The notes beneath the pieces were generated by a model. It did no database searches. It was given only the letters and a program-made list of their open reading frames with translations, and was not told where the DNA came from. Source: Dicyema japonicum (lineage: Eukaryota > Dicyemida > Rhombozoa > Dicyemidae). Taken from it: 64,000 bases of DNA. Positions within the stretch are counted from its first letter, which is position 1. Each line of letters begins with the position of its first letter. Positions 1-64,000 of the stretch are shown piece after piece. Both the position numbers and the translations under genes were made by a program. Location: positions 1,058,676 to 1,122,675 of the forward strand of contig RDEW01000002.1 of assembly GCA_011109175.1 (NCBI GenBank), in the 5' to 3' direction.

Positions 1-1089
1 TCGACCCCCTTTGTCATTACAATCGATTTCATATGAAAATATAATTTTTATCGTATTTTAGAAAATTCGATTGTGTTTAAAAATCAATAGTCTCGAAGAC
101 AAGTGCACACGGTTTTACTGAAGATAAGCAGTATGAGTTCATATACAAAGTGGTTTAATGCTCAGTTTATTATAAATTAAGTGGAAAGATAAAATTGTGA
201 TTTACTCACATACTTTTCTTATAACAGATTGTCAAACACGAAACTTTTCGTTTATTCATGTTTGTTCTTGATTTATACTTTAAAAGGGAGAGTTGAAGGA
301 AAATATTTTTAAGACATGTTCTAAAAAGCTGGAAGATCCTCGATAGTTCCTGTTATTTGCCTCTTCTTATTCACATACCCCCAGGGGAAAAGGAAAAAAA
401 GTAGTCAAATCTATTGAGAAATAGAATATCGACAAATTCCCCTGGGACAATAGTGATTGAGTCGAAAGAACATCCCTACAGGAAAAAAAGTGAGAAACAA
501 ACATCAGCAATTTCCGACATTAGGATTCTTTCGGAACAAAATTATACATTGAAGATACCTGATGAGTACCATACACATTCATTGAGCGACACTCTCTTCC
601 ACCAAACGACTTGGAGAATCAGCTAACTTATTAAGATTTAAGAAATGGGGTCTTTTCTATCGCTTCAAGCAACAGTGGGGTGCTTGAAAGTCTCCGTCCA
701 AGACATTTTGAGTTCACATTTCTCAGAACATGGGAATCTCTGGCATCCGCCATATCTGTGCTATCACAAAAATAATCAACAGAATACTTTCAAAGAAAAC
801 CACAAAACAATTCCCCACATGTCTTTTCCCGAACTACTCGCTTTCGATACAAAGAGAATAGAAATACCCCCAATTACGGTTTTTCCGTCGCTTAGCCTCA
901 AACTAGCGGAAAGAGCAATCCCTTCCACACTCATCAAACACTAGTAGCTTAGGAGTACACGCTTTTCGACATTGACTCTTAACAACAGGAATATTCCCTA
1001 TGTCACAATAGCATTTCTACTATTAATATCGTTGACTATGATAGGTGACTCCATCCTGTAATAATCAATTTGTAAATGGAATTATGTCA
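1..1089. other. No recognisable gene
   Basis: Frames of 60-100 codons are open at 414-626 and 645-944 (+), but neither resembles a known family, both are low-complexity in character, and no mini-intron chain of the kind used by real genes here could be built. Probably decayed repeat. Confidence 0.4.
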
Positions 1090-1300
1090 TATGGGTGTTA
1101 TTCATTATCTCGGTCTTGAAGTGTTCATGGGTGGGAACCACTTGCCTCGTTGATCCGGCGCTGCTTCTAGCAAATGTCAGAGTTTTTCCTTTCCATTTGA
1201 GGCAAAGTCCACATCGTCAGCGTGCCGATTCCTATAACGTTATCTTTTCCAATACATACTCTCAACTTCATTTTGGAGAGAAGTCAAGTTGACTGAATCA
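1090..1300 (-). pseudogene. Non-LTR reverse transcriptase fragment
   Basis: The minus strand encodes a short RT motif C stretch reading RHADDVDFASNGK (catalytic pair DD, canonical form Y-A-D-D) around 1195-1240. Frame breaks follow on both sides. This is a remnant of a LINE, probably RTE/L1-like; too little remains to place it in a family. Confidence 0.5.
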
Positions 1301-1564
1301 TTGACCAGAAAACATTGAGTACTTCAATCAGTTTTCCGCGGTTACAATGTCGAATGCTCTGGTGAGAACATCCCTAGAATAGTTGTGGCACTTTGAAATC
1401 TTAGCTGAAGAGTCCGATGTTATCTATGGCTGCACACTATATCACCCATAGACCTCCAGATTCTTAAGACACTTTGACGTTGTATGCTGACTTGATCCAA
1501 ATGAGAGACAATTTTTTAATAACCCCAGATATAACTAACACGTTTTCAAAGTGAGAGCAACCTT

Positions 1565-1780
1565 TATGTAATAACCTCAGATATACCGAAAAGAGGTTAA
1601 GAATAACAATAATTAAGTATATTTAGTTCCCACGGTGAAGTAAAACGGATCATGTCCAAGCATCAAGTCCATCCATATCCGCCATTGTAAGATCCATCCG
1701 GTTGAGTAGGGAAGAGAGTTTATGGATGCCGGCCAGGCACTGAGGATCTCCAGAGACTAGCAGAGCACATGATGCCTCTT
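1565..1780 (-). repeat. Degenerate hairpin-tail SINE copy
   Basis: It has the decayed tail at about 1573-1633 (a polypyrimidine/ATAAC edge and an AATTAAGTATAT loop) and the core at about 1660-1770, with a diverged GCCGGCCAGGCACTGAG block. The core block recurs at 2240-2270, 18180-18200 (opposite strand), 40600 and 43020. Orientation is minus, judged from the position of the tail. Confidence 0.6.
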
Positions 1781-1789
1781 TGATTTATT

Positions 1790-1860
1790 TATTTTATTAA
1801 CCCCAAAATCACGAGAAAGAGGATAAAAGTTATCGTCTAATTAAGTGATCCCGGTGTCCA
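1790..1860 (-). repeat. SINE/LINE 3' hairpin tail fragment
   Basis: Solitary copy of the conserved tail: TTAACCCC, then AAATCAC, GAGAAAGA, a spacer ending CTAATTAA, and GTGATCCC. The two arms can pair (ATCAC with GTGAT). Confidence 0.6.
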
Positions 1861-2057
1861 TACCAGTCCTTTTCATGCGGGGTGTTTTGGAGTCCTGTTA
1901 GATTTTGAAGAGGACACAGAGCAGAGATGCATATTTGTAAATATTTATTGCCTCAGGATCACCAGTTAAAGTTTTAGTTAGTTAATTACCCAGACCTCAC
2001 ATCAAGCGTCTAGCAGAGGGTGTTGGGCACTTCCACAAGTCACTTCGAGTCACCGGG

Positions 2058-2381
2058 TTATTATTTATTAACCCCGGATACACCGAGAAAGAAGTTAAAG
2101 TAAACAACTAATTAAGTGTATCCAGTTTCTCTTCTACAGAAACAGAGTCCATTAGGAATCAGCATAAAGGGTAAAAGACGTCTATAGTTGCAGATGTGGA
2201 AACCCCTGCATTGAAGTGGGGGAGAGCAAATAATCCTTTTTCGTACCGGCCTGGCACTGGGCGCCACCTAGACAGGTGGATCACATGACGCCACTCTAAT
2301 AGGAAGAGAGAGGAGGAATAGACAAGCAAGCATAAAACTTCAACAAATTAACAACGCAGCACCACATGGCGCCACGCGGCT
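2058..2381 (-). repeat. Near full-length hairpin-tail SINE
   Basis: About 320 bp. Read on the minus strand it starts AGCCGCGTGGCGCCATGTGG, carries the core block CAGTGCCAGGCCGG, and ends in a hairpin followed by AATAAATAA. On the + strand the arms are GGATACAC at 2076-2083 and GTGTATCC at 2116-2123, a perfect 8-bp stem. A closely similar copy lies in the opposite orientation at 18061-18382. No protein frame spans it. SINE status is inferred from its length, its multiple copies and its LINE-like tail; a tRNA-derived head was not established. Confidence 0.75.
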
Positions 2382-2504
2382 TATTCATCAGTCACCGGGT
2401 TAAAGATAAATAATTAATATTTTATTTAATATTAATTTAATATATAATAAATAATTAGAAGGCAAACCAAATAATAAAATTTAATATAATAATCAAAATT
2501 GTTA

Positions 2505-3533
2505 ATGCCTAGTGTTGTTTGCGGTGATCCTTTCACTTATAATTATGCCATTGTGCGACGTCTTCCGTCCAGTATTCGCGACTATTTGAAAAACTCAAAA
2601 ATTCCTTTCGACTTTGAGGCGGCCGAGGCAGAATTGGAGAGCTTTGTGGATATGCTACGACTTTTGGGGGTCACTATAATGGAAATCCCCGCGGATGAAA
2701 TACATCCCTTCAGTTCCTTCATCGAGGACCACCTGGTCGTCATAAACAACACAGCTCTTATCTGCAACAGTGTTGACAATTCGAGGATCGGCGAGGTTTG
2801 TTTACTTTAATCTCCAGATCTCTGTTCTGAGGTCAATCTTAAGTCGAGAGTTCAACTGCATTGTGATTGACGTGGACTCCAGGGACGCACGTGTGCTGGG
2901 GGGAGATGTCCTCTTCACGGGTTACCACTTCTTATTACTCATAGGAAAGGAGATCTTTGTGGACTGTCAACAACACAAACCTAAATGGCGTCAACGAGGT
3001 CGCAAAGGCCTTCCCTGATTACCCGACCACGTGTTTTCAGCTCCCCAATGGAAACAAGTGTCTAAAGGACTACGTGATGATGGCTCAGAGGGACTCTCTG
3101 TTAGTGGGGGATACCAGCGAATCTGGGATTGTGTTGGAGGTATGGTTAATTAGTTTGCATATTGTCTAATCAATACTGGGCGATTAATCAATATATTGTG
3201 TTTAGAGAATAAAGGAACATGCGAGCTTTACGTACTCGATTCTGTTGATTCCTGAAGACGGGGCTGTGGACTCTGTGTTTGTCAATGACTACTTGATTCA
3301 CCTGCCGGAGGATCAGTATCCTCAGAGTTCAAGGGTTTGGGAGGTTTTATTGGTAGTTGTTTACGAGTCGATTGAGTCGTCACTATCAGGTTAGTTTGAG
3401 ACAACTTGGTAAAATTAATGGGAGACTTTCACGATTGTGTACATTAATTTACAAGTCGAGGATTCCTAGGACATTTCCCACTACTTTAACTAATTTTGAC
3501 ATTGATAATTTTATGTTTGTTATTAATAAATGA
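2505..3533 (+). CDS. DDAH1: Dimethylarginine dimethylaminohydrolase (DDAH)
   Basis: Hydrolyses asymmetric dimethylarginine to citrulline and dimethylamine, relieving inhibition of nitric-oxide synthase; cytosolic, pentein fold. Five exons. Introns are at 2796-2817 (22 nt), 2921-2944 (24), 3140-3205 (66) and 3335-3356 (22). Exon 1 gives the family N-terminus (YAIVRRLPSSI). Exon 2 holds VLGGDVLFTG, exon 4 LIHLPEDQYPQSS, and exon 5 the VSLRQLGKINGRL..LCTLI region, where the catalytic cysteine lies. The cysteine aligns one residue off the vertebrate TCCS motif. ATG 2505 is chosen over an upstream TTG. The spliced length is not a multiple of three: near 2957 the frame shifts, as if 2 nt were missing between IFV and the conserved NNTNLNG stretch. 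Either this is a consensus error or the gene is damaged. Confidence 0.88.
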
Positions 3534-3910
3534 TTATTTGATCATGTTTCCTTTAATCTCACAATCTGAGGTCACTCAGGTCTTTTATGTTTCTGCGCTT
3601 GAAGATAACCAGAACATCACCTGGCGTAGGACCCATCTTTTGGTGGTTGTCTACATGACGTACATTCTTGGTAAAAAACCAAGTGATACACATCAATGAA
3701 CTAATAATTAAAATTTATGGCTCAGACGGGGTTTGAACTCAGAATTGGCGTATTCGAGTTTTGAACAGAAAAGGACGAGAGGTTATGTCTATTTGATAAC
3801 TAACTAGTGTGGTATGTCACAGGCATTTTCTAAGTGTTTTCTGATGACACATTGAATAAATTATTATCAACCATCACGTATTGATTGACGTTTTGTTGAT
3901 AAGCACCATA
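3534..3910. other. Intergenic, no gene recognised
   Basis: A 67-codon frame at 3496-3699 overlaps the DDAH 3' end and has no family match. The minus strand at about 3722-3750 contains GAGTTCAAACCCC, which resembles a Pol III B box, but I found no matching A box or foldable tRNA. Confidence 0.4.
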
Positions 3911-3914
3911 TTAT

Positions 3915-5565
3915 TATTTAATTATATTAGCAATGTCGCGGAACCAGAAAAGTTAACTAATTTTAGATTCAACTATTGCCATGCATCTCTGGACACACGC
4001 TGTAAGTCGTTTCCATCCTCCCTGTTTTCGCATCTGCCCTCAGATCATCCAGATCCTTTGGTGTTTTCAGTTTTCTTCTTATCAAAGTGAGTTCTTTGTC
4101 GACCTCGATACGTTGTTTGTTTAATACAGAAAAGCATGATTCCATGGCCTGATTGGCCGGTGCCAATTCCGAAGCTTTTAGAATATTTCCAAAAAGCTGA
4201 TATTTCGCAGAAGTAACTTTATTCCCAATCTTTGTTGTTTGATTAATTCTATATAGCTCGTTGTTGGCCATCCGGTTTGGCCAGTAGACTCTCAAACGAA
4301 GTCGCAGTTGTTTTCTGTGGAAAGAGTTGCGGTTTTCCAGTTCTTTGATGGTTAGGCCCCAGATCTCCGCGTTATAAAGTAGAATTGGTTCAATAAAGGA
4401 GTTGTACAACCGAATTCGAAGGCGAGTGCCTATGTACTTTCATCGCATCCAGATCACCCACATTTTTTATAAGAAGCAACTGGCAGAACTTTCCTGTGAA
4501 TAACGTCCTTCGAGTCCCCGAAGAGAGATCCAACTTTCTTGCATGTTATCCACTTATCCTAGTTTCTCGTCGTGCAAAGGGATGTGCTAGTTCTTTCCAT
4601 TTATGTGGGTTACTATTAGGGACCAGCCCTCCAAACCTTGAGGGATCATTCCTGCCGTTATTAATAATTTTCTGTATCATCAAGAATTGTGATTCTTTCC
4701 GGTCTGGTAGTTCGGGATAATTGTTTAACAGCTGCAAACATTCTTGCACCAAGTTTGTACCGTTCGGCGTCTTTTGCCAAGTTATCCAGTGTATGCCGGC
4801 CTAGTTCCCTCAATCTTCTCTTTATTTTGTATTTGATTCTGTTGCGTTCTCTTTTAAGAGAGTCAGTTTGGCTTGTCAAGTTTGACGACTCGATTAAGAG
4901 TCTGAGTTTTTCCTTTGGTTTTTTGACAGTTCTTCTATTTCTTTGTCAAAAGTTCCCTTGAACCTCCTTGGGCGATTTCCCAGTACCATCCTAGCAGCCT
5001 GCCTGACTCTGATAGAAATATTCTTCCATAACAGCCCGGGTGACATATTCGTGTCGACATTTTCCAAGTTTCGATATTTTCTCGCCATACTTTTTAAGGG
5101 TATTGTCATTAGCACATAGAGCCTCCACGGCCAAGGTCTTGCTTGCTCCGCGTACATTCTGCCAGTGCTCCAGAGATTCCAAAGCGTCGCTTTATAATGA
5201 GACGTGCCACTAGTAGTCTGTGATCACTCGAGGTCATCATACGTTCAGGAGTCCGTGAGTAGCCCCTTCTGTGTTTGCCTGCATAGTATGTAGTCGATTT
5301 GGTCAAATATATGGACTCGATTTCCACAGGAGTCTCTCTTCTGTCCTGTACATATGTCGTGCTGCATGTCGAAACTCAGTTTTACAAGGAATACTCCAAA
5401 TGACTTGCAGAAATGTATAAGGGCCTCCTCGGACAGATTTCTGATCTCTCGAGCGTGGCTGCCCAAGCAAGCTGATTCGTCCCGCTTTTTCTTCACTTTT
5501 GAATTCCAGTCTCCCGCTATAAAGAGCATGTAGGAGCTTGACAGGAAGGAGTAAGCCAAGTTCAA
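3915..5565 (-). pseudogene. RTE-like LINE (family A), decayed
   Basis: The minus-strand 5' end at about 5565 encodes an APE-type endonuclease core (FIAGDWNSKVKKK, then RNLSEEALIHFC and IDQIDYIL-like text). Several frame-shifted RT-region fragments follow. The C-terminal part (3969-4409) has MYNSFIEPILLYNAEIWG, typical of the thumb/3' region. The 3' end at about 3915-4060 matches 20538-20649 and 50260-50425, which end in GCTAATAATAA. At least five frame breaks. Confidence 0.75.
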
Positions 5566-5569
5566 TTAT

Positions 5570-6010
5570 ATTATTATTTAATGTATTTTCTAATTAACTT
5601 TCAAGTTCAATTATAATCTGGTTATATACTATTTCTACACGCACAGGAGATCTCCGTGAACACTGCTGGATATTTGAGCGAATCTGAATGGCTGCGCAGT
5701 TTACTGTATCCTCGGTTGATTGTTTGTTTATTTTAATAGAATTAATCTTTTAAAATTATTTCAATACTTCCAAGAAAACATAAAGATGATCCTCCGTTAA
5801 CATCATATTTAGTGGCTCCCTACTTTATCAACCACCGGTCCCTTCATGTGGAGAAAACCAAGTGACTATAAAAAGTAATAACGAGCGTTCTTCCATTGTT
5901 TCCGAATATGCGGAGTGAGACTTTTTTCAAGAAGGAAAATTATACAAAATATTAATTGATAAAAAATCATTTTAGTCCTTTTAAATTTGCTTTCTCAAAA
6001 TATTTTTAAT
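5570..6010. other. AT-rich spacer, nothing recognised
   Basis: No chain of exons or repeat motif could be read on either strand. Confidence 0.4.
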
Positions 6011-6014
6011 ATTT

Positions 6015-6371
6015 GCTTTCTCAAACTGGGGTCCATGGTCCTTTTTGGACCGCGGAACAATCTTTAGTAATTTATATTAGTCTATTTTTATATTATATTT
6101 TTTTAAATTATTTTGAATTAAAAACACGTTTTCAACGAAGTTTAAGCGATTTTAAATTCAAATGGCTGATTCCTATTAAGAATTGGCAAAGATGAAGTGC
6201 TTATTCCATTTGCAACTACATATGAGTATGAGACAGCGTTTTCAACACTACTTACCATCAAATCAAAATTCCGCAATAGATTGGATGTGTCAAATGAGGG
6301 TTGCATTGTCCAAAACACAACCCGACTTAGAAAAACTGGTGATGGTTAAACAAGTGCATCCATCTCATTAA
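6015..6371 (+). pseudogene. hAT-family DNA transposon remnant
   Basis: The C-terminal dimerisation region of a hAT transposase (ZBED/SCAND3-like) is visible in two frames: LIPFATTYEYETAFSTLL and SKFRNRLDV, then ALSKTQPDLEKLV and KQVHPSH at 6300-6371. A hAT-like terminal motif, CTGGGGTCCATGGTCC followed by TTTTTGGACCGCGG, lies at about 6027-6056. Frames are broken, so this is an inactive fragment. Confidence 0.75.
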
Positions 6372-6399
6372 TTATCATTCTTTAATTTTGCACTAATTC

Positions 6400-6680
6400 A
6401 CTAATTTAATGAAGGACCGCAAGAAATTAAAAAATAAAAGAAGATTGCGATGTCTCAGTTTTTGTACAGTAAATCTCTGGTGGAGAGTCGAAGAGAGATG
6501 ATAAGGGACAAAAAAGGAGAGAAATTTCGGCAAGTAGCCAGTGAGGGGAATCGACCAGGGCCAGTAGTTATAGTAAGCAAAAGCCTGATGGCCCCTGGTT
6601 CGAATCTCGCTGCTGTAAAATTCGTCTGAAGGCTCCACGTATATGCGATGTTTTGGATTGACGATAACGCCGTCATCATT
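6400..6680. repeat. Possible tRNA-derived SINE, second type
   Basis: The + strand contains GGTTCGAATCTCGC at about 6598-6611, an excellent Pol III B box, and TAGCCAGTGAGG about 60 nt upstream, which resembles an A box. A 73-nt tRNA cloverleaf could not be drawn. I see no second copy in the window. Confidence 0.35.
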
Positions 6681-6849
6681 TAATACTTCAAAGAAGTGAA
6701 AAGCATTAGTTCTCTCTTTCCATGTTTAGTTTCAAAATCTCAGTGTTGAGGGAATCGCTTTCTTAGCAATCATACTTAGCGTTTTAATAAACAGACACCA
6801 TCCTGGATATATAGAATCGCCCCTATATCAGACAATATGGAAGTTCCAC

Positions 6850-7560
6850 TGAAACATGGGGACCGAAAGACGTTCCAGCTTCCTATTGACCAGTCTCGCT
6901 CCTCTGGTTGTCGTCCAAGGTATTGGAAAAACTAGTTCTTTCAAAATCAAGCTCTTTTCTTCTGATATACCTTTTTCAGCACGATTTTGGAAACCTTTCT
7001 ATTTCCACCCACCAAGACTTTTCTACTTACATCCAATTCCATCCGTTCAGGGTTTTCACACAAACCCAGACTCAGGTCTTCAATTCCTACCTGTAAAAAA
7101 TTCAATCAGAAAACACGGAAATCTAAAAAAACTACTTAACTTCCTAAGCGGGCGGATGGGACAAATTTGTCTTAAACATATCTACTTATACTATTTACAG
7201 GAGACTGGAATTCTAAAGCAAGGAATGTGTTGTGTATTAGAATAATTGACAAAAACAAAAGAATGAGTACTAGTGACATGTATTTGCAGTATTATCAAAC
7301 TCAATATGCAATGCGGTGTTCACTCGTGCACCACTTCATAAAACATCGTGGACTGGGGTTGGTAAAATGAGAGTCGTTTACAACCACTCTATAACACCCT
7401 TTGCAGACGGAAAGAAGTAAGTTGACTGATGGACGCCAGGTCTTATGGGGGAGCATTTACATTCAACAACCAAAAAATTCACTGGCGCTCGACTAAGAAG
7501 ATTCCTCGAAAAACAAAAGAGAATTAAATCATGAAATGAGATAATCAGTTGAAAAGTTTA
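6850..7560 (+). pseudogene. LINE endonuclease-region fragment (family A)
   Basis: At about 7197-7240 the + strand reads FTGDWNSKARNV, the GDWN(A/S)K motif of APE-type endonucleases, as in the copy at 5520-5540 on the minus strand. The 129-codon frame at 6856-7245 runs through the motif in the wrong frame and is not a gene. Confidence 0.5.
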
Positions 7561-8390
7561 CCTCAGAGATTACACGGGAAAATTATTTGCACTATCATTA
7601 AAAATAGAAGTATACCAAAATCCAAACGAAAAATGGAATACTTGAATATTCAGAGAGGCAGGTGCATACAGTGGAACAACAATGGACAAAACCGATTCCA
7701 ACCTATTAAATCATAAAGTTGTTTAAATGGAGAAAAAGCTACAAATCGAAAAAACTAACAACCAGGAAATATAAGAGAAATTAAAAATTGAGCTTAAGCT
7801 AATCTCTAAGGGTATCAAAATCACATTTTCTACACCTAAAAACTCTCCTCAACTCTCGAATATCAGTGGTGGAAAATCATCGGGATAGGAGACAGATGCA
7901 TATGGTGATCAGGTTACTTGTTCGACGACAACAGAAAACAAGACAAAAATGGGAAAACAACCATAAGCCAATTATAATTGTCAATCACTTTGTAAAACAA
8001 TTATCTTTGATGGGAAAACGAACCCATAGTTTATCTCATAAGTGTACATAGTGCGTGTGATCCTGAGGCTACAGAGATACATCGGGTGTATTCTGCGTGG
8101 AGCAAAACTCGAAGGCAAAAAATAACAAAAAAGGTCCCCCCCTTCTGGTTGTCTAGAAGGCAGAAATGGCATAGCAACACTAGTAGAAAACCAAAGGCAG
8201 TACGCCTTATGGTCTGGGAGTTTAAATAGCCAAGAGATTGTAGACAAGCATCATGAAATGATCCATGGTTATAGAATTTGTGATTATCAGTGTTGGGGTT
8301 CAACAGGAGAAATGCTTAGACAGTCGTTAACAGTTATTATGACAATTATAAATCATATTTATTTAAATATATTAAAAATACAAAATTTAT
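7561..8390. other. Decayed repeat, no gene recognised
   Basis: Probably a downstream continuation of the LINE at 6850-7560. The frames are short and broken and no conserved motif is readable. Confidence 0.4.
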
Positions 8391-8393
8391 AAA

Positions 8394-9038
8394 TTACATC
8401 AAGTCATAATCATCCCTCTGACAAATAAATAAAACCAAAACCATATCATTATATTCAAGCATATTTCTCTTCACTGCTGATCGGTCACTCCATGTTATGA
8501 AATCCTCCAAACTACGAGTCACCAAGAATGCTGGATCAGTTACTACTTCGGGTCCCACTCTCACGTCTAATCATTATAATAACCCATAACGTCCTTGTTC
8601 CACATATGTGGTGGCTGTTCGAACATCCTCTGTCATAGAAGATCGCTTCATTACAACAGCCAAACGACGCCTACAGAAGGAACTGGCTGAGACCTTATCA
8701 CACAACTCCAAAGTGCTCTTGGCTGGGATAAGTCCCATCTGATATCTAGGACATGCTCATACATTTTTACAATTTTTCTAATAGAAGACTGGTAGACTGA
8801 GTTCTGAATGGGTCATTTGGAGAAAGTTGCTTTATTTGAGTGGCCACTTGACGCACGTGTCTTGATAGTTTGTTGTAACTAGAATTATTATGAATTGTTA
8901 CATTGTATAGTCCTCACGTCTAGTAAGGCCGTATTTTTTCATTATTCCCAATTCATGGCCCTTATTATCAGCCTCCCATGTCATAAAGTCGACTTTTTTG
9001 AGTAACTTTTTTTCGTGATATTTCAGTTTTCTAACCAT
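8394..9038 (-). CDS. IMP3: U3 snoRNP protein IMP3
   Basis: Component of the nucleolar U3 processome (MPP10-IMP3-IMP4), needed for 18S rRNA maturation; it helps pair U3 snoRNA with pre-rRNA. It starts [18 protein letters not shown] and is collinear with animal IMP3 to the C-terminus (RDDYDLM). The S4 RNA-binding domain is in the second half, with [20 protein letters not shown] and the signature ASSFCRRRL. Four introns: 8879-8901 (23 nt), 8746-8770 (25), 8567-8590 (24) and 8418-8441 (24). Splicing gives 549 nt, exactly 183 codons with stop (182 aa; human 184), so the gene looks intact. No single frame is open for more than about 60 codons, so ordinary ORF finding misses it. Confidence 0.97.
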
Positions 9039-9139
9039 CACTTAACTCTATTTTGCACGATATACTAATTTTAAATTTATATATTTATTAAATTATTTAA
9101 TTAAATTTTATTAATAATTTAAGTATTAATCGCCAGAAA

Positions 9140-9490
9140 TATTATTTTTTGTTGTCAAATATTTTTGTTTATGAAAAAATCATATGCAATCAGACTCCAC
9201 AGTCTCCTTTCAAAGGAAATGACGGTGTGAAATGGCCAAGGCTTCCTACGTATGTGCAAGGAGCTAGGAAACCATTCAGAGAGAGGACGGTTTATGTAGA
9301 GGAATTCAGATCGGCATTAAAAAAAGTGCACTCCGATAGAATTCTTCTGCAGAAATAAAAGAAAACACTTCAGGAACGCTATTGGTTCACTGGCGAGCAT
9401 TCGAAGAGAATTCGAGAGATGTTGGAGGCTGGGATCACTTAATTTAGCGAGTTAATACTTTCTTGGGGTTTTAAAATAAATAATAAGAAT
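9140..9490 (+). pseudogene. 3' end of a LINE (family C/D)
   Basis: The frame at 9149-9358 and its continuation encode the C-terminal LINE ORF, ending KRIREMLEAGIT-stop at about 9410-9440. The stop codon lies inside the 5' arm of the hairpin tail (GGGATCACTTAATTT at about 9432). The tail ends GGGGTTTTAAAATAAATAATAA. One internal stop at 9358. Confidence 0.6.
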
Positions 9491-9774
9491 AATTAGTGTA
9501 GTAACATGGCCTAACAAAATAGTAAACAGTTATGTTAGATGCTCAGCGATATTGGGCATAGATATTGTTAAATCTCGATGGAAACTTATGTGACATATAC
9601 TACGCCTCGACAGACCAACTCCTGCCAACAGACTATGGAAAATTACTTCATGTCAAGAATATCATGGACGCCAACGCGTAACTTACCATCAGTGCTGGAA
9701 ACTGATCTAAAGCCATTAAACGGCAACATAGAGCAGAAGATAATTCACTTTCAACAGAGGGAGATGGAAGAGGA

Positions 9775-9960
9775 TTATTATTACCCCCAGGATCACTGGG
9801 TCAAAGAGAAAGAAATAAAAGTTCTCATCTAACTAAGTGATCCCAGACCGACAAAGGAGAAAACGAGTCCGGCGGGGTCGAGAATCCTGAACAGCTCTTC
9901 TCATTAAACATGACATCGGCTCAAAATTTCTGTATGATGGAAGAGGATAGAAAATAGAAT
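9775..9960 (-). repeat. SINE copy with hairpin tail
   Basis: The tail is at 9783-9848 (CAGGATCACTGGG ... AACTAAGTGATCCCAG). A diverged body follows, including ATCGGCTCAAAATTTCTGTATGAT at 9909-9932, which recurs at 40665-40690. The 84-codon frame at 9578-9832 only crosses it by chance. Confidence 0.6.
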
Positions 9961-10499
9961 CGTCTGTTTCCGCAGAGTGGAAATGTTTCTACATTATAAT
10001 TCTAATAATAATATGTTTTATGAATAAATGGAAACTGGGAGTCAAATATAATTTATTAATGATTCTTTAAACACTGAGAAGTCTCTTTTCATTTGTAAAA
10101 TCATCAAAGACTCTAAAAACATTAAAACTGACAGTTCTAATGACTGCAATTAAGTTAAGAGGCCGTCTTCATTGATGAACTCGTGTGTACCAATTGACTC
10201 TCACCAAACCAGATGTCTAAATCCCCGTTCAATAATAAGATACCCCAGTGAAATATACTTTTATTAACAATGGATCACTCGAGTATCAGTGGGTTGTAAA
10301 AACAAATAATTAAAAATGCGTCCTACTCCAAGACATAGAGGTGAATAGAGATTTATTTAACTGATCACTTTGAAAAAGACTAAAAACTTGTTGAGAAAAG
10401 AAGATATTAATTCAATTGATGGCTTAGAAACGTTTAGGTGGAAGAATGTGAGAATAGTCATATATTTGGTCGTTAATAAAAAACGTTTTTTTATTTTTA
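9961..10499. other. AT-rich, no gene recognised
   Basis: No exon chain, RT motif or tail copy could be read. Confidence 0.4.
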
Positions 10500-10605
10500 A
10501 TGGTTGCTCGGAGACCCTCGGAGCTGTGTTGGTTTAGTAAACGCTTCGGGATCGCACTCGTTGCGGAAATGCCATGTCTCTTGGGGAGCGGTGTGTGACT
10601 TTTTT
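10500..10605 (+). other. GC-rich island ending in a T tract
   Basis: About 100 bp, strikingly GC-richer than its flanks, ends in GTGTGTGACTTTTTTT. It contains a 33-codon ATG frame (10500-10598), and the opposite strand is also open. It matches no snRNA, SRP, U6, 5S or Y RNA that I can recall. A T7 end would suit a Pol III transcript, but no A/B boxes were found. Identity unknown. Confidence 0.25.
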
Positions 10606-10662
10606 TAAAATAAATAATATTTTAAATGAAAATGAAATTAAAATATATAAAATAATTATAAT

Positions 10663-11000
10663 TTATATTGTGGGACAAGAATTCATTCGTTTATAATAAT
10701 GATTAGCACAGAAACAGAATCTGCAGAATTTATGTCCACATGAGTGACAAATAATCATTCGACTATATTCATTTATTACTGATTTATTCAAACATAGTGG
10801 ACATTCTATATATTCATTGCTATCATTACATATCTACTATTATATTAAACATACTAAGTAATAGTGGTTTTCCCTCAACGGAGATGACCTTTTTTTTCTT
10901 ATTAATTTTGATTTTTTAGTTGTTTTCATTACATTTTCCTTTAAATGGTAAAACTACTTACTTTATCACTTTCATCTATTAGTAGTGATTTTTCACTCAT
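10663..11000 (-). CDS. Small Emi-type zinc-binding (ZBR/IBR-like) protein
   Basis: Three exons with introns at 10939-10961 (23 nt) and 10834-10854 (21 nt) give 98 codons with stop (97 aa), in frame throughout. The N-terminal 41 residues are lysine-rich (KSKLIRKKRSSPLRENHYYL). The C-terminal half is a zinc knuckle: ECPLC, then ICHSCGHKFCRFCFCANH. Spacing and the FCxFCxCxxH run resemble the zinc-binding region of FBXO5/FBXO43 (Emi1/Emi2), inhibitors of APC/C. No F-box, and no C-terminal arginine-leucine tail, is present in these exons. Either it is a miniature relative of Emi, or the gene has further exons I could not link. It could also be another RING/IBR-type protein. Function is inferred from the Cys/His pattern only. 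Confidence 0.55.
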
Positions 11001-11219
11001 TCAGTCTTGTTTTGTCGGGAATTATTATTTATTAGTTTCGTTGATAACACAAATGAGGTCATTATTATCCGATGGCCCCTAGTGGGAGATAATCTCATTA
11101 ATTATTGGGTCAACGAGCCATAATAGTCACTACAACAAAGTAACAACTCTGCACGGTAATTCAAAGTGACAATCACTCAAACTAATTATTTTAACATCTT
11201 TGATGTTTTTTAGTCCTTC

Positions 11220-11570
11220 AACTAAAAAATGCATTCGGAATTTCTTCAACAAACGGAGACTATTCCTTCCGAATGGTGTGCCACAAGGATCACCGGTCTT
11301 ACTTGTTTTTAAAGTCGGTGAAATACCTTGATCCCATTCCTTGTTGACAACAAAATCTTTGCATTCTGGGATCCATGATTACAGACAGCAATCGGATATC
11401 TGCAGGATCTGTTCGATCATTTGATCAGATGACTGGATATAAACATAGACAACAAACACTAAAAATTGAAGCATAGCCTATTCGCATCGAACAGAAGATT
11501 GACCCAATCGACTCATTCTGGGAGTCACTTAGACTTTTTCATGATTTTTGGACAACACGTGAATAAAGTA
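11220..11570 (+). pseudogene. Family C LINE RT fragment
   Basis: FLPNGVPQGSPV (RT motif B', the NGVPQGSPL block) at about 11262-11300. A broken region follows that corresponds to the RT C-terminus and ends LDFFMIFGQHVNK. Frameshifted and 5' truncated. Confidence 0.65.
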
Positions 11571-12876
11571 TAACTTTTTTGTCAAAGAAAACTCAACTTG
11601 GTGAGATCTCAAATTTCCATAAATTTTTGTTATCTTATGAGAGATCTTAACTCTAAATATCTAGCATTGGGTATATGAAGACGAACCAAGATAGGTTCCT
11701 TCTGAGGATTCTCTTCAAAACTTTAACTTCCATTGTGCCAAATCATTTCTTCCCGAATGGTAAAGTCAAATACAAAGTCTTCCTTGTTTCCTCACCACCC
11801 CTGACATTCGTAGAATATCTGATGATTCTGTATGACATCACAAGTGACCACATTAACTTTAATATGGAGGTTGGAAAATGGTCAATATTTTCTTCAGTTT
11901 CGACATTGGGTGGGTGGATTGAATCACTACCAAATATCCATCTTTCTTGGACTATAAAACAGGGCAAAAACACTCACTACAACTAGCGACATCGATAGTT
12001 TGAGTGGATGCATCTCAAATCTCATGAAGACTAGTCACAACGCGACAGATAACCTCTCACATCAGAAAGAAATGGCCGAAAGGAAAAGAAGCAAAGAGCT
12101 GCAGTGATGTTCATGATATGTCCATAGGATTCGTAGCTCAAAGGTGCATTGAACGACTATATATTATTGATTGACAGAAACTGGAAGGATCATAACTTTT
12201 TAAAAGTCCTACAAGAAAATCACGTGCCGCATACCAAATCCATTTGTATTTCAGACTTTGGAAATTCCTTAGATCGGACTGTACACTACATGAGATTAAG
12301 AATCCACCATCTGAGCGTAGGAGAGACTATAGAAGACGATGAAGAACAAAAGTTTTTCAAGCAATGTTGTGCATCCTGAAACTCCAGATTCGTGAAGACC
12401 CTTTTCTTGATAATTTTCGAACAGTCACTCTGTCTTGGCTTACTTATGGACGCAAAGAATGGTTTTTATCTTCACGGAAGAAAGAATCGTCATAAAACAA
12501 GAAAATCAAAAAAATCAGGAGTGAACTTTGTATTCCGTTTGAGATCAGACACGAAGCTGAATATGGATCAAAGGGAGTTACTGGTGAATTAGAGGAGATG
12601 ATCGCTTTCCATAAGAATTCCTTCATGTGTTCACCTTACAGTAGATTGAATAGACTGGGAAGGGACACGGCTGTTTTATCACAGACAGGAGTAGCCACAT
12701 AACTAATATTGATTAATATTACGATAATCTATCAAATGTATTGATATAATTCAATTAACAACCAAAGTTCACAAATTTTCGGCGCTAATTATTGATTAAT
12801 GACGGTAACAAGATTATATTTAAAGTTACAAATAATATTTAATAAATTTAAAAATAATATTTGAAGTAATGTCATT
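11571..12876. other. No gene recognised
   Basis: Open frames at 11675-11986 and 12149-12379 (+) have no family match and no supporting mini-intron chain. About 12700-12876 is very AT-rich and includes the YPEL upstream region. Confidence 0.4.
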
Positions 12877-13291
12877 ATGCCAGTAAAGTATTTCCTGCAC
12901 CCGAATGGAACTTCCTTCTACCAATGCAAAAAATGTAAAGTCCCACTTTCCAATAGAGAGGACATTCAGTCTCGAAGATTCACTGGAGGCACTGGCCAGG
13001 CATACCTATTTAAAAAGGTGGTGAATATATATACTGGGGAGGTGGGTCCTACAACCTGAATTTTAGATCAAACACCAAGTAATGTTGACAGGACCTCACT
13101 TGGTTGAGGATGTGTTCTGTCTGGGATGTAATACTAAGGTTGGGTGGAGGTATGAATATGCCTATGAGGAATCACAAATTTACAAAGAAGGATCGATAAT
13201 ATTAGAAAAAGCTTTGATTGAAAGTTGTGATGAACCTTTGGATGGGGGATTCACAGTCAGCCCAAATGGTGCTTCCAGCACAACATTTTGA
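12877..13291 (+). CDS. YPEL: Yippee-like zinc-binding protein
   Basis: A conserved eukaryotic zinc-binding fold (MIS18/cereblon/Yippee-like) linked in animals to the nucleus and centrosome/spindle; biochemical role unsettled. Exon 1 is 12877-13041, the intron 13042-13066 (25 nt), exon 2 13067-13291; the spliced ORF is 129 aa. It keeps both CxxC knuckles (FYQCKKCKVPL and DVFCLGCNTKVGW), the RRFTGGTGQAYLFKKVVNI block, and the WRYEYAYEESQIYKEGSIIL helix with Yippee spacing. The C-terminal tail after EKALIE is longer and unlike vertebrate YPELs. The ATG is the first after an AT-rich stretch. Intact. Confidence 0.95.
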
Positions 13292-13439
13292 TTTATATCA
13301 TTATTTTTAATAATTGTTTGGGGGACTCTACAAGTATTGTGGTTTAGTTTGTTTATGGATTAGTATAATTTGGTGGAATCAGATATTCAAGTCATTTTTT
13401 GATTAAGAGTCAATATGTAGTTTTACAGGATAACATGTC

Positions 13440-13945
13440 CGAGTATACAAGGCTTTTCAACAGATTCTCCTCCTCTTTGGACCGAACCCTTTCTCGGCCC
13501 ACTCGATTGTTCCACTTGAGATGCAAGTCTTGTAGCTAAGCGAGATATGGGGATATCTGTAAATTTATTCACAACACCATCCCATGTTAGGACTACGTTT
13601 ACTTTAGCATGACAATTTACTGGAAAGTCATACTTGTCAATTCATCAACTTGATTTGCTTCATTTCTTGTTGAAAAGTGATTAGACTTGGATCAACGTGA
13701 TGATGTGTGAAAATATCCCGTTTGTCATTTTGTATCTTTGTATCTATGCTTATTGCTGTATCCATTCGACTCTCCACAGATTGTAAATTGATCAGTTTTG
13801 AGTTTCTTTGACCTCTTTATTCCGTATTACCGACATAGATGCAGATGTATACGCCTCACTGTTTCGTTATGTCGTCGTAAGTAGTCACTGTTCAGCATCC
13901 GACCACACCATGTTGTCAAGAACACTTTACTTGGCGAGTGATTGT
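13440..13945 (-). pseudogene. R2-like LINE endonuclease-region fragment
   Basis: The minus strand reads DYLRRHNETVRRIHLHLC, then YGIKRSKKLKTDQ and DTKIQNDKRDIF. This resembles the C-terminal block (RHN/D-x-V-A-x-x-I-H ... RPDI) upstream of the restriction-like endonuclease in R2-type LINEs. The sequence is decayed and frameshifted. Confidence 0.5.
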
Positions 13946-14194
13946 AATTTTCCCCAACAATAAATTACCAGTTTGTAAAGACACAACATCCTCCAGATGT
14001 AGGGAAGCTTCGTATGCTTGTCACCAGTATGATGTCAGTAATGTCATTCGAACCTGCAAGAGAGTGAGACTTGATGTATTAATTCCTAAAAAAACTTCCT
14101 TTTTAAGAAGCTAAGGAACCTTTTGGTAGACTTTTTTAATCCATGGTAAATTGAGTTTACTTGTTTACTTAATCACAAAATTCGTTGGAACAAT

Positions 14195-14480
14195 TTACGA
14201 AACTGTAAATTTCTGCGAAGTGTTATTTGCTCTTTCTTGATGTCCCTCAGGTGGGACAAGTGAATCATATAAAGACATGCTAATGAAGGAATAAACAGGA
14301 ACAGAGCAAAATGCGATAAGACACGACTTTCGGGTGATAGTTGGAAGCATTGGACATTCGAATAGGTGATTTGCTGTCAACTTGGTTAGGTTTCAACAAA
14401 GACAACTGAAGTCATTCACATGTCTGTAGAGAGGAGTGGTGTTTACAGCGTAGACGAGACAGGTTTACCTAGATGACCTC
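14195..14480 (-). pseudogene. LINE 3' ORF fragment
   Basis: The minus strand reads RQMTANHLFECPMLP, like the H-x-L/F-x-E-C-P zinc-knuckle region near the end of Jockey-type ORF2 proteins. Short and isolated. Confidence 0.45.
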
Positions 14481-14592
14481 GATAGAAAGGATTTTGATTG
14501 GTCGATCGGATGAGGGGTAAACCGATGGAAATGACAACTAAACTACCAATCCCAAAAATTAATGAATAAATCGAATAAATCTAATTTATTAA

Positions 14593-16258
14593 CTAATCCG
14601 TATTCTTCTTAGCTTCTAAATAACTCCCAGGGACATATCCAGCCCTTCCATCCTTATTAACAACCTTCATGTAAATTAGACAAATACATAGCACCATGCA
14701 TTCGGATCAAAGTCTCCAGCAAAACTGACAGTTTCTCCAGGATTAACAGATAAATATTTATCCCCGTCATTCTAAAATCAGTTGAGTTGGTACCTCATAT
14801 TTATGCAAAACAATAGCCTCATTTAAGTTTGCAGAGGTAGTAGACTACATTAGAACAGACTAAATACCTCATCATCAGAATATAAGACTTGGTATAGGCT
14901 GGAATAGTCACTCTAAATGTGTAATTTATGCTTGTTTACTGAATTCTCCTTGGGACTTTCATTTATGGACTGATAGGTTGGGTCGAAATCATAGGGGTCG
15001 TCTTGGGGGATGCTTATTTGGGCAATCACTGAATCACAAATGTTGATTGTTTGCTAAATATTATGGACTTGTTACTTTGGCCTTTATTATCATTTCTGTC
15101 TTCTCAATGGTAGTCTCTCTCCCAGCCTGAAGGTGGTGTAATAGATCCTCGGCCTCCTGTTTGCTTTTACTCCAATATTCGATGATATCCTTTGTTGGTT
15201 TATTCGTGACTATGTGCATGTTGGGTATTCGTGGTAAGTTTATTTTAAGACTCGTAGAGAATGGGGGATAATTGTCGATCATTATTTGAGCAAAGTCATC
15301 CACCTTTGTTACCAAAAATGACAACATTTGTTAGTTGGTCTTTCAGTGACTTGAGCTTCTGGACAGAGCCGTCGTAGTTCTTCATTAAGGAATCAACAAA
15401 TCCAATGACCTTTTCGACGACAATGTCATCATTCATTATAAAGTCCTGTAAGTGATTATTCCAACATACATTAATAAGATTGTACAACTCCTCAGTGTAC
15501 AACTCAATCTGCCGAATCAAGGCTGTGTGATGCGATATGTACTCCAGTTTGTGCTTGTTTAGAATTTCCTGGGAGTTCTTTGACCTTTCACTGAGCTGGA
15601 AATATTTTAGTTACTTTACCCTTTTCAACTGTTTGCTACGTTTTGATATGGTCATGGACTCACTGAGTATGCGATCCCTACAATATAAAGACTCTGAACA
15701 ACCTCCCAATCTTCGTCTGCAAAGCCAAGTTTTTCGCCTCGTAGTCTTCGAGTTGTTTATAAATCGACGTAACGAATTTAATGTTGGTCTCCACATCCTT
15801 CTGTCTCTTTGCTAACATGGCGAGGACCTAAATTGACAAATAAGACTACATCTCTTCTATTATCAACGATTGTCTTTGTGATCTCTTTAAATTGGCCTGT
15901 ATTGATCTCATATAGATTGAGGGAGTCCTGGAACTGATTTTGGAATGACTTTAGTGTGGTCTTGACTTGTGTTTCAAGATATCTTGGATTATTACCTTTC
16001 CCACCTTTTGTCGTTGTCATTGATCTTTTTAGAGAATGACTTTGTAATACTGAGAATTTCCTTGTTGAATTTGTTGAATACTTTGTTGTATTTGGTGAGA
16101 TATTTTCTGCAATATAAATATGGAAGTAATAATGTCCATAATTAACTATTGTGTACTCACTTTATGTAATTTGTTATGGCTATTGACTTCAATCCTTCTG
16201 AAGTTAGGACTTGGATTTGCTTTGAAAACATTTTTAATATTTCTGATTTTTTGGTCAT
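14593..16258 (-). CDS. Coiled-coil (BAR-like) protein with C-terminal SH3 domain
   Basis: Thirteen exons. Twelve GT-AG introns measure, 5' to 3', 54, 22, 22, 22, 24, 24, 22, 22, 27, 23, 22 and 23 nt. The spliced ORF is exactly 453 codons with stop (452 aa), with no frame break. Residues from about 1 to 300 are almost entirely helical and rich in K, E, Q and L (for example YKQLEDYEAKNLALQTKIGR), consistent with a BAR/F-BAR-type dimeric coiled coil. An acidic linker follows (IPQDDPYDFDPTYQS). The last 65 residues are an SH3 domain: AIVLHKYE, VNPGETVSFAGDF, NAWCYV and GRAGYVPGSYLE. Such proteins link curved membranes to actin regulators; that role is inferred from architecture. I could not choose between nostrin/CIP4-like, endophilin-like and other families. 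Confidence 0.75.
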
Positions 16259-17640
16259 TGTGAGGTTAATGATCTATTAAGGATCTAAATTTTTAAATTT
16301 AAACATTTTATTACATTTTTAATTAAATTATTATTAAATTAAAATTTTATTTAAATTTTTTGAAATTAATTTTTAATTTATTAAATCAAAAAAAATATTC
16401 AAGAGGAAATAAACAGGAATTTCTATATTAAGAAAATTATGACAATGACATGACTCGCCTTTTACTAATACATTCTTCCTTAATTCCGCTAACACATGAG
16501 GATTACTTGAAGAAATCATTATATACATTAAGGTTTCAAATGAAGGGTCCTATCTCAAAGAAGACTGTTAGTAAAACATAACCTTTTGAGAAACTCTACG
16601 TATATGAATATGGTTAATACGATTATACGTTTTTACTATCCACAGGGGGTACTTGAGAGAAGTGAAAGTGAACAGAAATATCCGCGTTTACATGTAACTA
16701 ACTGTGCTCAAGAGTACCGTCGAAAGTGTGTACCGGAGCACATCAGTTCTCTTGTTTAAGAGGAAATAGAAAAGATATGACTGAAAGCTTCAATATGTGG
16801 TGAAGCAGAGACATATGAGAAGAAATTTAGACAATCTTATCGACTAGCTGGTCAAAGACCAATTCTAATGTCATATATCTCTTAGAAATATGTGACCCCA
16901 TGCTAGATAAATCCAAAACGTTTTCGTTTCTTCTAAGCAACAATGAATTATAAACAGAAAGTAAAGAAAACCGGTGATTAACAGAAAGTAACTACTGAAA
17001 GGTGACACTTCCAGGATCCGCCATGAGTATATGGTGTGGTGCAGTATTCGAAGGCGAACCTGAAAGAGAGATCCTGAACATGTATGATCATACTAAGTAG
17101 GATCACATGATGTTTACAATAATAGTGTTCATAGCATTTAAGTTACCATAAAATACGTTCAGTCACTTCTCCAATATTTAAGTGTCCAAAAATAGAGACT
17201 AACTCTTTATCAAATACATTCCACAATCTTGTCTAAATCTCTTCTATTTTGAGATAGGCAAAAATTTAACCTGGAGAGATAGTATATCAAACGATTCCTC
17301 AGTTAAATAACTTCATGCAGCCTATTTCTCCTGAGTCAATCAGTTCGTCTATTCGCACGAGAAGACGTCACCACATTGTTCAGTATAATCATGATTGTTC
17401 GTTATACATTCACTGTTTTATTATTTTATTATCCAAGATATCAGGGTTAATGAGAAAAGAGTGACCTCATCTATTTAAGAGTCCAGGCTAGTAGTGTTCC
17501 TTTTGGTAGTCACTTTCCTGTTAGTTGTTTCATTCATTTCTAATAACTGTGGGGTAAATAAATAATAAGTACCAGGAATTACAAGGGGAGGTTAATTCCA
17601 TGTAGACGAGGTACTAATCTTCATTGGGGATGATGTAACT
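16259..17640. other. No gene recognised
   Basis: Begins with a very AT-rich stretch (16300-16400), likely the upstream region of the SH3 gene. Mixed sequence follows with no RT motif, tail copy or exon chain I could verify. Confidence 0.4.
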
Positions 17641-18060
17641 CAGTAGTTCAGGAGTACTTTATAGAGGGGAGATTTTATGCCCTTAGAAAAGTTTACCGTA
17701 GTCGTGACAAACAAGAAACTCACAACAAAGTCACCTTTTCCACTTACTTCGTCATACGCAAACTCACATAGTTCATCCAGATTTTCTCCCTCTCTTAAAC
17801 GTCTACCAAAAATTTGTTGGTCCCCGTCGAAGACCATCGGAAGGACAGTCCTAGGTCATCCAGGGAATCATGAACCGTCAGAGGCGAAATAGTCTTCCAT
17901 GTCCTAGGGCCTCCAGGTCCATTCACATTACGAAAGAGGTTTCATTAGCAAAAAACATTAAGTTAAACTTTCCAATAATTAAAATATAATATAAATATTA
18001 ATGCGAAGCTCTACGCGACCGATTCGCGTTCTATTCCATTATGGTCGAGGATCTCTTATT
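17641..18060. other. Uncertain open frame on the minus strand
   Basis: A 65-codon minus frame (17640-17837) includes RRLREGENLDELCEFAYDE, compositionally protein-like, but has no recognised family or linked exons. The remainder is AT-rich. Confidence 0.25.
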
Positions 18061-18382
18061 AGCCGCGTGGCGCCATGTGGTGCTGCGTGGTTAATTGATT
18101 GAAGTTTTCTGCTTGTTTGTTTGTTCCTCCTTTCTCTTCCTAATAGAGTGGCGTCATGTGATCCACCTGTCTAGGTGACGCCCAGTGCCAGGCCGGCACG
18201 AAAAAGGATCATTTGCTCTTCCCCTCTGGAAGGGTTTCCACAACTGCATGTAATGGACGTCTTACCTTTTATGCTGATTCCGGATAGACTCTGTTTCCGT
18301 AGAAGTGGAAACTGGTTACACTTAATTAGTGTTTACTTTAACTTCTTTCTCGGTGTATCAGGGTTTAATAAATTAAATTAAA
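18061..18382 (+). repeat. Near full-length hairpin-tail SINE
   Basis: Sense copy of the element at 2058-2381: same 5' end AGCCGCGTGGCGCCATGTGG, same core CCAGTGCCAGGCCGGCACG, and a tail with a TTACACTTAATTAG arm at about 18322 and CGGTGTATCAGGGTTTAATA at about 18352-18371. The stem is slightly degraded. Its similarity to the inverted copy runs over nearly the full length. Confidence 0.75.
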
Positions 18383-18439
18383 TGGTCGAGACAACTGGAG
18401 AAATAAGTGGAAAATAGCTTCGCTTCCTAAAGAAACTTG

Positions 18440-18575
18440 GACACCTAGCCACACTAAAAAGCCACGACGCACGTGAGATCCGGTGGCTTCTCCAGTTGAT
18501 CTCCGTTACAATTGTGAGAGGCAACGCAACGTCGATAATGTCGGCAGGGTCCACTTTGGATTGATGGCTGTGTTA
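18440..18575 (+). pseudogene. Family B LINE 3' end
   Basis: Encodes REIRWLLQLISVTIVRGN then ATSIMSAGS, the terminal block of family B ORFs (compare 44612-44740 and the minus strand at 22750-22850). 5' truncated. Confidence 0.65.
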
Positions 18576-18589
18576 AAAAAATAAAATTA

Positions 18590-18655
18590 ATTCCAAAGAC
18601 CACTGTTAAACCGAAAAAAACTAACTAAGTGATCCCGACGAATTGGATCAAAGCT
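18590..18655 (-). repeat. Truncated hairpin tail fragment
   Basis: Contains AACTAACTAAGTGATCCCGACG, the outer arm of the SINE/LINE tail, with a degraded inner arm. Confidence 0.45.
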
Positions 18656-18720
18656 CTCATCCTTGTTCAGTGTTGATCCTTTGAGCCTACACAAGTTTGT
18701 TCCATTTTTGTTTTTTTTGA

Positions 18721-19230
18721 TTAGTGTCTCCATGGGCGTCGATGATTTAATGTTTTCCCTGTATACAATCTCTCAGTTAGTTTGAAGGCCCTTTTCTGGG
18801 TTGCGGAAATTTTCTGGATGTTCGTATAAGAGGCCAGTGGTCCCCATGAAGTACACGCATATGAAATGCATGGTTCGATGTACTGTGAGTAGAGCGTTTT
18901 AAGTATAGGGTGATGTCCAATTTTCCATAGACCTGTTAGGCATTTCAGAAAGTTGATTTTCTTCTCACATTTGTTCAGCTCGTTAGTGACATGTCTAGAA
19001 AAGTTCATGTGCGTATCGAAAGTCAGACCCAATATTTTTTGCCATTTGCTGAACGGCAATGCTCTTCCCTCAGCAGTAACTTCTATTGTCTTGTTCGACA
19101 ATCTTTTGTCCGAGGTATAGAGAGTTGTAACAGATTTTTCAGTATTGATTGACATCCGATTTTCATTAAACCACTCGAGTAGTCGATCCATGTGGTGTTG
19201 TATTCTTCCCGTCGCTGTTTGGGTGTTCTG
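18721..19230 (-). pseudogene. Family C LINE, RT C-terminal part
   Basis: A 156-codon minus frame reads LLEWFNENRMSINTEKS, GLTFDTHMNFSRHV and SYACTSWGPLAS. This is the post-YADD thumb region of Jockey-like RTs (N-x-x-K-S ... LGV-x-x-D ... YA-x-x-W). The 5' and 3' parts are missing. Confidence 0.75.
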
Positions 19231-19357
19231 ATCTCATGAGGCTAAGAAGATATCACCGTTAATTAATTATTAATTATTTGTTGATTAAAATATAATTATA
19301 ATTAAATATTAATTTTCTAACTATAGTTGTAGTATGATGTCGTTAATCACACCTGAG

Positions 19358-20375
19358 ATGGCTTCAAAAACTCTGTAATTAATATAATAAATAAAAGCTA
19401 CTTTGGAAATCTTTCTCCCCACGTGAATGAAAATCTATTAATATCACTCGTTGAACAGTTTGGCGTCAAATGTCTCTCATGCAAAATGATTCGTGAGGTA
19501 TCAAACAGAGTGCTCAAATCAGACCATCAACGATCCGTACTGCTTCATTGAGTTTTCCTCATGCGAGGAGGCCCGTCTTGTCCTCTCCCAACTCAACCAA
19601 GTCACCATTTTTGGAAAAGTCGTGATTTTTACAAAACAAACAGAAATTGAAGGTCAACTGGGCTGCTGTTCCCAAAGCTGACTCATCCACTGAGTACTTC
19701 AGCATCTTTGTGGGAGATCTTAGCCCTGAAATTGACTCTGCAGGTTTGTTAAATGCTTTTCGTCATTTTGGAGAGATTTCGTACTTATTAATAGTTTATA
19801 GTTCAGAGACTGCAAAGTCATCACTGATCCTCACACTTTTGTGTCCAAGGGATTTGGGTTCGTCTCATTTCTCCACGAAGAGGACGCGGCGAGGGCTATT
19901 TCTCAGATGAACTGTCAATGGATTGGGGGACGACCTATAAGGACCAACTGGGCTGCCAGGAAGGTGGGGATTGGTTCCACTAGTAATGACTTTGTTTAAT
20001 GTAGCTCGGTCCTATGCTGAGATATCAGACCAGACGACCTCTACGAATACAACTGTTTATGTTGGGGGCGTACATCCTGGGTTGATGACTGAGGACCAAG
20101 TGAGGACAATCTTCACCGTGTTTGGACACATTTTGACAGTTCGAGTCTTCCAAGATAAGGGATATGCATTTGTGCAGTATAAAACCAAGGAGAGTGCTGT
20201 GAGGGCAATCCAAGCCGGTGGCAGTCACTCTATTGCTGGATGTCCCCTCAAATGTTCATGGGGGAAGGAGAACCCATCAAATTTTCAAGTTCCATACAAC
20301 TTTTACGGTGTTGGATATGAACAACCACAGAGTATGCAGTATCCCCCACATGGAAATTACCCTCATTATTATTAA
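19358..20375 (+). CDS. TIA1: TIA1/TIAR-like RNA-binding protein
   Basis: Binds U-rich RNA, helps U1 snRNP recognise weak 5' splice sites, and nucleates stress granules; nuclear and cytoplasmic. Six exons. Introns: 19375-19397 (23 nt), 19498-19522 (25), 19619-19643 (25), 19781-19806 (26) and 19974-20004 (31). Spliced length is 888 nt (295 aa), in frame. Three RRMs in the TIA order: RRM1 with LYFGNLSPHV (the RNP2 codon is split by intron 1) and NDPYCFIEF; RRM2 with FSIFVGDLSPEID and SKGFGFVSF; RRM3 with TVYVGGVHPGL and KGYAFVQY. KVNWAAVP and IRTNWAARK follow RRM1 and RRM2 as in TIA1. The C-terminal prion-like tail is much shorter than in vertebrates, a few Q/Y/P residues ending PHYY. Its role in choosing very short introns here is an open question. 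Confidence 0.96.
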
Positions 20376-20424
20376 TTTATGATAATTATTTTTGTTAATC
20401 TATTATTTTTGATAATCGGAAGCT

Positions 20425-20745
20425 ACTTCTTTAATAACCCAGGATATATCTTAAATAGACTTTATTTAGTTCGCATGCTTTGAGTGGGATGCATCCTTAC
20501 CGAGTATCACGCCCATCCATTATTGTTATTGTGATAGTAGAAACAGGGGAGGATGGAAACGACTCACAGCGCGTGTCCAGAGATGCATGGAAAAAGTGGA
20601 ATCTCAAATTAGTTAACTTGTTTGGTTTCACGGATATGCTAATAATAACATTGTGATAGCACCTACACTGGAGTAGGGAAGAGAGGGCTACTTTGCCGAC
20701 TAGGCACTGAATTAGTTGTGTCTCATTACGTTCATTAGAAATTGA
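20425..20745 (-). repeat. SINE copy split by a LINE insertion
   Basis: Minus-orientation SINE. A degraded tail is at 20430-20475 and the core at about 20485-20740 (CATCCATT and GACTAGGCACTGAAT blocks). It is interrupted at 20538-20649 by a family A LINE 3' end flanked by a 10-bp duplication. Confidence 0.6.
20538..20649 (+). mobile_element. 5'-truncated family A LINE 3' end with TSD
   Basis: A 112-bp insert ending GCTAATAATAAC. The 10-bp direct repeat ATTGTGATAG flanks it at 20528-20537 and 20650-20659. It matches the 3' ends at 3915-4060 (-) and 50260-50425 (+), which defines the 3' terminus of the family. Confidence 0.75.
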
Positions 20746-20879
20746 AAAAGCGACAGCAGAAGTAAATCCTTATCTTTTCAAAAAGGGTAAAACTAGGATA
20801 CGATGGTTTATGTTGTCGGGAATCACTTATTATTATCAACATAACAATATAATCAATTAAATATCACCATTCACTTTCA

Positions 20880-21162
20880 GACACGTGATTCTCAAAATTC
20901 TTTCTATTATGGGACAGAATTTGAACATGATAAAGTCCTCGTATATGAAACTAATAACCTTAAGATGGCTCCATGCTACGTGGTGCATGTCTACCTGACT
21001 TATGAGAAGCACAATGTCTGTATGGCTATTCAAAATGATCCAACTCTTCATTCCATTTGGACAGTTCCGCTTCGACCTCAGCTTCCATGCTTATGTCCTC
21101 TGGATCAACTGTGCCTAGATGAGGGGTCTACTAGAACGCGTCAGGATTACGAGTATAGTTAG
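20880..21162 (+). CDS. Hypothetical exon
   Basis: Preceded by a good acceptor (CACTTTCAG ending near 20880) and open for about 93 codons to a TAG at 21162. It reads YYGTEFEHDKVLVYETNN, then APCYVVHVYLTYEKHNV and WTVPLRPQLPCLCPLDQ. I do not recognise it. An upstream ATG at about 20800 could be exon 1 with a ~65-nt intron, but this is speculative. The minus strand is also partly open, so the strand is not certain. It is convergent with RPS28. Confidence 0.35.
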
Positions 21163-21326
21163 CTACCAAAGCTGAACGCCCATATAAATCTGATGAAGGC
21201 AGAACCCAAAACGAACCTAAGAAAAGAAAAGTCCTCTAGTTCCCACCTCGCATGAAACAACACGTTAACCAACTCATGCCAGAATATAAACAAATCAAAT
21301 AGAACAAATCATTAAGAAAAAGTAAA

Positions 21327-21524
21327 TTATCGTAATCTCTTTGTTTCTCGTTCACTCTCCATAAGCAGAATAATATCTCCGACACGAACAGATCCCTTCA
21401 CATTTCGAATGATTGAACGATGAGAAGTGTTCATCAACGTCACCCGTACTTGAGTACATTGTCCCTGAGATCCAACTCTACCAAGAATTTTAGTGACTTG
21501 TCCTGAAGCAGCGGGAGCCTCCAT
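21327..21524 (-). CDS. RPS28: Small ribosomal subunit protein eS28
   Basis: A 65-aa intronless ORF (family length 64-69). It contains the diagnostic [28 protein letters not shown] and C-terminal [10 protein letters not shown]. The protein sits at the mRNA exit/E-site of the 40S subunit. ATG 21524 is used; a frame extension to 21527 would need GTG. Intact, and one of only two probably single-exon genes in this window. Confidence 0.97.
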
Positions 21525-21699
21525 CACAAAATACAGTTAAGAAAACGTGTTTAAATAATTTTAAATAATATTAATTTGATTAATAAAAAATAATTTTATA
21601 AATAAATATTTTTTTAAATAACAGAATCATAGTTTTCATCAAAATAATAAAAAATGTTAGAAGATCATCGAAACTGTAAAAACAGGCCTTACTTTTTGA

Positions 21700-22740
21700 C
21701 CACATAAAGATGAAAATGCTCAAAGAAGGTTCCAGGACTTTATTGGAATTCCTGTAAGATATAATTACACAATTTTGAGTCTTAAAATGTCTCCAGTCTC
21801 TGCAAGAACATGGTAATGCGGATGGTAGAAAGCCAGGAAAATCGAAAAGGGGTCCACTAGTTATCACGCTCGCCATCGAAGTGGAGGAATGGATAATTTC
21901 TACAATCTTGAACCAAGTCGAAGAATGAGCTCATTTTTCTCCTACAAAAAGCTCCATGTTTTACGGACATGAACTTTTTGAGACCCATCGACGAGAAGCT
22001 GAGGACTGCCGCTGAAGAATCGCTCAATATTTCTTTTGATAAAACTGGTTGGATCCAATGCAAACTACCCCTTCGCTGCGGAGGAATCGGAATACGCTCA
22101 CCACTAGAACTTGCCCTCTCGGCTTTCCTTTCTTCGACGTATGCTGCCAATGTTCTCACACGCCAGATCCTACGATACATTAACGGATCAGACGCTGAAC
22201 CGGTGGTATACATGGCTCGGGAAGTCTGGACGCGACTGGGAGTTCGATTCCCTAAAAACGCTAATAAACAACAAGAATGGGACAAGATTTTATGCCCAAA
22301 GATCATAAATGAAATAAAACCTGTGCTCGATCAGTTTCGTCTGGATTGTCTGGCATCTGCATCAACAAACGAAAGTGGATCCTGGATCAGAGCTTTACCA
22401 TGTATTTCACTTGGGACACTATTAGATGATTTCCGCTGGAGGAGTGCTAGAAGGAGTCCTAGACATGCCGCAATCAATGGAGTCATTGATTGAGGACTTG
22501 AGGCTGCCGGATTTCCTGTCCAATTGGAGCCACTTGGACTTGCTCAAGCCAACTGAAGACCGGACGGAACCACTCTATTCCCATGGGAGAGTGATAAATA
22601 CTTTGCCTGGGACGGCACCTTTGTCGATAGCCTCTCCCTACAACATTTCAACGACATCAACAGACCAGGCTCAGCAGAAGTTAGTTAGCTGCCGCCCTCA
22701 CAAGGACAAAACAGAAGTTAGTTAGCTGCCGCCCTCACTG
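21700..22740 (+). pseudogene. Family B LINE copy (RT thumb to restriction-like endonuclease)
   Basis: The frame at 21969-22493 covers the post-RT region (LRTAAEESLNISFDKTGW, KLPLRCGGIGIRSPLELA). The continuation includes a restriction-like endonuclease core, FPVQLEPLGLAQAN then RPDGTTLFPWES and WDGTFVDS: the R-P-D-G / W-D-x-T-x-x-D catalytic pattern. Its 3' end is replaced by a short direct repeat (AGAAGTTAGTTAGCTGCC twice, at 22675-22730). Inactive. Confidence 0.7.
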
Positions 22741-25085
22741 CGTGGCTGTTCCCTCTCAGAATTTGAGCGAAATTCGCTCAAACAGCCAGCGGCGTTCACG
22801 GAGATCTCCAGTGCATGAAGTGATCCGGTTTCCAAGAAGTCCAAAAAACTCTAGTGTAGAGGGGGAGTAGGATCCGGAAGTCTCCATAGCAAGGGGAACA
22901 AATTGGAAATTATCAAGAAGGTCGCCGTATTTTTCGAGTTTGGCCTTCTCCGCCTTGACGGCTGCAGAGCAGGCCTTTGAAGCGCACTCGTGAATATTGT
23001 TCGGGCGAACGTGTCTGTACATGTCAAGTCCCAAACAAGTGGTTTCCCGGCCTCAAAGGGAAATATGGTCAGCCCGTCCGGTTGTTTCCCGTCACTTCTG
23101 CATAACCCGACCAGTTCAAGAATGGCCGAGTATCCAGAAGCATCCAATGCTCGCTTGACAATCTCATTCAGAGCCTTGTACCTTGGAGATCTGCCAGCGC
23201 TACCTCTGGCAGGCCATAGCAGTCTATCAGGATGCCACATCGGCACGGGTGAGGTATACATACTTTCAGTCCCAGCCGCAGAGAGATACAACTTCTAACG
23301 CATTTATTATCCAGAAAAGTGCCCAGAGCTCCGTTGGCATGGCGTTTAGCCAAGCTCCGCTCTCAGGGGAAGCCCCCGAAACAAACAAGCGCGTTGGTGC
23401 TGATTGGCTGATTCCAGTAGGAGTCCAAATGATTTCCAGCACAATAAATTGTCCAGGAGTCGCTGGCAGTCTTGTGAAGGAGGCAGGGGAAGGTTGGTGT
23501 CATTCCAGGCTTCTCGTGCGTGGATTATGTCTTGGTCAATTGAGAATTCGGGTAGGGAGTGTAGAATCTTCCTGACCAAAGGTTCGCAGGTCGTGAGTGA
23601 AGTACGACAGATGTGTAGGAAGTGAGACGTCCAAAGTACAACGGATTCCAAGACCCCCAAATCTAACTGGAGTGTAGCTTGCTTCCATGTAGCATCGTCG
23701 AATTTGACATTAAATATTTGTTCCGTCGAGCTGAGGAAAGACAAATCAAAATGCTCAAGCTGCTCCAATTGGGAATAGTACAGGGCTGTCTTGAGTAAAT
23801 AGGCGATCCTCTGAATGTTAAGACTTCTTTTCATGAGGAATAGTGCTCAGTGTGAGTCAAGTAGCTGTAATCTGTTAGCGATTCGCATAGTTGTTTTTTG
23901 TCAGGAGGACAGCTTCATCGCATTTAGTGATCGGGGATCCAAGAAAAATCAATTAGTTTTTAGGGGTCGAAATCTCACCAAGAAACAAGGAGTAAAATTT
24001 TGGAACAATTGAAGAGAAGTCATCGTCAGCAAGACCACAGTTTGTTACTGCACATTTCGTTGTATTCAACTTAAGACCCACCTCGGACAACGCGGGGATG
24101 AGTACTTCTAATCCTGGAAGACGTTTCCTGGGACCTCCTAAGACAGCGTCATCGAGGTACCAGATGTTGAGTGGGCATCAGAGAGCTTCGTAATCCTCTC
24201 AATTCAGAGGGAGAAAGCAGTGGTCCGAGGGGGTCGCCCGTTGAACACCTGAGACTATGGAACCATGAAATCCCCGTGCAATAAAAATGTAGGCTTTCCG
24301 TATGAATAATTGACCAGTTCAAATATGTATGGACATCTTTCTTTGCAGCATCCAGCATAATATGCCTATTAAAGTCTTGAATGCTGCGGTTCCTGAATGT
24401 CTGACGGAGTGAACGGCTGCCTCACATCCAAGACGAACTCCGACTCCAACTTGACTGGGAAGTAAGGATTTTGACAAGATTGACGTAGAAAATCTGAAGC
24501 AATCTTGGCTGCTAGTCTCCTGAAGGTGAATCCGACCGCGATCGGGCGGATTCCACCTCCCTTCTTGTCGACTGCAATCAGACTAGTCGAAAACAAGATA
24601 TGACGTATCAAATCAGGCAAATGTCCAGATAATATCCTGTTCATAAGAGGAGTGAGAAGGAGAGACGACATGCTTGGTCTCCAATAGTCGGTGAAATAAG
24701 GTCTTTAAGATGGCCGGGCCTTAACCCATCGAGATCTCTACTGTTGCTTGGTGCAAAGTTCCAAAACGCCGTGATGACATCCTCTGGCTACGTGGACAAA
24801 GGGGTCACTTTTGATAGGGGTGAACAGTGGCGTAGTCATTCGGAGAGGGTGGATGCTTCTCCAATAGAATCTTGTAAGTATCAGCGGTTGGATTGCGTGG
24901 TCCTCCTGAGAGTGAGAGGGCCTTCAATGTAGAACGGATTCCTCCTTCAAGCAACTTCGATCGTACGGTCCTTCTTAGGCGAAAAATCTGCATTTCCCGA
25001 GTTGAACTCAGAGTCTCAGTTGAACGGATGCAAATGGACGGGAGGTCCGTAAAGTTAGTTCCATTATGAGAGATGCCAGCAGTTA
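22741..25085 (-). pseudogene. Family B LINE copy, longest RT region
   Basis: Read from 25085 to 22741 (minus): an RT fingers/palm segment (24369-24671) with GGGIRPIAVGFTFRRLAAKI; the RT core continuing at 24150-24360; the thumb (about 23346-23834) with VKFDDATWKQATLQLDLG; then the endonuclease with LCRSDGKQPDGLTIFPFE and VWDLTCTDTFA; and the terminal LRERRWLFERISLKF block at about 22760-22830. The order defines family B: an RT followed by a C-terminal restriction-like endonuclease, as in the R2/NeSL/CRE group. Many frame breaks. It is convergent and almost abutting the + copy. Confidence 0.75.
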
Positions 25086-25089
25086 ACTG

Positions 25090-26580
25090 CTAGTTTTTGC
25101 GTTTTCATCACAAAATAAAAATATAGGAAAAATATCTTTAAAGTACACATGAGGCCTACATGTTTTGTAGGAAACCACGTTTCTCTAATGCTCCTAATGC
25201 GTTCACATAACCACCCCTATTTTATGATACAGAAACGTGGGAATGTCTAAAAAAGGGTTTTAAGAGAATTGAAGAATATCAAAGAATCACTTGAGGAAAA
25301 CGTAGATATCATTGTCCTAAGGATATTTATACGAGACCCTTTACAAACAAATCCAATAAGTAGGAAGCAATAAGTTCACACTGTTTTGACATTCTCTGGA
25401 TGTGACACTATGGAAAGTTATTATGGAGGACTTTTTCAACCAAAATGGCTTTCGTTGAAGAGGGAGAATTGCATTTCCTCTCTGTTAAAATAGGGATTAT
25501 GGACGAATTGGAGAACAACTGAAGACACTGGAGCAAGGAGAAAGGTTGGATGGAAGAAACTAAAAAAGACAATATGGAATAAGTCACAAGCGAAATTCAA
25601 ATTATTCACATGGTTATGGGAAACGGGGGAGTGCTATTAATTATAGTGAGAGATATCTCAGTTTATTTATTTATCCCCAAGGTCCCTTCAAATAAAGGAA
25701 ACTTGTGGCTAACAAAAAGTAACTACCAGAGAAGTCAGTCAGGTGTATCTGTTGTGATACAGAACTATAAATACGGACCCGGACACCAGAAGTAAAAAGG
25801 CAGAAAGGGTAAAGTGGAAAAGCTCTCTTTTCAAATAGGCTTGTAAACCCTTGGATCAATCTTAAGTCACGTGAGATTTAACATCGTGGCGCACCCAATT
25901 TGAGGACTGAATGGCAAACAATGTGGATAACATATGGGATCACTCGTGGAAGCCTGATGTTGCGTGTTTAAGATGACTGTTGTGGAATTCATTATACGTT
26001 GGTGTGAAACTTGTAAACTTACTTAAGATGAAAGACAATTTTTTCAGCAGGAAGAAAACCACATGTGAATCGAGGATCCTCAGCTTCTCGGAGAGAGCGT
26101 AGAAGAGAGTTCTTAAAGGAATGGGGACTTCTCAGACCTTCGTCTCCAAAACAAGTCTCGAAGAGAGACTAATCACTCATGTCTTTGATCTTTGCTTTGA
26201 TAAACTATCTTCAAAAGATACGGCAACGAAAACAAATTTGATTGGAAAGAGATGCTGACAATCTCCGTTTTCGAAGTATTAAAAAAACAAACCAAAACCT
26301 CTCAAAAACGGAACAGTAACACGGAGGCACTCAAAAACAGAATAGTGGGAACCTCGATCGTAACGCTATCCAGACTCTGAAATATCGAACGAACGGCCGT
26401 TGCTCCTCCTTCCCCACGTGGACCCACCGCGAAAATTACCTCTAGCTTCTACGAGCTTACGCTAATTGAATTTTGCTTAAAAATTATAAATTATGATCAT
26501 AAATTTATCTATTTTTAATTAAATTATCTTTATAATTTTAATAATATTTCAAATAAAATATTTCCACGTTTAATTAAATT
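25090..26580. other. No gene recognised
   Basis: Short open frames only. No motif, tail or exon chain was verified. 26460-26580 is very AT-rich and precedes the nucleolin-like gene. Confidence 0.4.
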
Positions 26581-26589
26581 CTCGTGTAA

Positions 26590-27917
26590 ATGGTGGCTGT
26601 TAAAACTGACAAAAAGTCAATGAGTAAAACATTCTAATAATCTTAAGAAAATACTAGTAAATCTGAGAACTCAAAGAAAAATAAAAATATCCCCATAATG
26701 CCTGAGCCAGATTTGGACGAGAGTGACTCTGGTTCTGAGGAATCAATAGAAGTACCAATTCCCTCATGACATCGCAAAAGACGAAAAAACCAGATTTAGG
26801 GGAGTCAGCCAACAAAAGTAATATTAATAGTCATGTGTAGAACAAAAAGTGGAGGAGTCAGGTTTACTTACAAGTGGTTATTTTGATAGATGGCGAAAAT
26901 GAGGAGGAGGATTCCGGTTTGCTGTGTAATTATGCTAGATAATAATATGGAAGAGGAAACTGAGGACTCAGAAGAAGGAGAGGAGTCTGATAGTAATGTG
27001 GCGAAGAATGAGGAGTCTGAGGAGGTAGAGGATTCGGGTTTGTTAGTGAATATATCATAGATGTAAGTGAGGCTGTGGATATATCTGATAATGATAATGG
27101 TAGGATTACTTCTTTATTGCAGACTCTCCTGTCTCTGTGATGCTTGGGAACTTAGTTCCAGAACGAGTGATGAGGACATCAAGGATCTGCTCAAATCTGC
27201 CTCTGTTAAATACTCTAAACTGCAGAGGAAGGAAAGGTGTTAAGTTTGTTCATTTAAGGACTGCCACGTTGACTGTCCTAGCTGGGTCTCTCCAGAAAGT
27301 AATTGATTTGATCGGAACTTCATTAAGCGACAGAAAGTTGTCAGTCCTAGTCCCAGAAGGAGGACCTAAGGAGACATCTCCCCAAAATATGTCAAAGAAT
27401 TCTACTAGTGAAGAAAATTGCTGCGTGTTTGTAAAGAACCTTGACTATAAAACCACAAATGAGAGTCTTCAGGAAGCATTTGAAGGATCAGTGTCTGCTA
27501 GAGTCATTTTAGAAAGGGACACTGGGAGATCAAAGGGGTTGTGGGTTATTTGATGTCTTAGATTTGGATATGTTGACTTTGAGACAACAGAAGAGGCAAA
27601 ATATGCTATAGAGACCGTTAAAAGTGTGGATGGGAGGAATGTCTTTACTGACTTTGCCTCTGCACGTGGTTGTCCTCGGTGTGCTCATTGTAGGTTCTGG
27701 TGGTCCCAGGTCTAATGACAACAGGGGAGGATTTAGAGGTGGCCGTGGTGGTTTCAGAGGAGACCCTCGTGGTGATCGAGGAGGATTTAGAGGTGGTCGT
27801 GGTGGAAGAGGAGATTTTCGTGGTGGACGAGGAAGAGGATTTGGTGACTTCCGAGGGAGGGGAGATAGTTTTAGAGGTGGTCGAGGACAACCTAAACATT
27901 TTACCTTTGAAGAGTAA
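26590..27917 (+). CDS. Nucleolin-like protein (acidic, RRM, RGG)
   Basis: At least nine mini-introns: 26624-26647, 26752-26780, 26818-26840, 26862-26889, 26917-26938, 27038-27060, 27100-27122, 27538-27561 and 27669-27693 (22-29 nt). The product starts with a lysine-rich segment (MVAVKTDKKSM). Long acidic tracts follow (NEEEDSDNNMEEETEDSEEG), then an RRM whose RNP2 is CCVFVKNLDY and whose RNP1 (GFGYVDF) is rebuilt across the 27538-27561 intron. The end is an RGG/FRGG domain of about 70 residues. This is the nucleolin/Nsr1 architecture, acting in rRNA transcription and processing; only one RRM is clear. In 27123-27340 two readings are possible (one long open frame, or further introns), so that part is unsettled. 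Confidence 0.8.
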
Positions 27918-27919
27918 AG

Positions 27920-28520
27920 TGTAATTAATTTGATTATTGTTTTTGTTTTATTTCTGTCGCAAACATGACTTATTTGAGAGTGTAGGTGTTGCCCAGTCAC
28001 CTGGTACTCTAACAATGCTTTGGCTAACGAGATTATTGGGGTTGTCCTATGGGTTCTGGTAAATACATGCAATTGTGGGGAGATGGAATTATATTGGGAA
28101 GTAGGCAAATAAGGCCTTTACCCATAAATGAGTTGATTGTATGTAATGAAATGGGGATAACAATTGTGTAATTGTATAATGCGAGTTTGTGTCAGGGGAA
28201 ATCTTAAAGCATTTAAATGCTGTTGTTGTGGCACTAGAGGGTTTAACATGGTTATATCTTAAATGATATTTGAGTCTCCTTTTGATGTTGCTTGGGTTTC
28301 TTAATAAGACGTTACTGGAGAAGTAATAAATGGAGGTTAAGATTTGTAAGTGAAATTTAGGAACACGAACATTCCTATCTCAGACATGTGCCATCAATGA
28401 CTTAATGCTTAACTGTATTGTCAGATAAACAATTAACACGTCCTTGTGTGCTAAAAAACAAGATAAATGACCTTAATGAACTTATTATTGTCTACCCTGA
28501 CAAGACGACGCTCTCCACAA
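27920..28520. other. Nothing recognised
   Basis: 3' flank of the nucleolin-like gene. The long minus frame at 27530-28108 is only the antisense of the RGG repeats plus flank. Confidence 0.45.
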
Positions 28521-28529
28521 TTACGGATT

Positions 28530-30770
28530 GACTGAATTTCGAAAACTTGGACTTGACTGCTTCTTCTGCTCAGCTATTTCCGACTCTTTTGTATCCGATT
28601 GTCTACGGCTATTACCAGAACTGTGTCCGGAAATTCTGAATTACTATATCCCTCATACTATTCCATCCACCCGCGTGATGGAACATTCCCTGCTGAGGAC
28701 AACCTCCTGTTGTTTTTTAAATTCGATTCCTTATCCTGTTTATACGTTTCACTCGAATCTGCGGAGGAACAACAATGGACTAACCTTATGTTCTTTTCTT
28801 CCTGGTTCTTAAACTACCCGAATAGGGACCAGTAGAATCGAACTCTCTCATCTGTCATCAAGTATCGCTTTTTTTGTGTACTTTACCGTCTTCCAATCTT
28901 GTTGACAGTCCCATATTCCGAGGCATCGAAGTCAAATGATGCCCTCGTACTTTTGTGAACACAAAACGCCGGCCATGTGCTCTGAGCGGCTCTCTGCCAA
29001 CACCCTAAACATTGATGAGGCTCGTAAAGCTGCTAAAGTCTCTGGGAATATAGACGAGATAAGAAAACTTAACTCTGAATTCAAAAAGGCAGCCAGGAAG
29101 GATAAAGACTACTGGAGGTTACACTGCAAAAAATGGAAGATGACTATAAGAGAGGTCACACTAGGAATGCGTATTTACAACTGAAAAGATTACGAACCCC
29201 CTTTACGAAAATGATGGGCAAAATCAAGGACAAGGATGGTGTAGAATTGCTAGGCTAACAGAACATTCGAAATCACTGGGAGAATATACGAAAGTGTGTG
29301 CCCACCATATGAGTTGATGAAGCAACGTAGAGTGAGGGGCATAAAATCCTTGAGGAGGAATGCGTGTGGGTTACACGGCAATTAACGGGGAACAAGGTAC
29401 CGGGGATTGACAACATCTCAAACAAATTGTTGAAGGCTATACCAGTGACAGCTATCACCAGTCTATGTCAAAAAATTTGGGAAACTGGTATTTGGCCACG
29501 TGAGTGGAAAAGATCTATATTTATTCCAATACCGAAAAAAGGGGATAGCAAGGACTGTTCAAACTATTGTACAATAGCCTTAATTCCCCATGTCAGCAAA
29601 ATACTTATGGAGATAATACAACATCGTCTAATGCCGAAATGATTCTACCGGTGTCCAAGCAGGATTCAGGAAGGGACGAGGCACACATGACCATATAGCA
29701 AATGTCCGGTGGATTTTGATTCCGTTATACATGATAAGCTGTGGCCCGTTTTAAAAGAATTTGGGTTCGATGTCCATCTGATATTGCTTATCAATCTCTT
29801 TAGACCAAGAAGCTACTGTTAGAACAGTGTATGGAGATACCGATTGGTTCAAAATTTGTAAAGGAGTAAGACAAGGATGCTTATTATCTTCTATTCAATA
29901 TTTATGCCGAAGTGATCATGACTAAATTGGATACTGTATCAAATAACGGGATTAAAATTGGAGGCAGAAACATCAATAATTTGCGCTATGCTGACGATAC
30001 AACCTTACTGGCTGAAACAGAAAATGGCCTCAGGGAGTTGATTCTAAGATTCACAGAAGAGAGCGCCGTCTTTGGTTTATTGCTAAATATCAAGAAGACC
30101 AAAATTATGACTACTGCTAATAACGGAATAATAAAACTAAAAATTGGGAATGAGAAAATAGAGAGTTGCAATAATGTTGTCTTTCTGTGATGTCTAATTA
30201 ATCGGAATGGTGACGGAGGCTTGGAAATCATGAGGCGAATTGCCATGGGACGAGACACCTTCCAGAGAATGAATAGAATTTGGAAAAGCAAAAATATTTC
30301 TTAAGGACCAAATGCAGACTAGTTAATGCAATCGTGTTCCCGGTTTTTCTATACGGCGCAGAATCATGGATATTGAAAAAGGCGGATAGACGAAAAATTG
30401 ATGCTTTTGAGCTGTGGTGCTGGAGGAGGTTACTAAGAATCCCTTGGAATTCCAAAATAACAAATCGATGTACTCAAACGGGTGGAGACGGACATTTCGC
30501 TAGAAGGAAGAATCGTAAAACACAGAATGGCGTTCTTTGGGCATGTTGTCCGCTCTGATTCACTGGAAAAACCATTATGCTGAGCAATATTACTGGAAGA
30601 GAAGACCTGGCCGACCAGGACTCGGTGGCTATCCACGGTGGAAGACGTCACGGGAATGCTATATCAAGGCTAAATTGCAACGGATCGGGAAGAGTGGAGG
30701 AAACTCGTTCATGAAATCTCCAAGGGTCGGACACGACTTAATTGGACAACATAACATAATTTTGTAACAC
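28530..30770 (+). pseudogene. RTE-like LINE (family A) copy
   Basis: RT domain in three shifted frames: GNKVPGIDNISNKLLKAIP and FIPIPKKGDSKDCSNY at 29380-29580; NLRYADDTTLLAE (motif C) at 29978-30020; KTKIMTTANNG; and the thumb/C-terminal segment FPVFLYGAESW, then RRLLRIPW, at 30330-30450. It ends near GHVVRSDSLEKP. Five or more frameshifts. Confidence 0.75.
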
Positions 30771-30779
30771 TGACCCGGC

Positions 30780-31143
30780 AAAAGGACGCTCGAATTGCTT
30801 AAAGAAATGCATCCCAGTTCGCCGAAAGACCTACTTCATCTGCAGTTTTATCCGATCACAGAAGAATGGATGCAAGCAATCATCGGAGCGTTCAGCTACT
30901 GTAATGGAGGATTCCTTGTTTCCTAGCCACGCTAAGGGATATAGATGATGCCGAAGAAAATTGAAGGATAGTGACTTTACTATCTATGTCAAGATGTTTT
31001 CTTCTTTGGAGCAAACCTGGTAATTTTCCACAAGTTCAATGAAGGGGGTGTTTGTCTCATCGATTTCTGGAATTATTCCGCCGCTTATGATCGATAAGAC
31101 GTGGTTTCACTCTATTGCTTAGGAGTTGCGCCCGTTTCAAGTT
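30780..31143 (+). pseudogene. LINE RT fragment, 5' half, split by the MULE
   Basis: Reads GGVCLIDFWNYSAAYDR (RT motif A region) at about 31040-31090. The same coding flank appears to continue at 33261-33400 after the transposon. Confidence 0.5.
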
Positions 31144-31151
31144 GGTCATCC

Positions 31152-31430
31152 GGTTGTAGGAAAAAAAGTCAAGTGGAAAAAAGGTCAAGCGGAAAAAAAG
31201 TCAAGTCCGTAAGCGGAAAAAAAGTCAAGTTGTCTTTTTTTAGTATATATCCCATTTTTGTGATACTACTAGCATCTTTTAATTTTTAAAAATTTTTTCA
31301 ATACTTGACTTTTTTTCCATTTTTGAAAATTTTTCCCTTATAAATTTTCGAAATTTAGCGCAAAACGGAAAAAAAGTCAAGTCCGTTAACGAAATTACGG
31401 ACTTGACTTTTTTTCCGTTTATAAATTAAG
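31152..31430 (+). repeat. MULE left terminal inverted repeat
   Basis: Contains at least five GGAAAAAAAGTCAAG-type units, some as head-to-head palindromes (AAGTCAAGTCCGTTAACG...CGGACTTGACTT). A unique spacer AATTTTTAAAAATTTTTTCA is shared with the right repeat. Confidence 0.85.
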
Positions 31431-31748
31431 ATTTTTATTCATGATCGTTTCATTTTAAAGTAAGCGAGTTTAGAATAACAAATTATTTAAATAGTTAATT
31501 TTGGATAATGTTAATGAATTAAAATGTCCCGCCACAACTAAAACTACACGTGGTGGAAATAAATTCTAAAAATAAAACAGATTTTTTCTATTTTTAAAAT
31601 TTTTTAAAATGTTATAAACATATGATTTTTATTTAACGTGAATCAAGGGATTATTTAATGTGAATCAAAAGAATATTTAATATTCCATGCAATTGCTTTT
31701 AGGGCTTCTCCTACTGTTTTTTTCCGTCCTGGCGATCCAGACATATAT

Positions 31749-32591
31749 TTAAAAGTTTTTTTGTCCATCAATCGTTTTTTTATTTGTTCTTGTTGAAATT
31801 CTTTTTCCAAAGGAATCCTGGTCAATAATAGTTTTCGTCATTTTTTCTTCTTTTTGGAATGACGATATAATATTCCATATCGATGGATGACGATATCCCG
31901 TCAAATTGTATAATTTATTGTTCCACCCTTCACAATAGTTATTTGTTCTTTGTTTATTATTGAGTGTAGCTTCATACACATTCCATAAATTTGGAGGAAA
32001 CAATGGAGCAATGTGCTGTATTCTATCAGCTAAGGGGTTTTCTTGATCATTTAAGCAACGATAATAACCGCGAACATATGTTCTATCAAAATAATCTAAT
32101 ATATATTTTGGATCTGGAATATTTTCTGGCATATTATTCATTAGGAATTCTATTCCTTCTTCCATATCTTGAATGGGTAAAAACGCAAGAGCGTCTATCA
32201 TTGCGCAAAAAATGTTAAAATTAATATTTTCTTTATATTGTTTTACTAGATGCAATTCTTGAATTTTTCTCCAGGTTGACTGTCTTAGATGATAATAACA
32301 TCCTCTAATATGTATTCGTCTCCCAAATACTGCAAGGACAGCTCGAAATATCGAATCTTCAAAGTCTGCCATAATAGTTTCAAGACGAAATGGAATATCT
32401 CAAAGATCGAAAATATTTTTTGGAATATGTAGAGACAAGCGTTGATTCCTTAGTGTTCGCTTGAAAGAATCTGCAGAAGGGAGAATAATTCTGGTTGCTG
32501 TTTCACATTGAGACACAATTTTTGAATAGATTTGTAAGGGATTTTTTTGACTCGTTCTAGCAATAAGTTTTGCTTCGTTGCACAATTTCAT
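31749..32591 (-). pseudogene. MULE transposase, broken
   Basis: Two minus frames. 32400-32591 resembles the N-terminal region of FLYWCH-MULE transposases (AKLIARTSQKNPLQIYSKI and FKRTLRNQRL). 31749-32372 has the MULE domain: MADFEDSIFRAVLAVFG, RGCYYHLRQSTWRKI (GC-x-x-H-x-x-Q) and AMIDALAFLP. The frame breaks between 32372 and 32400, there is no FLYWCH finger, and the C-terminus is short. Inactive; movement would need an enzyme from elsewhere. Confidence 0.8.
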
Positions 32592-32759
32592 CAGTTTTAT
32601 TTGACTTTCGTCAAATTCGTGATTGTGAGAAATTCCTTCTTTGGGAAATTCAACTTAAAATCCGTATATTGATTAAGTCAAAAAGATTAAACCAAAGCGA
32701 AAAAGTCAAGGTCAAAAAGATTAAACCAAAGCGAAAAAAGTCAAGTCAATTTTATTATA

Positions 32760-32950
32760 TTAGGAATCCTTGGCCCCCAAGCAGATGAGTTGGTTCGTAA
32801 GATCGGCTCCATGATTCAAGCTGTGACCAAGGATCTGCGAGAGACTAGTTGGTTCCGAGAACGTATCTAGTTGGCTATTGTTAGGGGAAATAGCATGGCC
32901 ATTCAGATGCCTTAATTTAATTTTTATTCATTTGATAATAAAAAAAAATT
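32760..32950 (+). mobile_element. Family B LINE 3' end inside the MULE
   Basis: Encodes ADELVRKIGSMIQ, DLRETSWFRERI, one stop, then LAIVRGNSMAIQMP-stop, and a short UTR ending ATTTGATAATAAAAA. 5' truncated. The same 3' end occurs reversed at 50636-50705. Confidence 0.65.
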
Positions 32951-32989
32951 TTATTATTACCTTGAAATTCTTAAATTGATTTAGTCAAA

Positions 32990-33252
32990 GCGATTATACC
33001 AAAGCGGAAAAAAAGTCAAGTCCGTGATTTCGTTAGCGGACTTGACTTTTTTTCCATTTTGCGCTAAATTTCGAAAATTTATAAGGGAAAAATTTTCAAA
33101 AATAGAAAAAAGTCAAGCGGAAAAAAGTCAAGTATTGAAAAAATTTTTAAAAATTAAAAGATGCTAGTAGTATCACAAAAATGCGATATAAACTAAAAAA
33201 GGACGACTTGACTTTTTTTCCCCTTACGGACTTGACTTTTTTTCCGCACTCC
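32990..33252 (-). repeat. MULE right terminal inverted repeat
   Basis: Inverted copy of the left repeat over about 250 bp, including the GATACTACTAGCATCTTTTA spacer. It differs by a few substitutions and one extra AAAAAAGTCAAG unit. Confidence 0.85.
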
Positions 33253-33465
33253 GGTCATCCACCAAGGAAACTCGTTAGGATTTCCTTGCATTGGCTATCG
33301 ACGGCGTCTTATGTGATAAGAATCTTTCATTTGGTGGTACTGACGATTATTGATTGCTCATCCCCAACAGTGTGCATGTTGGTAAGTGATCCTCTTACGA
33401 GCGCCCAACTATGTATAAATTTATGTTTCCTAGTCAAAAGAATAAATGTATTTAATAATAAAAAA

Positions 33466-35004
33466 TCAAGAATTAATAACTTTTAAGTTATGATAATTAT
33501 CAATTAGAAAGACTACAAAGTTGTTAATGTAAAACAGAGAGGCCAGTCCATTAACAGGACGGAATAAATTACATCCCATTACAATCCCCAGATTCCCCGA
33601 TGTCATCAAGTTAACAGTGCTGTGTCTCTGAACCTGTCACTATTTAACATAAAACTACCAAATCAAGCAAATCCAACAAAACAAGCAGCAAATTACGGTT
33701 TATCTCGGGAAGTTCACCCAAAATTTCAAAACAAGCCTGTAATTTGTCAGTTTTGTCTAATCCCACTAATAACACCAACAACCATGAAAGTCGACGATAA
33801 GTTGGTGAAACGAATCAGGGAACAAAGCTGGTTCCAAACTCCCAAAGAAACGTTTCAGTACAACACAAGCGAGATCAACGTCCCCAATCTCTTTAAAATC
33901 GACAGGAATGCCTAAATATGTAAATATAGTCCACCGTGGTTTACATTATGACAGACATCATCAAGCAGAATTTTATTAGTACATCGTCTGAAGACTCCCA
34001 CCTGGTCAAGTCCTGGGGGTAACAAATTCAAACAACCGTATTTACTAATGTAGTCAATACACTGAGTGACGATGGGAGGACACGTGCATTGGTGGTTCTC
34101 ATAAATGCTAGGATTACATACAAATGAGACAATTCAAGCGACACACCGAACTGATTCGTTTTCATGGGAGTTTCGATGACTAAATTATCCCTGTTTCGAA
34201 TGCTATCGTCGAATCTGTATGGTAAAGGACAGAGGACTCACATTTTGACATCATAGGGGATTTTGAGTCTGTCAATGATGAGATATGGTCCCATCTCAGA
34301 AATGCTGTTGATTCTCCGTATTTTCTTGGCAAACTTGGAACTACGTCTATAAATTAGACCAACTTGACGATTTTCTGAAAGGAGGCAATGATAACGTTGA
34401 CTAATTGGGACGGGTGGACTATGAATAGGGCTTTGATGTTCTTTTTGTATCTTGGGAGTAAATAAATCCCCACTTTCTGTCAAGTTGTCTGTAGGCAGAG
34501 AAGAGAAATTTGAGGGAAGGAAACCTCGTCATTTTCATCCCATAGTGAAAGTACACAAGCACATAATCCGAGGTCACATATTTGTCGAGAGTAAATAATA
34601 GATAACTAACAAATCATCAGTCAAATACTCCAGAACACGCTGGTGGGCGACCTCACTTGTGGGAGGTACTCTGCAGGCTGAAAATGTTATAATTTTGTCC
34701 CCATACAAGTCATCCCCTAAAAGTAAGAATGTAGGGCTGCCTGCAACTTCTACGATTCCATATTTGGCAACATCGGCATATTCCCCAATTTCATTATTAA
34801 AGTGAAAATCCTTTATAGTAAGTCCATTATACATTGACTGGAGGGAGTTGAGTCTCAAAGTCGTCGTTGACTTCTTGTATTTCCGAGACTTTGAGGGACG
34901 AATCTATTTCCTTAGTAGTAAGGTCGCACTCAATCTCATCATATTCGAATTCATTATCGTCAATTATGTCTTATAATAGTATAATTAATACCAGGCATAT
35001 CCAT
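33466..35004 (-). CDS. ARHGAP1: ARHGAP1-like RhoGAP with Sec14 (BCH) domain
   Basis: Stimulates GTP hydrolysis on Rho/Cdc42; the BCH/CRAL-TRIO part tethers to prenylated GTPases or membranes. Twelve or more exons with introns of 22-27 nt. The acidic N-terminus (MDMPDIIDDNEFEYDE) is followed by the BCH domain: KIITFSACRVPPTSEVAHQR, YVTSDYVLVYFHYG, YKKNIKALFIVHPSQLVN and KFAKKIRRINSISEM. Then a proline-poor link and RhoGAP with the arginine-finger loop GVFRRC, GIPVDFKEIGDVDL, LKRFFGSLEPALFP, ELPEINRNLL and NLMTSGNLGIVMGCNLFRP. The second intron after the BCH start (34717-34740) is GC-AG. One junction (34591-34610) has no AG acceptor: removing 20 nt restores frame but ends in AC. Everything else splices in frame. 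Confidence 0.93.
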
Positions 35005-35119
35005 TATAACAAATATTTATTATGGATTAATTTATATTTAAAATAATTATATACTTATAATCAATTTAATAATATATTCGCTTTATTTTAATTTTTACTT
35101 AACGTAAATTATTGTTAAA

Positions 35120-35445
35120 AAAAGTGGCATAGTCTTTTGAGTCGCGATTAGCTGAGGTTTCGATTCTCGCGATCGAATGATTTCAATCTGCTCTGTAACC
35201 TTCATTAAATCCTAAGGGAGATCATATGATTCGTCTGCCTCAGGAGTACCTGGACGGCATTTAAAAAAGGATCTACCTCTTCCCAACTCCACTAGAGGGA
35301 TTCCCACAATAGCCAATATGCATGACGTTATGCTTGAACAGGATCTGCTTCACTCGACCATGGGCTCTAAATATACTTGGTGTTAATTACTTCTTAAAAT
35401 CTTTCCTGTATATCCGGGATTATTAAATATTTTTTAAATCTTTAA
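35120..35445 (+). repeat. SINE copy with tRNA-like head
   Basis: The head has GTGGCATAGTCTTTTGAG (A-box-like) at about 35130 and GAGGTTTCGATTCTC (B-box-like) about 32 nt later. A body related to the 18061 copy follows (CTCAGGAGTACCTGGACGGC then AAAAAAGGATCTACCTCTTC). The tail is degraded: TATACTTGGTGTTAATTACT, then CTGTATATCCGGGATTATTA. A similar head module is at 36728-36770. Confidence 0.6.
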
Positions 35446-35459
35446 GATTAACATTTGGT

Positions 35460-35735
35460 TAATGAAAATGAAAATTCCAAGGACGGTGGTGCCCAAAAAA
35501 CTAATATCCAGTGATTCCGACAGAGATCTCATTTGGTAAATTCAAACATGACAAAACTGTTATGCCAAAAAATGCTGAAAGTACACTATCCAAATCCTAA
35601 AACCTACATATTCCTCCATTGCAAACGGAACACCAAGTGTAATCATCAAAACGTGGACTCCTATGTAATCAATGCCCTAACGCAAATTTATACCTTATCA
35701 AAAAACCTTAAAAAATTGCAACTACCATAGAATCT
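35460..35735 (+). other. Unassigned open frame, probably repeat-derived
   Basis: A frame of 65 codons at 35533-35730 lies just upstream of LINE debris and lacks a family match; possibly the 5' part of the same LINE. Confidence 0.25.
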
Positions 35736-35739
35736 CCTA

Positions 35740-36140
35740 TCTCATACCAATCATAAAGCTTGGAAGAGCAAACTTCTTTATATTGGACTTATCCTTCTTT
35801 TTTAATCTTTGAAAATCTTAAAAAAACTTATTCTCGCCATGATCCGCTCATACCTTCCAGTAAACTCCTTTCAACGAGGATTCAAAAAAGGTATATTTAC
35901 GACAACTCACCTAACAACCATATCAATTTATGAAGGCCTACGATAACACTAAAGTTCTTAGTATGCTTAATTTACATAGGGTTTTGATTGGTAGAATAAT
36001 TGCGAGAAAGATTTTTAATATAATAACAAAAATAAAAAAAGGTTTGCTAACTTATCACTTAATGAGTGTTTCTTTCTCTTAATAAATGACGGTAATTCCT
36101 TTGAAATTAATAATTTTACCAAATTAACGGCTCACGTGAT
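35740..36140 (+). pseudogene. Family C LINE RT fragment
   Basis: Reads NSFQRGFKKGIFTTTHLTTI, the Q-H-G-F-R-x-G-R-S-T-x-T-H-L block of Jockey RTs seen at 57376-58080 (-). Multiple breaks. Confidence 0.55.
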
Positions 36141-36149
36141 CTTGTCGCA

Positions 36150-36720
36150 CTCCAGCAGAGATCTTATCTTGGCTCTATGCTCCTCCCTCGAGTCCACACA
36201 AGCACGTATCGGCCGTATTACCGGATTCTCGTAACTGCATGGGCGCGTCCTTTGTTTTACGGATTAGGAATTGCAGATAAATTGGAGAGTGGATTTATTC
36301 TGGAAAGGAATGGACCCCACAGGGCATGACTCAATGTACTGCTTTTTAGATAGCTTTCAGGATAGGGTGATTTCCAATTTTCCTTAACCCAAGAGACATT
36401 TCAGTACGTTAGACTTTTTTTCGCATTTCTTACCTCAACATGAAGCGATAAGCACATGTGATGTCACAAATCACTCTAAGGGTTTTTACCGTCCGATTCA
36501 AACAAGTCACCTCCGACCCATAAGGGGTTAACTAGTCAGAGTTTAAAAGATTGAAAATGGTCGGAGAAAGCGGAGAACCTTAGGGTACGGTTCATGCTAG
36601 ATAAAAATATCACTTTTTCTACAAATTTTTGAAACACGTGGGTCTTATTTCCTAATTTAATTTGTGTCAAAAAATCGAAAGATGGAAAATACATCACAGG
36701 TCTAAACTGCTCCAACTTAA
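36150..36720 (-). pseudogene. Family C LINE RT C-terminal fragment
   Basis: The minus strand carries decayed copies of the thumb region of 18721-19191 (matching order of the tyrosine/tryptophan-rich segment and the FSRHVT region) without open frames. Confidence 0.5.
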
Positions 36721-36727
36721 CAACCTG

Positions 36728-37255
36728 TTATCAAGTCGCGATTATCTGTGGGTTCGACTCACTCGCCGTTACTTACCTGGTTGAGGGGTTCTGTTCTCTT
36801 CTGTGTTTTCTTAGATATTTTTATCCAGCATGGCAAACGCCGGCTGTGGAATATGTTTTTGTTGCGTGGAGATTTGCGTTATCAACAACTACGCTCCACA
36901 GTCTCAATTCGATATACCGAAAAATTATTCATGTGTCGGCTTTCATATTGGATCAACAGTCAGTTCCCTACTCACGGATAAACGACCCGTAATCGCTGCT
37001 CAGGATTTCTTCTGGTCTGTGAGGAGGATGTAACCTGTTTCACCTGTACATTTTCAAGGCAAAAGAAACCCGATTGGTTAAAAAGTTCCCTTTTCCAATC
37101 GGATTCCTCTACAGGGATGAGAGAAGGCTCTTTCGTACGGTAGTTGGAATAATGAGTGACCACAGATGTTGGATTGATTAGGGTAAGTGGGATATGTAAT
37201 TGTTTGACGTTTTTCTGTCTTTCTCGGTGATCCCAGGGTTCTAAATTATTAAATA
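36728..37255 (+). pseudogene. tRNA-like head fused to family C LINE 3' end
   Basis: Starts with GTCGCGATTATCTGTGGGTTCGACTC (shared in part with 35136). It continues into sequence equivalent to the reverse of 56650-56900, the family C 3' end: AACCCGATTGGTTAAAAAG and CGGATTCCTCTAC. It closes with CTCGGTGATCCCAGGG and AAATTATTAAATAA. Confidence 0.55.
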
Positions 37256-37259
37256 ATTT

Positions 37260-39070
37260 TATAATATACGCTGTCTTTATACAACTATGGACTTATGTGG
37301 AGCCATATGAATATGAACTACTCGATACAGCTTTCCCTAGTATTTTGAATAAGTATCGTCTGCATCCTAGATCTGTAGAACATTCTCAAAGGTCGGAAGC
37401 CTTATTGGTCTATGTGTAGACATGAATTTATTTCTCGGTGGACATTACACAATGCACTTATATAAGCAATACTCACTCCATGTAATCCAGTCAAGAATAC
37501 TGGAGACCACAATTGTCTCATGTACTCCCAATAGTAAAACTCATTTTTTTATTTAAAAAACCCAAGGACCACCAGGAAAGAAAGTGTAAAAATAAACTAA
37601 TTATTAACTTCCTGCGTCTCCTCGTGTATCAGCCAGCAATTCCACCTCCTTGTGAAAGTGTATCCTCGAATGTCCGCAGAAGAACTCGACCCAAGTATCA
37701 TCTTTTGATCCTCCGCGTTGATAATCCTTCTTCAAGCGGAGCGATGATTTGATAATAAAATCTATTGATAAATGCCACAAGGATGGTGGTGCTCTTCAAA
37801 ACGTTTCACTTTTAAATCCCTTAGGTTGCGTCTTCCTCAGTGTGATGAGTGAATGTTATTAAGGTCTCGAAAGTGACACTAAAATCTTCTGAAATCTCGT
37901 GAATAGAAAACGGGCATTGTCAAAGAAAAACTAGCATTCACTCTTAAACTCAATAACAGTAGTAAATAGATCGAACTGAGATTTTTCGCCGATAAAAATA
38001 ACACATTAAGGCGTGACTAAGTCCAGCTAAGGTGTGAATGGACAATCAAAACAACCATAAAGAAAAACTATCCATAATAAGATCGTCCACGTTATATTCG
38101 GAAATGAAGATTTTATTATCAGAAACGTGCTTGAAACAGATTTGAAAACCGATTGATACTAAAATTGTCCATAAATAAAGTTTTGAAACCACTCATGCAA
38201 TAATGAGTCGTGGTAGATCACCCCACTCTAAGCCATGTTTGAACACAGGCATTGGTAAAGCAGAAAAGATTAGTGTTAGAACCCCCGGTATAAGGATAGG
38301 TTGGCTGGAAAAGACCGTCCTTTGGCTTTCCTGCCTTCATAATTGGCAGTTATTTAATTCTTCCAGATATTCGGAAGTGTGTGTTAACCAATCGAGAGGT
38401 TATATAATTCCGTAACACGATATCTCTAACCTTGATGATATAGTGTATAGTGAAGACACCATGGAGACCAGAGGCATATAATGAAGCAATGGACTTATGC
38501 AAATTGAAGAAAGTAGTCTGAGGCGTGGACTTTGGTTGTATGTAATTAGTTTAATCAATATTTAACGTTTCATTAGTTTATTTGCCAATTTGCGTGCAGA
38601 TTGTTATGAATTGGGAGTAATTATTACGTCATGTGTTTTACTCTCAACATCTTCCAAATACATCGTACGAGCGCATGACAAAGGCATCAACCAGGCGACT
38701 CTATTTGTGCCTATGGTTGTCGCGAATTGATTCTTTAGATAATCAGTCGACACATACGTGCTGAAAACAAGTAAATCCGCTTTCGAATAATTCCTGAACC
38801 TTTTAGAAAACCAGGGTACGCAGAAAGGTCTTCTGAGTCGTGACACAATCGGCTGTGGTTACCTGAGTAATCATAAAGGAAACTCAGATGGAGTGAGAGT
38901 AAGTTACATAATTCTTTGTTTAAAATAATTAGTTAGTAGTCACGACCTCGCTATCTTTTAGGATGCTGTTCGTCCTCAGGCGTAATTTCGACAAGGATCA
39001 CCTGCTCGCGGCGAAATTTGTAAGTTGTTTTAGGCAGCAACTTAAAGATCCACTAACTTATGTTCATTGA
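37260..39070. other. No gene recognised
   Basis: Open frames at 37513-37752 (+), 38203-38415 (+) and 38604-38846 (-) have no recognised family and no linked mini-exons. Likely old repeats. Confidence 0.35.
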
Positions 39071-39073
39071 AGC

Positions 39074-39300
39074 CGCATTTCCCGATGTGATGCTATGTGG
39101 CTAATTGATTGAAAATTTCTCTTCCTTCCCTCTGATGATGTCATTGGACCCACCTTAAATAGAAGACACTCAATGTCTGGCCGGCATTTAAAAGATTACA
39201 ACTAATCATAGGACAATTCGTTCCCTCGCGACAAGTTCTGTAATTGACCACAGCTCCCCTGGACAACGTCCTTTGTATGGGTTATATTGCGTCGGGATAA
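39074..39300 (+). repeat. SINE copy, tail degraded
   Basis: Has the 5' block CGATGTGATGCTATGTGGCT (like GGCGCCATGTGGTGCTGCGTGG), the core CTCAATGTCTGGCCGGCAT, and TCGCGACAAGTTCTG near the 3' end; an inverted cousin of that stretch is at 61236-61252. Confidence 0.5.
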
Positions 39301-39328
39301 AATAAATAATAAATATAATTATTAATAG

Positions 39329-40083
39329 TTAAATATGTTTATTAGTTTTATGAAAATGTAATAATTCATTGACCTCTGCTTGTAAATTATTTCTTATCCA
39401 AATTAAATTAGCCTTTCTTTCCTCAAGAATGTCAATCTCATTCGCATATTTTGATATTTCATTATTTTTCCGTTCTCTGCAATTTCGTGCTGCCATCTAC
39501 TCAATTATTATTACTGACTACTCGATTTCTCCCACGTCTTCGGATTTCATTCAAGTACTTTAATTGAAAGTCCGTGAATGAATTATTTTTTGACAAATTT
39601 TTTAAAATCATTTTTATCGTAATTAATGACAGCCTCATAGTCAAAGTTGGCATCACGTGTGAAGGTTGACTCAGCAAAGTGGTCCCTCCATTCGTAATCG
39701 TCATAATAGTCAATGTTATTGTATTGATACTCCATGGGCTGTGAATATGTCATGTTACCCCAATTTCTGTCTCTTATGTCCGGTGGATTAAGAGTATTCA
39801 GCTAAAATAAGACCTTAATCTACGTAGTAGTCTTCATTATAGCTGTAATCCTTGGGCATCATAATCTCCCCTGAAATACAAACTCAAAATGTACCAGTCT
39901 CGTGATTGACTGTGTACTGAAGGTCATTCAGTGTTTCATAGTCCATCTAACACATGATTGAACAAACTACAAATGAATGTTCGGGAATAAAGGAGTTTTG
40001 CATGCTATGACTCACTCCAAAGTCCATTCCATCGTCAAAGAAGTGATTATTCTAATATCTTAAAAGTGATCAGACCTCACCAT
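39329..40083 (-). CDS. NFE2L: CNC-type bZIP transcription factor (NRF/SKN-1-like)
   Basis: Oxidative/xenobiotic stress regulators of the NRF family bind antioxidant response elements, usually with small Maf partners. Six exons, introns 22-29 nt. The bZIP is unmistakably CNC: FTDFQLKYLNEIRRRGRNR, intron 39497-39521, then MAARNCRERKNNEI with the invariant asparagine and arginine, and a short leucine zipper. The acidic N-terminal region contains HETGEIMM: an ETGE motif like the high-affinity KEAP1 site of NRF2, with the glycine codon split by intron 39871-39894. The frame needs one base removed from a six-T run (+ strand 39586-39591), giving 209 aa, far shorter than vertebrate NRF2. The start ATG at 40083 is followed at once by an intron, so the first exon is just ATG; an upstream exon is possible. 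Confidence 0.85.
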
Positions 40084-40145
40084 TTTTTTATTTGCGGTTA
40101 GTCAATTCTATTATAACCCAATCAACCACGGCACTATTATCTGCC
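40084..40145. promoter_or_regulatory. Candidate bidirectional promoter
   Basis: Only 62 bp separate the head-to-head starts of the bZIP gene (-) and the small ORF (+). Inferred from spacing alone; no TATA or binding site identified. Confidence 0.35.
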
Positions 40146-40346
40146 ATGGAGAAGTGGTTTAGTAAAATTACGAGTTTTAATATTGTTAGTCATCCATTCA
40201 ACTGGGTTGACGGATTTCCCTTGTCTTCGGAAGTTAAAGAATTGTTATCTCAGTCCATGTGGGTGCCACCGCAACAAGTTAACCGCATAGACTATTCTAA
40301 GCCTAATTATGTAATAAATAAAATCTGGGGTATCATTAAGAAGTAG
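40146..40346 (+). CDS. Hypothetical 66-aa protein
   Basis: Starts MEKWFSKITSFNIVSHPFNW and ends VINKIWGIIKK. Basic, tryptophan-rich (4 W), no predicted membrane span and no cysteine. The frame stays open upstream to 40092 but without ATG. The composition resembles small mitochondrial subunits, but I could not assign a family. Intronless as read. Its position against a divergently transcribed gene supports its being real. Confidence 0.5.
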   Translation: MEKWFSKITSFNIVSHPFNWVDGFPLSSEVKELLSQSMWVPPQQVNRIDYSKPNYVINKIWGIIKK

Positions 40347-40423
40347 TCTCAATAGCCTAATATATATATATTGGTGGGAACTTGCAACTCATTTATCATT
40401 AATTGAGTGAAGGTTATATTGTG

Positions 40424-40720
40424 TTTATAACTCTGGATATACAGGAAAGAGGCTAAGAGTACATTAACGCATAATCAAGGTGTATCCAGTTCCCTCGATA
40501 GGGGTGAGACCTATCCTTTCTAAGCATCACGTCCATCCATAGCCTTCATTGTGTGAAGCCCTCAGGTAGAGTAGGAAGAGATATCTTTTTTCGATGCTGG
40601 CCTGGCATTGGGCGTCTCTTGAGATAGATTGAGTAACTGACACCCCTTAGGATTTGCTCACATCATTGGCTCAAACTTTCTGTATGATTGTAGATATTTT
40701 TTATTATATAGAACAATGGG
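40424..40720 (-). repeat. SINE copy with covarying hairpin tail
   Basis: Tail arms GGATATAC (40435-40442) and GTGTATCC (40480-40487) pair with one G-U. The core at 40600-40640 reads CTGGCCTGGCATTGGGCGTC. The body ends with ATTGGCTCAAACTTTCTGTATGAT, as at 9909-9932. Confidence 0.65.
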
Positions 40721-40779
40721 CAGCTCGGTAGACTACCCCCTTTAAGAGTTTTTGCTGCAATTCTATTAAGAGATTTTCA

Positions 40780-41830
40780 ATGGGCTGGATTTTATTTTCT
40801 GGTCCAATTAACTTTATTGCAGCTTCCTGGGCTGCGGATAGTTTCATGGACGAGGAGCGTGAAACCTTCATTAAAAACAGCATGACAAAGGACTTTGTTG
40901 CTGATGTGTCGAACCTCCACTTCGAGAGCTATAGTTCCGGCTTTTCAAGCATTTGTTGGGCGGACTGAGCCGCTGATTGAATGCCTCTGTCCTTGGAGGC
41001 AAGAATGATATCGTCGGCGTAGGAGAGATTAGACAGTTCTCATTACAGGTTTGTGATATGCCGTTTATGTAAAGGTTGAAGAGTTGGGGTGACAGTGGGG
41101 AGCCTTGAGGGACTCCATTTGGAAGGTAGTGAGATCTTGATTTTGTTGCAGAGTACTTGTGGTCGTCTTCCATTTAGGAAGTTTCCAAAGCTTCAAGTTC
41201 GGTTGGATGTTCGTTTCAAATATCTTATTTGTAAGGAGTTTTCTGGAGACTGAATCGAACGCTTTTGTGATGTCCACGGATATTAGTACTGTCCTTCGAT
41301 GTGGTTAGGGGAAGTTAAATCCTTCCGCAATGAATTGTGTGAGGGTTGTGAGTGGTCGAATGGTTACCTCGGAATCCGTGCTGAAGGTATTGAGTCTTGT
41401 ACTTTTTCCAAAAGCCTTTCAAAGATGGCCTTGGATATGGCCCTGCGGACATCCTAAGTAGTAAAGAGGATCCAGTCATTTTGGTTCAATCTTTTCCAGG
41501 AATACTTGGTGTTATTTTTTTGCACTGAGCATACTGTTATCTAGTCTATCTATTTGAATTTTTGGCCTTGATGTTCTTGTTGATCTATCTGTTCAGTTCT
41601 CGTATTTTTCTGACGTTCTCTTTTGTTGGCGATTTCATCCTCTTATGTCCTTTGATCAATCGCTTCGTCGTTGTGTCGAAACGTTTTGATGACGCAGGTT
41701 TCCTGCCCACTGGAATGTATTTCCTTCTCGCAGCGATTATGGTGGAGTTTAACAATTTCAATAATTGTTTGACGGAGGGAGGGTGTGGTCGCTTATTGTA
41801 TCGTATATAACAAACCAAAGAGAGCTGAGT
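40780..41830 (-). pseudogene. Family C LINE RT copy
   Basis: The minus strand from 41818 reads NNTIIAARRKYIPVGRK-like text (pre-RT block), then ISVDITKAFDSVSRKLL (motif A, F-D-S-V) near 41230-41290, and LPNGVPQGSPLSPQLFN (motif B') near 41090-41130. ADDI-like motif C follows near 41010. Several frame breaks. Confidence 0.75.
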
Positions 41831-41839
41831 GAAAATGTG

Positions 41840-42790
41840 TCCGAAGTCGGGTGCAGAAAAAATTTTACTGGATAAACCAGACGGGGGAGTTGCATAACAG
41901 AGGAAAACACCTTCGATATTCAGGGATCAGCTCCAAAAAATTCAGGGTGTGGATCCGTGGAGTTTGATCCCTGATAACAAAAAGAAGGTGTCTGCCGATA
42001 TATTTAAACACTCCGACGAGGAACTACCAATTGCTGATAGCACTGTCAGCATCTTTGAAGTGATGACAGCAATCAGGGAATGCAAGGTCAATGCTCCAGG
42101 ATATGACCACAAATCAATGAAACTTATCAAAGAAGGTCCGGATATTTTGTTTGACTATCTGCGATGTCTTTACGATGGGTGTTTACGACTTGGCCACTTG
42201 CCTTTAATATGGAAGAAAGCTGTTGTGAGGATAATTCCAAAACCAGGGAAGCCAAAGAGAGATCCGGCAAGCTACAGACCAATTAGCTTAATATGTTCTT
42301 TCGCGAAAGTTATTGAACGTATCATTTCAAAAGGCTAAGCAGACATATAGAAGAAAACGACTTTCTGATTCCAGAGCAGTGGGGTTTTCGTCCCGGAAGA
42401 GGCTGTGCAGACTGTTTCTTTCTACTGAATTCTGAAATCATGAAAGCAAAGGATTCCAAGAGACAAATAAACTTATTATGTCTTGATATCTTGAAAGCAT
42501 TCGACAGTGTATGAAGCGTTGTTAAAGCAGCTTGTATCAGCATGTGTTCCAAGATACCTATTTGTTTGGCTAAGAAATTATCTTCAGGAAAGACAATCTT
42601 TTGTGAAGGTGTGTGGATATATATCTGATGCAATATCATTCAAAAGAGGAGTACCTCACGGTTCAATATTGAGCCCTATTTTGTTTAATATATTTATGGC
42701 GAGTTTTCCACGTCCGAGGAATATTAACACTAGTCTTCTTATTTATGCGGATGACGTCAATCGTTGTTAAGGAGACATAAGCAAAAAGCC
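41840..42790 (+). pseudogene. Family D LINE RT copy
   Basis: APGYDHKSMKLIKEG and VRIIPKPGKPKRDPASYRPI (RT fingers) at 42090-42300. Then PEQWGFRPGRGCADCFFL, LLCLDILKAFDSV (motif A), FKRGVPHGSILSPILFNIF (motif B') and LLIYADDVN (motif C) at 42745-42765. Frame changes at 42338 and about 42510, then truncated. Confidence 0.75.
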
Positions 42791-42929
42791 TACTAAATAC
42801 AACCATATGTTAGGAACTGGCAACACAAAGCAGACAAACATGCTGCATCGGTGATCCTTGGATATGAAAATTGTCCCCACCAAATCGACTTTCTTGAGAC
42901 TACTCTGATTTTATCCAGTTCTCCGATCA

Positions 42930-43230
42930 TAGTGGAGCGCATCTTTTTCAAGCATTACATCCATCCACCATAGTGAGGACCATTCCATAGGGAAGAGAGG
43001 AATCCTCTTTGGATGCCAACCAGGCACTGGACGTCTCCCGAGTTAGGTGTGACGTCTCTTAGGAATTAAAGAAAGCAAAAAAAGAATTATTCGACCAAGT
43101 AGGTAGCAGTGTGAGACTCTAACCCTCAGCTAGACAAGTAGGAGATCCTACGTGTCTCTTATTATTATTAACCCCAGGCTTACCATTGTATGCCCAGCAC
43201 AAACAGTCATAACTAACTAATCCAAGGAAG
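42930..43230 (-). repeat. SINE copy, degraded
   Basis: Core GATGCCAACCAGGCACTGGACGTCTC at 43011-43036. Tail remnant TTATTAACCCCAGGCTTACC, then AACTAACTAATCC, at 43166-43222. Confidence 0.55.
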
Positions 43231-43288
43231 GAACCAAAGTGAAATCATCTGCTTTTGTCTCTTATATAGAATATTAATAATAAAACAA

Positions 43289-44750
43289 ATGCCTTACTAC
43301 TCGCTGAACGTGTGGTATTTGGATGATTGCACCCTGGGAGGTCATCCTAACAATGTATATGACTGTCTACAGAGATTACTAACCCAATTGGATACGCTTG
43401 GTTTAAAGCTAAACGCATCCAAATGCGAAATCGTTAATTATGGATTCTCCCGATATGAATGGAATCGGATCCTATTAATGTTTCGGGGGATTTTTCCTAA
43501 AATATCGGAAATCGAGCCGGATCATTTGGAAATACTTGGATGCCCTCTGGCTGAAACTGGAATTAACGACACTCTGTTGGCTAAAGAACAGCAACTAAGA
43601 AAAACTTTTTTACGCCTTGGGATGCTGGATGCACATACCTTTCTTTTTCTCATGAAAAACGCTTTATTAACGCAGAAATTAAATTACGTCCTTCGAGGAG
43701 CTCCATGTTACCTGAAAATGCAACAACTCGGGGCGATTGACTCCCTATTCCGGTCTACGACCGAACGTATTACTAATGTCGAATTCGACGAACAAGGATG
43801 GGAACAAGCAACCTTGCCCGTTCGCTTTGGTGGACTCGGAATTCTCTCACCATCTGATTTAGCACACCCGGCATATCAATCCTCATTGGACTCCAATCAG
43901 AATTTGATCATGATGATTCTCCAGCTCCCATCAGAGTCGTCAAAGATCGAAGATTTGGTACACCCTAAAGTCAAACAACTCGGGCAGAGAGACCTTTATG
44001 AGTCTGTTTGCGAGGATAAATACGAGAGGCTTTTGAAAATATCTAACCAACACCGACGAGCTTGTCTTTTAACTGCAAGATGCAAGTGGAGCGGGGCTTG
44101 GATCAATGCCCTACCCATTGGAAACGTGGGAACTCACCTAGACGATGAAACGGTCAGTCTCCATCAGACTTGGATTGCAAGTTTGTCAACCCCATGAGTG
44201 CCGATGCGGCCGGAAGGTCGACTGCTATGGACATCATGCCCTTTCTTGTCGAAAAAGCGCAGGTCGATTCGCTAGACACAAGGCTATAAATGAAGTGGTG
44301 AAGCCGCCCTCGAGTTGGCGGGATATCCATCCATTCTAGAGCGAACGGGCTTGAGTAGGGATGATGGGAAGCGACCCCATGGAATTACACTCTTCCCCTT
44401 CTCTCGGGGCAAATGCTTAATTTGGGATGCTGCCTGTACTGACAGCTTTTCCCAGTCGAAACTTTTGAGGTCGGTAATGAAAGCGGGAGAGGCCTCCCGT
44501 TTATATGAAAACTCAAAAATAAAGAAATACAGCAGCCTCTAAATTGTTTCCATGTACAGCCAGTGGTCGTCGAGACGAGCGGAGTCTTTGGCCCCAAGAC
44601 GGTCTTTTTCCTTAGAGCACTTGGGTGTCTATTGACCAAAGCCTCGAGGGAGCGTCGGGAAACCGAGTGGCTTTTCCAAAGGATATCCCTGGCAGTAATC
44701 AGAGGTAACAGCCACTCGATCATATCCGCTGGACTCAGTAATTAACTACT
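43289..44750 (+). pseudogene. Family B LINE, 3' two-thirds, best preserved copy
   Basis: A 302-codon frame begins in RT motif C (VWYLDDCTLGGHP; Y-L-D-D) and runs through the thumb (LGLKLNASKCEIVNYGF, TLPVRFGGLGILSPSDLA). The frame then shifts at about 44150 to a zinc-knuckle-like CRCGRKVDCYGHHALSC, and to the restriction-like endonuclease core (LSRDDGKRPHGITLFPF, IWDAACTDSFSQ). It ends RETEWLFQRISLAVIRGN and SIISAGLSN at 44745. In the canonical endonuclease motif this copy has RPHG where other copies have RPDG. Confidence 0.8.
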
Positions 44751-44804
44751 CATGTTTCCTAATAATAAATTATTAATTATAAAACAAAATATAAACAATA
44801 AATA

Positions 44805-45678
44805 TTATTTCATGTCCAACATAGTAGATGAGGTATAAAGTGAGTGCACAATATCATAAATAAGATCACGTTCATCACATCCTGGCAATTTTAATAAATT
44901 TATTATGGCCTCTCTGACTTTATTATTTTGATTATCCTCCCACAATGAAACATCTAACATATTCAAAACACAAACTCTATTAGCGATAACAAAGTTCCAC
45001 CCAAATCTCTTACAGGCAACACACAAGTCCAAATTACCACTAAGAATGGGCAAAGACTCACAAATTGACGCAATAAATGACGCCTCTCCCTCAAAGTCAT
45101 ACTTTTCGCCATTCTCAAACCCCCACATCATAAAGTCAGCAATCCCATTGGAGACAATCACCAATATCTAAGAATTAGTGAATTATAATACATCAGAGTG
45201 TTTGAGGTCAGCCAAAAGCAGAGAAACCCGAGAAAGAAGATAGTCTCCCAACAAAATCACAGCACCTTTCTGCTGAGTCGGACAATCGACAATATTTTTG
45301 TGGATGGAAAAAGCCAGGGGAATCAACTCACTCACTTCTGTCAAAATCCTTCCTCTAATAATACAACAATTCAATACTTTGAGGGAAACCCCTCCACTTG
45401 TGAGTTTTTTGACAACACTTTGCACAACAGTGAAGTAATGAGCGGGTAAATTCTATAAAATGATAATTCCCGCTTCGTTTTTCTATGATTTTTAGTATTT
45501 TCTACCCCATTGAGGTCAATAAGTTGGGGTAGGAATTTAAGAGATATTTGGAAACAGTTTTAATCTGTTTGTCTTGAAAATACTTTAAAGGGATGTTTGT
45601 AATGTCATCTTTAACATAAATTAGTGATTTTCTGATAATATTAGAATATAAATTAGATCTGGACATCCATGTTGACAT
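44805..45678 (-). CDS. PDSS2: Decaprenyl-diphosphate synthase subunit 2
   Basis: Non-catalytic-type partner of PDSS1 in mitochondrial synthesis of the ubiquinone side chain. Minus exons with an intron at 45168-45191 (24 nt) and one of about 53 nt near 45460-45515. Similarity: HYFTVVQSVVKKLTSGG, then RILTEVSELIPLAFSIHKN, GAVILLGDYLLSRVSLLLAD, and after the intron VSNGIADFMMWGFENGEK and CVACKRFGWNFVIANRVC. As in PDSS2 proteins, the first aspartate-rich prenyltransferase motif is absent (the helix reads FSIHKNIVDC). The product is about 265 aa, much shorter than human PDSS2 (399). One base appears missing at a run of four G (near 45512-45515) for the 5' exons to join in frame. Confidence 0.85.
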
Positions 45679-45679
45679 G

Positions 45680-46680
45680 AAAGAATTACTATTTAATAAT
45701 TTAAATAAATTATTATAAAAGTAAATTATAAAATAAACAAATTTATCCTTGTATGGTTGGTCTTTGGAACTATGTGGTTATTTAATCTGATGGGGAAAAG
45801 TTGTTGGCTTTTTTGATGTTTTGAGAGTCAGATAACACTAACATTTCACTGTGGATTTAAATAAGAATGTTTAAAAGGTGGAATTGCCAGTTCATGGCCT
45901 ACTAAACACCGCTAATTTTTTGATAAATTATGTTTTGTTACATTCAAGTTAGTTTTTAAATCTGCTATCACTCGTTGTTATCTGTGACTTAGTGAATCCT
46001 CTAATCTGTTGAATTGGTGTCATCTTAAGTCAGAAGAACAAGCTATTCTCAACAGATTGGTCAACGAGATATATAGGGGCTGGATTTATGTTAAGATTCG
46101 ACTCAGTGAATTCCGAATTTTTAAAGGATATGTTGATTAGGGACTATATATTTTCTTTGGTTTATCCGGGGTTGATAAATTAAATTTATAACACTTTATT
46201 AATAGACTATTGAGAGATATCATAATGTGGGTATGTATTTCTCATAAGGTTAAAGGAGTGGTGGGTTTCATGTATTTCTCATAAGGTTAAAGGAGTGGTG
46301 GGTTTGTTGGAGGAGGACAGCATTGTAAAATAGCAAAACCATACATTCAGTGAGATTGGAAAAATAGAATCGTGAGTCTAACGAAACTATAGTAGTTGAC
46401 GCTTAGCACCTAACTATTTTGGGCAATCCATGTAACTGACTATTTTAATGAAACAAGGACAATCACATGATTGTTTCCATTTCCTTAATGCGTTTAATGT
46501 ACATGCCAAAGTAATTGTTATGGATTGTTACCAAAAAGCCTGTTAAGAATGTAATATTAGTATTAATCCCCTCTTCAAGATCAATCTAATAAAATAATAT
46601 ATTGTACTTCATTATAAACAACCGAAGGCGAAAATTTGTATTTTCTGGCTAATATTAGTTCAGACTCTAAAATTACTACT
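45680..46680. other. Intergenic, mostly unassigned
   Basis: Contains a degraded LINE/SINE tail in + orientation at about 46140-46185 (TTTGGTTTATCCGGGGTTGATAAATT) and the tandem duplication at 46233-46306. No gene read. Confidence 0.45.
46233..46306. repeat. 37-bp tandem duplication
   Basis: Two adjacent, essentially identical 37-bp units, 46233-46269 and 46270-46306, beginning ATGTATTTCTCATAAGG. Confidence 0.9.
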
Positions 46681-49598
46681 GATAATACTCCTCTTCATAT
46701 CCTCACTTGTTGTTAGATTCCGTCTACTGCGAATGGAAACGAGTCCTAAGATGACCAAACTGTCAACCCTTTTTGATAGATTGCATTCTTTTCATGGAAC
46801 ATAATTATAGTTCAAGTCTTTGGATATTTCAATAAGCTTTTTGTCGTCGAATATGACGACAATGTTCTCCAAATAGCACTCACAACGTCGAACATTGATT
46901 TTCTAGACTGACGTCGAATGAATAACCTCACTGTACAGCTTTTTAATAAGACTGCTGAGATTTTTAGACTTTTTGAACTTGTCAATCTCATATTTAGCCG
47001 CCTTCTCGAGAGCCTGGGTCATTTCCAGGTCAAATGCAGTCTAGAATACAAAAATTGACAAACTTTACGATCTCTGGATTGTTCGGTTACAGTCCGAATG
47101 TATTTAGAAAGAATCCTCCATTTATTAAAGTTGACCAAACCATCGACGACAGAGCATTATTAAAGTTGATGTTATAAAGGTCTTTTTGGATTATGGGGAA
47201 GAAGGGAATCTAAATTAAAGGAGTGCCCAACCGCTTGGTGGTCCTAGAAACTTGTACTAACTCAGTTCGATAAATAGCCATATTTCTTAGAGGACTCATC
47301 AACTGCGTGAGTCTGTTATATATTTTAATAGAATTGGAGGGAATCATATTCCATATTTTGGGAGTATTGGCTATGGCTGGGTGATTCATTCCAGACACAA
47401 ATGTAAAGGCAGCATTATAATTATGTTTCCTTTCAAGCAAATCTGAATACAACCAAGCATATACGAGATATTATGATGAATTTGTTCAATATTTTAGCTC
47501 TCTGCTCAATCTCTCTGTTACAGCAAATTTCAGTGACCATCCACATCATTTGTTTATTACTGAACTAAATAATTATGACTATAACTAACATTGATGTATT
47601 CACGTAAATATTCACATTCTATTGGGTAATTTGACGATATGTTGGCCATGTAATGGTAGTTGCTTATATTTAACACGTAATTCATGTCTTTGCTGTGAAT
47701 ACACTCCGCAAGCAATATCGTTATTTGGCTTAGAAAATCATTAGAATCACTTTCCATGTCCACAATCTTCAGTTCCCCCATAAAATCCTCATTCTGGGCA
47801 ATGTAATAGCTAATCTTAGGCCTCACTCATACCGAGCGTTTAACGGGAGAATTGAGGCTAATCCTTTGATAGACAACGAAAGCTTATGGGCAGTGAATTC
47901 ACCATCCATGATTACTTCATAGAACGAGTACTCACTAAAACTGAAATTCACTAAGATCACACTGCAAGCCCCTTTAGATTGAATTCGTAAAGTGCGGCCA
48001 AAATGACATCCCCCACAGCCATATCCGACGTGATTGGGAGTATTCGACTTCCAAGTTGTACATTATAGACTTTAATCAAGTCCACATTCCAATTTGGGTT
48101 GTTTTCCAGTAATTTCAAACACGTGTAGTATTTTTCAATTTTATAGTTGTTTTGGGTTTTCCGTAAAGATAAATATCTGTCTTTATTTTCATCCACGTGT
48201 TTTTTCCTAAAACATAAATATATACAACTTTAGTTTGAATTTTGACGACTTCCTCTTCTTTTTACTGCTAACAAATACCATTTCTGACTGAAGGTGGGTG
48301 GTTGTCCCCATTAGCTCTACGTTTTAGTTTACTCGTCACCTTCAAAGTCAGGTTCCACGTGGATAACATAGTCATTAGCCATAGTTTCTAGTATTAAATT
48401 CACGTCATCGTGGGAAAAGTCGGTTACTGACATTCCATTGATTCCCTTTAACTGAAAATAACGGTGATAACAACCACGTCATCTGGTCGTAAGCCTTCTA
48501 CTTGTTCAGTCGTGTCCACTGAGAATTTCCCATTAAATTTAATGACAATTCCAAATTTGATATTAATTTTTCTCTCCCATTTTTTGGATTTGCAGATTTC
48601 ATACAACTCCCATATCTGTGCTTTTATATAACTAAAGTGCTAAACCTTAGGCTTAATCAATTGCACGAATTCCACGAGAAACTCCCACAACTTAATATCA
48701 AAGACAAAGTCAGAGTGATTGTGGGTAATCCAGAAGAATACAATTTCAATTGACTAATAAATACTCATGAATACTTTATCAATCAACTCGGGGTCAGTAA
48801 ACCACTCCCTGAGTTTACTCAAGACAACAGTTGGATCCACAAAAGTCCGGTAGCAAAGGAAAAAATCATATAAATAGTCGTTATCCATCCCAAGTAACTC
48901 ATTTATCAGGACATCGGTCGTCCCCTGAGATTACAGCACATTTACCTTCAAAATAGAGAAACTCAGTTGGTCATTAACCTTCCTGGACTCCTTCACACAT
49001 ATTAAATCCCCAGAATCGTTGTATAATTTTACTACATTTTGTGCAAACTAATATAACCACATAATAGTACTTCTTTGAGAACTCGCACATACTCTTCCTG
49101 CATAATTATGATGAACTGTACTTCTGGTGTTTTAGTAATCATTGTCCCCCTGTGATGCTGTTTTTCCAATGTTGGGGTCACTCCGAAGCTGTTTGCTTTA
49201 ATACACATTAACCTATCCCCCACTCCCAGTTCCACTGTTGAACCATCTCTCTTCTTCACCAAAACAGTTCCATTCATTATAACACTCCAAGAGTCCATCT
49301 CTTCCCCATCTTCCATAACCACCGTATCAATGTTATCCACTTCCGCGAACATCATCAACTCACAAAACTTTAATTTCGTGACATCAGTAAAATTTGAGAA
49401 TGCCTTTATGTTCTTAATAATAATACATTTATATTCTGAATAAATTCAAACAGAATTTCCACACTTTTTTCAGTACGTAGATGAGGGTCCTCTTCTAATA
49501 TTTCATATATTAAATCATTATGTAAGTTCTCTTAATAAATACAATATTACGATTGATGATATTTTGGTATCTATCACATCTAATTCTAATTTATTCAT
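46681..49598 (-). CDS. RAPGEF2: RAPGEF2/6-like guanine nucleotide exchange factor (PDZ-GEF)
   Basis: Activates Rap GTPases at junctions and the membrane. The complete PDZ-GEF domain order is readable in only 2.9 kb. A cyclic-nucleotide-binding-like domain (49060-49350) has VVMEDGEEMDSWSVIMNGTV and ANSFGVTPTLEKQHHRG. The REM domain (about 48660-48925) has GTTDVLINELLGM and LCYRTFVDPTVV. The PDZ domain (about 48340-48640) has EGLRPDDVVV, GINGMSVTDFSHDDVN. RA (about 47830-48190) is followed by RasGEF (about 46960-47780): QRAKILNKFIIIS, ERKHNYNAAFTFVSGMNHPA, SPLRNMAIYRTEL, IPFFPIIQKDL and VDGLVNFNKW. The tail has SLIKKLYSE. Introns are 21-25 nt. Two joins (near 47120 and 47935) need single-base changes. 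The exact 3' end is not settled. Confidence 0.92.
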
Positions 49599-49690
49599 TA
49601 TGCATCTTTTATTACTTTTTAATTTAATATTATTTTTAATTTAAATATTTATAATTAAACACTTTTTAATTATTTAATTTAACTATTAAT

Positions 49691-49710
49691 CCCCACTGAC
49701 ATAATTGATT
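49691..49710 (+). promoter_or_regulatory. 20-bp motif shared with 54091-54110
   Basis: CCCCACTGACATAATTGATT here against CCCCACCGACATAATTGATT at 54091; flanks differ after a few bases. Here it lies just upstream of a probable gene, there at the 5' edge of LINE-like sequence. Could be a repeat 5' end or a shared promoter element. Confidence 0.3.
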
Positions 49711-49767
49711 CACCTCTACCTATTGCAGGGACGATCTACGGACGCTATACTTTCTGAGTGTAGTGAG

Positions 49768-50215
49768 ATGTCCAAGTCTATTGAGAAAAATAGTGATTTT
49801 GAACACTATATTTTATTTTTACTATTTTTAGCACTTTACCAACAAGTGAAAATTGTTCCAGTGGTTTTGACTCAAGATGCTTCAAGAATCATATGGATAA
49901 ATTATCTATTGAAGAATCAACGAGGACTTACATCCAATCGGTTGTGCTGAAGAGAACGCTCGAAAGTATGCTCATTGAACATAAGCATGGAATGAAGGTA
50001 TACGATGAAAAGTACGCCTCTGCTACCTCCCAACTTGTGGAATGGCATGCCGTGAGGACAGCCCACTGGACTCTAACGGAGATATTTTGACTGAATCTGA
50101 TGTGGAGATGCGGAGTAACAGGGAGGTTATGGCACACTCTTCTTCTAAGAGAAGAAGAGGGATTACCAACAATCTGGATCAAAATCCGCTTAATTATTTA
50201 ATTTACTCGTTATAA
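49768..50215 (+). CDS. Hypothetical gene divergent from RAPGEF
   Basis: Best-supported coding segment: LPTSENCSSGFDSR, RTYIQSVVLKRTLESMLIEHK, YDEKYASATSQLVEWHA, then in another frame REDSPLDSNGDILTESD and the basic cluster SSSKRRRG, ending YLIYSL. The first part is helical, the last part acidic and then basic (a likely nuclear-localisation signal). Linking the two needs one extra base near 50050, and the 5' exons are not resolved (a possible 39-nt intron ends at about 49834). I do not recognise a family. An alternative is two unrelated frames. Confidence 0.4.
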
Positions 50216-50259
50216 ACAAATATAAAATATTTTAAATTAACACTTTACCATTTTATCAT

Positions 50260-50425
50260 AGAAGACAACTGAAAACAGGAGAGGATCTGGATGATCTGAG
50301 GGCAAATGCGAGAAAAAGGGTGAGGATGGAAACGATTCAGAGGGCGTATCCAGAGATGCATGGCAAAAGTGGAATCTCAAATTAGTTAACTTTTCTGGTT
50401 CGCGGGCATTGCTAATAATAAATTA
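50260..50425 (+). pseudogene. Family A LINE 3' end
   Basis: Contains GGATCTGGATGATCTGAGGG, a block repeated on the minus strand at about 4035-4055, and AGAGATGCATGGCAAAAGTG, ending TTGCTAATAATAAA. Matches 3915-4060 (-) and 20538-20649. Confidence 0.7.
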
Positions 50426-50502
50426 CCATTTTATACAAGCCTATACTTAAAAATATCAATGATGACTAGGGCATCGGAAATTAAAAAAATTTTTTAAAAG
50501 TA

Positions 50503-50980
50503 CAGTAAAGTCTCTCGAATCCGCCAATTTCGGGGATCGGGAAAATCTGCGAATTCGAGGATTTGGAGGATTCAAGAAACTTATTAATTTTTTCATCCAT
50601 TAATAATGTAAATCAAAAAATTGAACAAATTAAATAGGTTTATTATCAAATGAATAAAAATTAAATTAAGGCATCTGAATGGCCATGCTATTTCTCCTAA
50701 CAATAGCCAAAAATTATTTATAAGCAAAAAAATCAGTAAGTTTTGATTTGTTTTTTTTAGAGTTCGGATCATTGAAGATCCAAGCTTTTCAATAGACTCA
50801 AGAGATAATATGTGAATAATATTACATCTTTAAGTTTAATTTTTTGTATGCGAATTAGGGATTTATCAGCTTTTATTTTCTGAATAATATTAGAAAATTT
50901 AAGAGAATTGAAAATGCATTTGTACGATTTGATTATAACCTGATCCAATGGTTGCAAAAGCGACGTTATTAATCTATTTA
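50503..50980 (-). pseudogene. pogo/Tigger-like DNA transposon fragment
   Basis: One end is a classic pogo-type terminus, CAGTAAAGTCTCTCGAATCC, preceded by TA (50501-50502). The minus strand at 50769-51023 encodes the DDE-domain tail TSLLQPLDQVIIKSYKCIF, typical of Tigger/Jerky transposases. A reversed family B LINE 3' end sits at 50636-50705. The other terminus is lost beneath SINE tails. Confidence 0.75.
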
Positions 50981-50981
50981 T

Positions 50982-51145
50982 TAACCTCGGGATCACCGAG
51001 AAAGAAAGACAAAATAAAGTCAACTAGTTAGGTGATCCTAGTTTCCGCAACCATCCTAAGCCTGTGCGTCTCCATTGTTTTTTTTACCCCAAGATCACCG
51101 GATTAGAAAAATTAAAAGTTAACTACTAACTAAGTGATCCCGGTT
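50982..51145 (-). repeat. Two tandemly placed hairpin tails
   Basis: Tail 1 arms: GGGATCACC 50989-50997 and GGTGATCC 51031-51038 (perfect stem). Tail 2: AAGATCACCGG at about 51086 and AAGTGATCCCGG at about 51130. Tail 2 belongs to the LINE that follows. Confidence 0.7.
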
Positions 51146-52520
51146 TTCCGGGTTCTGGCTCTCGTTCGGGGTCCTCGAAGATCCAACAGAATTGGTTGAA
51201 ACGGGGACGGTCTCATTCTCCATAGATTTCCCGCATTTTCTAGATAGTCAGATATAGATAGTGAAAGCGGACAGCCGGTTTTTATTGCCCACTGTAGAAA
51301 TGACTTCACTCTCCACCTTAGGTGTTCTTTAACATTCAATACGTTATCCACAGTTTTCTTATTTATTAGTTTCAAGGCAGCAAGTTGTTCAGCTTCTAAT
51401 TTTTTGAGACGACGATTCAGAAATCATCGAGCTCCAGGAGGGACATGCATATTCGATTACTGGCATATATTGTCTGTAAATTTTCTGTAGTAAGAAGGTG
51501 TTGCGCCCGATTGGTGATCGGGACAGAATTTTCAATATGTTGGTCCCCTCCTGACTTTGGTAATAACGTCATTGACATGTTGGCCGAATGTCAGGAGAGG
51601 ATCTAACTTTAATCTAGTATTGTTGGAGACTTATTCATAGGAATTTCATATCCAAACAATTTGATTTTGGGAGAGTATGATGATCTTCTATATGTAGAGA
51701 AAATTGTTATAAACGACTTTCCTGCAGAAACTTCCAGTCGATTTGATGTGAGCCAATGTTCCAGCATACTAATATAACTTTGAAGTTTTATCCCTGCCTT
51801 CTCATAGTTAGAGTCTCTCGTTGAAAGAACAATGTCATCTGCGTATGAGAGTATTAATGTATCGGAATCGTCGTTGGTGGAAAGTCATTGGTGTACAGGT
51901 TGAAGAGCAGGGGAGAGAGAGGTGAACCTTGAGGAGACCATTCGGCAATAAACGGGATTTAGATTTTCTGTTGTCTGACATCACTTGTCCTCTTCTTCCA
52001 CTTAAAAAGTTCGACAGCCATCTTTTAATGTTTGGATTTAAAAGAGTGTTAGAAATTTTCTCTATAAGCAGCGTCCGGGAAACGGAGTCGAATGCTTTCT
52101 TCAAGTCTATTGAAGCCATTATGGTCCTTTCATGTGGTTTTGGATAAGAGAATCCATCAGAAATATATTGAGTTAATTTTGTTAAGTGAGTGAGTCTCCA
52201 TTGTTCCCACTGTCGAACGGAAATGTTTTCTTTAATCTTGCATAGAAAGCCGATTGGGGAAGGAAATTTCTTTGCCAACCGATTTTCTTTTGCTTGGAAC
52301 AGTGAGAGACTTAGTAGGTGTCCATCTTCCTTGCAAATTCAAAGAAATCCGGAACCACATTTACGAGTTGTGGATTCTGTCAGCAGGGGAGGTATTTTTG
52401 TTCCACATTGCAAAAACGACGTTGTATTCGCTGGTAGAAATATTATTTCAATTTGGTTTAAATCAATCAAAACCTAATGATCAATCAAACCTAACCAAAA
52501 TCACCATGGTAATTAACTAA
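51130..52520 (-). pseudogene. Family C LINE copy
   Basis: The minus strand from about 52278 reads MASIDLKKAFDSVSRTLL (motif A), then KRWLSNFLSGRRGQV, and LPNG..KVHLSLPCSSTC, a frameshifted NGVPQGSPLSPLLF. The RT thumb region runs towards 51150. 52180-52520 carries a second, overlapping 3'-end segment equal to 56650-56900, so this is a composite of at least two insertions. Confidence 0.7.
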
Positions 52521-52639
52521 TTATGAGGGAAGGCTATCAGGTGATCCCAGTCTCTTTCAGTATTGATCTCTACTTTTCCCGGTATTTCTCTTTGGAATCG
52601 ATGCAATCCTGTAAGTTCGTTTTATGGCGATTTTTCACA

Positions 52640-52930
52640 TTGAGCGAATTAATTTATTTAAACCATGGTATCACCGATAAAGACAGAAAAAAACGTCAAA
52701 CAGTTAGGTTTTCCTAGTTCCCGTAATAAATCGAGCCATCCAATGTCTGTGGTCTTTTACAGTTCCCACTACCGTGCGAAAGAGGCTTATCTCATTCCAG
52801 CAGAGGAATCAGATTGGTGAGAGGAACTGTTAACAATCGGTTTTATTTTGAATTGTAAATGTACAGACGGGAAGGAATGACTATGTGAGAAACGGGAATA
52901 GTTTATAATAAATTGTAATTATAAATTAAT
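52640..52930 (-). repeat. Hairpin tail with attached LINE 3' end
   Basis: Tail TTAAACCATGGTATCACCGATAAAG, then CAGTTAGGTTTTCCTAGTTCC, at 52655-52722. The stem is mutated on one side. It continues into degraded family C 3' sequence. Confidence 0.55.
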
Positions 52931-52960
52931 AATAAATAATTTAAAGTTATATCTATAGAT

Positions 52961-53494
52961 ATGGATTCAATATCTGAAATAACCCATTTCTTTATTTAAG
53001 TGGAATTAGTGGAATGAAAAATAATAATTTATCGAGATTCTCACTAATAATAAACTGTGCTGCTGAAATTAACAATCAAACGGATTACAGAATTCACACC
53101 ATTCATCTTCACCTTATGGATAACCCATCAGCACCAATATCACAAACATTTATGGACTGTTGTAATGCCATTGATAGAGTTTATTTTAATATACACAATT
53201 ATAGATTAGAAGAACTGGCAATAAGTGCCTCGTGCATTGTGTACGGGGAATCAGTCGATCAGCCACAATCTGCATTGCTTATTTGATTTGGGCACAAAGA
53301 CTTACTTTAGGGAGACATATTATATCATTAAATTAAAACGAAACTGTATTAACCCCAATTGTGGGTTTTGGGATCAACTCATAGAATGGGAGAGGAGATT
53401 GAGTGGACGTACAACAGTATGTATGCTCAATGTTGGATATGGAAGAATACCAGATGTTTATAGAGAAGAATATTCACGATACAAGTGGAGATAG
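52961..53494 (+). CDS. DUSP14: Atypical dual-specificity phosphatase (DUSP14-like)
   Basis: Dephosphorylates Ser/Thr and Tyr, in animals on MAPK-pathway or TAK1/TAB1 targets. Conserved pieces in order: FLYLSGISGM, LIINCAAEIN, IHTIHLHLMDNPSAPIS, the active site HCVRGISRSAT (HCxxGxSRS; cysteine codon at 53238-53240) with ICIAYLIW, then RETYYIIKLKR and INPNCGFWDQLIEWERRLSG and the DUSP14-type tail GYGRIPDVY. There is no intron. The pieces lie in different frames and fit if one base is missing at each of three places (near 52987-52989, 53216 and 53306-53309), giving 178 aa. Two of the sites are homopolymers, so consensus error is plausible; a recent pseudogene is the alternative. All catalytic residues remain. 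Confidence 0.88.
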
Positions 53495-53559
53495 AGAATT
53501 AACTATTTTATACTAAATTACTGCATACTTTTCATTTATTCTCTCATCACGTTAACAGG

Positions 53560-53995
53560 GGACTCAGGATGTCCTGAAGGCAATTCTAAAGAAGAGTCCC
53601 TTCCCTCCTGGTGATTACATATCCAGACTGTGTAACCAGCTCATCCTCATCCAAACTCGAAAAACAAAACGGAGAAAACACGTTTGTTTCCAACACTATT
53701 ACAACTGTTCATTCAAACTCTACTTTTAGAGGAATCCACGAGGGACCATGGCCGTGGTTTCCTATGTTTCTTAAAATCAGGAAACCCATGCGATCGCTCA
53801 CGTAGAGGAATCCAGGGGGGTCCTAAAGAAAGATACCAAGTTCCTTTTTAGACATTCGCGAGGCTCTACTTTTCTATAACTGAGATATTGGAAGACCACG
53901 CAAAAAGAGTCTGGGAATTAATGAAAGCTGGGGTCACTTAATTAGTTGTTTTTAACATCTTTCTTGGTGATCTTTGGGTTTTCAAATAAATTAGA
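53560..53995 (+). pseudogene. LINE 3' end with hairpin tail
   Basis: Ends RVWELMKAGVT-stop at about 53905-53943. The stop overlaps the hairpin arm GGGGTCACTTAATTAG. The second arm CTTGGTGATCTTTGGG is at about 53963, then CAAATAAATTAG. Confidence 0.6.
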
Positions 53996-54090
53996 AAAAC
54001 TTTCTTGAAGAATAATAAACCAACAAACTACTAACGATTGCACATTTTAAATCAAATTGACTTTATTTAAACAATTATTAGTCAATTGGT

Positions 54091-54545
54091 CCCCACCGAC
54101 ATAATTGATTTGCTTTGCCTCTCACGATGGTAACGCACATCAACTGGAGAAGCTACTGAGTCTCACTATGTCATGGATTTTGATATAGCCAGACATCCAG
54201 TTCTTGAGCAAATGAAGCGAGTTCTACAGCAACCCGGAATAACCAATGCTTAAAATATTTTTGAGATTCCCGATACAGACTTCTATGAAAAAGCTAAACG
54301 TCGCATCAACCATTGAATATTTCACGCCAGCGAGATTTGTTCAAAATGGCCACGTCTCCTAAACATTCACTTGACCAAAGTCAAATTATATCAGGAAGTC
54401 TGCCAAGATACGAGAACAAACCTATCCGTTTGTGGAGATTAATATTAATCCCAAAACAAATAAAGAAGAAAGCTTAGTGTGGATACCGAGATCACTTAAT
54501 TTAAATGATTACTCTTATCCTCTTTCTTGTGGTTCTGATGTTAAT
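54091..54545 (+). pseudogene. LINE-like remnant ending in a hairpin tail
   Basis: A frame at about 54170-54240 reads MDFDIARHPVLEQMKRVLQQ and has no further match. The stretch finishes with GAGATCACTTAATTTAAATG and TTTCTTGTGGTTCTG at 54487-54540, a decayed tail. Confidence 0.45.
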
Positions 54546-54599
54546 GAATTACATTAAATTATTGTTACCTCGCAGTCCAGAGGAAGAATAGTCAAATGA

Positions 54600-56050
54600 C
54601 TCATTCCAGCGAAGTCCAATAGTGTTATGAAGGACTTGCCGTGTCAAATGGCTGCAGCTTGAAAAAGACGATAGATATGCCAACCACCAGCGCCGATCTT
54701 AGACCGACACCCCCAAATCCAGAGGGAAGCTTACATTGTTTCCAACCAAGTTCGTCGAAGCGGACGTTAATTAGTGACTCAACAGTTTGCTTGAGAGATT
54801 TGTCTATTGAAAGTAGACTGTCGTATTGTTCGTAGCAGGGTGAACATCGAGTGGATGTAAAAGCTTAGGTAGTCCAATGTTGTTTCTCATCAGGAAGAAG
54901 GATGTGTGAGAGTCAAGACATGACAATCTTTTCGCAAGGCGTGTTAATTCTTCATTTTTGGAAAGTAGATGGTTATTGAGTTCTTCTTCGCTGAGTGGCA
55001 TCCGAGGAAATATAATTTATCAACTGCACGGTCGGGATCCAGGAAGCAGTTCGTAAAAAACTCATTGATAGAGAGGAAAGTCGGTGTATGGATATGAGAC
55101 ATTTATTAGCTCTGATTTGTTAACATTGATGTCCAAGTCCAAGTGTTTAAAGCGCGGCTAACGCTTTACGTAATGAATTGTATGTTTCCTTGAACGATCC
55201 TCCAATTGTGGCATCATCGAGGTACTAGAGATTTAGCTGAGCATCAATTGATCTCAACAACATCATCAATGGTCAGGGCAAATAAGAGAAATCCGAGCGG
55301 ATCTCCTTGTTGAACCCCCGTTTTTGATTTAATAATTTCATTTTCAAAAACCTGAGACGTATCGTACCCATTGACAAGAGGGAAAAGCTTTGGAGCCCCT
55401 TTTGAACCTCAGCCTCACATCCGTTCTGGATACTAACACACATATTTGTTTAGGAAAGAACTCCTCTCCAAGTTGTCGGCTCATCAGGGTCGATTGCTAC
55501 CTTTGCTGGAAGTCTTCTAAAATAGTTCCCCGACCGCAATGGGGCGGATTTTTTTTTGACGAGTTGACGCCGTCATCAGTGAATACTCACTGCGGAACTG
55601 GATTTGTCTTAGAAAGGACACTCACACAAGAAAAAGAAAAAAAAAAAAAAAAGAAGTGTGAAGATCATTCCTTGGTTCTACGATAGTTAAAATTAACTGT
55701 TCTTTACTTAAATAAAGTGTGTGTCCTGCCTATGCGCGGAGCTATAAAATACTATGGCTTCTCGTGAAAAGGCTTTAAAAAAAATGGGGCGGATTCCTCC
55801 ATTGGATTTTTTGAAAGCAAGTAGCCTTGCGAAAAAAAGCAATGCTCTGGCATATTCGCCGTTAACCATTTTTCTGATTAGGTTAGTAATTGATTTGACA
55901 ATACAGCGTCCAGCTTCCGAGGTGTAAGTAGACGTAGGGTCCTTAATATGGCCAGGAGTTTGTTCCACTCGATGTTGAAACATCTGGTTTCCATGCGCCT
56001 CTGGAATTCTTAAATCATCTAGGGAATCGGATTTCTGCATGAACATGAGA
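54600..56050 (-). pseudogene. Family B LINE copy
   Basis: The minus strand from 56046: YARALLFFARLLAFKKSNGG then GIRPI (RT fingers), palm remnants with a broken GDPLGF-like block around 55290, and LSKNEELTRLAKRLSCLDSH (thumb) at 54804-55001. The 3' endonuclease part is absent. An A-rich run at 55635-55650. Confidence 0.65.
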
Positions 56051-56279
56051 TCCTGTGGCCGCAGCTAACCCCTATAACAAAATTTTTATCGTTTTTCATT
56101 ATCCATAGTGACCCATTGGACTAAACAAAGTAGTTTCTTGATGTGATGATTAAATAACCAATGGCATGAGAGGGCATATCGTTTATGAATAGGTTTGCAC
56201 TGTAGACTCTGTGATGTTGTTGTGAGTAATCTCTATTTAGCCCTTTATTTCTAAATGAATGAAATTATTCAAAATCCAA

Positions 56280-56565
56280 GAGTAGAACCAAACTAACTAA
56301 TTCCGTTAACCTGATGCGTTCCAGTAGAGTCCTCATCCAGGCACAGTGATCCAAAGGACATTGTCCGCGAAGCTAAGATCTAAGCCAGAACTCGCCGGCA
56401 TGGAGCGAAATAGTCTCCCTGGGGAATGAAGAGATGGATCCTTTGATTGCCTCCCATGAATTGGGCGTCACCTTGATCCGACGACGGAGAAGGAAAGTCA
56501 ACTTTCAATCAAGCAACAACATTGGACCACATAGCAGCACGCGGTCGATTTTTTTAATAAGTTTA
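56280..56565 (-). repeat. SINE copy lacking the hairpin tail
   Basis: Core CCCATGAATTGGGCGTCACC at 56453-56472; 5' end equivalent GGACCACATAGCAGCACGCG at 56522-56541. 61225-61400 is a near relative. Confidence 0.55.
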
Positions 56566-56576
56566 TGAGAATTTAT

Positions 56577-58735
56577 TTATTTATTTAATAACCCCGGGAA
56601 CACCGAGAAAGAAAGACAAAAGAGTCAGACAGTTAGGTGATCCCAGTCCTCGCAATCACTTGTGCCATTCGACGTCTGTGATCCTCCATCGTCCCCACTA
56701 CTTTCCGGAAGAGCCTTCTCTCGGTCTTGCAGAGGAATCCGATCGGGGAGGGGAATTTCTTATCCAATCAGTTTTCTCTTGCCATGGGAAGGATCAGGCG
56801 AAGCGGATTTCCATCTTCTTCACAGAGGCGAAGAAATCCGGAGCCACTACTACGGATCTTAGTTTCCATGAGTAGTGGGTCGACTGTTGATCCATTACGT
56901 GGGGAAAGCATACTGATTGTTTTCCGGTATATCGAGTTGATTCGTTGGACCAAAGACTCCGATAGCCCGAATCTTCATGCAACGGAGGCATACTCAATGG
57001 CAGGCGCGATTGTTTGTTGGTAGAGTGTAGAAACGGAAAAGTCCATGTTCCTCGTGGTCCTCCGAACAAGGGCGCGTATAACGTTAACTTTCTGGAGGCC
57101 CCTGGTGATCATGTCTGTTGCGTGGGAGTTGAATTTGAGAAGGCTGTCGTACTTGACTCCAAGGACAGTGGGGGACCTTGTCACTGGAATCCTAGTGGGA
57201 CCAATGAAAAGACTCGGTTCATCCTTGGAACGACGGTCCGACGTGAATGTGGAACAGATAGACTTGGTTGCAGAAATCGTTAAGTCGATTGCCACAATCC
57301 AATCGTGGAGAATGTTCAATTTTGTCTGAGTTTTAAGGGATGCGACTTGCGTCGAGCGGTTCCGTATTGCAATGACTACGTCGTCTGCGTAGGATAATAC
57401 AGGGAATCTTCGTCTCCATCATTAGGTAGGTCGTGTAGGAAAAGGTTGAATAGAATTGGTGAAAGTGGAGACCCCTGGGGTACCCCGTTCGGTAGTAATC
57501 GTGATCTAGATCTGAGATCACCACTGACTACTCTTCCACGTCTTCCAGACAAAAAGTTGGCCAGCCATAATTTCACATTCGGACGAATATTAGTAGAAAA
57601 AATTTTTCCAACCAAGATTTTCCTCGAAACAGTGTCAAAGGCTTTGTTGATGTCAATAGAAACCAAGATTGTGCGTTTGTGAGGCGGAGGATGGGTGTTA
57701 AAACCGTCGGCAATGAACTGCGATAAAGTTGCCAAGTATGTAGCGGTGGACCTACCGCGGAGGAAACCATGTTGAAATATAGGACGCGGAAGATACGGAA
57801 TAATGACTGATAATACAAGTTTCTCCATAATTTTTGACAGTGTGCTGGTAACGGAAATAGGCCTGTAGGATGCAGGTTCTGTCTCTGGTTTCCCAGCCTT
57901 CAATATCGGTCTGATGATAGAATTCTTCCAAATCTTAGGAATAATATTATAGTTAATGGACAGATTGTATATATGCGTGAGGTAGCCAATTGCGTAGTGG
58001 CTTAGGTGTTTTAGGTGAATAGAAGATACTTTGTCAGGCCCGCACGCCCGTGAGCTCTTTAATCTGGTGATCACATCCAAGACTTGGTCATCTGTGAATA
58101 GTTCGTGATAAGGTTCCTTCTTCGGTTTATGGGACGCACCTTAATTCGGTTTATGGGCACGCACCTTAATGTCCAGGTGTTTCGAGAATGATTTGAAGCT
58201 AATTCCAGCGTAATGTTTCATAAGGGTGTTAGGATGTAGGTGGCATAAGTGTTCAGGAGAAGACTTTCCGGTTCCGTCTGCATCATCTAGCTCTGACTTG
58301 ACTTGTTTAAGAGTTTTCCAGAAATGTCGGGATGTACTTTTCCTGTCGAGGTGGTTAACTAGATGCTGCCATCTCTTGTCCTTGTGTTCTTTTATGCTCT
58401 GACAGATCCTTTTATTCAGTTGTCTGAGGGCTGTCAAAGACTTGATGTCCAACAGATGGCATCTCTTCAGCCGGTCTCTTTGTTTTATAAGACTTATTGT
58501 ATAAGAGCTGAGGGTAGGAATAAACTTCTTGTATGACGATATAGGAATAAAAATATGGTCAGCTTTCTGAATGGCAGCGCTGATAATTTCTGCGGCCTCG
58601 TCAATAGAGCGTATTGGGGAGGATAATCTCCCGGCCAAGAATTTATCCACAAGGTTACTGAAACCAGACCAGTCAACCTTCGTATAATCCTTGAATCTTT
58701 TTGATTCCGCCAGCCATGAGAATTCAAAGATTTAT
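56577..58735 (-). pseudogene. Family C LINE, most complete copy
   Basis: From 58735 (minus): a pre-RT region with IQKADHIFIPISSYKKFIP and RLNKRICQSIKEHKDKRW-like text; then a 234-codon RT frame (57376-58080) with RACGPDKVSSIHLKHLS, IIRPILKAGKPETEPASYRP, FQHGFLRGRSTATYLATLSQ, VSIDINKAFDTVSRKIL and LPNGVPQGSPLSPILFNLF; the YADD region is frameshifted at about 57395. The thumb (56975-57319) has VLGVKYDSLLKFNSHATDM. The 3' UTR ends in the hairpin tail (56585-56645; arms GGGAACACC and GGTGATCCC, one mismatch). No upstream endonuclease was found here. Confidence 0.82.
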
Positions 58736-58815
58736 AATTGTTAGTGTTTATTATTTATTATAAATATATTTAAAATAAATTTTAATTTATCGAAAAAATA
58801 AAATATTGTGGTCGA

Positions 58816-59122
58816 ATGGAGAATACTAGTTACTGTGAACAATGCACTCTAATGGGGGGAATTTATTCAAATGTGAGTGATCAACAGGGAAATAATATTA
58901 GCATATGTCGTTTGAGTGAGACGGGTGAGGTCTACTACAATTCTGAATGCGGAATGTCCAATATTAATGGACTACGAGAAGAAATGATTAGTCTTATCAA
59001 TTCTAAATTTGAAATGGTTATTAATTTATTTATCATAGCTCTCATCACAAATTGACAATATTAGAAAAGACATTGAATTAATCAACTATAAAATTAATAT
59101 CATTAGTGATAAAATTAATTAA
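58816..59122 (+). CDS. Small cysteine/coiled-coil protein
   Basis: Two exons with a 22-nt intron at 59017-59038; 94 aa, in frame, with an ATG after an AT-rich upstream region. The N-terminal half has SYCEQCTLMGG and further Cys (SICRLS, SECGMS), four in all besides the CxxC pair, possibly a zinc or disulphide site. The C-terminal 45 residues form a heptad-like helix: LREEMISLINSKFEM, then SSQIDNIRKDIELINYKI. I do not recognise a family. The intron length matches genuine genes in this window, which supports its being real. Confidence 0.6.
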
Positions 59123-59129
59123 GTTTTAA

Positions 59130-61200
59130 TTTTATTTTCTCTTCACAGTTAATGTTTACGATTTACTACGGATATATCCCTTCTTACGAATTAAAAGATC
59201 AATGTCTTTCAAGCAACAGTCACTAGGACTCTAAAATCGTGGGTATGGTGTGTTTATGACTGTTGTAAGAAGAGCTCCTAAAAAAGAAGATTATTGAAAC
59301 CACAAAGAACGTGTCTGATTGAAGCCTTTTAAAAAGAATATTGTTGAGAATATTAAGGATATTCTTAATCGGTGTTAAGAAAAGTCTTCTCAGGAACAAG
59401 TGGATGACTCACTTATGATCTCTCCTAAGATCACTCCTGCGTCGCGTAGTTTAAATACTAGCCAATTTGGAAACAGCTACGCAGTCAGGGCAGCCACTAT
59501 ATAACCGTTTACTCTCTTTTCTTTTCTTAATAAAAGATTTGGAAATTGCGCGTAAAACTCGAATTAGTCTGAGGAAATCGGTTTCTTTCACACTTAATTT
59601 TCCAGCATTAACGACCAATTGCTTTTACTATGGATCTTGGAAAGAGTGTCCCATTTGGTTTAAATGGGCAGTTTCTACAGAGTTTACGTCCATCTGAAGT
59701 GGTTCATAAGGGGATCTCTTCTGAAGTGGTTTTAAAGAGGGTTTTCGTCTGTACATGTAAGATGAAAGGAAGGAGCTTCACTCGGTACAGGACATCTCTT
59801 TTTTATCGTCGACATTTATACACTGTGACGATGTGTGGATTACCATTGGGAGATTGTATTCGAAGATTCGATTTGTGGACAGTATCATGCAGTTTTTTTA
59901 TTGACTCTTGAAGTCAATTTTGGTTTGAGATCTTAATTTTAAACATGTTGCTTTTTTGTTTCGAGGTTATGACATCCAAGGAACCAAATCATTATTCATA
60001 CACGAGTGGTGATAAACTTGGTATTTTTCTGGTGTCTTCACTTCTTGTTGCGCATGTGGATACTCCTACTATTCTTAGAGATATTGGAAGCGACTATATT
60101 CCCCGAGTCTGGAATATGCTAGCGCAAACATTTTGCTATGGAAGAGTATTTACATTGTTTTGCTAAACCTGTTATCTCGGGAGATTCTAAAACAGAGGTT
60201 CCAACGCATAAATCCATATCAAGCTGGAAATTTCAGAACGAAATCGCCTTTGGACAAAACTAAAACGGTGTCTGGATTATGTGGATCGAGAATATCTGAA
60301 GAGAAGAATACAGGATACTCAAAAGACTTCTTATTCAAAAAACAAGTCAATAAATGTGGAGGAATGAAACAGGAATGTTGGACACCAAGAACCCAACATT
60401 TTGGAAGTCACATTGGAGAATTTAGCTCATGGATCTATATCAGATGTTGTTGTTTTGAAGAGATCCAATGGCAGTGTTGTCACCGAAGCTAGTGTTTCTA
60501 ATGTCTTTCGGAGCAGCTCGAGAAAATTCAAGATACTGATCCAAAGGATCTGATTCCTGAAGAATCTCTTCTGAGTATGAAAATCCTAGAAGAGCATGTT
60601 GGGACACGTGAAACAAACCAATATGGAGTGCCGAAGCAAAGCTCCTGGAATTATCGTGATAAGAATAAAGCTTTTCAATGAAGGTCTGGATTGTCTGTTT
60701 GAAGCTCTCCGTACCCTATCTGAAGCAAATATCAATACAGGATATGTCTCATAAACTTGGTAAAATTCCATTATCCGGATGATCCCAAAGCTAAGGAGAA
60801 TCGAGGACAGAATCGACAGATCCCCTGGGCTATAGACCTATAAGTTTGATAAACTTAATTTCAAAAGTCATGGAGAGGCTGTTTATAACAAAACTTACGC
60901 ATCATATCGAATCAAGGAATTTTCTCTGCAAAAGCAATGGTGCTTTTGCCCATGGATTTCATGTGAAGATTGTTTTTTCATATTAAACTTTAAGATTGAG
61001 AAAGCCCGGAATTTCATATATGAGCTGAGTGTCTTCTGCCTGGGTATATCAAAGGCTTTCAATAGTGTCAGCCATGACGCACTGTTATATCAGCTAGTCG
61101 CAGCTGAAATTCCAATACTTATACTCGATTGATTAAGGAATCTTCTTGCGGGGAGAAAATCATTTATGATGATTCACTTCTAAAGCGATTGTAATGAAGA
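59130..61200 (+). pseudogene. Family D LINE copy, long but decayed
   Basis: The 5' part (59400-60500) has scattered frames (KKQVNKCGGMKQECW). The RT region at 60780-61180 retains YRPISLINLISKVMERL-type and ISKAFNSVSHDALLYQLV (motif A) text across frames, then truncates. Motif order matches 41840-42790. Confidence 0.55.
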
Positions 61201-61214
61201 GGGGAGTACCAAGA

Positions 61215-61400
61215 CTCAGTCTTGTCCGAGTAGCTGAGGTCGAATCAGAACTTGTCGCCATGGAGCAAAATTTTCTCACGATAGAATGAATAGATTAATC
61301 CTTTGGTGTCTTCTGAGTAAGGTAGATTCGATGATGCCACTATAAGTAAGAAAGAGAAATCTTGAATCAGATAGCACCACTCGAGAAAGTGAAATTAAAT
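61215..61400 (-). repeat. SINE-related fragment with B-box-like motif
   Basis: The + strand reads AGTAGCTGAGGTCGAATCAGAACTTGTCGCC at 61219-61249, then ATTAATCCTTTGGTGTCTTC. This is the order of 56368-56450 (-) and a partial inverse of 39215-39235. Confidence 0.45.
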
Positions 61401-61479
61401 TACGGATTAATTTTGATTGCATCGTCTGTTTTTGGAGAATAAATCTTTTTTTACGGGTTAATGTCGATAAGGATGTCAT

Positions 61480-61800
61480 AACTGAAGGAGTTTGTAGGTT
61501 ATACCCCAGAAGAGGCCTCTCCTTTCTGTCATCTCCACCAGCAGGTTTATCATCAGATTATTTCTTCGACCATCAGATACTTCTGGAGATTTGCCCTTTC
61601 CTTTCGAGGATTAGGCATATCAACTCTCTCCGACGGAAAACCCTGCGTCTTCTTCCTTGAATGAATATTTGGATAAAGGGTTATCCATTCTGAGAAATCC
61701 CAAAAGTCCAAGAGTTACTAGAAGCTGGGATCACTTAATTAGTTGGTTTTAAAACAATTTTGATTTTGTGGTTTCTAAAATAAATGTGTGATCATTTATC
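61480..61800 (+). pseudogene. LINE 3' end with hairpin tail
   Basis: Reads into ..RVTRSWDHLI; one frame has the KAGIT-type terminus. Arm GGGATCACTTAATTAG at 61727-61742; the opposite arm is degraded (TTTTGTGGTTTCTAAAATAAAT). Confidence 0.5.
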
Positions 61801-61879
61801 AGTCAAATATCCAACTGATACGTACTTACGTTTGTAGTCGTATCTAAAGTTATTGGATCCTCTTCTAACTACAAACAGC

Positions 61880-62830
61880 CCAAACTAATCTAAAAGTTAT
61901 GGATTCAAAGGCAGAATAACAAGATCGATATAACTCAAAGTTTATAGGTTCAGTGTTATTTGATAAAATATTCAACATTTTTATTGCTTTTTTTAAATTT
62001 GTAACAGCATGATTTGTTCCCCAAGCAACATAAGTACAACTCATTATAGGTTCAATGTATTGTTAGTAAAGAACATCTAATCCACTGAGACCTCGGAGGT
62101 TCATAAAAGAGCCCTAAAAGTAAAGCTTCTTCGCGCAAGCTGCTATCACACTTTCGACATGAGGGGAAAAGTTAAATGCACGACGAAGGTTACACCCAAG
62201 ATTTTCTGGGTCTTTTTCTGAGGGATTTTATTTCCATAGAGAGTGATGTCTATAATACACACTCTTAGTTGTGAACAAAGTCAAAACTTACTTTCCTGTA
62301 CTTGCCTGTAACTGATTTTTGTCAAGTTATAAACTAAGATTGTCCAAACAATCCTATAATCTACATGCAGCATTTTTTCGATGCGCCCAATGTCGTCTGC
62401 GTAGGAAAGCAGGATTTGGTTATCTCCATTTACCAGCGGTAGATCGTTCATTATTAAATAGGACATGAAATAGAAAAGATGTTGTGAAATCCCATCCGGT
62501 AATTGCCTTGACATAGAACATCGGTTTCCATGATGCCTCTACCCCAACCTTCACTCAAAAAATTCCCCAACCATAGTTTCAAATTTGAATCATTATTCAG
62601 GGAATTGATTTTTTGTGTAATAATTTTTCGCGAAACAGAATCAAAAGCCTCTGGATATCAATCGAGCAGACAATTGACTTTCTTGTTTGGGCTTTTTACA
62701 TATGTCATCATAAATTTCTTTGTAGAAGTTAAACACGATGTAGTCGATAGTACTTTCTTAAAAACATTCTGAAATGTGAGGGGAATGAAGGGTGAATCCG
62801 TCACAGAATCAAATTTCAAGAATTCTCAAT
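61880..62830 (-). pseudogene. Family C LINE copy, decayed
   Basis: The minus strand contains LLSYADDIGRIEKMLHV (YADD motif C) at about 62390-62440, preceded by SRQLPDGISQHLFYF, a decayed PNGVPQGSPLSP-LF, and FDSVSRKI-type text at about 62620-62650. Confidence 0.65.
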
Positions 62831-62971
62831 TGGACACATAAAAGAAATATACCTCTTGGAGCCCTGGTTTTCTTTCGGTTTCTCCGATTATTATTAATTT
62901 ATTTTATTTATTAATAAATTTAAAATAATTGGTTAATAATTCAAAATTATAAATTCTCGTCATCCTTGTTA

Positions 62972-64000
62972 ATGATTATATTAATAATAATTTCCCTCTC
63001 CATTTCAAAGCGAATTTTCTCAATTTGAAGTTGACGGTACTCCATATAGTCATTTATAAGATGTCAATTCACAAGTGGAAATCACAGGAACAACAGGAAA
63101 AGTGGAAAGCACTATTTATGAAAATGAGTCTGAGACTGTTCCCGAACTAGAGGAAAATGTAAATATACAATTAAGTGATAGTCCATAACCATAGAGGAGG
63201 ACAGTGACTATAATATAAATATGATAAAGTCAACGAAAGTAATATTATGAATTATTAGATACCACTCAATTGGGTTGATTATTATGTGGAAATTGGATTC
63301 ATTCTCTTCATGATCCTCTATTTGATTACATATATTAATGGACGAGGTAACAACAGGGACATTGCCAAGACCATCCTGGATGACTTTAGACCCATTTGTC
63401 AAAATAACTTTCTCCACGTGGGTCAGATTAGTTGTTTTACTATTTAGGGGAGAGTCTCAATGAGGAATGGACTCAGGAGAGCGAGAATGTATATTTACTG
63501 TGGTGTAGTGGACATGACTTTATAAATAAGTGTGTTGTCTACCTAGATTTACTTAAACGACACGATTTACTGTCCACAATAAAGCAGACTATTCGGCCTA
63601 CCAGGGAAGATTACATTGTATGTCCTCAGTTTATTAGAGACAATCCTTGGGAGTCTCACTGAAATGGATAAAATGGTGTTTTCTATATCAAGGAAAGACA
63701 AAATTACAGAAATGTCCAAGAAATATCCTGATTTAGTATTTTCCTGTTTTATTTAGGCTTTTTTCTGCAGTCTTAAAAATCACGACTTTATTCCCAACGA
63801 ATTTGCATGTCTCACTGAAAACAGCGGACTGATCCCCCTTATATTCGATCAAAATGTCATTTTTTAGTTAATCACAGATTTTGGCCTTGTTTAAGAGACT
63901 AAGTGAGTACGTGGTCTCTGTTCACGTTTCGAATCATTCTGTTGGGTATTCTAGTGATCTTAGGTTGTTTTGTCTGTTTATTAGATCGGGGACTAAGACT
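62972..64000 (+). CDS. CCDC47: CCDC47 (calumin), partial at window end
   Basis: An ER membrane protein of the PAT/multipass translocon complex, with an ER luminal acidic domain and a cytosolic ribosome-binding helix. A hydrophobic start MIILIIISLSIS suggests the signal peptide, though its join to the next exon is not resolved. The luminal part is acidic (YENESETVPELEENVNIQLSD). One TM segment: YYVEIGFILFMILYLITYI. The cytosolic domain has ENVYLLWCSGHDFINK, DLLKRHDLLSTIKQTIRP, LTEMDKMVFSISRKDKI and LFKRLSEYVVSVHVSNHS. Introns 63239-63258 (20 nt), 63422-63447 (26), 63618-63637 (20), 63736-63756 (21) and 63856-63877 (22). The 63618 junction is one base out of frame. The coiled-coil C-terminus lies beyond 64000. 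Confidence 0.9.

Follow-up and report, generated by a model that had tools for sequence, protein, structure and literature searches.

Ultra-short introns in gene after gene of a probable dicyemid genome, with a weak putative branch-point signal

Introduction

In animals, an intron is expected to need tens of nucleotides to hold a 5′ splice site, a branch point, a pyrimidine tract and a 3′ splice site. The 64,000-nt stretch of DNA considered here (the window) was described in an earlier note as carrying ultra-short spliceosomal introns throughout. An animal with introns of 22–25 nt that retains U2AF2 and SF1 makes it possible to ask how much spacing the spliceosome really requires. There is a practical side as well: a gene caller that sets its minimum intron at around 30 nt can be expected to overlook most of the genes in this genome. 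The genome measures 64.7 Mb and the window has a GC content of 38%, while 65–67.5 Mb and 36.7% are given for Dicyema japonicum (PMC6736024).

The reading favoured here, which is held to be very probable on the sequence evidence, is that these introns are of the ordinary U2 type, removed by the spliceosome, and have been reduced almost to a minimum length of about 22 nt. The genome is most likely that of a dicyemid, a parasite of cephalopods.

Intron lengths placed by protein homology

Prp8, which lies beyond the 64-kb window (C87:1216001–1226000), was analysed by spliced protein alignment, with GT/GC-AG introns of 10–300 nt permitted at one flat cost. The alignment has 36 intron rows, 35 of which are 20–26 nt long (mean 23.2, s.d. 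1.19); the last row, 11 nt long, marks a frame break and is no intron. Read-through is impossible for 34 of the 35 introns, and the alignment score drops from 10,182 to 8,441 once introns shorter than 30 nt are disallowed. GT-AG ends were assumed by the programs everywhere except in a free-boundary test on six Prp8 segments, in which any end letters were available at nearly equal cost, GT/GC-AG being favoured by 0.1 unit. Even so, 24 of 28 introns have GT-AG ends; 27 are 22–26 nt long, and the remaining one is 17 nt.

The homology set consists of Prp8, IMP3, U2AF2, TIA1 and part of SF1; those within the window are IMP3 and TIA1. Across these five genes, 53 of the 54 kept introns are shorter than 30 nt (mean 23.3 nt), the exception being one of 68 nt. 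The short ones comprise one intron of 20 nt, 13 of 22 nt, 17 of 23 nt, 13 of 24 nt, seven of 25 nt and two of 26 nt. Several rows were discarded before arriving at 54: that of 11 nt in Prp8, one of 10 nt in TIA1, two in SF1 (49 and 24 nt), and two of 201 nt each in the N-terminal part of U2AF2, which is poorly conserved.

Ab initio prediction and controls

Genes were also predicted ab initio over 244 kb, with a flat prior on intron length between 14 and 80 nt and the reversed sequence as control. Six settings yielded 11–32 genes, against 0–2 in the control. The most productive of these gave 32 genes with 195 introns (control: one gene with eight introns), and its length distribution peaks at 22 nt (24 introns) and 23 nt (34 introns). 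Once the parameters had been re-estimated and a minimum score of 20 imposed, the finder predicted 37 genes with 372 introns, 227 of them 17–32 nt long, and the control was empty. A first version of the gene finder recovered Prp8 in pieces only and a second gave two models in the window; both were replaced by the stringent settings. Overall, 142 of 730 predicted introns fall outside 18–28 nt, and some of these are surely prediction errors.

The introns might be artefacts, produced by restoring reading frames over assembly indels or by permissive gene finding. Frame breaks do occur, namely one of 1 nt in Prp8 near codon 1190 and one, noted by eye, in the DDAH-like gene described below. Loose runs can also go astray: one, since discarded, degenerated into calling over 5,000 false introns of all lengths, and a looser re-estimation gave 17 control genes against 79 real ones in its sixth EM round. 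Against this stand the GT-AG ends that Prp8 introns retain when other ends are nearly as cheap, the tight clustering of their lengths, and the nearly empty reversed controls under stringent settings; an artefact is thus very improbable. The evidence supports GT-AG introns of ultra-short length in one gene after another, and the claim that they occur throughout holds.

Intron-bearing genes of the window

Apart from homology-placed introns, the gene models in the window stem from the looser round with its 79 real and 17 control genes. Ten intron-bearing genes with about 80 introns were recognised, some boundaries being uncertain; the earlier count of about 15 genes was higher.

IMP3 (8394..9038, minus strand) was placed by spliced alignment to a mollusc and an annelid homologue and by Pfam. 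Both homologues give the introns 8879–8901 (23 nt), 8746–8770 (25 nt), 8567–8590 (24 nt) and 8418–8441 (24 nt), and the resulting coding sequence of 549 nt agrees exactly with the length first proposed. Among 120 matches listed of 3,451, the spliced protein has 60–68% identity at 96–100% query cover; the best named ones are from molluscs, annelids, brachiopods and hemichordates (64–68%), and a dicyemid name is absent from these 120.

The TIA1-like gene (19337..20375, plus strand; start picked by eye) encodes RRMs. Its first four introns, 19375–19397 (23 nt), 19498–19522 (25 nt), 19619–19643 (25 nt) and 19781–19806 (26 nt), come from alignment, and the fifth, 19983–20004 (22 nt), from ab initio prediction only. 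The 888 nt previously given for its spliced length probably counts the in-frame stretch 19744–19773 (30 nt) as an intron; the alignment to human TIA1 treats this stretch as coding and arrives at 918 nt.

The remaining models are ab initio predictions, all but the first with Pfam matches. A gene on the plus strand (2505..3400), which by eye we take to be DDAH-like, has no Pfam match; its first intron is predicted at 2796–2817 (22 nt), and by eye a 24-nt intron lies between GGDVLFTG and KEIFV, followed by a frame break of 1–2 nt. A Yippee-like gene (12877..13291, plus strand; end set by eye) has a predicted intron at 13042–13066 (25 nt) and a doubtful second one at 13256–13278. For the SH3-domain gene (14593..16258, minus strand), twelve introns are predicted, as many as proposed earlier, with lengths of 54, 22, 22, 25, 24, 24, 22, 22, 27, 23, 22 and 23 nt; the present model has a spliced length of 1,356 nt, against the 1,359 nt proposed, and includes the 54-nt intron. 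The nucleolin-like gene with RRM and GAR regions (26590..27916, plus strand; end set by eye) has about ten predicted introns, mostly of 22–25 nt and with uncertain boundaries.

Eleven introns of 22–27 nt are predicted in the CRAL-TRIO and RhoGAP gene (33421..35004, minus strand), together with a doubtful twelfth of 51 nt. The bZIP gene (39329..40147, minus strand) has seven, of 51, 24, 24, 24, 22, 73 and 25 nt. Of the 24 predicted in the RasGEF gene (46463..49598, minus strand), 20 are 21–26 nt long, and the remainder measure 14, 20, 30 and 32 nt. The CCDC47 gene (63061..64000, plus strand) continues beyond the end of the window, within which eight introns of 20–26 nt are predicted.

As a separate observation, the copies of a triplicated sorting-nexin-like gene look too similar to tell intron from exon divergence.

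A weak branch-point signal

The 5′ end of the introns consists of GT followed by A/T-rich letters, with no strong G at +5. No clear polypyrimidine tract is seen in the introns; pyrimidines make up 60% of the letters at positions −6 to −4, against 54% in decoys.

Statistically, the introns appear to carry a weak UNAY branch-point signal (TNAY in the DNA), the putative branch A lying mostly 7–8 nt from the intron end. The test set comprised 489 introns, in which positions −12 to −4 had been scored by symmetric base composition alone, and decoys that agree with them in length and in their numbers of A and of T (T in steps of two); 7,581 draws reuse 4,410 distinct decoys. A is found at −8 in 209 of 489 introns against 2,138 of 7,581 draws (p = 3.5e-11), and at −7 again in 209, against 2,255 draws (p = 4.6e-9). 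TNAY with its A at −7 occurs in 98 introns against 521 draws (p = 7e-20), and with its A at −8 in 72 (p = 1.7e-11). The −7 enrichment persists when each distinct decoy is used once (98/489 vs 254/4,410, p = 2.4e-23) and, again with distinct decoys, when the Prp8 locus is removed (84/440, p = 2.5e-19). In an unsupervised search of a first set of 203 introns, whose 3′ matrix extended to −6, the motif T-N-A-Y emerged with a log-likelihood of 63, against 11–16 in five shuffles that had fewer restarts and iterations.

No single position has the motif in most introns; when its A may lie at any place between −12 and −6, 304 of 489 introns have it, but so do 2,885 of 7,581 draws. It is more enriched at −10 (55/489, p = 9e-6) than at −9 (47/489, p = 0.02), so the branch position is not sharply fixed. 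The signal is scant in the AT-saturated Prp8 introns: T at −9 with A at −7 occurs in 12 of 35, where a rough estimate from composition would give about nine. The position anticipated for the branch-point A, between −8 and −12, came close, the signal being strongest at −7 and −8.

Counted from the 5′ end, the A of TNAY is commonest at nucleotide 16 in introns of 22–24 nt. The excess over decoys there is 30 percentage points at 22 nt, 18 at 23 nt and 16 at 24 nt, and for 23–24-nt introns alone the counts are 38 of 160 against 73 of 1,130 decoys (p = 2.2e-10). Signals are weak in introns of 19–21 nt, and those of 25–28 nt have no clear single TNAY position. In cross-validation, counting from the 3′ end gains 87 and counting from the 5′ end 62.5; fixed 5′ spacing is therefore the weaker half, and is disfavoured as the sole rule.

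The commonest length, put at 22 nt, would then add up from two spacings: some 15 nt between the 5′ site and the branch A, and a further 7 nt or so up to the 3′ end. For this commonest class, the earlier remark that almost no room is left between the sites is apt. A UNAY signal at a near-fixed place in dicyemid introns was not found in print, and a 2008 survey states that they have no branch-point signature (PMC2483917). If confirmed by lariat reads, the signal would correct this published absence, and the question of the minimum intron would become measurable, as 15 + 7.

Splicing machinery

Genes for U1, U2 and U6 snRNA and for U2AF2, SF1 and Prp8 were found in the genome, including the U2, SF1 and U2AF set that had been proposed as a check. 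U6 has the canonical ACAGAGA core. U1 gives 11 matches, none at the Rfam cut-off (best 69.0 vs 69.5 bits), and its 5′ end reads ACTTACCTG in both copies read. U2AF2 has the ULM tryptophan and a third RRM-like domain; no single match reaches the NCBIfam cut-off because the search runs exon by exon.

This inventory bears on whether the segments might be removed from DNA by programmed elimination, like the internal eliminated sequences of ciliates, and not from RNA. Ciliate eliminated sequences are similar in size to the present segments, and dicyemids reportedly have extrachromosomal circular DNA (Noto 2003). Against elimination stand the GT-AG ends, the UNAY signal at branch-point distance and the presence of splicing genes; it is accordingly a very remote prospect. 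Dicyema introns have been identified by comparing cDNA with genomic DNA (PMC2222250), a comparison that alone cannot separate RNA splicing from DNA elimination. On the favoured reading, U2-type splicing, the segments would be spliced from RNA.

U2 snRNA itself has an extra A between the strands that pair with U6 and with the branch site (GAUCAAAGUGUAGUA). It is present in all eight copies read, out of 25 matches, and aligns as an insert relative to the Rfam U2 consensus, which would fit an adaptation to short spacing. The same A is present in Drosophila and C. elegans U2, so that it would be an inherited trait; adaptation is improbable and was set aside. The stretch with the extra A was not found in the literature, where the form without it is in print, and had no match among viral contigs; in three eukaryotic contigs, the 27-nt U2 matches are too short to include the extra A and do not decide.

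The minor spliceosome also appears to be represented, by one U12 match (85.4 bits, cut-off 53) and one U6atac match with a narrow margin (37 bits, cut-off 33). Consensus searches for U12-type introns gave no excess for GT-AG ends (2 matches vs 10 for the backwards pattern) and, for AT-AC ends, five matches, three of them overlapping, against 13; a regular-expression search returned four unconvincing matches. One candidate U12-type intron of 28 nt lies at C116:185112–185139.

A more far-reaching proposal combines three elements: a physical floor, with the branch A at nucleotide 16 and the 3′ end 7 nt further on, making 22 nt the shortest intron handled well; AT-richness and length replacing much of the splice-site sequence; and a surviving minor spliceosome with miniaturised introns, such as the 28-nt candidate. 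This combination is offered tentatively, and is rather less likely to hold than to fail.

Comparison with other short-intron systems

Dicyemids (Dicyema acuticephalum, D. japonicum and Dicyema sp.) resemble the present case in their introns of about 20–30 nt, intron-rich genes and weak 5′ sites. Sixteen dicyemid introns average 26.2 nt (PMC2222250), 41 dicyemid introns have a mean of 24.93 and a median of 25 according to a table row seen without its headings (PMC2483917), and a median of 27 bp is given elsewhere (PMC6543705); in a fourth report the D. japonicum mean is 38.2 (Lu 2019, PMC6736024). Such lengths are thus known from dicyemids, as had been supposed, and are not in themselves new. 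The present introns are slightly shorter (mean 23.3), and a branch-point signal was found in them. ATP synthase beta is apparently intronless here, with a single match (family positions 2–462 of 462) in an open frame of 481 aa free of stops; its D. acuticephalum counterpart also lacks introns (PMC2222250). An alternative is that the genome comes from another reduced animal lineage, which shortened its introns on its own. In its favour are the best named IMP3 matches among the 120 listed, none of them dicyemid; against it, genome size, GC, intron length and the apparent lack of introns in ATP synthase beta are all as in dicyemids, and in the orthonectid I. linei the median intron is 57 bp (PMC6543705). 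This alternative is improbable.

Paramecium has GT-AG introns with a median of 24–25 nt, and those of Stentor are 15 nt (PMC12862383); introns shorter than the present ones are thus already on record. For the ciliates considered in that paper, no U11/U12 snRNP is reported, whereas U12 and U6atac genes were found here. Trichomonas vaginalis has introns down to 23 nt with the branch site at −8 to −12 (PMC12316389); it is intron-poor with conserved motifs, in contrast to the many introns and weak signals seen here. In human short introns where SPF45/RBM17 replaces U2AF, splicing is independent of U2AF (PMC8363638). By analogy, the hold of U2AF on a polypyrimidine tract may be dispensable in the present introns, although the human model intron, at 56 nt, is longer (PMC8363638). 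The nucleomorph of Bigelowiella natans has many introns of 18–21 bp, as recounted in PMC2222250, and its intron signals are weak too (PMC2483917); it is the reduced nucleus of an endosymbiont, whereas the present case is an animal.

Intron lengths

Introns were placed by a scripted protein-to-DNA spliced alignment in which lengths of 10–300 nt were permitted at a single flat cost. The Prp8 locus, on the contig of the window but outside it (C87:1216001-1226000), was located with Pfam PF08083; the query was human PRPF8. Of the 36 intron rows, one (11 nt) reflects a frame break of a single base. The remaining 35 introns are 20–26 nt long (mean 23.2, sd 1.19), with 95% AT against 67% in exons, and in-frame read-through is possible for only one of them. 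After splicing, residues 1–477 of the predicted protein find human Prp8 in PDB (E = 4.5e-262). Restricting introns to 30–300 nt lowers the alignment score from 10,182 to 8,441, and restricting them to 10–19 nt lowers it to 7,810. When any two end letters were permitted at nearly equal price in six Prp8 segments, GT-AG was recovered in 24 of 28 introns and a length of 22–26 nt in 27; the length is therefore not a product of the assumed splice sites.

For IMP3, which lies in the window, alignment to the Pecten and Owenia homologues gives introns of 23, 25, 24 and 24 nt. Its product of 182 residues is 60–68% identical to animal IMP3 over 96–100% of its length among the 120 matches listed. Across Prp8, IMP3, U2AF2, TIA1 and part of SF1, 53 of the 54 introns kept are shorter than 30 nt, the exception being a 68-nt intron in U2AF2; only one is shorter than 22 nt. 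Together with the free-boundary test, this upholds the ultra-short GT-AG introns claimed in an earlier note on this DNA. The spliced length of 888 nt given there for TIA1 agrees with the model only after removal of a 30-nt in-frame stretch, which by homology is a coding part of the second RRM.

Over 41 genes, intron AT tracks third-position AT (Spearman 0.56). Prp8 has the highest third-position AT among the genes listed, and its introns, at 95% AT, compare with 63–84% in the 39 other genes listed of the 41. Three close tandem gene copies at C87:1160300-1175400, sorting nexins by eye, have short introns at matching places. The ATP synthase beta gene is apparently intronless; with this feature, and with its size, GC content and intron length, the genome fits a dicyemid best.

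To see how general such introns are, 244 kb were searched at six settings with a gene finder whose training set was Prp8 and whose intron-length prior was flat over 14–80 nt; reversed sequence served as control. It returned 11–32 genes, against 0–2 in the control; the setting with the largest yield produced 32 genes with 195 introns, whose lengths peak at 22 and 23 nt. After re-estimation of the parameters, a minimum score of 20 yielded 37 genes with 372 introns, 227 of which are 17–32 nt long, and no gene in the control. Parameter re-estimation drifted, the sixth round giving 79 genes against 17 in the control. A small exon flanked by two short introns is probably concealed in many of the predicted introns of 40–80 nt. 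A branch-point run on 343 kb scored positions −12 to −4 by a symmetric A = T composition alone, under a length prior that was flat for 18–28 nt and lower outside. It yielded 59 genes with 730 introns, of which 588 have 18–28 nt (control: 1 gene, 8 introns).

Branch-point signal and proposed intron geometry

The signal was measured in 489 predicted introns of 18–28 nt from 41 genes; a gene qualified if it had four or more such introns and these were at least 70% of all its introns. As decoys, GT-AG segments from outside the predicted genes were used, with matching length, A count and (in steps of two) T count. The frequency of A is raised at −8 and −7 (43% at each, 28–30% in decoys) and nowhere else between −14 and −4. 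TNAY, the classic branch-point core, occurs with its A at −7 in 98 of 489 introns, compared with 521 of 7,581 decoy draws; with each distinct decoy used once (254/4,410) the result is unchanged, and with the Prp8 locus left out the count is 84 of 440. The motif is also enriched with A at −8 (72/489) and −10 (55/489), and weakly at −9 (47/489). Position +5 of the 5′ site is a G in 24% of these 489 introns and, in Prp8, in 1 of 35.

Among introns of 22, 23 and 24 nt, the A of the motif lies most often at nucleotide 16; in the latter two classes, TNAY has its A there in 38 of 160 introns and 73 of 1,130 decoys. In cross-validation, numbering from the 3′ end did better than numbering from the 5′ end (87 and 62.5). 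The proposed geometry would place the branch A about 15 nt downstream of the 5′ site, with the 3′ end roughly 7 nt further on. We infer that these two distances sum to the commonest predicted intron length, 22 nt (112 introns; 42 have 21 nt).

Splicing machinery

The splicing machinery looks conventional. U2 snRNA has 25 matches in the genome, 22 above the cut-off, and in each of the eight copies read an additional A precedes the strand that pairs with the branch site. U6 has 10 matches, nine above the cut-off, with a canonical core in the aligned copies. None of 11 U1 matches reaches the Rfam cut-off; both U1 genes read have ACTTACCTG at their 5′ ends. No single U2AF2 exon match reaches the NCBIfam cut-off. 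Aligned to the human protein, U2AF2 keeps the ULM tryptophan and a third RRM-like domain, with uncertain boundaries for its N-terminal RS-like part. The genome also encodes SF1 (80.5 bits against a cut-off of 29.3). At its locus (L051, contig C45, near 1290627) it reads ...KKKRTRFGG, with Phe at the place of tryptophan 22, the U2AF-binding residue of human SF1.

Genes for U12 snRNA (G000:C68:163471-163599) and, by a narrow margin, U6atac snRNA (C34:237761-237858) were found on two other contigs. This reduced animal may have kept a minor spliceosome. Consensus patterns for U12-type introns matched no more often than their backwards control; one 28-nt match carries both U12 signals and is a candidate.

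Genes and repeats in the window

The genome carrying the window (C87:1058676-1122675) comprises 64.67 Mb in 191 contigs. The window has only eight ORFs of at least 150 aa, and by-eye comparison identified none as an intron-bearing gene; the ORF at 27530-28108 (minus) overlaps a nucleolin-like gene on the opposite strand. Nine of ten gene products tested have Pfam matches, namely IMP3 (S4 domains), Yippee (Yippee), the SH3 gene (SH3), TIA1 (RRMs), an RRM gene (RRM), a CRAL-TRIO and RhoGAP product (both domains), bZIP (bZIP), RasGEF (RasGEF) and CCDC47 (CCDC47); the DDAH-like product has none. Rfam at curated thresholds gave no matches across the window, and a tRNA scan detected none there. An RPS28-like gene, recognised by eye only, lies at 21334-21524 (minus) and is apparently intronless.

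Among seven window ORFs compared with Pfam, only a LINE-like reverse transcriptase matched (57376-58080, minus; RVT_1, E = 1.8e-21). Several degenerate RT-like stretches are seen by eye near 18.7, 22–24, 29–31, 41–44, 51–52 and 61–62 kb. A 207-aa ORF at 31749-32372 (minus), in the region 31189-33247, is MULE-type transposase-like by eye but has no Pfam match; inverted repeats, 127 and 110 nt long (96 and 95%), lie on either side of it. A repeated tRNA-like SINE, also identified by eye, reads TGGCATAGTGG ... GGTTCGAATC with an A-rich tail. Copies lie at about 55560-55800, at positions 1-250 of another stretch of the genome (L013) and near C87:1160300, and the SINE also adjoins a U2 snRNA gene. 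No Rfam family is assigned at those places.

Relation to known dicyemid introns

Ogino 2010 is cited in the papers on short dicyemid introns. In open PubMed Central full text, no paper reporting a dicyemid branch-point signal was found, and PMC2483917 was the only paper found for dicyemids together with U12-type introns; it states that dicyemids have no branch-point signature and names Paramecium and the B. natans nucleomorph alongside. Short dicyemid introns are already published (PMC2222250, PMC6543705, PMC2483917 and PMC6736024). The headline is therefore known; what looks new is the geometry of the branch point, together with the snRNA genes of the minor spliceosome.
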